NCBI GenBank assembly: GCA_025765615.1
Contig: JAIVFJ010000130.1
Location: forward strand, 1-64,000
DNA: 64,000 bases
From: Zopfochytrium polystomum
Taxonomy: Eukaryota; Chytridiomycota; Chytridiomycetes; Chytridiales; Chytridiaceae
Direction: 5' to 3'
In this document: one piece after another, positions 1 through 64,000 of the stretch
How the letters are laid out: each line of letters begins with the position of its first letter
Position numbering within the stretch: position 1 is the stretch's first letter
Made by a program: the position numbers and the translations under genes
Notes under the pieces: model-generated
The model's input: only the letters and a program-made list of their open reading frames with translations
What the model was told of the DNA's origin: nothing
Databases searched by the model: none

Positions 1-478
1 TGGTTCCTGGTCCCACGCGGAAGTGCGCGCACCGCTTTTGGCAGGTTGGTACTCAGCCCAAGTCTAACACTCGAAAAACCTCCCAAGGTTGCCGCTCGTA
101 CGATCGCAATGTATATGAAAAACAAAAAAAAGTGGAAAAAGGTCAACTCCGCCGCATCCGCAACTCCCTTTCCCCCATAGTGTTTCTTTTGCCCCTTCAA
201 ATCTTTTTCTCCCTTTTTCGAGCAAAAATTGACAGCCGGCTCGCCTCGGTCGGATCCTCCCGAACCCACATTCTTCCCTTCGCTGCTCGCATGAAAAAAT
301 GCGCTTCACGTTTGGTACTCAGCCGAACCGCCGTCAAGTGGGCTAGACAAACAAAGTGTCCATTTATAAGGCTCCACGCTTTGCGCTCCTGCTGTGGATC
401 GTTCCAGCAGCAACCAAAACCAAGGAAGAATTCGTTTGCCGCTGCATCAGCCTCAGCCTGCACACCCCCGCGCAAGTC
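1..478. other. Upstream region, no gene recognised
   Basis: This stretch precedes the first member of the double-CxH family. Overlapping frames are open on both strands, but their translations are Arg/Pro/Ser-rich shadows with no recognisable domain. It probably holds the promoter and leader of the gene that starts near 479. Confidence 0.4.
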
Positions 479-1267
479 ATGTTCCTCTCCCTTCTCGACG
501 AAGCGCTCCGCCTCCACGCTCACAATCGCCCACTGGCACACCGCAGGCCACACGCAGCCGCCGTGGACACGCCCATACAGCAGCCTCCCGCCCTTCCTCA
601 ATGGTTTACTCATTCCGGTGCAAACGGCCATCAACTCTACTACGCCGCAGTCCTTCCCGCCGTGCCCACACTGCTCATACTGCAGCCCCCTTTCCAAGCA
701 GGACCTGCTCCCTTCCTTCCCAGTCCCATCCAAGAACCATGTGAAGGCGAATGTCCTTCAAGTTCTGAGGCAAAAACGGCGTCGATGTGCGCAACCCCTG
801 CTCCGATCGCGGCGGAAGATCACCAGCTCGCGACAGCAGTCGCCGAAACAGAACCGCCGTCGTCGTCCGCAAACAGACCATCACTCGCAACGCCCCGCCT
901 CTCTCAAACCCCCGCAGTCTCTCCCACCTCCCTGTCCACCGACGCACCACCCCCTCCGCGTCCCGCATTACCGACGCCGCCGCCGCCGCAACCGCGCCAG
1001 ACCTCCCCGTCGCCGACGCCCGGCAAGGTGCAATGGATGCCCAAGAAATGCCCGCACGGAAAGCGGCGCACGCAATGCCTGGCCTGCTTCGACTTGGGCG
1101 ACGGCGGCGGGTCGATCTGCCCGCACCGCCGGAGGAAGGACTTGTGCGGAGCGTGCAAACGGGCGAGGAAGGAAGTCAAAACCGCGACGGCAGCGGCCGC
1201 GGAGGCGTCGGACGGAGCGGCGGGTCGCACAATGCCGTTCTCGGTTGAGGCGCTTTTGGGCCACTAG
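479..1267 (+). CDS. Double-CxH zinc-module family protein, member 1
   Basis: A single-exon ORF of 262 residues if the ATG at 479 is used; the frame is open back to an ATG at 356, so the start is uncertain. Residues 191-226 form the family module: C-P-H then C-L-A-C, ten residues, then I-C-P-H and C-G-A-C, with spacing C-x-H-x6-C-x2-C in both halves. Upstream is Pro/Ser/Ala-rich and looks disordered. The protein ends in FSVEALLGH, the family's EH1-like motif, here placed at the extreme C-terminus. It lacks the EGSPTPEI tail. The module sequence (CPHGKRRTQC, then RRRKDLC) lies between the two main subfamilies. I do not recognise the family by name; zinc binding is inferred from the Cys/His spacing. 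It shares ALRLHAHNRP with the decayed copy at about 2.1 kb. Confidence 0.75.
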   Translation: MFLSLLDEALRLHAHNRPLAHRRPHAAAVDTPIQQPPALPQWFTHSGANGHQLYYAAVLPAVPTLLILQPPFQAGPAPFLPSPIQEPCEGECPSSSEAKTASMCATPAPIAAEDHQLATAVAETEPPSSSANRPSLATPRLSQTPAVSPTSLSTDAPPPPRPALPTPPPPQPRQTSPSPTPGKVQWMPKKCPHGKRRTQCLACFDLGDGGGSICPHRRRKDLCGACKRARKEVKTATAAAAEASDGAAGRTMPFSVEALLGH

Positions 1268-2017
1268 TAATAAGTGTGATGCGAGGTCTGCTGGCAGTGT
1301 AGAAGGAAAAGTGATTGAGCGGTCTTTAATGTAAATATAATCGTCCGCTTCCCCACACTCGCGGACTCTTGTTCTTCTTGCGTTCTCTCCGATGAGCAAC
1401 AGAGTTCACGCTGCTCCGAACTGCAATTACTCGCCGACCCAAGAGGGTTGATTCGGGGACAGCTGGAGAGCACGGAGGGCCCCCGATCATGCTTATCCTC
1501 CTGGATTTGATCATTCACTCATTGCACATCTTTGCTAACTTCGTTCTTCCAACTATCTCTGAACGATGGGCATGTACTGGGATAGTGAGAATGAACGCTG
1601 TCACCAGCACGAGTAAGTCCACATTCCTCCCTTCCAAGTATTTGTTCCAACTATTTAAATATTGACGCTTGCTAAAGACGCCTTCATGAGGGCACGAGGT
1701 TTCTTCGAAAGGTGATCCCTTTCGCTCCTTCCCATGCACCGCACGTTTTTTTTTTTTTTTTTTTTTTTTTTGGTAAATAAGATTTGGTCGATGGCGATTG
1801 GTAAGCGAAAACACACAAACCGCGTTTACCGCTCAAAGCGATTTTCTTCCAGTTTCCGCTTCCGCCGGACAACACGCACACCATCCGGCTGGAATTCAGC
1901 CAAAGCCGGCGGGACCACCGCCTACCGCCGACGGGCGAACCAGAAAAGAGATCCACCATACGGCTCTCACTTTACCCTCCGCTCAGGTATCGTGTCAGCA
2001 AGTGAAAGGCAAGCTCA
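1268..2017. other. Intergenic region with poly-T tract
   Basis: No convincing gene is present. It contains a 26-base T run (1746-1771) and probably the degraded 5' part of the pseudogene that follows. Short ORFs here are low-complexity and do not match the neighbouring family. Confidence 0.4.
1746..1771. repeat. Poly-T tract
   Basis: An uninterrupted run of 26 T. It could be a simple-sequence expansion or the A-tail of a retroposed copy on the minus strand; nothing else supports retroposition. Confidence 0.9.
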
Positions 2018-2210
2018 TTGCCCCAGCCTCAGCCAGCCAGCCATTTTCCTTCCTCAGCGCTCCGTCTTCATGCCCATAACCGCCCACAGACAGAACACAG
2101 GCTTACAAGGAGTCGCTCGAGTCCTTTCTATCGAAGCACGCAGTGCCTATCGTGCTTCGACCTCGGCGACAATGGCGCGATCTTTCTGTGTTTCGCGTAC
2201 AAGCGGTTTG
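2018..2210 (+). pseudogene. Decayed member of the double-CxH family
   Basis: The translated frame contains ALRLHAHNRP, identical to a stretch of member 1 (about residues 10-20 from its ATG at 479). Then, at about 2138, it has TQCLSCFDLGDNGA, which matches the end of the first half-unit and the linker of the module. The CPHG start of the module, the GGGS linker and the second CHCC unit are lost or scrambled, and the text downstream has no family similarity. It is therefore a broken duplicate of the gene just upstream, and no functional protein is expected. Confidence 0.75.
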
Positions 2211-3597
2211 CTCAGTCTTTAGACCAGCTCCGAAATCCAGTCCGCGGCCGCCAAGCACTGTTGCTGGAGCTCGGAAATTGTGCTTCACAAACGCACTGGT
2301 GGAGTTTGAAGAGAAAGTGTAATGTGCCAACCCTAAGTTTTGTTGGTGCATTTACAAAAATGGCTGTTCAACAGCCATCCGCCAAGCAGATCACACGCTT
2401 TTCTCCAACGAACTACCGCCACTCTCCACTGCCTCTACTGGTGCGTATCTCTCGCTCCTCCAATCCTCCTTTCTCGCCAAATTGTCTGTCAAGCCTCCAA
2501 GCCAACCGCCATCTTCAGCTAATCACGACTCCAACGTTTCCAGCAAGCGAATCAACTCCTCTCCCACACGCCGACCCAATATGCTCGACTGCTCAGCGCC
2601 TGTTCAAGCAGGTTTACCGTGGATCTGAGTTCACCCCTGCCGAAAGACGATGTGCCCTGAGAGACGTGGTTGAAGCGGCTGTGTTGGCGAGGTAGTGGGG
2701 GGGAGGGGACGGTGTTTGGGCTTGGGGTGGTTGAACGGGATGCGGCAGGAGGGGTGAGGAAGGGTCAGGTGTGCTCCGAAGCTTTCCCAGCAAGGGACGA
2801 ACGAAAATTTTTTTTGTGGGTGGAGACAGGCCGGCCGTGCCAGATACAGAATGGCTGTGACGTACGGTAGACTAGAGCGTGGGCGGTAAGCCGTTCGCTG
2901 AGGTAGCGTTGAAGAGTGGATCTTAGTGTGTGTGCATGTGCATGTGCGTGTGCGTGTGTGTGGAGAGAGAGAGCGAGCGAGCGAGTGGGCTGGGCAGATC
3001 CTCACGGGGTACTTGGCGGTGTGGAAGGAATAGCGGACTACGAGGACCATCGAATCAGTGGCTGCGCGGCCCCTGGTCTCCACTCTGGGTGTGTTTTTGT
3101 TCTGCGGCAAGCAAACACTTCCGAATCAGGCAGGCGCATGTCCATAAGAGGCAATAACTGTAAGCAATGGAATTCGCTCAATCCCGAAATTTCCACCCAA
3201 TACCTACCTCTTTGGGGCTTGCCGCACACCTTCGGTGGGCCGAAGTGAAAGAAGTCAAAAACACCTGGCCCTTTCCTATGAAGACAGCAGAAAAATCCGC
3301 AATGGATGTGGGTGTTTTTTGGTTTTTTGTTTTTGTTTGTTGTTGTTTCTCTGTTGACCGTCGGTTTTGCTGGCTTTGTTGGACGAGATCGGACAAAGAC
3401 AGGGACAGGCAGGCAGACACACAGACAGACAGAGGGAGGTGCAGGGCAGACACCTCCCCCAAGGTTGATTGATTTCAAACAGATATTAACACACTACATA
3501 TGTATTGTTTATCTAAAAGCAGAACAGTGCGGCGCGCACACCAAGCACAGCCACGTGAGAAGCGCTTGCGGCTGCGCTTCCTTCTTTGTCGCTCACG
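2211..3597. other. Intergenic region with GT and CAGA repeats
   Basis: No gene is supported. It holds a GT/GC microsatellite followed by a GAGC tract (2925-2984) and a GGCAGGCAGACACACAGACAG block (about 3408-3435) that resembles sequences upstream of other family members. ORFs on both strands here are short and repeat-derived. Confidence 0.4.
2925..2984. repeat. GT/GC-rich microsatellite followed by GAGC repeat
   Basis: Alternating tgtg/catg/cgtg units run into gagagagagcgagcgagcgag. This is a simple-sequence repeat and creates spurious Cys/Met-rich reading frames. Confidence 0.85.
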
Positions 3598-4374
3598 ATG
3601 GACCTTCACCATTACCGCCATGACGCCGCTGCTCCTCGTGCTTCCCGACAGCCGCCCGCTGGTGCTCTCGCAATCACTGGCCCCATCTCCCATCATTCGG
3701 CCGCCGGCGGGAACGCGTCCAGCAGCCAGCACGCAGGACCTGCCGAAGACCCGCAATTCTCTCGCTGGCACTTGTCCTGGCACCACTCCAACCCGGCAGG
3801 CGCTTCCTCTCGGCCGCCTTCCACGGACCGCCCCGAGCCAATCGAGAGACATGTCGCCAGATCTCTCACCACGATCGGGGCGGCCCAGGACGATCCAGGA
3901 CAAACCGCACCGCCGATGCCATACCCTGCACCCCCCGCTGCCGCGGAGCCAACCCAACCGCACCGCACCATCACCCCACCCACATCGCCGTCAAGCGCGC
4001 CCTCCGAAACTCCGACTTCAAGCATCACGATAACTACCACCACCAGTACAGCAGACCGCTACCACGGCCCGCCAAAGTGCCCACACGGCCGGCGCCGCAC
4101 GCAGTGCACGTCCTGCTTCGACCTCGGCACGGGCGGCGGGTCGATCTGTGTGCACCGGCGGCGCAAGGGCGTCTGCCTGACGTGTAAAGGGCTTCGCCGT
4201 GGTTCGTTGGTGGCGACGATGGCACCTCGGCGAGTCGGGCGCCCGCCTGGTTCTGGCTCACGTCAACGCAACGAGGTCTCTGGCGGCCACTGGTCCGGCT
4301 GCGAGATTCCAAACCCGTTTTCGATTGAGTTGATTCTTCGCTCAGGTGGGAAGGGCCACGAGAGGAGGTCGTGA
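3598..4374 (+). CDS. Double-CxH zinc-module family protein, member 2
   Basis: A single exon of 258 residues from the ATG at 3598 (MDLHHY, fitting the Met-polar-His/Tyr starts of relatives); an in-frame ATG at 3586 is an alternative. The N-terminal 155 residues are Pro/Ala/Thr/Ser-rich with no fold visible. The module lies at residues 161-196 and belongs to subfamily A (CPHGRRRTQC, TSC, FDLGTGGGSIC, then HRRRKGVC and LTC). All eight Cys/His ligands are present. After a Gly/Arg-rich linker comes NPFSIELILR, the EH1-like motif, 14 residues or so from the end. The function is unknown; a zinc-binding nuclear regulator is an inference. Confidence 0.8.
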   Translation: MDLHHYRHDAAAPRASRQPPAGALAITGPISHHSAAGGNASSSQHAGPAEDPQFSRWHLSWHHSNPAGASSRPPSTDRPEPIERHVARSLTTIGAAQDDPGQTAPPMPYPAPPAAAEPTQPHRTITPPTSPSSAPSETPTSSITITTTTSTADRYHGPPKCPHGRRRTQCTSCFDLGTGGGSICVHRRRKGVCLTCKGLRRGSLVATMAPRRVGRPPGSGSRQRNEVSGGHWSGCEIPNPFSIELILRSGGKGHERRS

Positions 4375-5359
4375 TAGGAATGGAGAACGGGAAATAGCAT
4401 GATGTGTCCAGTGGATGAAGCCGACGTATCATTATTATTGCATCATCTTTGTGTGTGGCAAGTCTTGCCTGCGTGCCGCAATAGAAACCGTAAAACCGTA
4501 CGACATAACCGTTCGGTGTTCCAGAAGTAACATATGTTTCATCATTTCGCGCCACCCGGGAGAAGCACCAGTTGTACGGGCGAAAATAGAAGGAACAGGT
4601 TGGGGTGCAGGGGAAAAGCGACGTTGGGCAGCCAACGGAGTGTGTGGCATAATGCTGTGCCACCAAAATCCACCCAGGAACAAGCGCCACCTGCTGTCTT
4701 CATATGAAAATCTGGGGGTATGAAGGCAGGCAACTTTTTTTTTCATTTATTTTTTTTTCGCGCAGTTTCCGGAGCCGAAACATGCAAAATTGGATAAAGC
4801 CGGCCGACAGAGAAAGACTGAGACAGCGCGAGATCCGAGGGAAGCAGGAAACAAAGGAATCGTTGCAGACAGCACAGACACATGGCGAGACAGACCCGCG
4901 AAATTTCGTGGGGGCGAGGTGCTCCAATGGTTGAATCAACTAACGCACAAGCAAGGAAGCAAGCGTGTGTGCATCTGTGGTGGCGATTCCGATGGGCTGT
5001 TGTTGTTTTGTGGAGCAAGACTGAGAGCAAGCCGACCGACAGAGACAAAGCGAAAATGCGGAAGAACGGAAAGAAAAAAACAAACAGGCGACAATGCAAC
5101 CAACAACAAACCCCCTCCCCCCCCTGGCTGAGTGGTTTTCCCCAGCGAGCCTGACAAAGACGACAGGGCCAGGCATTGATGGAGAGAAAGAAGGAAGGGA
5201 GCGAGAGCGTGCTTGAAGACAGCCGAAGACAGCCAGGCCTAGCCGACGTGAAACGTGCTGCTCATACAAATACGAGGCGATTACCCACAAGTGCACCAAC
5301 TCGACGTTCACAAAAGACTGCTTTCCGCAGCCTGCAACGAGAAAGATAAAACAAATGCA
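4375..5359. other. Intergenic / leader of member 3
   Basis: No gene is recognised. The sequence is rich in GACAGAGA/CGACAGAG blocks (around 4800-4850 and 5035-5055), again resembling the leaders of other members, and has a T-rich stretch near 4735-4760. Confidence 0.4.
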
Positions 5360-6331
5360 ATGCAGTACCACCAACAACCTACCCAACTCATCGGCCACCC
5401 GCCCGGCGCACCTCCAACGGGTCCCGTCCACCATTTTGTCCTGCTCCACGCTCCCGCCCACCCGGGCCACGCACCTTGGGCATGGTACGCCGCCCCGGAC
5501 CGCCACCACCCCTACGCCTACCACGGCTCCCCCAGCGCCCCCCAATTCTCCCACCACCAACTCCTTTCTGCCCCGGTCCTCGTCTCCAAGAAACCTTCAA
5601 CTCAAGTTGCGTACCGGCCATCCACGAAAGCGAGCCACCACGCCGTCGCCGCCGCCGCCGCACCCAAATCCCCGCCGCAATCCCCGCCGGCGACAAGTAG
5701 GACCACCCTCCGCGCACCAAGCCTCGGCGTAAGCCCCACCCCCACACGAGCCTCCCTCCCTCCACCTCCACCCACAACGACCACCCCCGCCATCACTCCT
5801 CGCCCAACCCCCCCAGCCCCTCCAACCCCTGCGACCACCACAGCCACCCCAACCAGCACCAGCGGCCCGCCAAAATGCCCGCACGGCCGCCGCCGCACAC
5901 AATGCACGCGCTGCTTCGATCTCGGCATCGGCGGCGGGTCGATCTGCGAGCACCGGAGACGGAAGGGGGTGTGCCCCGTCTGCCGTGGGGCGAAAGGGTC
6001 GTTGAGGAGGGGGAGGCCGCCGGTCGCTGTTGCCGTGGCGGCGGCAGCTGCGGCGGCGGCGATGGCGGCGGTGGTGACAGTCGCTCCGCCGACGACGACG
6101 GTGAAGGGGGGTAACCCGTTCTCGCTTGAGGCGCTGCTGGGAAGGCGTGGAGATGGCTGCGCGCGGGATGACGCCGGCGTGGACGTCGAGATGCATAATG
6201 GTGTAGAAGGCTGTGGGGACGCCGCTGCGGGCAACGATGACGATGACGCGGGCAGTCGGTCGCCGAGCCTGTGCGCGCCGTCCTCGAGTCGCGGGGACAG
6301 CGAGGGGTCGGCGACGCCGGAGATCCAGTGA
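5360..6331 (+). CDS. Double-CxH zinc-module family protein, member 3
   Basis: A single exon of 323 residues from the ATG at 5360 (MQYHQQ), chosen because other members also start MQ-; the frame is open upstream to 5255. Residues 1-165 are His/Pro/Ser/Thr-rich. The complete module sits at residues 173-208 (CPHGRRRTQC, TRC, FDLGIGGGSIC, EHRRRKGVC, PVC). It is followed by a Gly/Arg linker, an Ala/Val-rich tract, NPFSLEALLG (EH1-like), an acidic Asp-rich stretch and a C-terminal EGSATPEIQ. It is the only subfamily A copy that keeps the TPEI tail, so that tail is probably ancestral. Confidence 0.82.
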   Translation: MQYHQQPTQLIGHPPGAPPTGPVHHFVLLHAPAHPGHAPWAWYAAPDRHHPYAYHGSPSAPQFSHHQLLSAPVLVSKKPSTQVAYRPSTKASHHAVAAAAAPKSPPQSPPATSRTTLRAPSLGVSPTPTRASLPPPPPTTTTPAITPRPTPPAPPTPATTTATPTSTSGPPKCPHGRRRTQCTRCFDLGIGGGSICEHRRRKGVCPVCRGAKGSLRRGRPPVAVAVAAAAAAAAMAAVVTVAPPTTTVKGGNPFSLEALLGRRGDGCARDDAGVDVEMHNGVEGCGDAAAGNDDDDAGSRSPSLCAPSSSRGDSEGSATPEIQ

Positions 6332-6987
6332 TACCACCTTCTTGCTGAAGTATCCATCTCACTGCCGCGGAGGGGACCGTGTTTGTTTCTCATACGAGCG
6401 CCTCTGCGCCCTGTAACCATCTTTTGCTTCTTTTTTTGTTCGTCTGTTTCTCGCATTAGTATCGCCGCCGTCCAGCGCTTGTGCAGTTCATATATTTTTC
6501 TCCCTTCGTCCCCTAGCGATCGCAACGCCTATTATTCAGTTTGCGCTCTGTTGCTGGTTGTAATGAGACAATGAAGCGTAAACAAAATTTGCGTCAGTGT
6601 ACCAGCGTATCAGGAACTATTTTTGAGATTGCGGTGAAACCAATGGAGTGGTTCAAAGCCAGCATACAAGCCATGTTCGCGTAAGTTTCCGGAAGTGGGC
6701 GGAAGCCGAAAAGATTTTTTCTTCGTCCACTGCCTGTTGGAAAAGCACCTCCGTGGGCCTGTGTTCGGGCTGATCGGACGGGCAGACAGACTTGAGGAGA
6801 AGCAATCTGCTCTGGCCCTTCTCTCTCCCCGGAAGAACATTTAGGCGGTCAAAGGTCAGTGGAGGGAGGAATTGGAGAGAGTCTTTGCGGAGCAAGTCCA
6901 GGAAAAGAAAGAAAAAAAAAAAGAAAAATAAAAATAAAAACAACAACACACTTCCGAACCGAAGCACCTCCTTCCACCATCGAACAC
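6332..6987. other. Intergenic / leader of member 4
   Basis: No gene is recognised. Near 6777-6797 it contains GACGGGCAGACAGACTTG, the same GGCAGACAGAC core that is found upstream of other family genes, and an A-rich tract at about 6905-6945. Confidence 0.4.
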
Positions 6988-7623
6988 ATGGCGAACCACC
7001 ATCGACCAGCACCAATCCATTGGACCGCCCACGCCCGGCCCCTTCTTCGGCATGATGAACCGCCTGCACCGACGCGCCATTTGCAGTCCACCTCTTTACC
7101 ACCTGTACCAAGTCCGGCGACTCTAGGCCCGCATCCAACAAGCCCAAGCCGTTCGCCGCAGAATCATCTTCCACCTTACGTCCCCGTGCTCAAGGCGCCA
7201 CTCAAAGGCGATCCCCATATAGCCGCACCTCCCCAGCGGCCCCCCGAACCTCCCCCGCAAACACCCCCCAGCACACCATCCCTCGCCTCCACCTTCCCCC
7301 TCCCATCCTCCATCACCATCATCGCCACCACCACAACCACTTCCGCATCGGCACCACCAGGCCCGCCAAAATGCCCGCACGGCCGCCGCCGCACACAGTG
7401 CACTTCTTGCTTCGACCTCGGCACGGGCGGCGGGTCCATCTGCGTGCACCGTCGGCGGAAGGGCGTGTGCCCGCGGTGCAAGGGAACGGTGCGGCGCGGG
7501 CGTCGGCGGCCGCTGCTGGCTGTTTCCTTTGGTGCGCGTGAGGATCGAGACACGACGGCGAAGGGGAAGGCGAGCGCGTTTTCGATCGAGGCGCTGATGG
7601 GGTGGGTGACGAGTCGAATGTGA
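6988..7623 (+). CDS. Double-CxH zinc-module family protein, member 4
   Basis: A single exon of 211 residues from the ATG at 6988 (MANHH); the frame opens upstream to an ATG at 6859 within A-rich sequence, which is less likely to be used. Residues 1-125 are Pro/Thr/His-rich. The intact module occupies residues 129-164 (CPHGRRRTQC, TSC, FDLGTGGGSIC, VHRRRKGVC, PRC), nearly identical to that of member 2. An Arg-rich linker leads to SAFSIEALMG close to the C-terminus. There is no TPEI tail. It is the shortest member. Its role is unknown; see the family findings. Confidence 0.8.
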   Translation: MANHHRPAPIHWTAHARPLLRHDEPPAPTRHLQSTSLPPVPSPATLGPHPTSPSRSPQNHLPPYVPVLKAPLKGDPHIAAPPQRPPEPPPQTPPSTPSLASTFPLPSSITIIATTTTTSASAPPGPPKCPHGRRRTQCTSCFDLGTGGGSICVHRRRKGVCPRCKGTVRRGRRRPLLAVSFGAREDRDTTAKGKASAFSIEALMGWVTSRM

Positions 7624-8916
7624 TGCAAACATGTGTGGATTCGGCTGGAGGATTTTCTTGCAGTTCAAACTCTCCGGGGTGCAAGTCTCTTGAATGCATT
7701 CAATGTTGCCCTGGGCGACTCATTTGCTCATTCCAGTTTGCTGTCCTTCTCGCTTATCGCACAACGGTCTTGCGCCTCAACGTATTTTATTCTACTTTGT
7801 GGCCAACGACGAGGGAAGCTTAAATACGACGTTGAAGTGCCATGTGCTTCCTTGTTGCGCTCCTATGAGCTGTTGCGATTTCCCTGTTTGTTTTGGAATC
7901 TTTACGTTTGTGGTTCCTTTTGTTAGGGGCTTTGCTGTTGGAATTTGAGTACAGAGAGAGCGTCCTTTTGAGTTGGCCGTTGTCCTCCCGGCCGCCGCCT
8001 TCCGCCCCCTTCGGCCTCCTTCAAGGGCGGCGATTTCCCAATCCATCCTATCCTTCGACACCAGGTGCGTCCTTTGTTCTCGCACAGTTTTGCTCTGTTG
8101 GGGTTGCACAACCATCTTCCGCCAGGGGTAGGTAGTCCCGTGAGACTTCCACAACGATATCCAAAAGTCCCAATAGCGCCGTTGCCTTTCTCGATCACAT
8201 ACATTTACCGTGTCGTTTACTCGTCCCGTCATGAGGAGAAGCCCTGATCGCATCAGGGCAGGAGGGCGACTGCGGCACCGCGGGTTTGACGCAAACTTTT
8301 CCCTTTTTGGCGCGCGGAGGCGGGCCTCGTTTCTTTTGCTCTTTTTTTGCGGCTGCATGGTTCTGCCAGCGCTTAGGTAAAATCGTAGTTTCTGAACGTG
8401 CGACCGTGATGAAAGGAGAAAGGGGAGGTGACAGGGGGGCCGTGTGGCTTGTTTGCACCTTACAACCTCCTCCTCCTCCTCCTCCTCCACCCACCCGTGA
8501 TCGAGGCTGCTTGTGGCTGGATTGCTGGCTGTGGGCGCGCCGACACGTGCCGGATTTAAACAGTCATGCGCGTCGAAGAAGACAACACAACGAAAACGCA
8601 ACGGGTTTAAGACAAAGGATGCGTCGGGTGCGCGAGAAGTGCGATTGTGTCGTGCGCAGTTTTCGGAGTGAGCCCGCGTTTCTCCTCTTTTTCTTGCTTG
8701 CACAGCATTCTGCCCTTGCATGGAATGGACGGAGACAGGCAGACGACCTGGCAGACAATAGTGAGTGAGCGACGCACAACCACAGAAGCCGAGCCAGCGA
8801 ATTGGATCGGGCTAGAATGAGACTTTCGCGGTCAAACAACAGGATGTGGAAATTTCCAACCAATGCGTTCGACAGGTTTCGACAGAGGAAAACGCGACGC
8901 CGGGAGGGATTTCGTT
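7624..8916. other. Intergenic region, no supported gene
   Basis: About 1.3 kb between member 4 and the transposon. A 309-codon minus-strand frame (7792-8721) is open, but its composition changes along its length and shows no domain. A (CCT)n tract lies at 8466-8488 and an ACAGGCAGAC block near 8733. Confidence 0.4.
8466..8488. repeat. (CCT)n trinucleotide repeat
   Basis: About seven and a half tandem CCT units, a simple-sequence repeat. Confidence 0.85.
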
Positions 8917-9127
8917 GGTTGGGGGTCAGGCCTTGGAAGTTTCAAAGACTGCCCAACGCCAGGTGATGATTGGCTACTTTTATTTCTCAATAAAATGAGA
9001 AAGAAAAGGAAAAGGACAAAAAAAAATTTTGTGAAAGACACGATCTTCACGGGCTTTTGCCGAGCACACATCCCAGAACCAAACAGATAGTTGGATAAAG
9101 ATAGAACATATAAAATGTTTAACGGTT

Positions 9128-12100
9128 TCATGGATTTGTCACAACTGAAAAGGGACTCCTAGTTCGCTGTGAAGGCGGTGAGGCATCAAAGTGGACCAGG
9201 CTGCTTGAAGATGGCAGGGTGTTCTCCTTATCATCTGGAAAGAGAGAGAAATCTGCAGCTTTAGCTTTCATCTTGCTGAAGCTTCGAGGAGTTGGGATTG
9301 GCATTTCGCATGGGTCTGTGCGAATAGATTTTGTTTGTTTTTTCTCCTGCCGATGGCTTGAATCTTTTCGGCAGGCAGGATTGTTCCATGACCTCAAATC
9401 TTCCTCTGCAGTCTTATCAATATAGGTTTTTCCTGATGATACTCTTCCAATAGAAAATCCACGCTTTTCATTGGGTATGTTGACATACTTTTCCGCAACC
9501 AGAATAGCATTGACTGATGACTTGAGTTCTTCTGCATTTGATTTATCATTCCTTCCACATCCGCCAGACCTATCCTTTTCCCGCACATGATTGAAGGTTT
9601 GTTCAACTGGGTTTGTTCCAAGGCTGCGAGTATTCAAGACTGGGAAAGGAACTTCATCCTTTTTCTTTGCATCTTCTGCATCCTGAATATTCTCAGGTAG
9701 GCTCAGCAAATTCTTGAGAAGAGCTTTCAAAGCCGCTGCATTCATTAGGATGCCCCACACAACTTCACTGTTCAGACCAGAGAAATGTGACTTTGTTGCA
9801 GTTAGAGGGGATGATAATTCGCTTCCAAGCTTTGCTTGGAAGTATTGCATGACTTCATCACATACTGCCATTCTTTCGCTTTCAGGAAGTCCTCGAGTGT
9901 CAAATGCATCATAAAAGCGAGCAATCATGCCTGCAAATTCTGCCTCCTTGTGATAGCCGAGATCAGTAAGCTGTTTGATGACTGGTTTGCTAAAGGCCAG
10001 CCGTCCTTGCTCAACATCCATTGCATCACGATCCCACCACTTTCTTGGAAGAATTTTTGAGTCTGAATCTGATTCTGTTACTTGTTTCCACGCTTCACTG
10101 GGGCTGAGATCTGCAAATTCTTTGAGCTTGAGAAAGTTTCGGACCAGTCGTTTGCACTTTAGGTGAGCTGGGTCCTCAAAAAAGGTCAGCAAGTGCTTTC
10201 CAGATAGATCATGCCGGTTCTTTGGTGGAATGTGAAGGGCTTTCCGAATGTCCTGTCCAGGAAAGTGTTTCACTTCAAGGCTCGTCGCCTCCACATCAAG
10301 AAAGTCATTCTTCATGTCTTTGAGCAGAAAAAGCTCCTTTGATAGGTTTGCCCTACTTCCTGACTGCAGAAGTTGCAGTTTAAGTATTTTATAGTCTGTG
10401 AGGTGCCATAGACGGTCTCGCAGTGTGCAATCATTGGCAAGCTTGTTACAAATGTCTTCAAGTCCTTCCATTTGACATAACCCTTCCACAACAGAAGCAA
10501 AGCTGGTTCTGCGAAGCTTTTCATACTCCATTCTTTGGCCGACTGCTGCAGCGTGCTCACTAACTTGAATCCATTTCCTCATCTCTGCAGAGCCACTGTC
10601 ATTCATTTTCAGACAATCCTTGCCAGACAATATGATTGATGTAACGGACTGAAGAGTCTTTTTGTGCTGCTGAATTAAGCCTGCTGCTACTTTCTTGGCG
10701 TTTTTCCATATATCTTTCTTGGCTGTTTTGAAGCCATGGAGTGCTTCTCTCACCTCCTGTTCTGCAAGACCCTCCTGAGTTTTGGCAGAATGGAGATTCC
10801 TTGTTGTTTCAAAAAGATTCTGTGCAGGCAGTAGGAGTGTTGGCTCAATATCAGCAGTTGTTAGGTTTGAGCAGCCTGGATGAATGCTTGCACAGACGCT
10901 GAGAAGTGGTCTAATTTCAGCAGTGGGATTTGAGTTGCCACCAGACCAAGCACTGGTGCTCAATCTTTTGAAAGTAAGACAGTAGCTGCCACAATCCATT
11001 AAGATCTGGTAGTAAAGAGCAGAAAACATGACCTTCTTCCATACTTTTTGCAGGTGATCATCATCAATATTGCAGGAAGGCCCATCCAGTTGCCACCCCA
11101 AAGAGCTGCATTTTCGAACAAAGTTGTTCTCTTCAATCTCCACATGCAGCTGGTGGGTTGGGAAGCTTGAGATATTGTTGTGTCCTTTCGACTGCTCCTG
11201 TATCAGCTCCATTTCCATATCATCATCCACTTCCCTTAAGTCTGCTTGAGTAGAAGGACCCCCCAGCTCTCCTAAATCTGACACAATGTCTTCAGTCACT
11301 GCCTTGTTCAAAGCCTCCAGCTTTTTTGCATCAAGCAGTTTGCGACGTTGAGAAGATTGCGTTTGCATATCATGGCAGTCTGATTCTCGCTTTCGCTTCA
11401 GCGAAGGGTGTTTTAGTATCAAGTCCTTCTCCAGGAATGCAGAAAGTGACAGATGGGCTTCAGGGCATCTACCCTCAGGAGCCTTTATGTAATCAGACGC
11501 CTTCTCAATGATGTGGTCTGCAGCAGCAAGAATGCGTGAAGTTTTGTCTTTCCCTGAATGAAGCTTTGTATGTTTGGCATATGCTGCATGTGCAAGTCGG
11601 GAGACTGCAAGAAATGAGCTTGGGGTTGAATTGTTGTAAGGAAAGTGAGCAACCTGTGCGGTTGCTCCATCTGTTGTCCAGCTAGTTATTGGAATCCCAA
11701 GTTCTGCCATAGATTGAGAGGCATCAAGAAAGTGCTTTCGAGTTTGATCAATGCTGGAGCTTGAAGTCATATATGTTTTGTAGACAGAAGTCTGAGAATT
11801 CTGTGTGTCTGTCACAGTCAAGGCTGTCACATAATGAGCCTGATCCACAAGGGCTGCCTCAACTGCACACATAGATTTTGCCATGCCTGAAATAAGCTGT
11901 CTCAACAGCAATTTGAATCCTTGGGGAAGGAAATCTGTTGAGTCATATTGAATGTGGGCATAACGATGATCTTCTGGACCAGTCAGGCCAAGCCGAGCTT
12001 CCTGGTTTCGGCATTGATTGCAAAGCCAGTAGTATACGCAAAGGCCAAGCACTGCTGGGTACTTTTTTTGCATGAGGCCGCCCAATTTGCTCAAGCGGTG

Positions 12101-13745
12101 GCTGCGAACATTAAGTGTCTTACTTTGACCTGGTGTTGGCTCTGCATGCTGATTCTGTTGACGTCGACGAGAAACACATCTTTCAATGTTCTGCTTTGTC
12201 TTTTCAAAAGCTTGCAACTCATGGTTGTATGCAAGCTGCAATCTTGTGTGAGCTCTCAGGAGTTCCTTAGACAAATCCAGTGTATACTCAAGAATATCTC
12301 TCCAGCCACATGCAAGAAATCCGTCGTCTGGCTTATTGAGGCAATTCATTCTTATCAAAGAAGCTCGAAGTGCTCTTCGGAGCGACTGGGAAACAATTAG
12401 CACCATTCTTGTCAAAGGCTTTCCAAAACAACAAACTTACCATCTCACATGTCTTTGTTTCCTTGAATTTCCTCCATTTATTGGTGTTGCTTGAAACGTC
12501 TGCAGCATGAAGAAACTGTCCTCGGTAAAGACTAAAGGACACTGGGGCTGGTGCACCAATTGTCATATCATCCAGGGCTGCCACAAAGGACACATTTACA
12601 GGAACTTCAAGCATCAACCTATGTGCAGAGCCAACAATAAGACCAGCCCTCTCTACTTGAGCTGTATCAGAAGAGATCCCCATCAACTTAATACGTGCTC
12701 AAATTGCCCTTGTTGATGGAATCATGAGATCTCCTTGAAACTGAGATGGGTGAAATCTTGGGGTGTTGGTTTCATCACTGCAGTCAAGCCCCACAAATCC
12801 AGCACCCTTGAGCGAGTCGAAGAGACTACAACTATTTCTCAATTTGGAGTAAATGTAGATCCACTTGGCCCATTCCGGTGCTGAAAACAGTGATGCCGCA
12901 GCCTTTCCCACCAAGTTGTTGATGGTGTACATCTTAAACTGTGTGCATACAAAGTTGTACTGGAATCGACCAAGATCCAAATGACCAGATGAAACAGCCT
13001 TTGCAGCAAGCAATACAGCATCGTCTTTCTCTTCTGCACGGACTTTCGGAAGGACTTTAGAGCCATACAAATCAAGGAGTTTTTGAACAGAGGAGTCTTT
13101 CAAGTGCCACTTTGCACACCTGGAGTTCCATGACCTCAATTCATCCTTCAAAGACTTGACTTCTTGAGTTCTGATGCGCAAATCTGCCTCCAGTGTCTCC
13201 AATGACCTTGAATCTATTCTCACTGGCTTCATGTATGGGACATGTACAAATGCCATTTCAGCTGCCCACTGGTGCTCATGAACGAATTTGGATAAATTCA
13301 TAGCTAGTGAAGCGTGTTGCACATCACCAGAGAGTAAGCCCTTCAAGAAACCGCCACCCAGTTGTCCCAGGAGCAAGGTCCGTATTCCAGAACGAGTTGC
13401 AGCCCAAAAGTACTTTTCAAAATCTGTATCAGAGTCATCGGTAATCTGGGCAACTATAACATCAGCATGGGCAGTCATTTCTACAGTTATTTGCAGACGA
13501 GGGTCCTTGCCCTTGAAAATCGCAGTGAGTCCATTAAGGAGGAAGTACAGTGAGGTGCCCCAGTTAGGTTGGTTCCGCCTGTATTTTTCATACTCGCTAA
13601 CATCAATCTCGATTTCTGGAAGGAGATTGACTCCTTCGTGCTGTAGAGTTGCACCTCCAGGATCTGAGAGATATCCCTTGATGCGAACCCAAACTGCATT
13701 CTTCTCATTTCTCAGGAAGAGTCGCGTTTTGCGGTCTTTCCTCAT
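9128..13745 (-). pseudogene. P-element/THAP9-like transposase, interrupted by in-frame TGA
   Basis: The reading runs from an ATG at 13745 down to 12441, then a 55-nt GT-AG intron (12440-12386, GTAAGT to CCCAG), then 12385-9128, about 1,520 codons in all. One TGA at 12701-12699 interrupts exon 1 in frame; reading frame and protein-like composition continue on both sides of it. Family hints: TTDGATAQ (the SDGAS-like acidic motif of RNase-H-fold P-element transposases), EDPAHLKCKRLVRN (their DPxHLxKxxRN block), and near the end TNPVEQTFNHVR with GGCGRN (their LENFFGxIRxxGG block), in the right order. A long insertion rich in Leu and Lys lies between them. No THAP zinc finger was found; an upstream exon beyond 13745 is possible (acceptor-like ACCAG just before the ATG). 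Assignment is from motif memory and is moderate. Confidence 0.6.
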
Positions 13746-14913
13746 CGCAGCTGGTATGATGATATCTTTGTGGCTGAAATGTGTGTGGCTCAGCCTGCTT
13801 CACTTAAAGAAGCGAGGTCCTTTGTTCTATTGTTCTCAGTTGCCTGTTCCGCTTGTGGGAGAGGTCACAGATGCTCAAAGGTGCAATGATGCGCTGCAGA
13901 ATCCACCAGAAGAAAATCCCTAGAGCGTGCTGGCCTCCCCAACACTGGTTCTGCAAGGTGACAACAGCACTCCCACCTACGGCCGTTCAGCAGCAAGTGT
14001 GCGTCAGACCCTAACAGCAACCTGCTCCTTCAGAAGGTAAAAGTGCGGAGAGAATAAAAATCGAAAGGAAAAGTAGGCATATACCGAATAAGCAGTTGAG
14101 TGGCTGATAGTCCTGCTTATTCGTGAGCGTGGGGATAGAACCGACACTCAGGGACAACAGGACAGATCTGTGATAGCACAAGCAATCCCAGCTAGCGCAA
14201 CAAGAGCGCTAACAGACACTGCTGTAAAATATCGACAGTCTCTCACTGCGTAACTGAGAGGGGAGGGGTTAGCAGAAAAGCAAAACTTTGGGCAGAGTGA
14301 ACAGGTGGGATGGTAGGTTTATGAGCAGAGCCGTTCCTTCCTGCGTAGTGAGGCAACTGACTGAACAGGTGAACAATGAGACCTGAAGATGGCAAATTAG
14401 CAACCAGAGAGGATTCTATCTGTGTTATACCAGGGCCCTGAGCACAATTTCTGCAGCGTTGCGAAGGCGGTGGCGGTGGTGAGTTCTGACAGAGACGATG
14501 GCTTCTGTTGTGGACGATGTGGCTGACGGCAATTAGTACGGCAGAAATGATGACGATCTTGATGCAGGATGATGATGCTGACAGGATCAACGGCAATGGC
14601 TGCGATCGAAGTCGGGCGGCGGGGGTGGGTCGCAGTTTTTGAGAGCACGCCTTGTCAAATTTCTTGCACGTTTTTTCAATGTTTCATTTTTTTCTCTCCA
14701 ACAAGCTCTTCTTTTACACTTTTTGCTATGCGTTGCGTTGGGGACGCAAAAAGTTGGGGCAACTTCCAAGGCCTGGTTGGGGGTCAAAGACAGCCATGTT
14801 CGACCCCCCGTGTGTGTGTGCAGCCGCCACAGGATTTATATGTGACGCTTGCTCAACCAGCATCCCCCACGCCTCCAATCCTGACGAATACTTCTCCAGC
14901 CGGAGGACCCATA
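13746..14913. other. Right part of transposon and leader of member 5
   Basis: No further gene is supported. It holds the hairpin at 14085-14123, the right copy of the candidate terminal repeat near 14761 and, beyond it, the presumed leader of the next family gene. Confidence 0.4.
14085..14123. other. Perfect 11-bp hairpin in the 5' flank of the transposase
   Basis: CGAATAAGCAG at 14085-14095 is followed after 17 nt by its exact complement CTGCTTATTCG at 14113-14123. It lies upstream of the transposase start inside the putative element and could be a sub-terminal transposase site or a transcript structure. Confidence 0.7.
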
Positions 14914-15896
14914 ATGCACAACCAGTACCACCACTACCAGCCAAACAGGTCTACCAGCCGTGAAACATCCAGCAGCGACCGGCCTCCACACCGCATCGTC
15001 GTCGTCCCTCCGAGTTCCCATCCCCACGTCCCTTCCGCTGTCCCCACATGGAGCTGGTACCACTCAAGCCCCGCACACCCTTCTTCCTGGCCGTACGCAC
15101 CCCCACCAACCCCGCAATCCCACCACCACTATCCCTTCTACCACCACCCCCAGCCAGGCTACTTGCCCGCTCCACCGGTGGCGGCCCACACTCCTCGACT
15201 CCCCGCGCTCACTGGATCGCCGATCGCCTTGAACGGTAGATATCCCCCAAAGACCACCACAACCACCACCACGCGCACCCCGCCACCAACCCCGCCGATC
15301 GTCTCACCGCCGCTCGTCGCCGCCACAGCGACCACCCCGCGCACCCACTCCGATAACCCTTCTTCCGCCGGTTGCGGCCGTAGCAACGCGGACCCGACCC
15401 GTCGGCCAACGGCCGCTGCAACCGCAAGTAACAAAAGTGCGACGACACGGACGACGACCGCAAGCAGGAGCGGTGGCCCGCCGAAATGCCCGCACGGCCG
15501 CCGCCGCACGCAGTGCACGCGCTGCTACGACCTCGGCATCGGCGGCGGGTCCATCTGCGTGCACCGCCGGCGGAAGGGCTCCGCGCGGCAGCGGCGCAGC
15601 GGCGCAGAGGAAGGCCCGTGGCGGTTGTTGGGGATCCTGCCGCGGCGAGTTCGACCGGATCAGCGATCGCGAACCCGTTCTCGATCGAGGCGTTGCTGGC
15701 GCCGCGGCGGGTCGCGGCTGCGGCGGCGGCGGCGGGCGCGGAGTCGTCGTCCGCGGGCGATCGTGCAGCGCTGGCGCCGCCGCCCGTTGTTGTTATGGAA
15801 GACGCCGCGAGCCTGATGGCTTCGACCAGGTCGTTTTACCGCAGCGATTCCGCAGGGGACGCGAGCGGCGACGCGAGCGGCGAAGAGTCGACTTAG
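14914..15896 (+). pseudogene. Double-CxH family member 5, frameshifted in the module
   Basis: From the ATG at 14914 (MHNQYHH; the frame is open further upstream) the frame encodes a His/Pro-rich N-terminus and the first part of the module from residue 192 (CPHGRRRTQC, TRC, YDLGIGGGSIC, VHRRRKG). Where relatives have V-C-P-x-C, this copy reads SARQRR and carries on in the wrong frame as an Arg-rich extension to 15816. The expected family continuation (RGRPVAVV, then NPFSIEALLA, ending GEEST at 15896) is found in another frame from about 15590. An indel has therefore removed the last two Cys and separated the EH1-like motif. It may be a recent pseudogene, or may make a truncated protein with one and a half half-units. 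An assembly error is possible but would not explain the missing VCPxC. Confidence 0.75.
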
Positions 15897-17713
15897 TTCC
15901 TTCTCAAAGTCTTCTCCTTTGTGACCTTATTTTTTTTCTCTTGGCGTCTCCTTCAAGCGTTTCCCCCCTTTCAATCCAGCGACGGTTTTGTTTCTCGCAT
16001 CTATATTGTGTATTCTCGTGTAGCCTTTCCGCGGTTTTTCCAGCCTATTATTTTGCGCTGCCGTATTATTGTCCCCGGCCCTCTCTCTTTGCGTGATATT
16101 ATTTTTTGAAATGTATTGGATCCGGCACGAACCGCCCTTTGTTAGTAGCCCTAGTTTGACTGCCATTCTTTTCGCTGCACTTTCTCTTTGTCCTTCATTC
16201 CTCCTGTCTCTCAGACAGGAGTAATGAATATGAATGCGTATTAAAATCAACTTGTGTAAGAAACTTTTGGCGCAAAATGGGTGAGAACGGGATAAAGGAC
16301 AGGAAGGGTCGCCGTTCGTCTTCCGATGACGTCATTTTTGCACTTAACTGTGACTAAAAATACACACACTGGAAAGAACCTGCCGATCGCCTAGCGCTCC
16401 TTCATTTCGCAATGCTCCAGCACTGGTGCTCGACTAAAGGCGGGAGGCCTCAAGTTACGCCTGACTCTACTCCGCGCAACAGGTCGAACGGTGGGTCGAC
16501 TGCCTCTGAGATCAGCGTGACGAAGTCCCACTTTCCCACCACCTCGAAACGATGGCGCAAAATCCGCAGTTTTTTTGTCACTCGTGGCAACTGGTTTTTT
16601 GTCTCTCAATTTTCTGGCGCACTGCGGAAGATGGGCAAACGGGTTTTGCCGGCCGCAAGAATAGGAGAACGAGAGACACGGCTGGTTGGTGCACACTCGA
16701 TTCCGCCCGAGGCAGCCGGTGCCGTGTCCGCCTAATGTCTACTTCTCCTCTTTTTCTCTTCCCCAGCCACGCGCTGCTGCAGCGGAAGCTTCTCGCTCCT
16801 TTGCTCGGTAATCGGTGGGGAAGGCGGAGGTGTTGTTTTTAGTTTGCTGGTGTTGTTTGTTTGAGATAAACGAGGCCGCGTGTGGGTTTGTGTGCCCAGC
16901 CGCATAAGAGGGGCGGACAGGAGTAGAGCGGTGCGTGGGGGTTGGGCGAGTGAGAGGGGCTGGGGGGTGGGCATGCTGACTTGCATTAATTCCCTTGGTT
17001 CGAGTTTACGACTTGGGTTTCAGAAAGGACGGGTTTGCGTCGAACAGGGATTGGCGCTCCAGATATTGCAGGAGGGCGCCGCAGTGAGATTTGTTCGAGA
17101 GAGAGGGAGGGAGAGAGAGTGTGTGTGGATGAGAGAGACAGAAACAGAGAGACTGAGAGCAAGCCTGACAGACAGACAGCAAGACACGGCCAGGTTCCGC
17201 AGGCAGGCGGAGGCCAATCCTGCCGCTCGGCAAAGGGCCGCAGACTGACGCCGGCGGCTTTGCGGAAACCAGTTGCTTATTGAGTGGTGGAGGAGGAGGA
17301 GCCATACACTGGGAAGACGACAGGCAGACAGACAGCTTGCGACCCCCGAGTCTCTCCGCCAGTGCAGGCCGGGGGTGGGTGGACGCGATTGCGTTTTAAC
17401 TATGATACGTCGTCGTCTTACATATAAGACACTGGTCTGCCTGTCGGCCGCCCAATGGGCCTTGTCCCTCTCTCTCTCTCTCTCTCTCCCTCTCTCTCGC
17501 TCTCTCTCGCATAAATTGCCTCCGCAAATCAAATCAAAAGAAAGACCAAAACTGACTCTGGCCGACTGACCGACGGTCTCTCTCTCCCTCACTCCACGCC
17601 CCCCCCCGCTTCGCGCCAAGAGCCGCCCCTTTCGGCCTCGCACCCCCTTTACTCCCCAACTCGCCTACCTTCCCCCCCCTAAGTGCGCTCTCTTCCTCAC
17701 TCGAGAGGCAAAA
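15897..17713. other. Intergenic; contains left part of duplicated segment
   Basis: No gene is recognised in 1.8 kb. From about 16,545 the sequence matches that from about 19,880 onward (shared blocks such as GATAAACGAGGCCGCGTGTG at about 16,865). It contains GACAGACAGACAGC and CAGGCAGACAGACAGC blocks (about 17,166 and 17,321) and a TC microsatellite. Confidence 0.5.
17467..17510. repeat. (TC)n microsatellite
   Basis: A CT/TC dinucleotide repeat with a few interruptions, about 250 bp upstream of family member 6. The equivalent place in the duplicate copy at 20.5 kb lacks this expansion. Confidence 0.85.
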
Positions 17714-19276
17714 ATGCAGCACTACTTTGGCCTTCCGCCTGAACGAAGCAGCCCAATGATGGACCCGCCTTCTCTCGACTTCCACACCCCGCACCACCGC
17801 CAGCAGGCCGATCACCCCCACCCCGCCGCCACCGTCTCGCACTACCAGGACTTCAACAACAACAACAACAACAACCAGCAACCCCATCGTCAACTGCTGT
17901 CCCTGCCGCCTCCGCGCCCGACCCACGCACTTCAGCGGCCCCAGTTCTCGCTTGACAACGCCGCCGCCCGCTACCACCCCTACGCAGCCCAGTTCTCGCT
18001 GGGCAAAACGGCTCTCCCTTCTCACTCGCCGTCAGCTCCCACTCCCACCGCACCGACAGCGCCTGCCACAGCACAGTACCAGCACCGCCGACACTCTGCA
18101 TTCGAACCTGCACCTGCTGCCGGGCACGGCAGTGTCCATCCTCGCAAAGACCACGAGCTGGAGACGCGAGCGAGTCACTCTGATCTGCGAATTGCGCAAC
18201 TTCAGCACGGAGCGTCTGTCGCGCTCGGCGTGCAAGACAAGGGTGTGGGGGCAAGACCGTCGCAAACATATGGTTTGCATGCGCAAAGCACGTCCGCGGG
18301 CTGGTCGCAAACTGCTCCCCCTCCAACCCCAACCGCCATCGACCACCAACCACGCTATCACCCCACCAACCCATCACCCACAACTCCGTTCACCACCACA
18401 ACCACCGCCTACAACCCCTCCGCACCCACTCCAAGCACCACCACCACCACACACCCTCACCCGCGTGGCCCCCCGAAATGCCCGCACGGCAAACGCCGCG
18501 CCCAATGCCTCGCCTGCTACGACCTCGGCCAAGGAGGCGGCTCCATCTGCCTCCACCGCCGCCGCCGCGACCTGTGCCCGTACTGCAAAGAAGAGCTCCT
18601 CCGCCTCCGCGCCGCCGGCGTCGTCGCCGCCACGCCGGCGTTGTTGGCGCCGCCGAGACGGAGGATTCGCGGGCCAAAGACTTACGTGCCAAGACCCCCG
18701 CCGCCGCCGGTGATGCCGCCGTTGATTGGGAGGGCCGGGAGGTCGAGGGGGAGGTCGGGGTCGGCGGCGGCGGCGGGGGTGCTGGTGAGGGGAGGGAACC
18801 CGGCGTTCTCGGTGGACTTTTTGCTGGCGCCGGCGGCCTCGCGGACGCCGCAACCGCCGATATCGTCATCATCGCTCACGGGTTCGCGGCCGTCTTCCGC
18901 GCCGGCGGCGTCGCCCAAGCTCGGCAGCGGCGGCGGCAGCAGTGGCGCGGCGACGCCGGCGCTTATCGCGGACGGCGTCGACAGCGAGGCGGGGTCGTCG
19001 GCGTCAGCGGCGGCGGCTGCGGTCTACGCTCCCGGGGCGTCCATCAGCTCCGTCGACTCGGCGCCGTCGGCGGCGGCCGCGTTGCTCCCGTCGCCGTCTG
19101 TTTCGCATAGGTCCGGCGTCGACGGGTGGTCGCCGCCGGAGCCGGTTACTGAGAGCTCGGGGATAGCGGGCGAGGGCTATTTGAAAGGGAGGACGGAGGA
19201 TGCGTCCGCTATGCGCTTTGAAGGGTCGCCGACGCCGGAGATTGACGGGGGGATGGTGGTGGAGAGAGGGTTCTAA
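17714..19276 (+). CDS. Double-CxH zinc-module family protein, member 6 (subfamily B)
   Basis: A single exon of 520 residues starting MQHYFGLPPE. The N-terminal half is Gln/His/Pro-rich with an Asn run (about residues 39-45). The module is at residues 256-291 and is of the B type (CPHGKRRAQC, LAC, YDLGQGGGSIC, LHRRRRDLC, PYC). After it come an Arg/Leu segment, the conserved block IRGPKTYVPRPPPPP, a Gly/Arg-rich stretch, NPAFSVDFLLAP (EH1-like), a long Ser/Ala-rich region and finally RFEGSPTPEI followed by a short variable end. The basic block plus the possible zinc unit would suit a nuclear, nucleic-acid- or protein-binding regulator; this is inference. Its closest relative is the duplicate at 20.7 kb. 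Confidence 0.85.
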   Translation: MQHYFGLPPERSSPMMDPPSLDFHTPHHRQQADHPHPAATVSHYQDFNNNNNNNQQPHRQLLSLPPPRPTHALQRPQFSLDNAAARYHPYAAQFSLGKTALPSHSPSAPTPTAPTAPATAQYQHRRHSAFEPAPAAGHGSVHPRKDHELETRASHSDLRIAQLQHGASVALGVQDKGVGARPSQTYGLHAQSTSAGWSQTAPPPTPTAIDHQPRYHPTNPSPTTPFTTTTTAYNPSAPTPSTTTTTHPHPRGPPKCPHGKRRAQCLACYDLGQGGGSICLHRRRRDLCPYCKEELLRLRAAGVVAATPALLAPPRRRIRGPKTYVPRPPPPPVMPPLIGRAGRSRGRSGSAAAAGVLVRGGNPAFSVDFLLAPAASRTPQPPISSSSLTGSRPSSAPAASPKLGSGGGSSGAATPALIADGVDSEAGSSASAAAAAVYAPGASISSVDSAPSAAAALLPSPSVSHRSGVDGWSPPEPVTESSGIAGEGYLKGRTEDASAMRFEGSPTPEIDGGMVVERGF

Positions 19277-19335
19277 CTAGGTGCATTATCTGTATCGGTT
19301 TAATATACATATGTTGCTGGTGGAATATGCAGTAT

Positions 19336-19879
19336 TGTGTCCTTTCTCGGCTGAAGAGAAGAGCACGACCGTGGACTATGTACTGATGAATGATATGTGA
19401 TACTGTCTTCAGCATTGCTTGTGTTTAGAAACTATCTTCTGCCACGACTAAATCATTGAGGCAATTGGTGAAACTCGGCCGGTGTTGACATCTATCAAGC
19501 GAGCAATGCTACGACCAACGTTTCTCATGTAAATTGAACGTTCAACGAGTTTCTTGTATTGGTTGGTGGTTGGTGGTGCCTCGTTCCTTAGATGTTGCAT
19601 GGTACAGGCACCCAGAACCAAAAACGCGGAACTGACTGACGCATGGCAGGAAACCTAATAGAGTTTGAACTGGAGAAAGAAGGTCGCGACTGAGGCCGGA
19701 GAGAGTATTGATAATATCAACGGCGTGACGCATTGCATAACCCCACCATGTCCAAGGTGAACCAGCATGTTGTAAGCGGGATCTTGTCATATTCAGGAAC
19801 GTTCGAGTTTTGACAAGGAAGGGTCCCATCCCAAGCGCGCTGAACACCCAATGGGGGGGTCTTTGAAAAAGAAAAAATT
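19336..19879. other. Spacer between duplicated segments
   Basis: No gene is supported; short minus-strand frames have no recognisable product. Confidence 0.4.
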
Positions 19880-20200
19880 TTTTTTTTCTCTTTAATTTTC
19901 TGGCATACTGCGGGCCACCGGGTGAACGAGAGATGGTTGGTGCACACACGAGGCAGTTCTCGCCCTTTTTCACGCGTGGTGTTGTTGTTGTTTGTTTGAG
20001 ATAAATAAACGAGGCCGCGTGTGCATTTGCCTGCCTGCCCAGCTGGATTGAAGGGCAAAATGGAGTGGAGTAGGGGGGGCAAGGGGTGGTCCTGTTTGTT
20101 TCTGGTTTATCGACTTGGTGCGTGGAAAAAGGGACGGGTTTCGTCTGAACCGGGTTGGAGTGAGAGAGGGAGACAGAGTGAGAGAGAGAGACAGAGACAG

Positions 20201-20201
20201 C

Positions 20202-20244
<43 letters not shown>
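20201..20244. repeat. (ACAG)n tetranucleotide repeat
   Basis: About eleven tandem GACA units in the leader of member 7, expanded relative to the three or so units in the matching place of the left duplicate. Confidence 0.9.
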
Positions 20245-20730
20245 TGTGAGCAAGACACGGCAGGTTCCGCAGGCAGGCGGAGGTCAATCCTGTCGCTCCG
20301 CAAAGGGCCAGAGACTGTTGCCGGCGGCTTTGCGGAAACTAGTTGCAAGGAGATGAGAGGCAGCCGCGCAAGCAGGGGAATTGGTCTCGGACTGGGGAAG
20401 CGAGAGGCAGACAGACGTCCTGTGCGACCCCCGAGTCTCTCCGCCAGTGGAGGCCGGGGGTGGGCGCAATTGCGTTTTAACTATGATATTTACCGCCGTC
20501 AAACAAGACACTGGCCTGCCTGTCGGCCGCCCAATGGGCCGCTGCCTGCCTCCTCATCCTCCTCGTTCTCTCCCCACATCAATCAAAAAAATCAAAAGAA
20601 AAATCGGGCTCTGACCGACTCGCCTCACTCCCGCCAAGAGCCGCCCCGTCCCGGCGCCCCCATCCTTCCCCTGTTCGTGCTTCCCCCTTGACTCCCCAAC
20701 TGTACGCTCTCTCCCTCCCTCGAGAGGCAA

Positions 20731-22335
20731 ATGCAGCAGCACCACTTTGGCCTTCCGCCTGAGCGGGGCCTGCCTTCGCTTGGCTTCCATACCCCACACC
20801 ACCGCCAAAAGGCCGATCACCCCCAACCCGTCGCTGCCACAACGCATTTCCGGGACCTCAACAGGAGCTGCAGCAACCAGCAACCCCATCGCCAACAGCT
20901 ATCCCTGCCGCCACCGCGCCCGACCCACGCACTCCAGCGGTTCTCACATGACAACGCCGTCGCCCGCTTCCACCCCTACACGGCCCAGTTCCGCGACGCC
21001 GCGCTGGGCAAGGCTGCTCTCCCTTCTTCCTCCCCGTCAGGTGCCATCCCCACAGCCTCCAATGTCAACGCTACAGCGCAGACGCACTACCGCGGACACT
21101 TTGCATACGAACCGGCACCTGCTGCTGGGCACAACGGCCTCCATCACCGCACGCACCACGAGCTGGAGACGATAGTGAGTCACTCTGCACTCCGAATTGC
21201 GCAACTTCAGCACACAGCTGCCGGCACGCAAGACAAGGGTGTGGGGGCACGGCAGTCGCAAATGTTTGTTTTCCACTCGCACAGCACGTCCGCCCACCGG
21301 TCACCAACGGCTGCCGCTGCAACCCCGACTGCCGTCGACCACCAACCACGCTTCCACCCCATGAACCACCCCATCAACCACCCCATCAACCATCCCATCA
21401 ACCACACAATCAACCCCTCGCCCACAACTGCAACAACCACCACAACCAGTTCCGACACTCCCTCCGGATTCGCACCAACCCACCCAACCCCCTCAACCAC
21501 CACCACCGCGCCATCTATAACAACCACAGCAACCACCACCACACACCCTCACCCGCGTGGCCCCCCGAAATGCCCGCACGGCAAACGCCGCGCCCAATGT
21601 CTCGCCTGCTACGACCTCGGCCAAGGAGGCGGCTCCATCTGCCTCCACCGCCGCCGCCGCGACCTGTGCCCGTACTGCAAAGAAGATCTCCTCCGCCTCC
21701 GCGCCGCCTGCGTCGTCGCCGCCACGCCGGCGTTGTTGGCGCCGCCGAGACGGAGGATACGCGGGCCAAAGACTTACGTGCCGAGACCCCCGCCGCCGCC
21801 GGTGATGCCGCCGTTGATGGGGAGGGCCGGGAGGGCGAGGGGGAGGTCGGGGTCGGCGGCGGCGGGGGTGCTGGTGAGGGGAGGGAACCCGGCGTTCTCG
21901 GTGGACTTTTTGCTGGCGCCGGCGGCCTCGCGGACGCCGCAACCGCCGATATCGTCATCATCGCTCACGGGTTCGTGGCCGCCCTCCGCGCCGGCGGCAT
22001 CGCCCAAGCTCGGCACGGCGACGCCGGCGCTTGTTACGGACGGCGTCGACAGCGAGGCGGGGTCGTTGGCGTCTGCGGCGGCGGCTGCGGCGGAGTTCTA
22101 CGCGCGCGGGGCGTCCATCATCTCCGTCGACTCGGCGCCGTCGGCGGCGGCCGCGTTGCTCCCGTCGCCGTCTGTTTCGCAGAAGTCCGGCGTCGACGGG
22201 TGGTTGCCGCCGGAGCCGCTTACTGAGAGCTCGGGGATAGCAGGCGAGGGCTATTTGAAAGGGAGGATGGAGGATGCGTCCGCTATGCGCTTTGAAGGGT
22301 CGCCGACGCCGGAGATTGAGATCGAGGGGCGGTAG
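20731..22335 (+). CDS. Double-CxH zinc-module family protein, member 7 (subfamily B)
   Basis: A single exon of 534 residues starting MQQHHFGLPPE, the tandem duplicate of member 6. The B-type module is at residues 281-316 with all ligands intact and is identical to that of member 6 over the 36 residues. Then follow IRGPKTYVPRPPPPP, NPAFSVDFLLAP and a C-terminal RFEGSPTPEI. The C-terminal half is almost unchanged while the N-terminal half has diverged strongly by substitutions and indels. It carries a unique four-fold NHPI-type tandem repeat (DNA 21361-21408) just before the module. Conservation of the second half and free drift of the first suggests that function resides from the module onward. 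Confidence 0.85.
   Translation: MQQHHFGLPPERGLPSLGFHTPHHRQKADHPQPVAATTHFRDLNRSCSNQQPHRQQLSLPPPRPTHALQRFSHDNAVARFHPYTAQFRDAALGKAALPSSSPSGAIPTASNVNATAQTHYRGHFAYEPAPAAGHNGLHHRTHHELETIVSHSALRIAQLQHTAAGTQDKGVGARQSQMFVFHSHSTSAHRSPTAAAATPTAVDHQPRFHPMNHPINHPINHPINHTINPSPTTATTTTTSSDTPSGFAPTHPTPSTTTTAPSITTTATTTTHPHPRGPPKCPHGKRRAQCLACYDLGQGGGSICLHRRRRDLCPYCKEDLLRLRAACVVAATPALLAPPRRRIRGPKTYVPRPPPPPVMPPLMGRAGRARGRSGSAAAGVLVRGGNPAFSVDFLLAPAASRTPQPPISSSSLTGSWPPSAPAASPKLGTATPALVTDGVDSEAGSLASAAAAAAEFYARGASIISVDSAPSAAAALLPSPSVSQKSGVDGWLPPEPLTESSGIAGEGYLKGRMEDASAMRFEGSPTPEIEIEGR
21361..21408 (+). repeat. 12-bp coding tandem repeat (Asn-His-Pro-Ile)
   Basis: About four units of AACCACCCCATC within member 7, encoding N-H-P-I repeats. 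The unit is absent from the duplicate gene at 17.7 kb, so it expanded after the duplication. Confidence 0.9.
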
Positions 22336-22400
22336 AGAGAGGGTTCTAATTCGGTGCATCATCGGTTTAATATACATGTGTTGCTGGTCGAATATGCTCT

Positions 22401-24135
22401 CGACCTTCCTATTAGAGAACCCCCATGAAGAAAAGCAATTGGATGAGAAGGAAAATTTTTTGACCATGACGTCAACCTTTTCTTGATAAATGCTGTATGA
22501 ACAAGACGCCGCGCGTACATGTCGCATAGTAGTCCCACGACTTTTCTTGCCCAAGCACCGCTTTAGCTCGCTGGTGGTGTGTCGGGTTTCACTTTCACAA
22601 CACATAACCCAAACCGAAATCCTGTACAAGTTTCCAACTGATAGTCCCGGCGCAATGGGCGATGAAATGCGCGGTCGTGCGTTGTCACATGAATTTCTCA
22701 ATCGGTGGAGAACAGTCCGAAGCCCAGTTATACCCACTCCATATTCTCTTTTTAATTTTATTCAATGTTACGCCTGTGTTTCGTTGTGAACAATACACAA
22801 TCCCTTCTCGCATGCTTTTGAAAAATGAATCAAACATCTCTTGCGCGCGTTCTTGAAAGGCAGCGGAGATAGTGTCCGACACCTAGCGGGAAGCGTCGCG
22901 AGCGATAGAGTAGGCAGCACCGCCGTCGAGCACGTTCGCAGCGCATGGTCCAGACATTTCTGCGTTCACGAGTTTAAGAAGCGCCGGGGACTCGCTGGAG
23001 GCGGCTGCCATGAGAATGTGTCCGCACATCTCGTCGAAAGGTTGGAGCTTCAGGACGCGGAAATTACCTCTCACCACGCTGCTATTTTATACTGTCCAGG
23101 AGGAGAGACACCGCCATAAATTTGAGGATGCTTGGGCCATTTCCCAAAGAGGAAACACACAGGCTCAAAATTCTGCTCTCACCAGATTCCAACAGATTCT
23201 GGTGCGAGAGCTTCGTCCTCGACGCAATGGACCACGCCTCCGTGCGTCAACCACGATGCTTCGAATTTTCGATTTCGATGGGGTCTGCGATGAGGAGGGG
23301 TAGGCGTCTCGGTCCGAGGTCAACTGCGCCCTCCCCAACGCCATCGCGACGGTCCGCAGCGTCGTGAACGCGCGCGCCGCCGAATCCATCTGGGTCCACT
23401 ACGACGGTCTTCCACACTCGTCCACGCGCGTGTGACCGCGATGCGTGAGCGCGAGGTCGAGCTTGATGACGGCCGCGTGGTGGAGTTCTTATCGACAATA
23501 CAAACCATTATTGTTCCACCTGTTTTTCCTCACGGACGGGGATATTGCAGCTGTCGGGGCTGTGCCGAGATATTTATCATGCAGTGGTCAAACAGCATGC
23601 GTTGACGGAACCTTCAGTCCGCTCAATACTGCGGTTTGTCGAAGAAGAAAAGAACAAAAAAGCAAATCCGCGGCTGCCCGGGGGGTAGCACCCAGGTCCG
23701 CGGTGAAGGCTGCGCACGACAGAAAAAACTCGAATCTCTTCGCGCCACAGCCACGCAGCGCCACAAAACAAAAACATTTTTTTGCGCTTTCTACACCAAC
23801 AATGCGCGTTTCCGAAGTCAGGCCCGTGATGCGTTCGAGCTGGCCAGCAGGGCCTGTCGCGCACGGCCCCCTCCCTCCTTTTCCCTCTCAAACATTTGAT
23901 TCCCTGATCCAGTGGAGGAAAGGGGATGGCGCCCCGCCAGCGCACACGGGCCTGTGCGGGTTTGCGTCGGTGGTATCCACGTTTTTTGAGGGACTCCAAG
24001 TGCTGATGCGCTCACAAGCCACAAAAAAAAAAATAAAAAAAAATAAAACTGATCCGCTAAAAAGCACCGTCACCACCACGCTTACCTCAATTCCGAAGAC
24101 GGAAGCGAAAAGAGGAGAAGTAGAAGTGGTAGAAG
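22401..24135. other. Intergenic region with gene remnants
   Basis: About 1.7 kb without an intact gene. A fragment like the F-box/ankyrin gene at 58-60 kb lies on the minus strand near 22.9-23.1 kb. On the plus strand near 23,256 a short frame reads LRIFDFDG before breaking, vaguely HAD-like but too short to call. An A-rich tract lies at about 24,025-24,050. Confidence 0.4.
22883..23077 (-). pseudogene. Fragment resembling the F-box/ankyrin-type gene
   Basis: The minus-strand translation includes VLKLQPFDEM and LDGGAAYSIARD. These parallel LPKLKPLQLL and DADGPLAFSIAC in the gene at 58222-60242, with a similar distance between them. The frame is closed on both sides, so this is at best a decayed fragment; the similarity is weak. 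Confidence 0.35.
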
Positions 24136-25549
24136 ATGAAAATAACCGAGAGCATGCACGGGCCATCCCGTCGCCTAATGGGAACAGCAGCAGCCGTCGC
24201 GGTCACCGCCGGGATCATCCTCTCTTCTAGTTCCCGAGCGAGCGCAGACTTTGTGTAAGCATGAGCCATTCCTTCTCCGCACTAATACTTCTTGTCTGAT
24301 CCAACTACGCAAAACAAACAATACGAACACTACAGCGCTCCCGACTGGGCAGCCCAGGGATTCCCCTCCGGTAAGCCAGTTCCCATCTCTGGCAGCCTGG
24401 CCGGCGAAACGCAGAAAGTTCCCATACCTCCCGTGGTCGATGCGTGGACGAAAGCAGTTGTGGCCATGGCTCCGAACCCGATCCCGAACCTTTCTGTGAA
24501 TGGAGAGCTGGGCGCGCCGGGGTGGGCTTATAATCCGTCGACGGACATCACCAACTGCCCTGAAAATACCTGGGCTATAACGTATGTGGGAAGTTTTTTT
24601 TCTTTCAAAGCCTTGAAAGTTGCCATTTTGGCCAAAAAGAGTTAACGTTAATGGCTGTTTTACTGTTGTTTTAGGTACGACGACGGACCCGGCGACTTGA
24701 CGCAGCAGTACCTCAAGCTACTCGCTGACAATAAAGCAACTGGCACATTCTTCACAATCGGAGCAAACGTTGTGAACAAGGCGCAGTGGGCAAACAACTT
24801 GCAGTTGGCGTACAACGCTGGGCACCAGATTGCTCTTCACACCTGGTCAGTTGGTATTGTTTCGAGCTAAGGCAATTGAAACTGCTTGGACTATTCGCAG
24901 GACCCACCGTCGCCTCACCAACGAAACCACCGAGCAAATCATCGCCGAGCTCGTCTGGAACGCCCTCGCCGTCAAACAAGTCATCGGCAAAGTCCCTCGC
25001 TACATGCGACCTCCTTACGGCGACACGGACGACCGTGTCCGCGCGATCCTCGCCGCCTTTGGCTTCAGGCAAGTCATCTGGAACGTCCTCACCAACGACA
25101 CGGCCATCCCCGCCGGCGACACGGGCACGTGGAAGGTCGCGGACGCTGTCAAGCTCATCAACAACACGATCAAGCTCGGCCCCGACGCGACCGGGCTGGG
25201 GTACCTGCCTCACACGGGCGGGTACATTTCGCTTGAGCACGAGCTGACAGCCGAGGAGTTTACCGTCGCGCAGAAGGTGATCGCGCTCGTGGCGGGGAAC
25301 AAGTACAAGTTTGCGACTGTCGCGATGTGCGACGCCAGGTCCGACACGGACGCGGATCGGTACATGACCGACGCGGACCCGTTCCTCAAGTTTTTGAACG
25401 GCGTCAAGATTCCGGTGGACCGGAGCGGAGGATCGAGCGGGACGGCGGGGACGAATGCAAAGTCCGCGGGGCTCGCGCGTGGAAGGTTTGCGGGGCTGGT
25501 TGCGGCCATTCTCGCTGCTGGCGTCGCCTGTTTTGTTGCGTTTGTTTGA
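24136..25549 (+). CDS. Chitin deacetylase (CE4), GPI-anchored type, copy 1
   Basis: Four exons: 24136-24254, 24336-24581, 24675-24845, 24901-25549. The product should remove N-acetyl groups from chitin at the cell surface. An N-terminal hydrophobic segment (AVAVTAGIIL) serves as signal peptide. The NodB motifs are all visible: TYDDGPG (base and metal Asp), HTWTHRRLT (H-x3-H metal site, split by intron 3 inside the Trp codon), RYMRPPYGD (motif 3), QVIWNVLTND (motif 4) and ISLEHEL (motif 5). The C-terminus has a Ser/Gly linker and a hydrophobic tail (about 19 residues) typical of a GPI signal. The next gene is a tandem paralogue with the same intron positions. Confidence 0.9.
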
Positions 25550-26141
25550 ATTGTTGTAGCACTTTTAGTAGTAAGAGCATTATGCTTGTTGTTTTGTTTA
25601 GCCATGTTGCAGAAGACTTGAATATATTAAAATTCTATGTGCAGTCCATTCATTGTGACGGTCGCTGAAAACATGTTTCTGGTTTTCGCATCGCAAAGTC
25701 TTGTTGAATATATCAATTATCGGCAGAAGTTTTTTTCGCAAGCTGATCGATCGTCAGTGAAGAAAGGCGAGGCGTGTGTGGGACGATGACGATGATTTGC
25801 CGCTGTCGGCGGGACTCCGGAACGGTTTGCCCGATCCGGTTGGCTGCGGGGTGGCCCCTTTTTGCCTGTTTTGGATAGCGAGCGGCTCGGTGACTGTGGC
25901 GGGGGCGAGAGCCAAATTAAAGAAACAAACAAGGCAAAACCAGCCACAGCCCTTCGAATCCCCGTTCAGAGAGAGCATGAGAGTGGGACAGAGACAGAGA
26001 CTTCGGCTCTTCGTCGTCTTATCAGCATCAGCTCCAGGCTCCCGCAGACAGTACACGCAACATGTAAATAATAAATAAATAACACCCCCGGAACGTTTGG
26101 AACGTTCGCGTCCCCCCGACGGTACCGTCCCCGGAGAGCAT
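25550..26141. other. Intergenic spacer between chitin deacetylase copies
   Basis: No gene is supported. The start of this stretch is AT-rich 3' flank and the end is the promoter of the second copy. Confidence 0.4.
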
Positions 26142-27618
26142 ATGCATCCATCACCTGCCCTTCTTCTTCGCTTCCCGGTGGCCGCCGTGCTGGCCCTTGC
26201 AGCGTTGGCTCAGCCTCAGCCCTCCAGGGCCGACTTCGTGTGGGTTTGGTTTGGGCGAGGAAGCAAACTGCCACATTGTTAGATCGCACTGACATACTGC
26301 TCGTCCTCGAACGATACCTTTCCCCTCTCCAGCCCCCCAGACTGGACGGCCCTCGGGTTTCCCTCCGGGAAGCCGGTTCCCATCACCGGCAGCTTGGCCG
26401 GCGACCTTTTCAAGGTGCCGATCCCGCCCGTCGCCGATTCCTGGACCAACGCGATCGTGGCGTTGGCGCCGAGTCCGATCCCAGACATTCCGGTGAACGG
26501 AGAGCTCGGGGCACCCGGATGGTCGGGCTACAACCCCAAAACGGACATAACAAACTGCCCATCGAACACTTGGGCAATTTCGTGAGTTCGGTATTTCCGG
26601 TCTATCGCTCAACAGCAAACAGTCTTCTAAGAAAGCGCCCGCATTCCCCGCAAATCCCTGGGTGCAGATATGACGACGGACCCGGTGACTTGACCCAGGA
26701 GTATCTCAAACTCCTCTCTGATCACAACGTGACGGGCACCTTCTTCACCATCGGAGCAAACGTTGTCAATAAGCCCCAGTGGGCGAGCAACCTAATGGCA
26801 ACGTACAACGCGGGTCACCAAATCGGCCTCCACACCTGGTCAGACATCCTCATTTCCACAGTTTACCATTCCTTAACCTGAATTCTTTCAGGACCCACCG
26901 CCGCCTGACGAACGAAACCACCGAACAAATCATCGCCGAATTCGTCTGGAACGCCCTCGCCGTCAAACAAGTCATCGGCAAAGTCCCTCGCTACATGCGA
27001 CCTCCTTACGGCGACACGGACAACCGCCTCCGCGCGATCCTCGCCGCCTTTGGCTTCAAGCAAGTCATCTGGAACGTCCTCACCAACGACACGGCCATCC
27101 CCGCCGGCGATACGGGCACGTGGAAGATCGCGGACGCCGTCAAGCTCATCAACAACACGATCAAGTACGGCAACGTGGCGACCCAGCTGACGTTCCTGCC
27201 GAACACGGGAGGTTACATTTCGCTCGAGCACGAGCTGACAGCCGAGGAGTTTGAGGTCGCGCAGCAGGTGATGGGGCTCGTGGTCGGCAACCAGTACAAG
27301 TTTGCGACGGTCGCGATGTGCAACGCTGGCGTTGACACGGACGCGGAGAGGTACATGAGCGACTCGGACCCGTTCGTCAAGTTTCTGAAGACCGTTCAGT
27401 TTCCGATCGATCCCAGCTTGTTTAAAGCCGCGCCGAGCAGTACGTCGGCGGCTAGCTCCGGGGTAACACCGACGGCGGCGACGACGGCGGCGACGGCAAG
27501 CTCGTCGTCGAAGTCGGCCGCTGTGGCCTTGGGCAAGTCTGTGCTGATCCTCTTGGCCTCAGGAATGGCTCTTTGTCTCGGTTTTCTGGTGTCTCTTACT
27601 TTGCTTTCTGTGTGGTAG
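26142..27618 (+). CDS. Chitin deacetylase (CE4), GPI-anchored type, copy 2
   Basis: Four exons: 26142-26240, 26333-26581, 26668-26838, 26892-27618, with splice sites at the same codons and phases as in the upstream copy. The signal peptide is Leu/Ala-rich. The catalytic motifs are present: SYDDGPG, HTWTHRRLT (again split by the third intron), RYMRPPYGD, QVIWNV and ISLEHEL. The C-terminal region is Ser/Thr/Ala-rich, then about 25 hydrophobic residues ending LLSVW, consistent with GPI anchoring. The catalytic domains of the two copies are very similar, while signal peptide, linker and tail differ, as expected for a fairly old tandem duplication under selection on the enzyme part. Confidence 0.9.
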
Positions 27619-28930
27619 AGACTTGTTACCGGAAATCGTCTATGCTCTTACGGGACACGAACCATTTACTTTTTTGATTTGTGTTTTTCTTGTCCGGGTT
27701 CTCGATCGTCAAACAGACTCTGTTCTATGTATTTCGAGCTTCTGTTGCAAATGGCGGCATTTTTCGTTTGGTTCATGCGGGCCTCATTTTTTTAATACCC
27801 CTCAAAGACCCAGAGGCCGAGTACAAACCATCGGAGTGATACATCAGCTGCCAACCAGACGAAAAACAACATTTTCTAAGTTTACGCTGAGTAAGGGAGA
27901 TCGATATTTTCAAAAAGGGTGGAAGCGACCCGATGCGACGATTGCCTTTCCTGACATTCATTGGGCGGAAGGTGTTGTTGGTGTTGTGCACTTTGGGTTG
28001 CAGATGACGCAGGCAGCGGCTGAATCCACCAGCCAATTAGTTTAAGCCGCCGCAGTCGGAAAGTGTTCCAAAATGCCGCTGCGAACAGTGGCACGGCGGT
28101 AATCGGGCGGCCGCGGCGATGAGTGTGCCGTTCCTGCACCTGCGGAGATGGATGGACTCACTTTTTTTCAGACAAGCAACTGTGACACAGCCCACGGACG
28201 ACTCCTGGGACTCTTTGCGTGGGAGGCGATGGAAGGCTTTCATAGACGGAGCTGGGTGAAACAGCGCGCGACTGGGATCTTTGTTTTCGATGTTGAGAAA
28301 ATAGGGTAGTATAAGTTTTTGGATTAAGCAATCAGCAAGAATACTATGAAAATAGGTGACCTAAACTTTGACCGCAAGCAATACCCTGGAATACATCGCA
28401 GCTCCTCTCGCGTTGGTCCAGTCGGCCAGCCACCGTAGATGCGGTCGTGCTCCCCAGACGAACACCCCGCCAAGGTCATGAGTTTTGTTCGTACGATGGT
28501 CAGCAGCATGAATTGGAATCTACTGAAAAAGAAAATTCCTTTGGGCGGAAGCGGCGGATCGAGTGGCGGATCCCGACCGTGGCGGGATCCACACACGAAA
28601 TCATCGCTGCTGACAAGGACAGCGCAGCGACACTTCCGTTTCCGCTCCAACCCCACCATCACCCACGATAATATTTAACAGTAACAATGCGCAAAGCATG
28701 TAACGCATGCAAAACCCATCCCAGCGCCCGACCCGACCCGACTATTCCCTTTTGCAGCCGACAGGCTCTAGACTCGAAGCCGACCAAAAACAGCGAGAAC
28801 AGAAACAGAAAAATCAGAAAATAAAACTTTAGCTTCCCCAGCCCTCCTGATATCTTCCAAAGGGTGCTCCTTCCATCCAAACGCCCGTCGTCCCCTACCC
28901 ATCTCCTCCCCTCATACGTTCTGTATTAAA
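27619..28930. other. Intergenic region, no supported gene
   Basis: About 1.3 kb; short frames on both strands have no recognisable product. It should contain the promoter of the transporter that starts at 28931. Confidence 0.4.
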
Positions 28931-30995
28931 ATGACCACTGAGGAGAGGAAGGACTCACCGACGCCGGCATCGTCGGCGCCGGCGGTCACAAAGGGCCAGA
29001 TGCCGGACTGGGCAACGGCCCCCGACATCCACGCTGGTGATGAACCCACCTCCGCCGAGTCAGCCGAGTCCAAGGAGGGATTCAAAGGCGTCGAGGGCGT
29101 CGTCATCGACCCCGTCGAGCCCGCCGAGCCGCAGCCCACCACGATCGTCCCTGGAATGTCCAACCTCCAGTTCTACCTCATCTTTGTTGGTTTAAACGTC
29201 GCTGTGTTCCTCGCAGCGTTGGATCAGGTACTGCGCATCCCGCCGTGCACAGCTCTATTTCCCTGATAGTTGCAACCTCCCTTACCCCCATCCCCCTTTT
29301 TCTCCTAAGACCATCGTCTCCGTTGCGCTGCAAGCCATTGCCACCGAATTCACCGCACAAGACCAAGTGGCATGGGTCGCCACCGCCTACCTCCTCACCT
29401 CCACCGCCTTTATTCCGTCGTACGGTCAACTCGCCGACATCTTTGGCCGTAAATCCGTGTTCTTGTTTGCCATTATGATTTTCGAAGTCGGGAGCGCAAT
29501 GTGCGGTGTGGCCACCAGCATGCCTGTGAGGGAGTTTCCGTTCCTCCGCCTCCACTTTCCAAATAAGCTCACCGTGTTCTGGTTCCCTTTCAGTTCCTGA
29601 TCGTCGCCCGTGCTGTCGCCGGCCTCGGTGGTGGAGGAATCTTCTCTCTCGTCATCATTATCATTGCCGATTTGGTGCCGATTCGCAATCGTGCAAAGTG
29701 GACCGGAGTCATTGGTGCTGGATACGGTCTGGCATCTGTTGCTGGTAATACGAATGGTGGTCCGACATCACGCGGCCTTCACTGATAGCGTCGTCTCGAA
29801 TATAGGCCCTCTGCTTGGCGGTGCCTTTGTCGATCACGTGTCCTGGCGCTGGGTCTTCTACATCAACCTCCCTCTCGGTGCTTTGGCAGTAGTTGCCATC
29901 GTTTTCTTCCTCAACATCAAGACCATCAAGTCCGAAAACATGCTGGAGGACCTCGCCAAGATCGACTGGATCGGCTCTTTTGTTCTCATGGTCGCAGTCA
30001 TCTGCCTCCTCATTCCACTCCAAGGCGGCGGCACACAGTACGCGTGGAACTCCCCCATCGTGATTTCCTTGTTCGTTGTTGGCGGCGTCTTTTTGGCCGT
30101 GTTTGTGTTCGTCGAGATGAAAATTGCAGCAAGACCGATCGTGCCTCCTCGTCTTTTCAACGACAGCAAGGTCGTGGCCACTTTTTTGACGGCCGCCTTT
30201 TTCGGCGCTGCATTCTTTGGCCTGATCTTTTACGTGCCGCAGTGGTTCCAGGTTGTCAAGGGCGGTGAGTGATCCCTGTGCTGAACGCTTATCCTGTGAA
30301 ACGGGTGCCTTACTCCCATGGTCATTGAAAATACCATCATTTCTTTAGACTCGGCAACGTCCGCTGGTATTCGCACTTTACCGCTCATCATTGCCCTAGT
30401 CCTCTGCTCCGTCGGAACCGGCATGGTCTCCAGCGCCACCGGCCTGGCGTGGGGTTTCATCCCCGCCGGCAGCGTCATCACCAGCCTCGCGGCGGTGCTG
30501 ATCGGCCAGCTCACCGAGAACAGCAAAGCCTGGGAGCAAGTGATCTACATCCTGATCGGCGGCATCGGCGCCGGCACGACCCTCCAAATGATCATCCTCG
30601 TCGGCCAGTTCACCGTCCCCGAAGACCTCCTCTCCACCATGACCTCCCTCATCACATTTTTCCAAACCATCGGCGCCGTGCTCGGCCTCACCGCCGTCTC
30701 CGTCGCGTTCAACCAGGCGCTGCCGACGAACGTGGCACGGAGCGTCGCCGACGCGAACGCGACGCTGCACTTTTCGGTGCCGGGAGTCGACCTAGATTTG
30801 CTGCTCAAGGCGCCGTCGCTGATCCGCGTCGCGCTGCCGGAAGAGGAGTGGCCGCCTGTCATACACGGGTTTGTCGTGACGCTGCAGTTGGTGTTTCGTA
30901 TTCTGATTCCATTCGCAGCCGCGTCGGCGCTGAGCTCGTTGTTCATGAAAAGGGAGCGGTTGCCATCTGGAGTCGAGAGGCCGTTGGCGTTCTGA
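28931..30995 (+). CDS. MFS transporter, DHA2 (14-TM) drug:H+ antiporter family
   Basis: Five exons: 28931-29227, 29310-29525, 29594-29744, 29806-30264, 30349-30995 (589 residues). A hydrophilic, acidic N-terminus of about 75 residues precedes the first membrane helix ([19 protein letters not shown]). Family marks are the LDQTIV start of the transport domain, motif [12 protein letters not shown], the glycine-rich AVAGLGGGG segment and the motif C region [11 protein letters not shown] followed by [11 protein letters not shown]. The number and spacing of hydrophobic segments fit 14 helices. Such proteins export toxic compounds or secondary metabolites across the plasma membrane. The substrate cannot be told; no biosynthetic cluster is adjacent. 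Confidence 0.9.
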
Positions 30996-31877
30996 TGTGG
31001 GGAGAAGTTAAGGGGTTGGGATTTGGGGGGTTGAGTTTTTGTTGTTCCGTTTTTGAGATTGTGTTTCGATTGCTTTTATTGCTTTTTTACTCCCGATGCT
31101 GCCATTGCACCTGTACCACTTGTGTGACAGTTTGTGCGAGTCTTTTCGTCCTGTTGTGTCTATTTCTGTTCGTTGAGTCACCCGGTCTGCCATCCGCCGC
31201 CCAGACGAAGCCACCACCGCCATCTCGTAGTCCGCAATTACCCAAACTCCCTCTCCTTTCCGACCGAGCTTGGATGTCAAAGCGGAACACGACACGGGAA
31301 TCACCCGTAACTGTGGACTACGAACTTCACTCAACCCGTGGTCAGCTGACCGCAGAGTACAGCAAGCAAGAGATTCCGTGTGCATGTTCGCCGTTATCCT
31401 CTAAGTTCGACAGAAAGATGGGAAACGGGCAACAGCAAACCAAGGGCACTCAGAAAGTGTGAGCCATCTCCTGGACTGTCATTTGTAAACAAAAGGTACT
31501 AGCTACATGGGGGAGGGGGGGGCGGTTGGCACGCCTACCGGATTGAAAGCGCTTACCGGGAGAGCGTTCAGCAAAGGTGGAGGCAGGCAAGGGGCAAGAG
31601 TGCGGCGGTGACGGCAATGAATCGCATTTCTGTTTGCGGGGGCTGGTGAGACGCAAAGAACTTTCTTTGAGGCGTTCTTTCCAATTCTTTCTAGCGTGTG
31701 ACTGGCTGAATGGCAACTCTGGTCCATGCGGGCTTGATCAGCCGCAGCCATCGCGCAGCGAAGACAGTCAGTTCACGAGGTGGAATCTATTTGGGTCCGT
31801 ATTAATTTTTGGTGTGAATCTGAATATTCCTGCCGTGCAAGCATTGGAGGCGATGCAAACTGTCTTCATCTCGCAGC

Positions 31878-31902
31878 GTGTGTGTGTGTGTGTGTGTGTG
31901 TG
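31878..31902. repeat. (TG)n microsatellite
   Basis: About twelve uninterrupted TG units. Confidence 0.9.
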
Positions 31903-32275
31903 CGAAATGCCGATTATTCACCAAAATCTATGCGCGCCGCCACCGATTGAAAGAGGGGGACGCCCACCCGCTCGAACGACGGGGGAGCACAATGTAAATA
32001 TTTACACGAAACAAGCGGCAATCACACCAAGACACTTACCGTGTTTTTTGCCATAATAGGCAATCTGTCTTCTTATGGGCACGCGGTGCGGAGCGTGCCA
32101 GCCACATAGAGGTTGTCTCAGCCCGCGGTCGCTTGGACATGCCGAGATTCCCATCATTATCATCTCGCGCCCCTTCGCTGCACTGGCACCCAGGCAGTGC
32201 TCGCCTCGCGCAAACATTTTGGCCAGCGGGCTGTCTTCATTGTGGGACAGGTCCGCTCTAGTCCCTCTTGGAAAT

Positions 32276-32285
32276 AGTATTTAAA
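32276..32285 (+). promoter_or_regulatory. TATA-like element of the small peptide gene
   Basis: TAGTATTTAAAAGGG lies about 100 bp before the ATG at 32384, the usual place for a TATA box with a short leader. Few other genes in the window show such a clear element. Confidence 0.5.
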
Positions 32286-32383
32286 AGGGGCGCGCCGCGG
32301 CCAGAACAAATTTCACAACAAAGCAAAAAAAAAAAAGAAAACAAGCCGCCGTAAACCCCCGCCTCATCTCTCAAACAATCAAC

Positions 32384-32616
32384 ATGCGCTTCCTCACGAT
32401 CGCTGTCGCCGTTTTGGCCCTTGTTGCCTCCGCCCTTGCCGCACCCGCTCCGGGTATGCTGAATTGTCAATGATCTTCACGCTTCTCGTCAATCAAAAGG
32501 CCTCCTTCTGACATCCCCTCTTTTTGGACCGCCTTGGCGGCTTAGGCGGTGGCGGCAGCGGCGACCCAGGCAGCGGCGGTAGCTGCGGCTCCGGCACCCC
32601 GTCCGAGTGCAGCTGA
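32384..32616 (+). CDS. Small secreted Gly-rich peptide (46 aa)
   Basis: Two exons, 32384-32453 and 32546-32616, joined across a 92-nt intron (GTATGC to TTAG, phase 1). The predicted product is 46 residues: a signal peptide (MRFLTIAVAVLALVASALAA) and then APAPGGGGSG and a Gly/Ser-rich end with two Cys. Cleavage after ALA or LAA would leave about 26 residues. It resembles in design the 94-residue secreted protein at 49 kb (same MRF start, signal peptide ending before APAP, one intron just after). Its function is unknown. It is too short for standard ORF calling, but the intron, frame and TATA-like box support it. Confidence 0.6.
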
Positions 32617-33538
32617 GATATCCACAAGGAAAGTCGGTCGGCTTCTTCTGTCAAGTCTGTTTGTGAAGGAAAAGGGGCGAAATAAAGTCTGTTGCAACCA
32701 AAAGACTTCCATATTCGTTTCTGCCCTGTCTTTAGTTGCCCAAGGACGGTGATCGGTGCATACATTTGCCACGGTTGTGAAGAATCAATCTCCCGATTGA
32801 CGAGAGCCTGTTGAAAAGAATGTCAGTGAGCCAGTTGGCAGCAGCTTTGAGGCTGCAGTGGCAGTTACAGACGTGAACACTGCATCGCGGAATAGATTTT
32901 CAAGTTCGTGTCTCTTCTAATCTCACCTCTTCACTTCCCCCTGGCTCTTAAGTTTACGTGGGGCGGACAGACACTTAAACAAACGCTGATACGGGGGAAC
33001 GCACAAGGTTTTCACTTTTGAAAGAGGAAGGCTTGCTGCACGGCGGTGGAGTCGAACCAGGATTGCGGGTGCGGTGGAGGGCGCGCCACCGGTCATGCAA
33101 AAACTCCACCCGTTATCAGCATCGATGTGGTTTGCATTGTTTTTCATAGCATGATTTCATCCAAAGAGAGGTGAAAGCCAAAGCGTGAGAAGGAGAGAGA
33201 AGAGCGAGCGAGGGTGTTGAGTGTAAGTGTGGGAAAGTGCTCGGGGATGGGAGCTGCGTGAGCGAGTGAAGCGCAGGATTGTCGAGAATCGGGAACGACA
33301 TAATGGGTCTGTGTGGGCGGCGGAACCCAAACCCGCAGGGGGCCGATTAGCCGGAAGATTGCGGTTTCATGAGTGACTTGGCGAGACTGGCATGGGGGAG
33401 GACAAGAGCTGCCTCTCTGTCTGCCGGTCTGCGGACCACCCGCAAACTTCAGCCTCAAGACCGCAACGACAGAAGTACGAGAGGGCGCCACAAAACTTTG
33501 TTGGACTCGCCACCTTTCTTTCTCAGCCCCCTCCCACC
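32617..33538. other. Intergenic region, no supported gene
   Basis: About 0.9 kb. A GGTTCGACTCC-like T-arm string occurs on the minus strand near 33,050, but no tRNA can be folded around it. The rest appears non-coding. Confidence 0.4.
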
Positions 33539-34964
33539 ATGCAGCAGCAACAACTGCCGCGTAACCACCACTGCTGCCCTCACCAACAGCCCCAGCACGA
33601 TTACCACCACCACCACCACCACCAGCACCACCAGTATTACCACCACCAACGACCGCCTGTGCGCTTCGATCAACCGTACCTGGCCCGCCGGGGTGAACCG
33701 GCTCTGGCGTCACAGTTATTCACGCGGCTAAGGCATCTCACTCAGGGACTTCATTTTGACGCGAGCCGCCATCACCCCTATCTTTCCACCGGAGCCCTCC
33801 CAACCGGTCATTCACGATCTGCGTGCCATCTGCAGTTCCTGCCGCGGCTGTTGCAGCAGTCGCAGCCCCCGCCAGGTCTCGTATTCGTCACCCCCACAGC
33901 GACCCTCAGACCCCGAGTCGAGCCATGCAGAACCTAAATTTGTCATTGGCCCCAGAGAACAAGAGGGGATTTGTCCACGAAAGGATCAATCTACCCAACC
34001 GAACGGCGGCAGCTTTCCAACACCACGATACGGCCAAGATCCCTCCTCCAATGACACGGCCCTGCCTCGAACATCCCACACCCCCAAACCAAACCACTCG
34101 CCGCCACCGCCATCGATCGTGACGACTTCATTTTACAACCGCCCACCGCCAGCTCAAACACAAACCCTTTCAAAACCCAAAGGCCCACCAAAATGCCCGC
34201 ACGGCAAGCGCCGCGCGCAGTGCCTCTCCTGCTACGACCTCGGCCAGGGCGGCGGGTCGATCTGCCTGCACCGCCGTCGCCGCGACCTCTGCCCGTTTTG
34301 CAGGAACGAAATTCTACACGGCCGCATCCCGCCGAGTGACGGGAGGTCAAAGACGCGGATCCGTGGGCCGAAGACGTATGTGCCGAGGCCACCGCCGCCG
34401 CCGCCGATGCCGGTGCTGGGTGGGAGGGGACGCAGGAGGACGTGCGTTGCGGCGGAAGTGGCGGTGACGGAGGCGGGTGGGGTGTCGGCGCCTCAGGGGA
34501 CGGTTGTCGAGAGGGAGAAGATGGTGCCGACTCGTTGCAGCAATCCGTTCTCGGTGGAAACGCTAATTGGGCCTAAGACAGCCCAAGAGGCGTCCGCGCT
34601 GCCGCAGGCTCGACCAGAGTCTGAAGGGCACTCGACGCCGAAACCTGCACAAGTTGTCGAGCAAGAGAGCTTTGACCGCAAAAGCTTTGAGGACAGAGAC
34701 GCTGCCGCGTTCACTCAATCACCTTTTTTATCGAATCGAGAATCATTTCGCGAAGCGTTCAAGCCGTCACCCTCGTTGATCACGCCGTCGCTTTCGTCAA
34801 TTTCCCCCTCGTTTTCCGCCGAAACTTGGCAGGAAGATCCCATTATCCGGCAGGCCCTCCGTGCGGACGCCTACGCTCTTGCAGTCGAAAGAGAGAGGGA
34901 AGGGTGTCGGCGATTCGAAGGTTCGCCAACACCTGAAATAGAAACAAACGAGAGGATAATTTGA
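33539..34964 (+). CDS. Double-CxH zinc-module family protein, member 8 (subfamily B), probable intron
   Basis: The best reading has two exons, 33539-33875 and 33931-34964 (456 residues), joined by a 55-nt GTCTCG-GCAG intron that restores frame. The start MQQQQLP matches other members' MQ- starts. Residues 20-40 include a His-rich tract. The B-type module is at residues 201-236 (CPHGKRRAQC, LSC, YDLGQGGGSIC, LHRRRRDLC, PFC), followed by IRGPKTYVPRPPPPP, NPFSVETLIG (EH1-like) and near the end RFEGSPTPEI. It lies 11 kb from the main array, next to housekeeping genes. The donor site is weak, so a frameshift in the non-conserved N-terminus is the alternative; an ATG at 33756 would give a 402-residue protein with the module either way. 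Confidence 0.75.
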
Positions 34965-35189
34965 GGGATGTGTTGAAGGATTCGATTCGTTTGAGAAGAG
35001 CTCTCCACCGCTCCAAATTGTCACCACTGGGATTGTAACATTACTTTTTTTGAAGGTTTAGAGGGAGGGATTCTAAGCAAACGATTAACCATGGGTGGCT
35101 AGTTGGGTGACTTGGCGAACAGGAGATATTAAGGCTTTTGTCTTATCCAACCATCACGTGCCCCTGCATTCCAACCAAATCTCTCCAAA

Positions 35190-35856
35190 ATGACATCAAC
35201 AGCTACGGAGAAGTCCGCCGACCTGAAAGTCCAGCCAGTCACAAACCCAACCTACGAGGTGCTCGTCGATCCCGGCCGCTTCGACTCGTTCACTGCATTC
35301 TATCCGTTCTACCTGGGTGCGTGTCTCGCCTCCGTCTTGCTTGCCCTCTCGTTCGGTCCGCCTCCCGAGCTGCATTGTCTGGCGGCAATCTTGCACCGCC
35401 CAACCTACCTTTGCTAACCGACCGTCTGCTTCCCTCGCCCCTCGTCCGCAGGCGAGCACCGCAACAAAATCAGCCGCCGCCTCCACATATTCGGCACCAC
35501 CATCGCAAACATCATCCTCGCCCGCGCGTTCCTCGGAAAGCTTGCGAAAGCCGCCTCCGCGATCGTCCCGAGCGGCGCGGGCGGCCTAGCGCTCGAAGCC
35601 GGCACGTCGAATCGCATGATCGCCTTTGCGCTCGTGCAGGGATACTTTTGGGCTTGGGTGGGTTGTGCGTTGTGTCGAACCGATTGCAGAGGAATCAACT
35701 GATGATCTACGCATTTGTGGGGGCCTTCGTGAAACCTAGGTCGGCCACTTTGTGTTTGAAAAGAACAAGCCGGCGACGTTCAAGTATCCCGTTTTTAGCT
35801 TCATGGGAGACCAGACGATGTGGTGGGAGGTGGTCACTGGGAAGCGTGCCTTGTGA
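35190..35856 (+). CDS. Mpo1-like 2-hydroxy fatty acid dioxygenase (DUF962)
   Basis: Three exons: 35190-35316, 35452-35657, 35740-35856 (149 residues). The family in yeast (Mpo1) is an Fe2+-dependent dioxygenase of the ER membrane that shortens 2-hydroxy fatty acids in phytosphingosine breakdown. Seen here: FYPFYLGEHRN and RRLHIFGT at the start of the domain, hydrophobic stretches, then GYFWAWVGHFVFEKN and PATFKYPVFSFMGDQTM, the diagnostic C-terminal block. The conserved His residues (in EHRN, LHIFG and GHFVFE) are present. A short hydrophilic N-terminus precedes the domain. The first two introns are 135 and 82 nt. Confidence 0.88.
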
Positions 35857-36192
35857 GCTCGCTCATTGGGAGCGTCATGCGAGTGTCTGTCATTCCTCAA
35901 GATGTTACACCGTATGTGCCTAGCGAACTTATGTGCCTAGCGAAGTCATGGCTTTCAAAACGTAGTCCTGCCCATTTGATGCATCCACCCCTCCTTGGTG
36001 AGAGCGATCCACGCAATGCCGGTCGGCATCGGCCCTCGGTCTACATAAATAGGCGTGGGGAGTATCGCCGCCTCACCGAAACGCCCCGTTTTCTATTTCT
36101 TCACGTTCCCGAAAAAAGGAATCAACATCCACCCCTTTGCCACACACCACATCCACCCCCTCCCGCCCGCCGCCAAACCACCCACAACAACC
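35857..36192. other. Intergenic spacer / cofilin promoter
   Basis: 336 bp without a gene. CT-rich sequence just before the ATG at 36193 is typical of a highly expressed fungal gene's leader. Confidence 0.4.
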
Positions 36193-37213
36193 ATGGTTCG
36201 TGTCAAGCCGCCGCCGTCATAGTAACGCCTCCTTCCCTCCCGACCCCCCCCAAACGACCTGCACTTGATCGAATCCGATACCTGCTGGCCCCCCCATCGC
36301 TCTTACGTTGATCTGTCGATCGCGGTCTTGCAACTCGCTGTTGCTGTAACCGCGTCACGCATGCCAAACCCCAACAATTAATGGATTCAAGTTTACCAAC
36401 GCGCTGACCCATCCGCTTCTACGTCCCACAGTCTTCAGGTGTTCAAGTCGATGGGAACGTTGTCACTCTGGTGAGATTCGAATTCGGCAAAGCTGGGATC
36501 GTCATTCCAACAGATCCCTCCAAAACGCACGACGATCTTGGCGTCTTTTGCAACGTCACAATGACCGGGTTCGGCCTCTCCTTTCCCTCCCCCCATCTTC
36601 ATCCCGCGTTCTACGCATCCCACCCACCCACCCCCCACCCCGCCTACAGTTCGAGGAGATGAAGCTGCGGCGCAAGTACGCCTTCATCGTCTTCAAGATC
36701 CACAACGACCAGATCGTCGCCGACACCATCAAGACGATCGAGGACGCCACCGCCATCGGATCCGAGGCCACCTTTGAGGAGTTCATCTCCAAGATGCCCG
36801 CCGACGAGGGCCGCTACGGCGTTTTCGACTTTGAGTACGACAGCGGGGCGGACGGTATTCGAAACAAGTTGGTCTTTTTCCTCTGGTAGGCGGAAAGAAT
36901 CTGCGAATAGCGTTTGTGAACCGCGACCAACGACCCGTTATCCACTTTTAGGGCTCCCGACACGGCCAAGATCCGATCCCGCATGATCTACGCTTCGTCC
37001 AAGCTCGCCATCCGGCAGCGTCTGGACGGCATTCACGCCGAGATCCAGTGCACCGACCCAGCAGAGGTACAAGAGGACTCCAAGTCGAAGACACCTCTTA
37101 ACTAAAAATCTTCCCGTCTCCGCCCCTCCGAAAAATAGCTCGCTCACGAAGCCGTCTTCGAGAAGCTCGCACCCAAGGGCGCCACCCCTGTCGTCCGCCC
37201 CCCCAAGGCTTAA
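36193..37213 (+). CDS. cof1: ADF/cofilin, actin-severing protein
   Basis: Five exons: 36193-36195, 36432-36470, 36650-36885, 36952-37066, 37139-37213 (155 residues). Exon 1 is only the ATG; exon 2 supplies [13 protein letters not shown]. The ADF-H domain then runs [47 protein letters not shown] and [15 protein letters not shown], with the conserved W-x-P-D, K-x-R-x-R-M-x-Y-x-S-S-K and L-x-G segments that bind actin. The Ser after the initiator Met (here Ser-Ser-Gly-Val) is the usual regulatory phosphorylation site. The C-terminal extension is slightly longer than in yeast cofilin. The first intron carries a weak donor (GTTCGT), so the start is less certain than the domain. Confidence 0.85.
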
Positions 37214-39306
37214 AGCATTGAAGCAAGGTTCGGGACGGCGTGGTCTACGGTCTTCTTCTTTTTCCTTCGATAAGCTGGTGTGGGTTCGCGCGATGTGTGT
37301 TGAGTGTAGGAGTTTTTTTGATGCAAGAGGTTGGATAGGTTGTGGAAAGAGGGAAAATCATGTTATTACTGGGTGTTTTCCTGAAGCCTTATATGGCAGT
37401 TCTGTGAAAAATGTCTAAACGCCTCTCGACCGTCCGTTGTAGCATAGCTGGAACCAAACCCGTTACCGTGAAAGTACCCACCGAGCCATCAACTGACGGG
37501 GATGTGAGCCGAGAGGAGAAAAGTTTGAGCAGCAAGATGCGCCGTTTGTGCCATTGAAATGCAAAAGGGGAACGATGGTCCAAGTTCGATTGACATTTAT
37601 TCAAATGACCCCATTTCACTCTCCTTTCGCGCCTTTGCTGGTTTCATCGGAGCGGCTGTTGACTGGTTCTTTGAAGGGGCAACCTTGGCCGAACCTTTGG
37701 TACTTCCCTTGGATGATGCTTTTGGGAGCTGCTTCGTTCCACATCTTTGTTGGCGCTCTCAGCTGCTGACGTATGTAAGAATCCATTTCCTTCATACGTT
37801 CACTTTTTTTGGCCAGACTTCTGTTGCTTCTTCTGGGCGGAGTTCCCTGACCGATTCGAAATTGCCTTTCCAGTCGGTCCCTTCGTCGAGCCGTGAACGA
37901 ATATGGTGCCCTTTTGGCGATGTAGATTTTCCAACGTCGACCGTTTCCTTCACCATCGCTCTCTCTCTCGCGGGGAGGACCGGGACTTGCTGTCACTGGG
38001 CCTCTTTGCCTCCCGCGACTTCTTTTGAGGAAGAGCGTGCCGTGGGTCCCCCGCAAGTGGAAGGCGTGCGCCCGATGACGTGGGTAGTTCACCCACGTTG
38101 TCTGTCGCTGAGCTGCCTGCGGCGAAGCTAACGACACCGTTTTGAAAACTTGCACCAGCTCCTAGAACAAGAATGGGTGGAGCTTATTATATTATAGTCG
38201 CATGGAAGCTCACTGGTCGATGGAGAGACAAATAAAAGTTATCGCTTGATAGAACCACCCAGTCTAGCCGTGGCAACTTGAGCAAACGAGTCTTTTTATT
38301 AAATTCTCCTCCTTTAGGGAATCTCTCCACAGCTGTGAGAAAGCTTCGACTACTTGTAGCCTAGTGGAGGCTTGTTTGACTCTCTCTGCAAGTGACAACT
38401 TAAAACTCCTCGCCACTATAATCAAAATACACAAGCACACCGAAGCATGAACCTACAGCCTTTTTCATATCCCTGTAAGTGAGCCGAGCAGCATTGTCCG
38501 CTACTTTCCCACACATTGCTGCCAAACACCCACCCATAGCTTGCATCGGAAGGAGCAAAATATGGACTTAAGCCTGCGGTTACTCAACCGTTGACGAGGG
38601 TTCCACAATATCATGGGGCCGTGGGTCCTGTGCCTCGACGTACGGACAGGTTTGGTAGTCTGGAAACACACATACACATTTGCCAACCACATCGGGATTG
38701 CCGCCATCCTTAAAGACCCTCTGTCGGATCGGCGGTTCCTCGCAGGTCAATGGTCTGTGGACTGTCTCGACGCACGAATTGGCCATCGCATATGGCGCTG
38801 TAACAAACGCCCCCTGACGACCTGAACATGTGATTGTCATCGGCGGTTGCAAGGAATGGGGAGACGAATCGATCTCAGCACACCGATACGTTTGTGAATT
38901 AGGAGAAAAATAAGCGAAATTGATCCGCTGAACCAGTGGCTTTCCGGGGACAGGGGCGCAGAGTGAGCCTACGCAGAAAAAAACCTCGCCTTTGGCGATC
39001 GGCTGCAGCCGGACACTAGAACGCGATAGGGAGGGATTCGCGGTTTTGGATGCTGGGGTGATGCGAAAATCAACTCGTTCCGGAGAGGTGGAAATAAATG
39101 TTGCGATCAACTGTTCGTCTTTCATCTTATTCCCCACAATTTCACCCTTTGTCGCTCAGCCGGCGACCGCAGAAAATAGTGGAGGTAGGCTGGTTCGGGA
39201 TTGCGGAGTGGGCAGTGGTGTAGCCGGGAGTGCTGCTCACCGTTAAAGCCTTGAGCCGGAAGTGGTCTGGCCGCGTGGCCTGAACCGGTCTTGTCAGAAA
39301 AGGAAC
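37214..39306. other. 2.1-kb region without a recognisable gene
   Basis: Frames of 190 codons (plus, 37559-38131) and 179 codons (minus, 37616-38155) overlap each other. Neither shows a domain, and both contain low-quality ends. No RNA gene was recognised. It may hold a fast-evolving or decayed gene. Confidence 0.4.
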
Positions 39307-40667
39307 ATGAACCGCAACGCGTAGGTGGCAGAGCCCCACCCAGCACGTCACCCCTTCACCACCCCCTGCCTCCCGACCATCTCAACTTCGATCCATGCTG
39401 CAAAGAAGGGCATCGACTGCCGCAAGGGCAATCCGATTGGTCTCGAATGAGGCGGCTCACCATCGAGAGGGAGGCGAAGATGACCTGAACAATTCAAATG
39501 GAAACCTGCTTAATTCCGCGTTGAGCGTTAGAGGACTAACACCGTATTTCCGGCCCCCTTCCTCAGCTATGACTCCGACATTACGACGTGGTCGCCGCAG
39601 GTGCTTCTTTTCTCTGCAATCGAATCCCACTTCAAATCTGGCGATCTCGCCTCCGTTCCACATTCTAACCGTGGATGTAAATCTTTTCAGGGGCGACTCC
39701 ACCAGATCGAGTACGCTATGGAAGCGGTGAAGCAAGGATCTGCCGCCGTCGGGCTCCGGTCAAACAAGCACGCGGTGCTTGTCGCTCTGAACGTGAGGAA
39801 CATCTTCGAGCGTTAGATTTGGCTAATCTCGTTAATTGCAAACCTCCCAGCGGTCTTCAAGCGATCTCGCATCGTACCAAAAGAAGCTGATTCGCATTGA
39901 CGACCATATGGGAATTGCCATTGCTGGTCTCACCTCTGACGCTCGTGTGCTGAGGTGTGTCTGTTTTTCTCTCTTGTTTTGCTGCTTTTACAGACCTATC
40001 TCCCCACTCAATGCCTCCATTGCTCAATCACAGCACGTACATGAGGACCGAGTCGATGCGCTCCCGCATGGTATTCGGCCGCCCTCTCCCTGTGCAAAGG
40101 ATCGCCAACATGCTCGGAGACAAGGCGCAGATCAACACGCAGAGATACGGTCGCCGCCCTTACGGCGTCGGTCTGTTGATCATCGGCGTTGATGTACGGC
40201 GACTCCCAACGTTACCTCCCACTCCCCAAATTGCATCTGACAACCCACTTCCCTAGGAAACTGGCCCGCACCTCTACGAATTCTCACCCAGCGGCAACGC
40301 CTTCGACTACTACGCGGTCTCGATCGGCGCGCGCTCGCAATCCGCCAAAACCTACCTCGAGAAGCACTTTGAAAAATTTGCCGAGTCGAGCCTGGACGAG
40401 CTCGTCGCGCACGGCCTGCGCGCGCTGCGCGACACGCTGCAGCAGGACAAGGAGCTGACCGTCGCGAATTGCTCGGTCGGCATCGTGTCGAAGGATCAGA
40501 AGTTTACCGTCGTCGAGGGCGAGGCGCTCCGCGGGTATTTGGACGCGCTGAACGCGGACGGTGGAAGCGGTGGCGGTGGTGCTGGTGGTGACGACGCTGG
40601 CGCGGCCGCGGATGCCGGCGCTGGTGAGGAGGGCGATGGTGGCGCTGCTCCGATGGAGACGGAGTGA
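39307..40667 (+). CDS. PSMA1: 20S proteasome subunit alpha type-1 (alpha-6)
   Basis: Six exons: 39307-39320, 39567-39600, 39691-39792, 39851-39954, 40034-40193, 40257-40667 (274 residues). It is a structural subunit of the alpha ring of the 20S core. The N-terminus [16 protein letters not shown] and [13 protein letters not shown] is the alpha-subunit signature; then [50 protein letters not shown] follow as in PSMA1/Pre5. The 14-nt and 34-nt first exons were placed from this conservation and exact frame joining. The C-terminus carries an unusual Gly/Ala/Asp/Glu-rich tail of about 40 residues ending PMETE, beyond the usual family end. Confidence 0.92.
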
Positions 40668-40848
40668 AGGTTTTGTTCAAGAAATTATTAGCCGTTCATT
40701 ACGTTTGTTTATCATCTAGTTGTCAAGCGATGGAATGGGCAAACGCAGGCAGCGCATAATACGCTGTTCGTCTCTTTAACGCACAGATTATTTTCTGGGG
40801 GAACTGCATCAAAGAACCAAAGGATCCAACTTAAATAATGCTGGTCAA
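40668..40848. other. Convergent intergenic region
   Basis: 181 bp between the 3' ends of the proteasome and RING genes; AT-rich, presumably both polyadenylation regions. Confidence 0.4.
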
Positions 40849-42898
40849 CTAAGATGAGCGCACGCGCGGGGCTGCCCGCTCAGCCGACCCTTCCCCTTCC
40901 CCTTGATCATCCTCCACCTCTGCATCCTCCCGTCGCCGCTTCCTTGACTCGGACGGCCCAGCTTCGTCGGCCTCGTCCATCCCCACGTCGCCGTCCCCGC
41001 TTGTAGTGGCAGTGTCTTCGGCTGAGGCGGCGGCAGCAGCGGCAGCGCGCGCCTCCATCCTCTGCTTCGCGCCAGCGTTGTAGTCCTCGTTGTCTGTCAT
41101 GATCTTGTGTTTTGAAAAGAGATTTAGCGAAAGATGATGTAAACCTTGCGGGATGGTTGGTTACCTCGAAACGGCACGTCGGGCACGTGTTCGAGTTCTT
41201 CAACCACGGCTTGAGGCATTCCGCGTGGAAGACGTGGCCACACGGCATCTTCAAACCGGCTTCCGGTCGCTCGGCGTTCTCCGCAGGAGGCTGGTCCGGG
41301 CCGTCAGTCTGCGCGTTACTCTCCTCCTGCGTAGCAGCAGCAGTTACGGCCACGGCCGCCTCCCTGCCGGCCTGCGTTTCCGCGCCGCTGCTGGACCCTT
41401 CCCGGCGCGACCCACCTTCCTCCACTTCGACAACCTCGAACTCCTCCTGGCACACGACGCACAACGGCGACAGCATCTTGCACCCCTTCGCAACCTCGAC
41501 GGGGAACGTGACAACCTCGAGCGCTGCGACCGCCGCCTCGCTGGCCGGCGGCTGGCCCTGGAGGTGGATGTTCTGCCCGATCGACCGAACCAGGTCCCGG
41601 AACGCGTGCGCAAGGGCGCCGGAGAGCGAGTCAAAGATCTCGGGCCGGCGGTCTGGGCGCAGGACGCGGATGCGCGGGCGGGACGAGCGCGGCCGCCGCG
41701 CGTCGCCGTCCGACGCGGCGTCGGTGGGGGTGTTCTCGGGGTCCTCTTCGTTCTCCGCGGGGATAAAGTGGATTCCGGTCGCACCAAAGGGGATGCGGAT
41801 GGCCCCGACGCCGCCGACTCCCGTTCCCCGCATAAGCATCCGCTCGAGGAGCTCCGACGCGGTCTCGGGTCCCCCTGCTTGTGCTGCTGGGGCGGATGGC
41901 TGGGGTGGTGCAAAGAACCCGCCGTCGGCAGCAGCAGGCTCCATTGCCTCGGGCGTCTGAGTGACCCTCCCGAACGGTCCCTGCGCCGCATCCTGCTCGG
42001 GAGCAGAGCCGTCGCCGCCCAAGTTCTGCTCTCCCGTTCGGCCGTTTCCGGCCATCATGCGAGCAAAGATGCGCTCGGTGGCGGAGGAGAGGGCGGCGGA
42101 GATTTGCTCGGGGTCTTGGGCGGGGCTCATCGGTATAATGTAGGAAATGGTGAAGGACTGCGTGGGGGGAGGGGCTGGTGGCTCGGTTGGGGGAGGGGGA
42201 GGACCAAAGAATCCGGCGGCCGTGGCGGCGGCGGCTGCGGTCGCTGCCGCATTTCCACCCGCATTTCCAGAGGAATCGGATCTACCAAACGTGATGAACG
42301 GAGAGAGAAGGGGGATTCCAACCACAGGTTGTGGGAGTTGGAAAGGAGCTTGGGACGGTGAGTGCGACCGCGGATCGCTGCTTGTTGGGGTGCCTTGCCC
42401 GTTTACTGAAGGTGTGCTCTGCGATGGGTTGGTGGTGCCCGCAGTCCCGTTGTCGCTGTTGGCAGAGTTTTGGCGGAAGACGGGGAGGGGAATCATCCCA
42501 AAGATGTTTCGGCTTATCCTCGACACCAGGCTGGAGAGGGTGCCAAGCGGGCTTCTGTCGCGACCGCCGCTTGAATCGGCTGCCCGGTATGCTGATAGGG
42601 GAGTCCCCTCTGCCGATGAACCGGCGGCTTGGCTGTCGTTCGGGGGACCGCTGGGTGGCGGAAGTGCATCATCTCCGTTGGTTGGTGACGGTGGCGAGGT
42701 CGTTGAAGGCGGAGCAGGATGGCCTACATCATCAACCGCAGCGGGCCGCGCCGATCGCTCTTCAATAGCAGTACTCACGCGATCCGCTTGATTAGAAGCC
42801 CCACGACGGATCGCAGCGGGAGATGGCATGGTATCGTCGCCGCTGAGATCGTCGCTGGTCGCTCCGGTAGGAGGATGTGCGGAGCCTCGCATTTTCAC
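40849..42898 (-). CDS. RING-H2 E3 ubiquitin ligase, San1/RNF126-like layout
   Basis: Two exons on the minus strand, 42898-41165 and 41103-40849, with a 61-nt intron after CRFE (662 residues). The first 450 residues are Pro/Ser/Gly-rich and probably disordered. The RING-H2 reads C-V-V-C, then, after an unusually long acidic Glu/Gln/Ala-rich insertion of about 65 residues, CGHVFHAEC, ten residues, and CPTC, so all eight ligands of a C3H2C3 RING are present. Exon 2 encodes a second disordered acidic segment (TDNEDYN, then Ala-rich and SRKRRRED, a possible nuclear localisation signal). Long disordered flanks around a RING are typical of nuclear quality-control ligases such as San1; that specific role is an inference. 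Confidence 0.82.
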
Positions 42899-43026
42899 CG
42901 AAGTGAAACAAGTTCAAAGGAAACGCCCATTTCCATTTCCTTCCTCGCATAAAGCAAAAACCGCTGAGATCACACACACACACACTCATTGCTACGAACG
43001 TCCCAGCAGAGACAGCGCAGCCCTTT

Positions 43027-43925
43027 CTATGCGACGAATCTACACACAGAGTGAGCACTTGCAGGTTTCTCTTCTACAGCTGCACTCACCTTTGCTGCGA
43101 ACCAATTGTCCCCCTTCTCCGTAATGATGTCTCGTGCCAGAATCGTGTAGGCTCCCATAAGATTCCCGTACACCACATCGGTGAGGACACGGTCACCAAC
43201 TACCACTATCTCCGACGGTGAGATACCGATCAATTGCTGAAGCAGCTCTTCGCTTCCTCCTGGTTTCTGGGAGTCGCAATTCGTAAACAAAGGAGCGCAC
43301 GAGATTCGAACGGACTCGCCTTTATCTGATGTCGAAGAACTCTCACCCCTAAACGAAAAAATTAAAACCACTTTTGGTATTGGGTAGTTCCAGTACCGAG
43401 TGACTCCTCAACACTTTTCGCCTGTCTCGAAAGGAGTGGTCAGATCACCATTTTTGAGCCGAAGCGTTTTAATACCTGTGCGAAGTCCTTATCGTCAGGG
43501 GTCCCGGCTGAGTTGGACAGAATCCACACGTTCGGGCCAAACTCTGAGCGACATTCGGCCCAAGCTTCCTGGACTGCAAGATTAGGGTACAATTATACCT
43601 TTTACAACGAGAAAGGAAGGTGAAAATACCCGAAATGGTGGATGAAGAGTGTTTGAATACGGTGCGGTAAGCGTGTTGTCTTTGTCAAAGACGATGACGG
43701 AGTGGCCAGAGCGTCGAAGTGCGCGATAGTCGATGGCCCTCATGTCTGGATCGAGGGTTGCAATGATCAATGAACAAAGTATTTTCTAAGCAGACTCTTC
43801 GTTCGCATTGTACCTGGAACGATCTGCTTCGGGATCGCGAGCGACGGTTGCCAAAGCACTCTCGTCGTCAGCGCCAGGACGCCCTGCAGGTTGAGGCTCT
43901 GCCCGACGCCGCCGCTCTGCACCAT
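43027..43925 (-). CDS. GEP4: Mitochondrial phosphatidylglycerophosphatase Gep4
   Basis: Six exons on the minus strand: 43925-43814, 43745-43630, 43568-43476, 43421-43397, 43348-43320, 43266-43027 (615 nt, 204 residues). It dephosphorylates phosphatidylglycerophosphate in cardiolipin synthesis at the mitochondrial inner membrane. The start NLQGVLAL and WQPSLAIPKQIVP is the Gep4/YqeG N-terminal segment; HAD motif I is FDKDNTLTAPY, motif II lies in VWILSNSAGTPDDKDF, the motif III Lys is in KKPGGSEELL, and motif IV is GDRVLTDV. Exon 4 is only 25 nt. The intron between exons 5 and 6 starts with GC (GCGAGT to CCCAG). The last 20 residues may belong to a retained intron (GTGAGT at the junction), so the C-terminus is uncertain. 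Confidence 0.88.
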
Positions 43926-43985
43926 ATCGTTGGATTGGTCGATTGTCTGCTGGCTTTGAAAGGGGTTGGCATCAAAACTCTTGAC
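43926..43985. promoter_or_regulatory. 60-bp bidirectional promoter region
   Basis: Only 60 bp separate the start codons of Gep4 (minus) and bL19m (plus). Both products act in mitochondria. The transcription starts must overlap or lie inside the opposite gene's leader. Confidence 0.65.
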
Positions 43986-44852
43986 ATGACCACCCTCATC
44001 GCTCGGAACGTCTCCGCTGCCCGCATCGGCAGTCGGACCTCGATCTCAGCCTCAGCCTGCGCGTGGGCACTGCCTCTGCAAACGCCTAGGCAGCAGCAAG
44101 AACAGCGACGACTATATGCGGCGGACGTCAAGGGCAAGGTCGCGAAAACAGGCCAGAAGAAAGTCGACAGTGAGTGATACCCCATTATACACAGTCGACC
44201 AGCACTAGATCTGACACAAACAACCCTTTCCGATCGCCTGCCTTGAACCCACCGCCTTGCCCGCGTTCAACCAGAAAAGGCCGACGACGAAGGCGATGCC
44301 CTCCCCTTCTTCTACCCCAAGCCGCCCACCGGCCCGCTCCCCAAGATCGGCCACCTCAAACCGCAGCAAGTCGGCCTCCCCGATGAGCCCCGTCGCAACC
44401 GCGAAAGTCACCAGCTCCTCCGGGCCATCGACGTCGACCACCGCGCGCGCCACGACTTTGACGGGCGCACCGAGCTGTTCGCGGCCGGTTCGCCGACGGC
44501 GGTCGAGCCCGGGTCGGTGCTGCTGGTCGAGCAGATCTCGTGCCGGAGCAGCCCGCGCAAGATGGCGTTCGCCGGCGTCCTGATCGCGGTCAGCAGGAAG
44601 GGGCTGATGTCGACGATCACGCTCAAGAACTATGTGCTGGGGACCGGCGTCGAGATGGTGTTTCCGATCTACTCGCCGATGGTCACGCGCATCAAGGTGC
44701 TGAAGAGGGTGGAGGGGTTTGCAAAGGGGAGGGACAACGTGTACGCGCTGCGGGATCGGCCGGCATTGGCGCCGCTGTCGTTCAGCTCCATCGATGGTAT
44801 GGTCATGAAGGATGCCGAGATCGAGAGGAAGCTTTCGGCCAACAAGAAGTAA
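43986..44852 (+). CDS. mrpl19: Mitochondrial large ribosomal subunit protein bL19m
   Basis: Two exons, 43986-44170 and 44275-44852 (253 residues, intron 104 nt). The first 60 residues are rich in Arg, Ser and Ala with no acidic residues until ADVKG, a mitochondrial presequence, possibly cleaved near RRLYAAD. The L19 domain runs from about residue 140: VEPGSVLLVEQIS, FAGVLIAVSRKGLMSTITLK, GTGVEMVFPIYSPMVTRIKV, matching the bL19 pattern of an SH3-like barrel with the FP-x-xSP loop. A C-terminal extension follows. It sits at the subunit interface of the mitoribosome. Its divergent neighbour is another mitochondrial gene. Confidence 0.88.
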
Positions 44853-45877
44853 TGGAGGCTCCTTTATATCGTTTCCATTTTGCCATTTTGCTGGAACTCT
44901 CGCCTCTCGCTGCACTTTCCATCCGCTGCTCCCTGAGCCCTTTCTTGCAAGCTGATGCTTGCACAGAATTCGGCGCTCATCCTCCACCTCAATCAGCATA
45001 GTTGAATGGTGTGACCACAATCATAGCGTGAGCGATTGTCCGTCACGTCGCTGAATTGGGCTCCTCTCCAAATTGACGAAGCCGTCACCATCCGCGCATT
45101 CAAAGGGGCAACCTGCGACACCATGCAAGCCGTACGAAATCATCACCCTTCATGAACCGGCGAACACGTGCGTCCAATTCCCGTGTCCGGGCTGATGGGC
45201 GCGGCTGGCGGTGCAAGCCCTTGTGGCAGAGTTGTTCACACGGTCAACAGAAATGAGGTGTGCTACTCTCATGCGGGAGTGAAGTGGGTTTCAAACTTGA
45301 GACAAATCGGTGCCCACTGAATAAAAGTGAAAGTGAAGTCACAGCTTTTTGATTGAAACGATCGGTCGCTTTGGTGGAGGTATCTGCAGCTTGTGAAAGG
45401 GTAGTGCGAGAAAGCATGCAGTGTTGACGTCGTCGCTTAATTTTTATTTGAACCGTGACCTCAGCATTCACTTCGACCGAACTGCGGGGGTGGGTGGTTG
45501 GATGAACTCACAGCGAAACGGTGGGCAGTTGCCCCAGCCTGGAAGTTAGGATGGAAGGGTGGGTGGCTGATGGTGGAGGCGTTGTGCGACGAAGGTTGAG
45601 GGAATGGAGCCATCCGCCGAACGTGTGTGATAAGGCAGACATAACTTCAAGAAGACAATTGAATACATTGACCGGTTGATGCGTATACGCTACCAAATTA
45701 CCCGAAACAAAGAGTGAAGAAGAAAAAGAAGCAACGAGAAACGAGAGCAAGAAACCGGACCGCGCGAAAAAGAAGTTTTCATCCAGGAAAAGTGAACAAC
45801 AAGTGCAAGCTACAACCCCAATCCAAGTCGTTCTACCAAGCTCTTAGGAAAACTCACAACACCATCGGAGAAACCCT
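44853..45877. other. Intergenic region, no supported gene
   Basis: About 1 kb. Short frames only; a purine-rich AAGAAGAAAAAGAAG stretch near 45,715 produces lysine-rich shadows. Confidence 0.4.
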
Positions 45878-47866
45878 TCACTGTCCCTGGGCGAGGGAGT
45901 AGCCCTTCTTGCCGTCGATTTCGAGGAGCATTTCCAATGAGCAAACGCGGATCTTTTTGGAAATGTCCGAGACGAGCTCAAGGAGATCGCTCTCCTTTGC
46001 GCCGCCCTCTTCCTTGTTCTTGAGCTCCAGGCGGCACCGGTAGTGGTTGACGACTTCGGTGAAGAGCGAGCCGGTTGGCCAGACTTGGGTTCCCTGGAAA
46101 TTAATGAGCAGCACGAGCAGGATACGATGAGTTTCGAAGTGTAAAGAGACAATCACACGAGACGCGGATATCTCACCCTGTTGCTGATCATGGTCAACGC
46201 GAACGGCGCAGCATCCTTCTCCTTTGAAAGCACGCCCTGGATAACGTCCGCAACCTGGTTCGGCAGCAGCTCCGAGTCGACGAAAAAGTCCGTACCGACG
46301 GTCTTCTCCTTGGTCCTGTCGCGGGCGGCCGTGTCGCTGAGCATCGGGTTAGCGGCGGGCTTGACGGGCGCGGTAAACTTGATGTCCGAGAACGCAACGG
46401 AGGTCGCTTTGGCCTCGGGCGCAATGTGGTGGATGACCGAGTCCGCGAACCCGTCCGTCCCGAGCGGCGACCGCCCGGGCAGCTGCACAAGGTCCCTCGT
46501 GCGGTCGCCGGACGCCAGCGCCGCCTCCAGCCCGCGCTGGATAGCGTCCGCCTTCTCCGCGAGCCCGTACTGCCTGAGCATCATGAGGCCAGACATGAGC
46601 AGCGCGGTCGGGTTCGCCATCTTCTTCCCTGCGATATCCGGCGCGGTGCCGTGGACGGCCTCGAAGATGCTGATGCGCTCGCCGAGGTTCGCGGAGGGGG
46701 CCATGCCGAGGCCGCCGACGAGGCCGGCGCAGAGGTCGGACATGATGTCGCCCTGGAGGTTGGGGAGGACGACGACGTCGAACTTGCGCGGGTCCATGAC
46801 GAGCTTCATGGCGAGGTCGTCGACGATCGAGTCGTCGGCCTTGAGGTCGGGGAAGTCCTTGGCGACCTCGTAAAAGGTCGAGAGGAAGAGGCCGTCGGTG
46901 AGTTTGTGGATGTTGGCCTTGTGGCAGCACGTGATGCGGTGCGCGCCCTTGTTGCGGGCGACCTGGTTGGGTGTTGGGAAGTTGTTGTCCAGTTTTCCGA
47001 GCGTGGGAAGGGGAGCGCGCGCCTTGTCAGACACAAACAAACACACGAGAGAAAGAGAAACACCTGATCGCATCTCGCGGCACAAAGGAAACCCCCGCTC
47101 CCCACTCCGCCTGCGCGTGATCAGAAAAAACTCACCTCAAACGCCATGCGGTGGATCTGCAAGCTGCCCGGCCGCGTGATCAGCCTCCGCGTCTGCGCAA
47201 CGTCGTTGGTCTGGTAGTGCTCGATGCCGCCGTACGTGTCCTCAATGTTCTCGCGGAACAACGTCAGGTCCACGTTGATGCCGGCGCGCGAGTACACGGT
47301 CTCGACGCCGGGCAGCGTCTTGAAAACGCGCTTGTTCGCAAACGTGCTCCACACCTTGCGCGCCGTGACGTTGATACTCTTGACGCCCACGCCCTTGGGT
47401 GTCTCCATCGGGCCTTTGAAGAGGATGCCCAGACGCTCCACCGTGTCCTTGGCCTCGGGCGTCATGCCGTTGCTGTAGCCCTTAAGGTAGATGTCTTTGC
47501 CCATGTCGATGTAGTTGTAGTGGAAGGGAACTTTGACCGCGTCAAAGATCTTGATCGCGGCGGCCATGCTGGTTGGGGGGGAAGTGGGGTTTTATGGTGG
47601 GTGACCGATCGTGATCGTTAGTCTCGAAAGCACCGCGACAACGTTCGCGGGACAACTTACACTGGACGTGCAGGGGAGCACGAGGGGCGCGTGAAGGTGA
47701 GTTGGAGTGCAAGTACCATCGCAAGAGTCGCAGCAAGAAACAGTCACGATCAGTTGCCGGGCAGCTGCGACGAATGAAAGGGGGACGGGGGGGGGGGGGG
47801 CACGTTACTTTCTGGTCCGATACCGTCGCCGCGCGCGACAGCGATGGGGAGCTTTGATAGTGCCAT
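45878..47866 (-). CDS. Isocitrate dehydrogenase, Thermus/Rickettsia-like type with C-terminal extension
   Basis: Exons on the minus strand: 47866-47809, 47661 (one nucleotide), 47568-47136, 46962-46177, 46093-45878; the sum is 1,494 nt, 497 residues. It oxidises isocitrate to 2-oxoglutarate with NAD(P)+. Seen: GDGIGPE (substrate loop), LTLFRENIEDTYGGIEHYQT (phosphorylation-loop region with catalytic Arg and Tyr), KANIHKLTDGLF with the catalytic Lys, DDLAMKLVMDP (Asp metal ligands), LPNLQGDIMSD and VHGTAPDIAGK. Beyond the usual end there is a separate domain starting SNRGTQVWP and HYRCRLELK, as in Thermus and Rickettsia enzymes rather than fungal IDH1/IDH2 or IDP. The protein starts directly at the Rossmann-like fold, so no mitochondrial presequence is visible. 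Cofactor choice cannot be read. Confidence 0.85.
47661..47661 (-). other. Predicted single-nucleotide microexon of isocitrate dehydrogenase
   Basis: On the minus strand the sequence is CACGTCCAG-T-GTAAGTTG. Exon 1 ends GAA-A (47809) before GTAACG, and exon 3 starts C-ATG (47568) after AACCAG. Direct joining is out of frame; adding the single T gives the codon ATC and the family string GDGIGPEIM. The flanking introns are 147 and 92 nt. Confidence 0.6.
47787..47800. repeat. Poly-G run in intron 1 of isocitrate dehydrogenase
   Basis: Fourteen consecutive G on the plus strand, that is poly-C on the transcript, just inside the first intron. A tract like this is prone to length errors in assemblies, but it lies in non-coding sequence. 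Confidence 0.85.
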
Positions 47867-49077
47867 GGCGTCTTTGCTCCTTGGTAGTTGTTGTCGTAGG
47901 GTGAGCGAGAGGGAGGGCGAACAGAAGGAGGAGGGCGTGGTGTGTGCGAGGGGCGGCCAGCCGAGAACAACACTCCAGAAGCGTGCGTTGTTTTCTTTTT
48001 TGTTTTGTTTGTTTTTCTTGTGTTTCTGTTGTTTCTCGATTCCTGGCCCGTGCCGGGTTGGCTTTTGGCGCGAATCGCCGATGAATTCGCCCATCACACG
48101 TGATTCAACGTGTGAAATCGTTTTCGGTGTTGAGCCGGCCAGCCGGCCGGTTTATCCGGATGGCCCCCACCCGTATCTCGCGAGATCGGGCAGAACACGA
48201 GGAAGGAATCTGGAGCTTGGATGGATGGACGCGCTCTCTGCTGTCGCCTATGACCAACAGTCTGTTTTTTTTTTTTTTTTTTGTTGTGTTGGCAAGTCCC
48301 TCGTGTGCACGCCACGCGGGGTTTTTAACCGGTGGCCGTCAGCGTTGCTTTTCACATGCTTGCGACGCCAGCCGAAGGGAGATTGTCCAATACCAAAGAT
48401 TTGAGCGGCTTGTGTTCGTCGAGTCTGGCCCAAACGTGCGAATGGCCTCACAATCGGCAAATCGGCGGTTGGTCAACACGCTTCGGCACGTGATTCGCGA
48501 GCACCTGAACCATTTCGCCAAAGGCAGGTAATCGGTCCAAAGCGACTGTGTGAGACGAGGAGAGGCAGCGACTCTGGAATGTTGGCCCAGGCGTTTTATT
48601 CTTCAAGTGCAGATATCCCATTCTTGTCCGCCCTTCCTGTGGACCAAAAGGAGTTTCTAGCCCGGTTCATTTGTTCTCCATTCAGTATTATAACGGATTT
48701 GAGGGGTGTTGGACCCCAAAAGCAACCGAATCGTCCGTTGTCCACAAAAGGAAATGGTCAAGTGGACGGACGGACGACGCAACGGATGATCGAGACCTCC
48801 GCCTTGTGTTACACTTATAGTTGCGGAGATTTGGTAGACACAAAGGGACGGACGCGAAACATCCGCTGGAAGCTCAGCCGTGGGCTGGTCAGTCTGGCTG
48901 GGCTGAGCACACTAAGTTGCATGAACCAGCCCTCACGCCAGTTATAAATGGAATGCACCTTCCTCGCAACATTCACTCAGGCAACGTTTTCACGCTACCC
49001 TTGGATTGAATCTACATATACGACACTCTCTTCTCACACACTCCTTCCTAACTCTGCCTTTGGTGCTCGCCAGTAAA
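47867..49077. other. Intergenic region with poly-T tract
   Basis: About 1.2 kb with an 18-base T run (48265-48282). Frames here (for example 48100-48531 on the plus strand) show no domain. It contains the promoters of isocitrate dehydrogenase (left) and the secreted protein (right). Confidence 0.4.
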
Positions 49078-49505
49078 ATGAGGTTCTCCTTCCATGCCTT
49101 CTTCCTCGCCGTCTTTGTGGTCTTCATTGCAGCGGCCACCGTGCAGGCTGCACCCGCGCCAATCCAGGACTATGAAGGTACTTTGTTTCATCCAGTCAAT
49201 TTTACTCCTCCTTTCATCACGGAAGAACTTTCCCCCGACTTCCCAACCCCCACCACCCACAACTTCTTTTCTTCCAACTCACAAAACCCAATTTTCCTCC
49301 TTGGGCTCTGGCCACTCCAGACGTAAGGCCCGCGATCAGGGCCAAGTTGGTTCAGGAGCTCAAGGACGCGGGCTTGTACGAGAACGCCAAGGCGTTCGTG
49401 GCGTCGGGCAGGCTGCAGAAGCTGCACGACAAGCTGCCGACGACTGGTATGCTCGGCCACCTGCGTGGACGCCTTGGACAGTTCCTCGCGGCGGGGATCC
49501 AGTGA
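49078..49505 (+). CDS. Small secreted protein (94 aa), function unknown
   Basis: Two exons, 49078-49177 and 49321-49505, with a 143-nt phase-1 intron (GTACTT to TCCAG). The signal peptide is MRFSFHAFFLAVFVVF followed by an Ala-rich cleavage region ending VQAAPAP. The mature part of about 70 residues is basic and probably helical (DVRPAIRAKLVQELKDAG, then KLHDKLPTTGML and LRGRLGQFLAAGIQ) with no Cys. It is similar in gene layout to the 46-residue peptide at 32.4 kb (MRF start, APAP after the signal, intron directly behind). I do not recognise the family; a membrane-active or cell-wall-associated peptide is possible but unproven. Confidence 0.75.
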
Positions 49506-49980
49506 AAACGCAATGTTAATAAAACGCACACGCACACAAAAGCCATTTTAGCTTCTTCTTTGTCCCTGTCTCTGTCTACGGATGGGAATTGAAATGATGA
49601 AACACGCGGTGTTGACCGAGTCTGTTGCTGCGAAAAGACAGGACGAGACTGAGTTGTGGAACGTTTGATAAATAACGTAGAAGGCGACATGGAAAAGAGC
49701 CGACGTGCTTAGGATCGGTATCGGGAGGGGATGTTAGGGCACTGACAGCTTTGGGCTATAATGTCTCCTGGCGGAGAGAGAGGGGTTCAACCAGCCCATT
49801 TCTTTTGCTTTGTCTCATACAGTGAACGACTCGTCGCTTGTGCAAATCGAACGGCTTCTGTCCTGAGCATGTCGACAATTTTTCTTTATTCCGTCTCGCA
49901 CACCGAGGTCCCAAATCCATCCGAAAAAATCTGTCACCAACCCAGCCCTTCCAAGGCGTTCTAATTCGTGGGGGAGTCAC
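49506..49980. other. Intergenic region, no supported gene
   Basis: About 475 bp; AT-rich 3' flanks of the secreted protein and of the convergent nucleoside hydrolase. Confidence 0.4.
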
Positions 49981-51665
49981 TCAAGCCTTGTCTTGCTTGA
50001 TCACGCGGCGAAGCGTGTCCACCACCGCCGACTTGTTGATCGAAAAGGCGACGCGAACGTTGGGGTTTGGCTCGTCGAACAGCCAGTTAAACGCGAGCAT
50101 CCCGCGGGACAGCCGGCCGGCGAGTTCCACCTGCGCATCCCAGTCGTGGTAGTGGACCATGGCTTTCGGGTTCAGGGCGACAACGGCGGCGTAAAAGTCG
50201 CAGAGGATGAACCTGGGCGTGCCGTGAGGAGAGTGAGTGGAAACATTTTAGCGGCAATTGAAGTTCACTGAGCGTCAAACAACTGCCTTGGATGCACCAC
50301 GAACCTGCCACTGTCGAGCTTATGCGCCGCAAAATGATGCCCCTCCGCCGCAGCAGCAACCACGCCGTTCTTCTTCTCCTCGCCCGCCGCCCCTCCGTCC
50401 TCGCCCCGCGTGAGGTTCGAAAACATCTGCCTCCCCATGCTCTCGTAAAAGTGCGTCATTCCCTTCCACAGCACGCTCTGCGCGGTCTCGGCGCCGCCCA
50501 TCTCGTCCAGGATCGCGTCGTACTCGGCCCAGTTGAGTCCATGGTCGAGTGTGGTCTCCCACGAGACGATCGTCACGGGGGGTTTGGGCAACTTCCCGCC
50601 GGAGGAGGTGACGAGGCGTTTCGCGGCGTCGAGGACGATGTGGACGGCTTCGGGGTCGCAGAAGAAGTTACTTGAGTGGAAAGTGGGGGTTGAATTCATG
50701 TAAATGAACGAAGCAGCGTAAAAGCAAGAGAGTTTGTTTTGAACTCACAACTCGGCGACGCGGTTGCTGTTCCCCCGCGCGTTGATGCAGCCACCCATGA
50801 CAATGAGATCGTCCAGCCGGCTCAGAAAGTCCGGGTCCAGCGAAATGGCAAGCGCGATATTCGTCAGCGGCCCGATTGCGAGTATTCTGTTGTTTGGCGT
50901 GAGCGAATTGAAGTTGCACAAGAAGCGACCCACGTTATCTTTGACGGGTTGGCCTTGACGAGATCGATCAGCGCGAGGGCGGCGGGCTTGTCGTGGACCG
51001 TGACCTTGTCTTCGTCGGCGAGAAAGCGTTCCTTGAAGGACTCAAACTCGGGTCGGAAGGAGAAGTTGCCGAAACCGTCCTTGCCGTGTCCTACCCAGCA
51101 CTCTTTCGTTTGGATCCTGAAGGGGAGGGCGAAAACGTGTGGGACAAAGATTAGGCTGGGAATGAAAGGACGAACGCGCTGCACACAACGAACACAACGA
51201 TCGGCCGATTGATTACCCCCTCACGAGTGGCGCGGTAGCGCCAGGGTACACTGGGACATGCGTCTTGTTCGATACGGCCAGCAGCCGCCTGCGTTTGCAT
51301 TTGCGAAAAAATGGTAATTCAGCGATCTCAGCAACAGCGAACAAACGACGGGGCGATTGTCGACAGGGATGGCATGATGGAAGCCGCGTCACGGTAACTT
51401 ACTTTGCAGCGACGATGCCCTGCGCGCACGGCACGTTGCCGTCGACGACGGTGAGGGCGAGAAGATCGACGTCCGGGGAGGACGCGACGGCCATGATGGA
51501 CGAGGCATCGTCGATTCCAAAGTCTGTGCTTGGTTCGAATTACGGGCGATGGGGGATATTGCAAAGGGGAATGGATGGGAGGCAGTGATGATTGAGGTGT
51601 TCGGATATGCGGCAACGGGCGGTGCGGGGGAGTGACTGACCTGAATCGACGATGAACTGGCGCAT
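49981..51665 (-). CDS. Inosine-uridine preferring nucleoside hydrolase
   Basis: Seven exons on the minus strand: 51665-51641, 51523-51403, 51288-51217, 51116-50934, 50886-50749, 50670-50305, 50212-49981 (1,137 nt, 378 residues). It cleaves the N-glycosidic bond of ribonucleosides in salvage. The Ca2+/active-site motif reads DSDFGIDDASS where the family usually has DTDPGxDDA, so Thr is replaced by Ser and Pro by Phe. Other motifs are intact: VDGN, GHGKDGFGN, ITILAIGPLTNIALA, MGGCIN, AEFNFFCDPEA and, near the C-terminus, LCDFYAAVVAL. An Ala/Glu/Lys-rich insertion (around GEEKKNGVVAAAAEG) lies in the second half. The acetyltransferase gene starts divergently 243 bp away. Confidence 0.9.
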
Positions 51666-51908
51666 GTTGTGTCTTAAGGGAAATGACAAGTCGACCTCGC
51701 TGGCTCGCCGAGTCGCATGAATGTTTAATACAATACTGACTGTGCATTAATATTGACAATATCGGCGGCGAATCATTGCACCGCTTCATAGTAGGAGGAA
51801 GGGAAGGGAATAAAATGCGAATGTGTGTCACAGAGAGAGAGCGAGAGAGAGAGAGAGGGAGAGAGAGGAGTTGCCCATTCTTGATTTCTTCTTGCCAGAA
51901 ACCCACAC

Positions 51909-52958
51909 ATGACGGCCCCGAGTTTCGCCGTCGAGCTGATCCTGTCGCCGCACGCAGCGCACGACGCGCTGGCCGCATCGCCGCAGTACCTTGCCGCGCA
52001 CCCTCTCTCCACCAACATCTTCAATACTGCCCTCGATTACGCGCTCCGAACAAGCGATGCGAGCAAGTCGCCCGCTGAGAATAGCCCCGACGGGATTCCC
52101 CCAACCGTCTGGATCCTCGTCCGCGCATCCGCTGCCGACCAGCCGCCCTCTACGCCGTCGTCCCCCACCGCCGATCGCATCGTAGGTGCGGCTTTTCACA
52201 GCGGGACTGGCCACCCTCCGAACCTGTGCCCCATGCCGCCCGGCGCGGCCGCCGCCGTCGCAGATCGCCTGTCTGACGCTCTGCGGCACCAAACCCCAGG
52301 CACCCTTGGTCCCATTAAAGGCGCCACCGGCCACCCCGCCTCCGCCGCCGAGTTTGCAAGCCGCTGGTGCGATCTGCACCGAGCCGAAGTGAGCAGCCGT
52401 GGCAGCAGCTCCGCCTTGTCCCTCGTCCCCCGCAAAGTGAAAGGTCTCGTCGTCTATGTCATGACCAGCCCTCCCGCCGCCGTTCCGCATCCCCGCGGCG
52501 GCGGGCGGCTGCGCCCACCAGCCAACCTCTCAACAACATACGACCTGCCCTGGTTAGTCACCAGCGCTCGCGCGTTCCAAGACGAGCGGCACCTGCCCGC
52601 GGTCCGCGACGACATCCTGGCCGCCGGGTTCGCGCGGAGCATCGAGGAGCGCCGCGTTGCGGTGTGGGAGGACGACGCGGGGAAGCCCGTCGGCATGGCG
52701 GTGTACAGGGCGCCGGCGGGGGTCGCGCGCATCTCGCGGATCGGCCCCGTGTATACGCCGCCCGAGGAGCGGAGGAAAGGGTTCGCAGCGGCCGTGGTTG
52801 CCAGCTGCGTGAGGATGGCGTTTGCGGACGGCGGCGCGGAGATGGTGATGCTGCTTGCGGACGATGCGGATGCGGGCGCCAACGCCCTATACACCGGTGC
52901 AGGGTTCAAAAGGGACGAGGACGGCGATTCGGTGGAGATTGCGTTTGCCAACGAGTGA
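51909..52958 (+). CDS. GNAT-family N-acetyltransferase
   Basis: A single exon of 349 residues. The C-terminal 130 residues show the GNAT fold: IEERRVAVWEDDAGKPVGMA, ISRIGPVYTPPEERRKGFAA (beta-4 followed by the R-R-x-G-x-A acetyl-CoA pyrophosphate loop), VVASCVRMAFADGGAEMVML and DADAGANALYTGAGF, the NxLYxxxGF segment typical of the family. The N-terminal 200 residues are a divergent region found in some fungal GNATs and may be a degenerate second domain. The substrate is unknown. The promoter is shared with or adjacent to that of the nucleoside hydrolase (243-bp divergent gap). Confidence 0.85.
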   Translation: MTAPSFAVELILSPHAAHDALAASPQYLAAHPLSTNIFNTALDYALRTSDASKSPAENSPDGIPPTVWILVRASAADQPPSTPSSPTADRIVGAAFHSGTGHPPNLCPMPPGAAAAVADRLSDALRHQTPGTLGPIKGATGHPASAAEFASRWCDLHRAEVSSRGSSSALSLVPRKVKGLVVYVMTSPPAAVPHPRGGGRLRPPANLSTTYDLPWLVTSARAFQDERHLPAVRDDILAAGFARSIEERRVAVWEDDAGKPVGMAVYRAPAGVARISRIGPVYTPPEERRKGFAAAVVASCVRMAFADGGAEMVMLLADDADAGANALYTGAGFKRDEDGDSVEIAFANE

Positions 52959-53084
52959 CGAAAGGACAGAAGGATTTCAGACTTTTTGTGATGCTTTGAT
53001 TTTTTGCATTTTACACTGCGCTGATGGAATCTGGAGAAGCCACCACAGCCGGCTGTTCTGCTTTGCCGCTCCTTATTCAAATAA

Positions 53085-54720
53085 TTGAAATGGTGTTTGG
53101 TAGTACTCTGCATGAGGAGAAGCTGCGAGCCCGGAGCCGAATTCTTTGTACAAAATCATCGCCGCCAAATACCCATGGTTTGGTTGCGTTTCTTGGCGAA
53201 GAGAAGCAGCATTGCTTCCTCGTTGGGAAGAAGCACTACGCGCGTCCGGTGCTTTTTTACCACGTCAAGTAGTAACCGGCACCAGATATCGCGCCGTCCC
53301 AATTGGATTTTGTCGCTCAAATTCTCCCCGACGGATTTCCCCGACATTGAACCATGTTTTCCCCGACAGAGCAGGCAGACAGACCACCTCCGCCTGTCAG
53401 AGCCGACCCATTTCCCCTGACAAGTTCTTTTGCCAAAATAATTATGGTGTCGCTGAAAAGCCTGTGGACAGAATGTCTGTCGATGCCCTCCAATTTTCAA
53501 TGAAACGTACAAGACACACTGGATACCAAATTTAGAAATCCGAATGATTCTGCAGGAGGATGATTCACTACAGATATCGCGAACGGCATCACTTTTATCC
53601 ATTGTCAGAGGGGTGCAGGCCGCTGCAAGCTTGTCCATCATCGTAAACTCGATTTCATCTCGCCAGGTCAGCTGACTCGCCTCGTATATTATCGCTTCAT
53701 CTGTGATATGCAGTGCGTTCCCCACCCATCTTTCACCATGACTGCCGAAACAAAACCAGCTCCGAAGGACCCTTCTTCCCACGAACCGTCTTGAATATAT
53801 GGGTCTACTACTTTAACCGCCCTGACAAAGGCAGGCTCGCGCGAAGTAACTGCTCCGCTTTGATCGAACACAGGGACCGCTCGGAATGCTGCAACGTGAA
53901 TAGGATCCTCTTCTGGTTGGTGCTCGCAGAGCCAGAGCCACGCAAACACGTCCGATCCTGCCGAAACCTCAATCAACGGCTAGGGATCTGCCCTCAACAG
54001 GGCCTCAAGCGCTGACTCCCTTGTGATCGGATTCGGAACAACGGGCACAAAATATACTGCCGTCCCATTCAAACAAATCCAACGAGGCGACCTTAGTGAC
54101 ACAGTCACAGTGTCGCCACACGATGAAATCGGTGCCTGGCAGGCAAAGGATCAGGTCAAGCTCGGTCGTGTTTTCGAGCGCGCTTGTTCGAGGGAGCAGC
54201 GTAGGTCGGCCGCTTAGGATGTCCAGCTAACTCCACCCCTCGATTCCAATAAGAGCTCGGGATCGCCGCGGATTAGGATGTCGCTTTGGTCGCGCAGCAC
54301 GCACTGATAGAGCTGCCGCCGGAAAAAGTGCGTGTCCATCGCAATCAGACCGACAACCCGACGAGTGGGCGCGGGCTCTTCACTTTGGTGCTGGTTGGAA
54401 TTCTTCGCCCACGGACATCCATGGGATCTGCGCCGACCCCTTCATGATCATCCGCGTTGGACCGCCTTTGTGCCCTGTCTCCACCGCCGATCGGGTTTGT
54501 GGAAGCGGGTGAAAGCGAGTCACCAGATTTCGTAGCCAGCGAGACACCGCGTTCGGTTGGGGGCGAGGGGCAGGTTGGCTGCCCGTTCGAGGGTCGCGAG
54601 GCGATCGATGCAGTGCGATTGGAGAATGACGGTGCGGAGGCGATGGCACGAGTGGGAAGGCTGTGGATGTCGAGACGCCGGACGATCTCCAAAAGTATCA
54701 GATCTGGAAGGAGGTTAAAA
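53085..54720 (-). pseudogene. Decayed F-box paralogue
   Basis: Minus-strand remnants in several frames follow the order of the intact genes at 54.7-58 kb. These are an F-box-like piece (LEIVRRLDIHSL), AVSRWLRNLVTRFHP (compare LAGLRNLVHRVHP), SDVFAWLWLCEHQP with SGAVTSREPAFVRAVKV and SFGAGFVSAV (compare GSAWLWFRF and SFGAGIFSAT), and at the end YLAAMILYKEFGSG and AEYYQTPFQ (compare QLAAIVLYEDF and AEFHLTPFQ). Frameshifts and stops separate the pieces. It is a third tandem copy that has lost function. Confidence 0.82.
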
Positions 54721-54731
54721 TTTGAATTTAT

Positions 54732-56333
54732 TCACATCTGGAAGGGAGTTAGATGAAACTCTGCCCGCAAACAAGGCTCGCCTCCTTCTGCGAAGTCTTC
54801 GTACAAAACAATCGCCGCCAACTGTTGAGAGCTAGGCACGCTTTCCAGCGCAAATATATGGCATTTTTGTCTGCTCCAGTCCAGGAACTTGAAGCGGCCA
54901 TTGCGCCTATCGTCAAAATACTTGAAATCAACCCCAGACATGCATTTCGTAACGATCCAATCAGTGTCCAAATCAGTGTCGACGCGGCAGCTTTCGGAGT
55001 GCTGAAAGTTTGACAGTCCGCCCGTTCCGCGGCTGCTCGGCACACCACATGCAGCGGCAAGCAAGTCAAGCACCGCAAAGTTGAATGCGGTTTTTCCACG
55101 GGATTGGGTGGGGCGCAAGATGTCGTTTTCCTCCATCCTTACGAAAGCTTTGGTCCCCGACAAGCGTAAAGGCGGGCCTACTTGCTCAAAAATTAGCCTG
55201 CCGTCGGTTGCACGATAAACTTCTGAGCTGCTGCGATGGCCCACGAGTTTAGTTGCCGAAAATATTCCAGCCCCAAACGATGTAGCTCCCCATGCTCCAC
55301 CTGGCGGGGCTGGCCCAAGTTTAATCAATCGCACAAAGGTTAAGTTGTGCGAAACTACGGCTCCACTCTCGTCACACGAGGGCCGCGCGCGAAACGCCAA
55401 AACTTGCAAGGATCTGTCGTCCGAAAATGGAAATCTGAACCACAGCCACGCCGATCCGTCCAGGCCAGTTGTCGCTTCGATGATAGGACGGCCGCCTCTC
55501 TTCAGCATCGCTTGTACTCGCGGCTGAGCCGCAAGCGGACACGGTCGCACTGGCACGAAGTCTTCGACAGCGTCGTCCCATTTTAGCAGGGAGAGCTCAA
55601 AATTCGCAGCTTTACCGTGCACGACAAAGTCGGTTCCTGGCAGGCACACGATCTCGTCCGTGGGCCCGGCGTTTGCGAGCACGCTAGTTTCTGGGAAACG
55701 AACCCGCCGACCGTTTTGGATGTCGAGCCAGCTCCACCCGGGCGTATTCGCAGCCACCTGCGTGTCGCCACCGATCAGAATGCCGCATCTGTCTTTGAGC
55801 ACGCATGGGCTGTGTCCGCGGATAACTTTGCGGCTGCGGCTGTAGATGGGTATGATGCAGACCACGCGCTGGGGTCTCGCGGGCGGTTCTCGCACAGGCA
55901 CCGATCCATATCCCAAAGGAGTCCACGGGATTCCCACCGTCTCCTCGATCTGCAAAACGCGCATGCGCTGCGGCGCATCGCTACCATGTGACTGCGCTGG
56001 AGACCGTGGTCGCGGATGGACTCGATGGACGAGGTTTCGCAGGCCGGCGAGGCCCCAGGTCTGGTTTGGTGTGAGCGGAACGTTCGCGGCTCGTTCGACT
56101 GCGGCGAGACGGTGGATCCAAATCAATCGCGATCCGAATATCCGCGCGCGGAGGCGGCGGCACGAGCGCGAGAGGCGCCAGAGACTGACAATGTCGAGGA
56201 CAAGGGCGATCTCGAGCAGGAGAGTGTCCGGGAGCCTCGACAGGAAGGATGTTGGTGAAACGACGATGTCCATCCCGGAAACGACCACACGCGTCGGAAA
56301 ATTGGCCAACGTGCTCGAAAGAAAGGACCCCAC
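54732..56333 (-). CDS. F-box protein, paralogue 1
   Basis: A single exon of 533 residues. The F-box lies at about residues 30-75 (SRLPDTLLLEIALVLDIVSL, then LWRLSRSCRRLRARI), followed by LTPNQTWGLAGLRNLV. The remaining 400 residues are a conserved lineage-specific region with repeated W- and D-containing strands (WSWLDIQNGRRV, GSAWLWFRF, SFGAGIFSATK, YRATDGRLIFEQ) that could form a beta-propeller-like substrate domain; I do not recognise it as WD40. As an F-box protein it should bridge Skp1 to a target. An in-frame Met at about residue 21 is an alternative start. It belongs to a tandem set of three. Confidence 0.75.
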   Translation of the reverse strand: MGSFLSSTLANFPTRVVVSGMDIVVSPTSFLSRLPDTLLLEIALVLDIVSLWRLSRSCRRLRARIFGSRLIWIHRLAAVERAANVPLTPNQTWGLAGLRNLVHRVHPRPRSPAQSHGSDAPQRMRVLQIEETVGIPWTPLGYGSVPVREPPARPQRVVCIIPIYSRSRKVIRGHSPCVLKDRCGILIGGDTQVAANTPGWSWLDIQNGRRVRFPETSVLANAGPTDEIVCLPGTDFVVHGKAANFELSLLKWDDAVEDFVPVRPCPLAAQPRVQAMLKRGGRPIIEATTGLDGSAWLWFRFPFSDDRSLQVLAFRARPSCDESGAVVSHNLTFVRLIKLGPAPPGGAWGATSFGAGIFSATKLVGHRSSSEVYRATDGRLIFEQVGPPLRLSGTKAFVRMEENDILRPTQSRGKTAFNFAVLDLLAAACGVPSSRGTGGLSNFQHSESCRVDTDLDTDWIVTKCMSGVDFKYFDDRRNGRFKFLDWSRQKCHIFALESVPSSQQLAAIVLYEDFAEGGEPCLRAEFHLTPFQM

Positions 56334-56443
56334 TCCTCTTTAGTCGACAATGACAGCGCTGCAGGTGAGGAACGTTCAAGGCGCAACAAAAGCGGAAGAA
56401 ACGCCGGACAAAGTATTTATGATTAGGTTGTGTGTGTACATCT

Positions 56444-57979
56444 TCACATCCCAAAAGGAGTTTGATGATACTCTGCCGTCAGAGTCGCAGCACCCTCTCC
56501 TCTTAATTCCTCGAACAACACAACAATCGCCAAGCGTCCCAGACACGGCGGTATTTCGGCCGAAAAGATTTGGCACTTTTTCGTTCTCAAGTCCAAGACC
56601 TGCATTCCCCAGGGACTTCCCCGAAACAGAGAAATTCGGGAGCCGTGTAGCGTGGATGTTAATAACCTTCGGTAAGGGTATAAACTCATTTTTAGGGTGT
56701 GGTTGGCCGAAAGCCGCAGCCTCGAGGGTGTGACTCCTTGACATTCGTCCCTCACAGAGCAAAAAGCCGCGATCAAGTCCAACACCTCAAAGTTCGCCAC
56801 AGTGCTCGTTTGAGCGATGGATCCGAAAGCCATGGTTTCAAACACTGCAAGGTCAATGTCACCGCTACGTTCCAGAATCACTGCACCGTCCATGGCACGG
56901 ACTACGCGGACAGACCTCTGTTCGCTGCCACAGAGCATCTCGACAGAAAACACGCCGGCCCCAAAAGTGCTGCGTCCCCATCTTCCGCCCTTGACAAATC
57001 GGGTAACCTTCACGGCTCTGATAAAGATGATCTCGTGAGAGCTCGCAGCTCCGTTTCTGCCCAGCACTGGTGTCAAACGAAAGGCCACCACGTGAACGCT
57101 TTCATCAGATTCCCAGTCCGTCACGCTGAACCAGAGCCACGCGGAGCCGTCGGGCGCTGCCGACGTGCGGAACCACAGCGCGTGGTGCATCGCCAGCAAC
57201 GCCTGCAGCGCCGGCTCCCGAGCCAACGGACAAGGCACAACGGGAACGAAGTCGGCGGCAGCGCTGTCCCATCTGAGCATGTCCAGCGAAACGCGGTAGG
57301 ACTCTCTGTCGAAGAAGTAGCGCACGAGAAAGTCGGTTCCCGGTATCGAAGTAATTCGGTCCGAGGGCTGGCTTGCCAGAGTGCTTGTCGACGGAAGCCG
57401 GATGCGCTCGCCGCTGTAGATGTCGAGCCAGCTCCATTCGTCGTTCCGTGACGGGAGTTGCATATCCCCTCGGATCAGAATGCCCGCTCGGTCCTTTAGA
57501 ATACATGGACAAAGCAGCCGCCGTCCCACGCCGCGGGTCAAGCTATACAGCATGGTGATCCCTACAACGCGTCGATTTACTGCGGATTTCTGACGCGGTG
57601 GCGAAGCTGGATCACCCAGCGGTATCCTCCGCAGTGGCGTCGACTCTTCGATCTCAAACGCTTGCCGCCCCTCATCGCCGATCGGGTATTCGGGAGACGA
57701 GCGAATCTGCAGAGGCGGATCGACGCGGAGCACAAGATTTCGCAGGCCACGCAGACCGAACGTGCGGTTTGGTGTGAGCGGCAAGTTTGCGGCGAGTGCG
57801 ATGTCGGCAAGACGGTTGACCCAGAGCGACTGAGATTCGAGTATCAGAGAGCGGAGAAATCGGCAGGACCGGGAGAGGCGCAAGAGGCTGACAACGTCAG
57901 CTAGTCTGGCGACATCGAGGATGATTGCAACCGGGAGCGTGAGAAGCCTCAAGCTCAACCCGACTCCGAAGTGCGACAT
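56444..57979 (-). CDS. F-box protein, paralogue 2
   Basis: A single exon of 511 residues, colinear with the neighbouring paralogue. The F-box is at about residues 12-55 (LTLPVAIILDVARLADVVSL, LLRLSRSCRFLRSL), then LTPNRTFGLRGLRNLVLRV. Shared later blocks are CILKDRAGILIRGD, WSWLDIYSGERIRLP, GTDFLVRY, GSAWLWFSV, STFGAGVFSVE, VRAMDGAVILE, and the end AEYHQTPFGM. Identity to paralogue 1 is moderate, so the duplication is not recent. It presumably acts as an SCF adaptor; the target is unknown. Confidence 0.75.
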   Translation of the reverse strand: MSHFGVGLSLRLLTLPVAIILDVARLADVVSLLRLSRSCRFLRSLILESQSLWVNRLADIALAANLPLTPNRTFGLRGLRNLVLRVDPPLQIRSSPEYPIGDEGRQAFEIEESTPLRRIPLGDPASPPRQKSAVNRRVVGITMLYSLTRGVGRRLLCPCILKDRAGILIRGDMQLPSRNDEWSWLDIYSGERIRLPSTSTLASQPSDRITSIPGTDFLVRYFFDRESYRVSLDMLRWDSAAADFVPVVPCPLAREPALQALLAMHHALWFRTSAAPDGSAWLWFSVTDWESDESVHVVAFRLTPVLGRNGAASSHEIIFIRAVKVTRFVKGGRWGRSTFGAGVFSVEMLCGSEQRSVRVVRAMDGAVILERSGDIDLAVFETMAFGSIAQTSTVANFEVLDLIAAFCSVRDECQGVTPSRLRLSANHTLKMSLYPYRRLLTSTLHGSRISLFRGSPWGMQVLDLRTKKCQIFSAEIPPCLGRLAIVVLFEELRGEGAATLTAEYHQTPFGM

Positions 57980-58221
57980 TCCTGTTTTGACAAGGGCTTG
58001 TGCGAACGACAGTCAATGGTACTTTGCACGTTTTCTCTATCGGATGTCCCAACGACAGCGGCGAAGTAGAAAATGATGACGAGTTCCTTATTGCTCAACT
58101 ACAGCCCGATCCCTCTCCGGCTGGAATGCGCCAACCAGCAAAGAGCGTAGATGAAGAATAGCAAGGCATCAAACAAAAATTGTTTCTTGCAACCACAAGC
58201 AACATCACAATCCTCTCAAAT

Positions 58222-60242
58222 TCACTCCACCATATTCAGCATCAGGGCCTGAAGCGAAGGGCCATCTCCAGTGCGAGTGGACATCTCCCCATACATGCTC
58301 CCGCGGACAACCTCGGCGCGCGCAACGGTGCCAACGGCCACTCGGCCGTCGCGTAAAGCGGCGTCATCGACAACGAGGAAGACCGGGGCGTCGGTCGTCC
58401 CGGTGAAGTTCTTGTGCAGGTCGCGGACAGCGTCGAAGGAAAGGCCGTCGAGCTGCACAGCGGGGTTCCGGTCGTTCACAAAGAGCACCGGGCGCGCAAA
58501 GTGAAACGGAAAAGTTCGATCGAACGGCCCGCCGAGCAGACGCTTCATCGCGCCCCACCGGCGCCGAGCGTCGGCGGACTTGACGCTGGCCGTGCGATAG
58601 ACGATGGCGGGAGGAAAGGCGCCCGCGGCCAGGCAGGCGTGTTGGGAGACCGCGGCGGGCGAGAGTCGCTGCTCTGCTGCAGTTTCGTCTTGCAACCCAT
58701 ATCGTGGGGAGCTGAGCAGGAGGAGATGGCCGGAAGCGGCCCACTCTGCGTCGGCGACGTAAATGTCCATTTCGACGGGGATGCCGTGCGCGCGTAGAAC
58801 GGCTGCCCCGTCTGCGTGCTCTGGAAGGGCGGATTCTGGGCTTTCCAGCACCATCGGACGCGGTGTGAATCCCAGGGCTGTCACTGGACTCTCTTTGACG
58901 TCACGGAGCATTTCCTCAAATTTAACATCGGAAGACGTGTCGGTGCGGATGATGATCATATCGTACGTCTTTATGTAAACGCCGTCCGGGCCGAGCTCCA
59001 TGACGTGCATGGCGCGACTGTGCGGAGATAAAAAGCGCGAAGTCGAGATTCCCGACGCCGCATCGAATTTGGTGACGAAAGCCGTTGCGTCTCTTTCGTT
59101 GCCGTCGCCATCTGTACCTGGCTCATCTTTGTGCTCCTTGTCTGTTTTCTCCAAGAATGCACGACAGACATCAGCCTGGCCGCATTCTGCAGCAATAGGA
59201 AGTATAAAGGCCGTGCCGCGAGAGGGCTCGAGGGACAAGTTTATGCAATCGGGGGCCAGGCGCGTCAGCACACGAAGAAACTCTGGCTTGCGCGCGTACG
59301 AAACGATCTCGGCGAGCGACATGAGGCTCTCCGGGCCGAGGGCAGCGGCGCGGATCTGCCGATCTACAAGAAACTCGAAAACCGCGACAGCGTCAGTACG
59401 CAAGGCAGCCAGGCAGGCGAGGAACCCTGGGGTGGGCCCGACGCGCGAAATGACGCCGGGCGGGAGCGTCATGTAAAGGATTCCGTGCATCTCGAGCATG
59501 TTTTCTTCTTCGGCGGGGGTTTCGAATTTCAGTCCGAGGGACTCGAGCGCGCGAAGCATCTCAATATCACCGGTGCTCGCCGCCAGCTCCCACGCGCCTT
59601 CACCAAAGGCCTCGCCGGCGACGGTTCGGAGCGAAGCTAGCAGCTCGTGGCGACCGTAGGCGCACGCGATCGAAAAAGCCAACGGACCGTCGGCGTCGTC
59701 GAACGCAGAATCTGAATGGCTGCGGCTCTCGATCAAACAATCTACGACATCCTTTCGGCCGAGGACCGTGGCCGTCAGCAGCAGCTGCAGCGGCTTGAGT
59801 TTGGGGAGCCAGCCGCTTTGCTGCGCGATCCGAAGGACGTCAACAGCAACGTCGAAACGGAGGAAGTCGAGCAACGCGATGACGTCAAACCACGCGGGTA
59901 GTTCTGGGTGTGCCCCAAAGGGGTGGAAAGAATGCGCGTTATCGCGATTAAAAAAAAAGCTACTCTCTGATCAGGTATACCTTGCCACCCCGATGCGGCA
60001 TCGGAAAAGTTCGCTTTCGCTGACTCGACGTGAGAGGGATCCGCCAGCACGCCGCGGACGAGGAACTCGGCCACAAAGTCAGGTGATTGCAGCAGGGCAG
60101 CGTGCAAGGTGCGGCAAGTAGATGCGAGGCGGGCCAGGTCGGTCCACGACGGTGCACACGCCAGGGCGACGGCGCGCAGGGCATCCGTCGGCAGGGAAGC
60201 GAGGGTGGCGGCTTGTGGCGCAGATACCGAGTGACTGAGCAT
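58222..60242 (-). CDS. F-box protein with ankyrin-like repeats
   Basis: Two exons on the minus strand, 60242-59981 and 59903-58222 (647 residues); a 77-nt intron (GTATAC to CCCAG) joins SGWQ to ELPAWFDVI. An F-box-like segment lies near residues 15-55 (LASLPTDALRAVALACAPSW, ARLASTCRTLHAALL). Exon 2 begins with helical pairs resembling ankyrin repeats, such as LLLTATVLGRKDVVDCLIES, FSIACAYGRHELLASL and ELAASTGDIEMLRALESLG, continuing to about residue 320 (IAAECGQADVCRAFLEK). The last 300 residues form an unrecognised domain. Such F-box/ankyrin proteins are expanded in many early-diverging fungi; the substrate is unknown. The Harbinger transposon starts 136 bp beyond its 5' end. Confidence 0.72.
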
Positions 60243-60378
60243 GCCTCAGGGGGGGGGTTATAGGACCAGATCGAAACAGGAACTGAAAAAAATTGAAAGA
60301 GGAAACCGCACGACTTTTCGTTCCGACCAAGGACTTTTTTGTTTTCTCGTTCGATCCACGCCCGATCCAGCAAACTTG

Positions 60379-61860
60379 GTTATGAGTCGCTTGTCGGCGA
60401 GGCTGGTCGCTCTCGCCATTTTGCTCCTCCGACGCCGCAGACGCCGCTTAAACGTTTGAAAGAAGCGGGTTGCCGTTCCCCGTGGGGATATCAGAAGGCT
60501 TTGGCTTCAGCCCCAAGATTTCACCACGCGGTTTCGAGTCACTCAGGATGACTTCAAGTGGATAACAGACGAGTTGCACCCTTTCATTCCTGCTCACAGC
60601 ACCAACAGGGGTCGGCCCTTTGAGATTGAGGCTGTTGTTGCAATGGGGCTGTACCGCCTCGGCACAGGCTGCTCGTACTCAACAGTATTGGATGTGTTCA
60701 ACGTTGGAAAAGAGACTGCCCGTGCCGCTGCAATCCAGTTCGTTCAATTGGTTCGAAAGGTCTTCTACTGCCGAGTGGTCCAGTATGTGTGGCCATCCCC
60801 CAACCCTACTTAAAAAATCTCATTGCCTCACGTTAATATTCTTAACTGAAGGTATCCCACGAAAGATGACGTCGAAGGATGGGCCTTCATTGAGCACTCA
60901 TTCTCATCGAAACATGGTTTGACAGGTGCAGTTGGCGCAATTGACGGCACGCACATCCCGATCAAAAAGCCCATCAACGACAAGTGGAATGCGTACATCA
61001 ACCGGAAAGGATACTCGTCTATTGCTTTTCAGGCTATTGTCGATGGGGCTGGAAACTTCCGCGATGTAGGTATTGCAGCGACTGATTGGATCTGACGAAG
61101 GTACAGGTTTGTGGCGGCGCTCCAGGATCACTCCATGACAGTCGCCTGTTCAGCCTCTCAGATGTACGTTCTCGCTTTGAGGTGAGATGGCATTTGTGGA
61201 AAACCCCCTGCCCCTCTGCCTGCCCACGCCCTTGACAGCAAGCTCCATGATCATTTGTTGTTGTTCTCTTGGTGGCGGTGCTCCTTCCATCTTCGACATT
61301 GTTGGTGGTCGCTTGAAGCTCTCCTTCCCTTCTTCAGGCTTCGGCCGTCTTTCCAGACAGATCCTATTTGATCGGAGACTCAGGATATGCAGTAAGCAGA
61401 TACATAATGCCTCCGTTTTCCGGCACGTCTGAAGACGAAGTAAACTTCAACTTTCTACACTCATCCACGCGGTGCACACGTTGATTTGATTCTCACATGC
61501 TAACTCGCTTCTATCATGAGGATTGTTGTCGAACGTGCATTTGGCATGCTGAAAGGACGCTTCTGTATTCTCCTCACACCACAGGAGGCGACACCAGAGT
61601 TTGCCCGTGATGTCACGTTCTGCTGTATGGCGTTGCACAACCTTCTGAACAATCGCTCATCCAGCGTGTACATGCAAGAGTGGGACAAGCGCACAGCAGC
61701 TGAGGCCGTGTTTTCGGAGCTGGTGCCTCTCTCACCAGATGACCAGCCCTCTGATGATTCCTGCCCTTCCATTGATCGAATACGCGAAGGTGCACAGTGG
61801 ATGATTGACACGCGTTTGGAGCTGGCTCGCCGGTTGAGGCGCCAACCTCTCAATCAATAA
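60379..61860 (+). pseudogene. PIF/Harbinger-type DDE transposase, with an early in-frame TGA
   Basis: Five exons: 60379-60782, 60852-61065, 61107-61163, 61338-61471, 61521-61860. It catalyses cut-and-paste transposition. The Arg-rich start MSRLSARLVALAILLLRRRR is typical of Harbinger transposases. A TGA at 60457-60459 then interrupts the frame, which continues immediately (WLQPQDFTTRFRVTQDDF). The DDE triad is visible: GAIDGTHIPI (first Asp), SLHDSRLF (second Asp) and RIVVERAFGMLKGRF (Glu), with GDSGYAVSRYIMPPF between. All splice junctions preserve frame. The TGA could mark recent inactivation, or an ATG downstream could be used, although that would lose the N-terminal helix-turn-helix part. 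Confidence 0.82.
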
Positions 61861-62119
61861 AGTTTCAGTGCACAATGTTGTATCTACTATTTACATATAT
61901 TACACGAACTAATGAGGGCTCTACACGTAAAATGGGAATCACTGCCAACAGAATGCCTTCAGTACGACTGTTTTGCGCAAATGCAACCGTAAGAAGAATA
62001 CCTTCAACATCAAATGTAAGAGAGGGCACTGCTGTTTCGTTGTAGAATGGGAAATCACTGCATAAAGGATGCCTAAATGCCACAACAAAAAAGGACTTAT
62101 CCATCGAATGCCAGATTTC

Positions 62120-62824
62120 TCAAGCTGTTTTCTGCAACCTCTCCAGCATAGCAAACAAAATCTGGTCTGTAAGAGCGTTCCAACAATCCACCTCAATCTG
62201 GTGCCGCTCATACTCTGCGTCTCGCTTTGCCTGGTCGGCTATATACTGCAGCAGAAATGCGTCTGCTGCTGAATCAGTGCTTTGAGCTCGGCTTGGAAAG
62301 GAAGGGGTGGTACGACGGGGTCGACCACGCTGTGCAGGGCTACGCGGCGGCCGATTTGATGATGAAGCTTGAAGTGGTCCCACGTGCCGGACATTTTGAA
62401 CCGTCTCAACTTTCACCAGGCTTGTGTCCGATACCTGTGGGGCAGGCTTGTCTTTGGCTTCGAAGGAGCAGTTAATTGAGTGGCTAAAGCTGGGGCATTC
62501 GAAGATCTCACCAGGAGTGATGGAAGCAACATCAAGTTGAGGAGCTGCCGGAGGAGCATTTTCCTTGTTTTCGACTTCGAGAAGCGCCTCTGTGGGCTCT
62601 GAAGCGGAAGTAAGTCGGGGCAACAGAGGAGAACACTAACCTTCGATTTCCTGATCGAGTTCACACACTTGCGGCGGGCGGTGGAGCCATGCGTTCGTTG
62701 ACTGCTGTGGCAAGTGCGTCAGGTATTCTGTGGACGACATCGGCGGCTGTTGCTGCGGTGTCAGGTGGACGGGTCTGTGGGGGGTCGTGTGATTCATCCA
62801 TTTTTTTGTTTTGATTTTTCGCAA
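62120..62824 (-). CDS. Second ORF of the PIF/Harbinger element
   Basis: Two exons on the minus strand, 62824-62641 and 62598-62120, with a 42-nt intron (GTTAGT to TTCAG). An alternative start is the ATG at 62797. The protein (about 220 residues) is Pro/Gln/Ser-rich with a helical, charged C-terminus (AADAFLLQYIADQAKRD and EVDCWNALTDQILFAMLERL). It lies tail-to-tail with the transposase, 260 bp away. PIF/Harbinger elements usually encode a Myb/SANT-like DNA-binding partner; I see no SANT repeat in these two exons, but an upstream exon could carry it. Function by position only. Confidence 0.55.
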
Positions 62825-63811
62825 ACGCTTGATTCCAGCAAGGATTGGACTCAGACCAACCCCCCGATGTGGGTTTGAGTTCCTGCTGTTGCGGATCGAG
62901 GTTTGATTTCTTTCAATCCTCGTTTATTTTTTGTCTCGGTTTTTTTCGGTCCATCATCCAATCCCGTCCTATAATCTCCCCCTCAGTTGTTTTTGTGTTT
63001 GTTTCTTCCGCGACCGGCAGGTCCACCTTGCTCAGGCAGGACTTGGAGGAGACAAGGGATGGACAAAAGAGTCTCTGTTCGGTTTTGAACAGTAACCACA
63101 ATACCCAGAATCGACTGAGATGAGAAAAACCATCAGATGCTCCCTCCATGACAAGGAGCTTGGAAACGGCACAGCACGGGATGGTCTGGTGACGCGCTTT
63201 GGTCCGAGTTGAGTCCACGGATGTCCTCCGCCCGGGTGAGGGAACCAGCAACTTCTCTTCCTTTTTCGTCATCGAATCCTCGTCGAGTTTCAGAGTCCTT
63301 CAAACGGTGAGGACTGCCATGGTCAGCTGCTTTGGTGGACGTCTAATCCATGAACGTGTGTGTTCCTCGCTGTTGTGTATGAGCAATTTTTCTTTGGGCA
63401 GCGACTGGAGCCATTTTATTGTCTTGACTTGAGAGATTTCAGCGAAGAAGGGGCATTGGTGAAGGGCGCCTGAATGGGTAGGGACGTATGGGAGAAAAAA
63501 AAGGTGTGGCCATACAGGCATTTAGGGGGAATCGAAAGCCTCATAAGAAATCAGAGGATTGTCGGTTGTGTGACTACCTCGAAGAAAAGCTGGATTTGAG
63601 GCAAATCTCACGACTGGCAATAAAGGGTTGCGAAAGAGAAAGAACACCATTTCCGCAAAGAAAGCTGAGGATGGGAACTGGAAACAGAGGATGAATGCGT
63701 GTGTGGGGAGGGAAGGAGAGGCAACCAAGAATTAAAAATCCGCGCAATATAGTAATGGGAAGTTCCCAGCCAGTCGATGATAGAATCTGCATCTCCAGCC
63801 AACACTCCGCA
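62825..63811. other. Intergenic region, possible right end of the Harbinger element
   Basis: About 1 kb with no recognisable gene. It may include further 5' exons of the second Harbinger ORF and the element's right terminus. Confidence 0.35.
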
Positions 63812-64000
63812 TCAGCTCGAGCTCGTCAAAAACGCGTCGCGGCTTGTCGCGCTCCCGACCACCACCGAACTCATCGGCGACGGCAACGGCCCATAAACGG
63901 ACGGCGTTTCCTCTCCAGTCGCACTACCCGTCCCACCACCCGTCCCTGCTCCACCGCCGGCGCCGCCGCCGCGCGACAGCACGGCATAGCTCGGCGGCTC
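63812..64000 (-). CDS. 3' end of an unidentified gene (partial)
   Basis: The minus-strand frame is open from the window edge to a TGA at 63814-63812 (62 residues): Gly-rich (LSRGGGAGGGAG) then a Ser/Pro-rich C-terminus (SVYGPLPSPMSSVVVG, ending FLTSSS). High GC and third-position G/C bias match nearby genes. No family can be told from a disordered tail. Confidence 0.45.
   Translation of the reverse strand, partial: EPPSYAVLSRGGGAGGGAGTGGGTGSATGEETPSVYGPLPSPMSSVVVGSATSRDAFLTSSS

Follow-up and report, generated by a model that had tools for sequence, protein, structure and literature searches.

The window analysed here, 64,000 nucleotides of the Zopfochytrium polystomum genome, carries a tandem array of genes whose proteins share a doubled C-x-H-x6-C-x2-C (CHCC) unit. 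The array raises the questions of whether this module belongs to a named family, how it came to be double and what the proteins built around it may do.

Module architecture and window copies

The C-x-H-x6-C-x2-C / x10 / C-x-H-x6-C-x2-C module is present in the window as seven intact copies, one apparently frameshifted copy and one remnant (Table 1), in agreement with an earlier note that had described eight loci, seven with all eight ligands, and a decayed copy at about 2.1 kb. In a six-frame scan, all of the intact modules lay on the + strand. At each of these seven loci the halves are 23 residues apart, retain all eight ligands and share one frame with no intron in the module, and a third unit, C, is absent. 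The copy at 14914 reads through half 1 and the C-x-H of half 2 and then continues in a different frame. It looks frameshifted, because FSIEALL is found there in another frame; its homologue on contig C129 (L011) has both halves. Seven of the proposed locus starts are in-frame ATGs, whereas the eighth, 33539, lies outside the open frame of its module, in which the first ATGs (34407 and 34521) are both past the module.

Table 1. Family members in the window; intact module spans begin at the first Cys.
Feature	Position	Strand	Module	eh1-like motif	Other
Family ORF, in-frame ATG start	479..1267	+	1049-1156	PFSVEALLG, 1238-1258	
Decayed module remnant	2132..2206	+	QCLSCFDLGDNG		tblastn E 7e-6
Family ORF, in-frame ATG start	3598..4374	+	4078-4185	NPFSIELIL, 4318-4338	
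Family ORF, in-frame ATG start	5360..6331	+	5876-5983	NPFSLEALLG variant, 6119-6139	outside the V/I motif pattern
Family ORF, in-frame ATG start	6988..7623	+	7372-7479	AFSIEALMG, 7579-7599	
Apparently frameshifted copy, in-frame ATG start	14914..15896	+	half 1 and C-x-H of half 2, 15487-15585	FSIEALL in other-frame ORF 15432-15896	
Family ORF, in-frame ATG start	17714..19276	+	18479-18586	AFSVDFLLA, 18806-18826	SPTPEI tail
Family ORF, in-frame ATG start	20731..22335	+	21571-21678	AFSVDFLLA, 21895-21915	SPTPEI tail
Family open frame, no ATG ahead of module	33732..34964	+	34194-34301	NPFSVETLIG, 34548-34568	predicted helix; SPTPEIE tail

A genome-wide family

A tblastn search of the 80 Mb Zopfochytrium assembly with a 39-residue query returned at least 102 module matches at E<=0.001, which excludes a chance origin of the module. 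Both halves were found in one open frame in 81 of these, representing 48 distinct modules; the 20 matches beyond the best 82 are partial and stem from copies that are frameshifted or decayed, or from multi-unit genes that are split. Ligand constancy within the 81 frames is by construction, as they were chosen by the two-unit pattern. The fair figure is for the best 82 tblastn matches, of which 81 have all ligands in both halves; the exception is the 14914 copy. The constant ligand pattern of a real gene family is borne out. Besides the ligands, R6, Q9, G17, GGGS, R27 and R29 are invariant in all 48 distinct modules. The window array is part of a large genome-wide family, which occupies one strand in the window, as previously stated, but both strands of contigs C129 and C62.

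Searches for a named family

No Pfam entry matched any of seven window proteins over its cut-off, and neither a nuclease domain nor a known zinc finger was detected in them. The 24 modules scanned likewise gave nothing above cut-off (best E 0.018; cut-off scores displayed for the first module only). The PDB yielded no family by module profile and no fold match, and PHROGs gave no match for the single window protein scanned. Matches to TRIM21, IMPDH and TerY_C were at chance level. A protein search with L042 produced 1563 candidates, none at E<=0.1, and missed the protein's own family too, perhaps through dilution by the low-complexity flanks. In the open-licence PMC literature, five short peptide strings were not found, and none of the titles listed could be linked with such a layout. 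In line with the earlier expectation, the module appears to be unnamed in the domain libraries searched.

Origin of the doubled unit

Hypothetical, unnamed chytrid proteins with multiple CHCC units, including P0012 of Phlyctochytrium bullatum, P0013 of Dinochytrium kinnereticum and P0007 of Siphonaria sp., have in common with the window family C-x-H-x6-C-x2-C units spaced 23-24 residues apart, a DEG/GG linker, and KRRSQC and HRRQ text; some also have a PKTYRPR tail resembling the family's RGPKTYVPR. They have 3-5 units in 12 of 16 cases, whereas the window proteins have a single A+B pair in one frame. Scored against units A, B and C of nine chosen relatives with the ligands omitted, half 1 gave 23.0, 0.2 and -5.2, and half 2 gave 1.3, 7.6 and 1.1. 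The window module also has the order of an A-type first unit (KRRSQC) followed by a B-type unit (HRRQ). Since the counterpart of half 1 is unit A of a multi-unit protein found in other chytrids, and that of half 2 is its unit B, a shortened array appears to explain the pair better than the internal duplication of one CHCC unit proposed before. A tree of 36 sites grouped the A+B spans of nine relatives at 99, and the 48 Zopfochytrium pairs formed no split of their own in it.

The suspected link to virus proteins was confirmed by contigs of uncultured viruses (L073, L093, L115 and L148) in which CHCC arrays stand ahead of domains resembling HNH or endonuclease VII. All share the CHCC unit, and an x10 linker of the LGxGGxSI type seen in the window family, for example KILGIGGGSI, occurs in L093, L115, L122 and L148. 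The linkers of the viral arrays are mostly x5, and the arrays adjoin a nuclease-like domain that is absent from the window proteins. Of 94 viral frames, a composition filter removed 50 as low-complexity (CNHCNH-like); among the 44 kept, the SCHNYCRHH frames, L087, L170 and L094 do not belong to the CHCC family. The best viral fold match of the module was the Pithovirus LCPAC404 'Endonuclease', a likeness by fold only. A point against the regulator reading proposed below is that some of the viral relatives have further matches to PHROGs annotated as Srd anti-sigma factor or as decoy of host sigma70. As to a prokaryotic origin, a pattern scan of genome contigs gave 10 stretches, and among the 7 inspected only L188, from an archaeal assembly and with HNH-like text, and L189 were array-like. 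One possible but doubtful history is that chytrids took up, without the nuclease, a DNA-recognition array that virus and phage homing-type endonucleases also have, and that Zopfochytrium trimmed it to two units, added an eh1-like dock and expanded it to dozens of genes. This would amount to an expansion of zinc-finger repressors of a class other than C2H2.

The eh1-like motif and the flanking regions

The earlier note had overlooked three features outside the module: an eh1-like motif, a RIRGPxTY-polyproline stretch and SPTPE-like tails. With a relaxed pattern, an FS[VI]EALL-like sequence lies 3' of the module in 55 of 81 frames and upstream in none, against 0.02 expected from shuffles. The pattern was composed with the family already in view, and the 55 come from related copies and are not independent. 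A stricter pattern, [FY]S[VI]xx[LIM][LIMC], retains 47 of 81. The sequence fits the animal eh1 (Groucho-binding) consensus F-S-I-x-x-I-L. The V/I motif is absent in 26 of the 81 frames, of which 8 end within 45 residues past the module and 12 continue for at least 110. It is also absent from all 16 multi-unit relatives (P0005-P0020), in contrast to the window proteins, and is present in only 3 of 399 other window ORFs, one of them the out-of-frame tail of the frameshifted copy. Being seven residues long, the motif may be of convergent origin. Tup1-type N-terminal domains are present in the Zopfochytrium genome, as two partial Tup_N matches above cut-off, and mark a candidate partner of the motif.

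The rest of each protein had been described as disordered. In the one frame modelled (33732-34961), the chain is predicted as coil except for three helices (H5-10, H188-195 and H370-393), with pLDDT <50 in 212 of 410 residues. The pLDDT of the module is 48-76 within this model.

Proposed function

In our reading the genes form one branch, expanded in Zopfochytrium, of a protein family of chytrids, and we infer from sequence that their products may bind zinc, DNA and Tup1, enter the nucleus and repress transcription. That this multiplied family encodes putative DNA-binding proteins which recruit the Tup1 co-repressor is, in our judgement, about an even chance. The N-terminus would be low-complexity and probably disordered. 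The two-unit CHCC module would be compact, most likely with two zinc ions, and its Arg/Lys-rich loops would contact DNA. In the mostly disordered tail, the eh1-like FS[VI]EALL peptide would most likely dock on a Tup1/Groucho-type WD40 face. Copies that keep module and dock and diverge elsewhere would form a set of parallel repressors. DNA binding by the module is suggested because the viral arrays precede HNH or endonuclease VII-like domains; an adjoining nuclease domain alone does not prove that the array holds DNA.

The same Arg-rich module could serve an RNA-binding or chromatin scaffold: RNA or histones would be the target of the basic CHCC pair, and other partners would dock at FSVEALL, polyproline and SPTPE. 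The data do not separate RNA from DNA, and the RIRGPxTY and polyproline stretch, found in 47 of the 81 frames where 0.3 would be expected, accords with such docking; however, the domains that follow the viral arrays resemble DNA endonucleases, and the match to the eh1 consensus is specific. We consider this scaffold unlikely.

Spread as the cargo of a transposon or by retroposition, with many copies decaying, is a still less probable account. It draws on the dispersal of the both-half frames over 28 contigs, the frameshifted, remnant and partial copies, and the intron-free window modules, whereas the longer Zopfochytrium relatives have introns at the units (SQ|C; L066 and L068 from DNA, L069-L072 from frame breaks). 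The tandem clusters argue against it, as does constraint: dN/dS is about 0.05-0.13 in the module versus about 0.4-0.7 in the flanks. Ten close pairs, of which nine join different contigs in the manner of haplotypes and one, 33732 with L018, lies within contig C130, gave 0.002/0.039 for the module, 0.067/0.100 for the N flank and 0.090/0.148 for the C flank, with few allelic module substitutions (2 non-synonymous and 10 synonymous). Seven paralogue pairs gave 0.079/0.60 for the module, and 0.78/1.81 and 0.60/1.16 for the flanks. The module is far more constrained than its flanks, in hand-chosen pairs of which several had frame changes or cut ends that raised the flank rates. Metal buffering by the Cys/His pairs as a metallothionein-like store, to which weak Metallothi_Euk2 matches in 6 of the 24 modules (E 0.018 at best) might point, is highly improbable given the strict spacing, the invariant GGGS and Arg residues, the long arms with conserved motifs and the fairly confident core of the module folded alone (pLDDT 87-89, residues 11-40).

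Comparison with known systems

If the Tup1-recruiting reading is right, a large repressor-like family has evolved in an early-diverging fungus around a zinc-binding unit that is unnamed in the domain libraries searched, and a similar unit arms virus nucleases. The unit would then represent a further type of candidate DNA-binding domain, a set of chytrid 'hypothetical proteins' would be explained, and exchange between endonucleases and eukaryotic regulators would become testable.

In PMC4901127, EH1 is described as binding Groucho, the EH1-like motif of fungal MATalpha2 covers positions from a TUP1 interaction screen, and convergence of EH1-like motifs is also raised as possible. The animal and MATalpha2 motifs described there and the chytrid motif have the common pattern F-S-[IV]-x-x-[IL]-[LIM]. 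The chytrid motif, a putative dock C-terminal to a CHCC module, differs from both in its context. The AP2/ERF domain, according to PMC5318435, occurs in plant transcription factors and in HNH homing endonucleases. The CHCC unit, here a putative DNA-binding unit, would resemble it in belonging to endonucleases as well as to an expanded family of regulators with few introns. AP2/ERF is an unrelated domain in another host, and the chytrid family, if the uptake history outlined above is true, would be an independent fungal parallel to the occurrence of AP2 in both HNH nucleases and the regulators of plants.

Module loci in the window

The complete module, in which two C-x-H-x6-C-x2-C halves are separated by ten residues, is present at seven window loci, and at one locus the reading frame is lost past the C-x-H of half 2. 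Both this count and the decayed copy described in the earlier note were borne out, while position 33539, given there as the start of the last locus, lies outside the open frame of that module.

The assembly of Zopfochytrium polystomum (80.16 Mb, 761 contigs; order Chytridiales by taxonomy look-up) probably contains two haplotypes, because stretches of contig C129 are largely collinear with the window (C130, positions 1-64000), the longer segments showing about 90-98% identity. Raw family copy numbers therefore probably exceed the haploid count.

The C129 haplotype is without a 5.8 kb low-GC insertion of the window, which has inverted ends GGCCTTGGAAGTT / AACTTCCAAGGCC and is flanked by the repeat TGGTTGGGGGTCA. 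It encodes a 1102-aa frame with no Pfam match over the cut-off, and looks like a DNA transposon that is polymorphic between haplotypes.

Coordinates of further features in the window
Feature	Positions	Strand	Evidence
Remnant of decayed module copy	2132-2206		
Low-GC insertion	8928-14774		
668-aa frame with RING-H2 domain	40910-42913	-	Domain match
Isocitrate/isopropylmalate dehydrogenase match at frame residues 58-231	46156-47136	-	Domain scan
Two adjacent frames, weak F-box-like matches below cut-off	54735-58012	-	Domain scan

The module is conserved in a large family

At least 102 places in the 80.16 Mb assembly match a 39-residue query at E<=0.001 (tblastn). Taking the window together with the fetched stretches, both halves occur in 81 open frames, spread over 28 contigs. 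These are 81 of the best 82 genome matches, the remaining one being the frameshifted window copy; when module and flanks are clustered at 90% identity, they fall into 58 groups. Members cluster on C129 (19), C62 (11), C130 (8) and C1 (6), and on C129 and C62 they occur in both orientations. The ligand positions are constant by construction, as the frame-selection pattern fixes them, and the non-ligand positions R6, Q9, G17, GGGS (19-22), R27 and R29 are invariant in all 48 distinct modules.

In ten close pairs, the module has a dN of 0.002 and a dS of 0.039 (2 and 10 changes), as compared to 0.067 and 0.100 for the N-terminal flank and 0.090 and 0.148 for the C-terminal flank. In seven paralogue pairs, dN and dS are 0.079 and 0.60 for the module, 0.78 and 1.81 for the N-terminal flank, and 0.60 and 1.16 for the C-terminal flank.

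Folded alone, the module is predicted with a mean pLDDT of 78.6, with two of the five models close to 50, and has a short helix behind each CxxC (residues 19-24 and 42-49). A fold search against the PDB gave no match. In the full frame, mostly predicted as low-confidence coil, the module confidence is lower than alone.

Multi-unit relatives in chytrids and the origin of the pair

The weaker Zopfochytrium matches, on C42, C117, C2, C322, C169 and C472, are genes with intron-split units, and the C42 gene has five units after splicing. A protein search with this gene found 16 proteins. Two belong to Zopfochytrium itself and the other 14 to further chytrids, namely Dinochytrium, Irineochytrium and Obelidium (Chytridiales by lineage look-up), Cladochytrium (Cladochytriales by the same look-up), Siphonaria, Chytriomyces, Phlyctochytrium, Podochytrium and Blyttiomyces. 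All are annotated as hypothetical and carry no precomputed Pfam domains; a Pfam scan of ten gave nothing over the cut-off. Three or more units are present in 12 of the 16, and the lower counts in P0015, P0018, P0019 and P0020 are perhaps due to gene models. Five relatives (P0007, P0008, P0010, P0012 and P0013) have, on by-eye reading, extra CxxC...CxxC pairs downstream, with no Pfam match over the cut-off.

In the score comparison, half 1 resembles the first unit (A) and half 2 the second (B) of these relatives. The two-half module, previously attributed to internal duplication, is thus best seen as a shortened multi-unit array. A protein search with a window member recovered four proteins, all from Zopfochytrium and fewer than the genome holds; absence elsewhere is therefore weak evidence.

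An eh1-like motif downstream of the module

The pattern [FYW][STG][VI][DEN]x[LIM][LIMCV] (e.g. PFSVEALLG, AFSVEALCG and WFSVEWMCG), which resembles the animal Groucho-binding eh1 motif, is present in 55 of the 81 frames, always downstream of the module and never upstream, versus 0.02 expected from shuffled sequences, a comparison in which the pattern was composed after inspection of the family and the copies are related to one another. Allowing L at position 3 gives 56/81 frames and 36/48 distinct modules. The pattern occurs in 3 of 399 other window frames, one of these being the out-of-frame tail of the copy with the frameshift, and in 0/16 multi-unit chytrid relatives. RGPxTY-like text, mostly followed by polyproline, is found in 47/81 frames (0.3 expected), and SPTPE-like tails in 20/81, a count made without a control.

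In the proposed mechanism, two zinc sites would hold a basic pair that reads DNA, and FSVEALL would recruit Tup1. The EH1, Groucho and TUP1 facts behind this recruitment come from PMC4901127; according to PMC3419727, FxIxxIL is bound by TLE1 and Fep1 by the Tup11 WD40. In the Zopfochytrium genome, two partial matches to Tup_N pass the cut-off and may represent a single gene in its two haplotypes.

Probable relationship to viral arrays

A profile of 24 modules led to a single viral contig, in which five units are accompanied by HNH-like text. Two-unit DNA patterns in viral contigs gave 97 and 10 stretches, and the viral stretches yielded 94 frames, 44 of which were kept after filtering. In one scan, 8/9 viral proteins matched a PHROG endonuclease family (the L084 match was weak), and Pfam Endonuclease_7 was over its cut-off in 2/10. 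Among 15 hand-picked plus-strand frames having a C-terminal extension, phrog_3322, phrog_3118 and phrog_1035 were each matched by nine, PHROGs named decoy of host sigma70 by nine and Srd anti-sigma factor by seven. The archaeal (Poseidoniales) assembly contig L188, perhaps viral in origin, has a CHCC array plus EWHIDH nuclease-like text.

Foldseek gave no match at E<=0.001 against viral models; the top match was a Pithovirus 'Endonuclease' (rmsd 0.8 over 38 columns, E 0.023, probability 1.00). L093 and one window module have 20/38 residues in common. With ligands fixed, the linkers of 6/7 viral pairs (four loci) lie nearer to the family consensus than shuffled sequences do (p 0.0009-0.0075), the L122 linker giving p 0.10; within-unit residues are hardly nearer (p 0.045-0.80). 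In L093, L115, L122 and L148, linkers of the x10 type stand alongside x5 ones. Homology between the family modules and the viral arrays is likely rather than proven, and any transfer may have gone either way.
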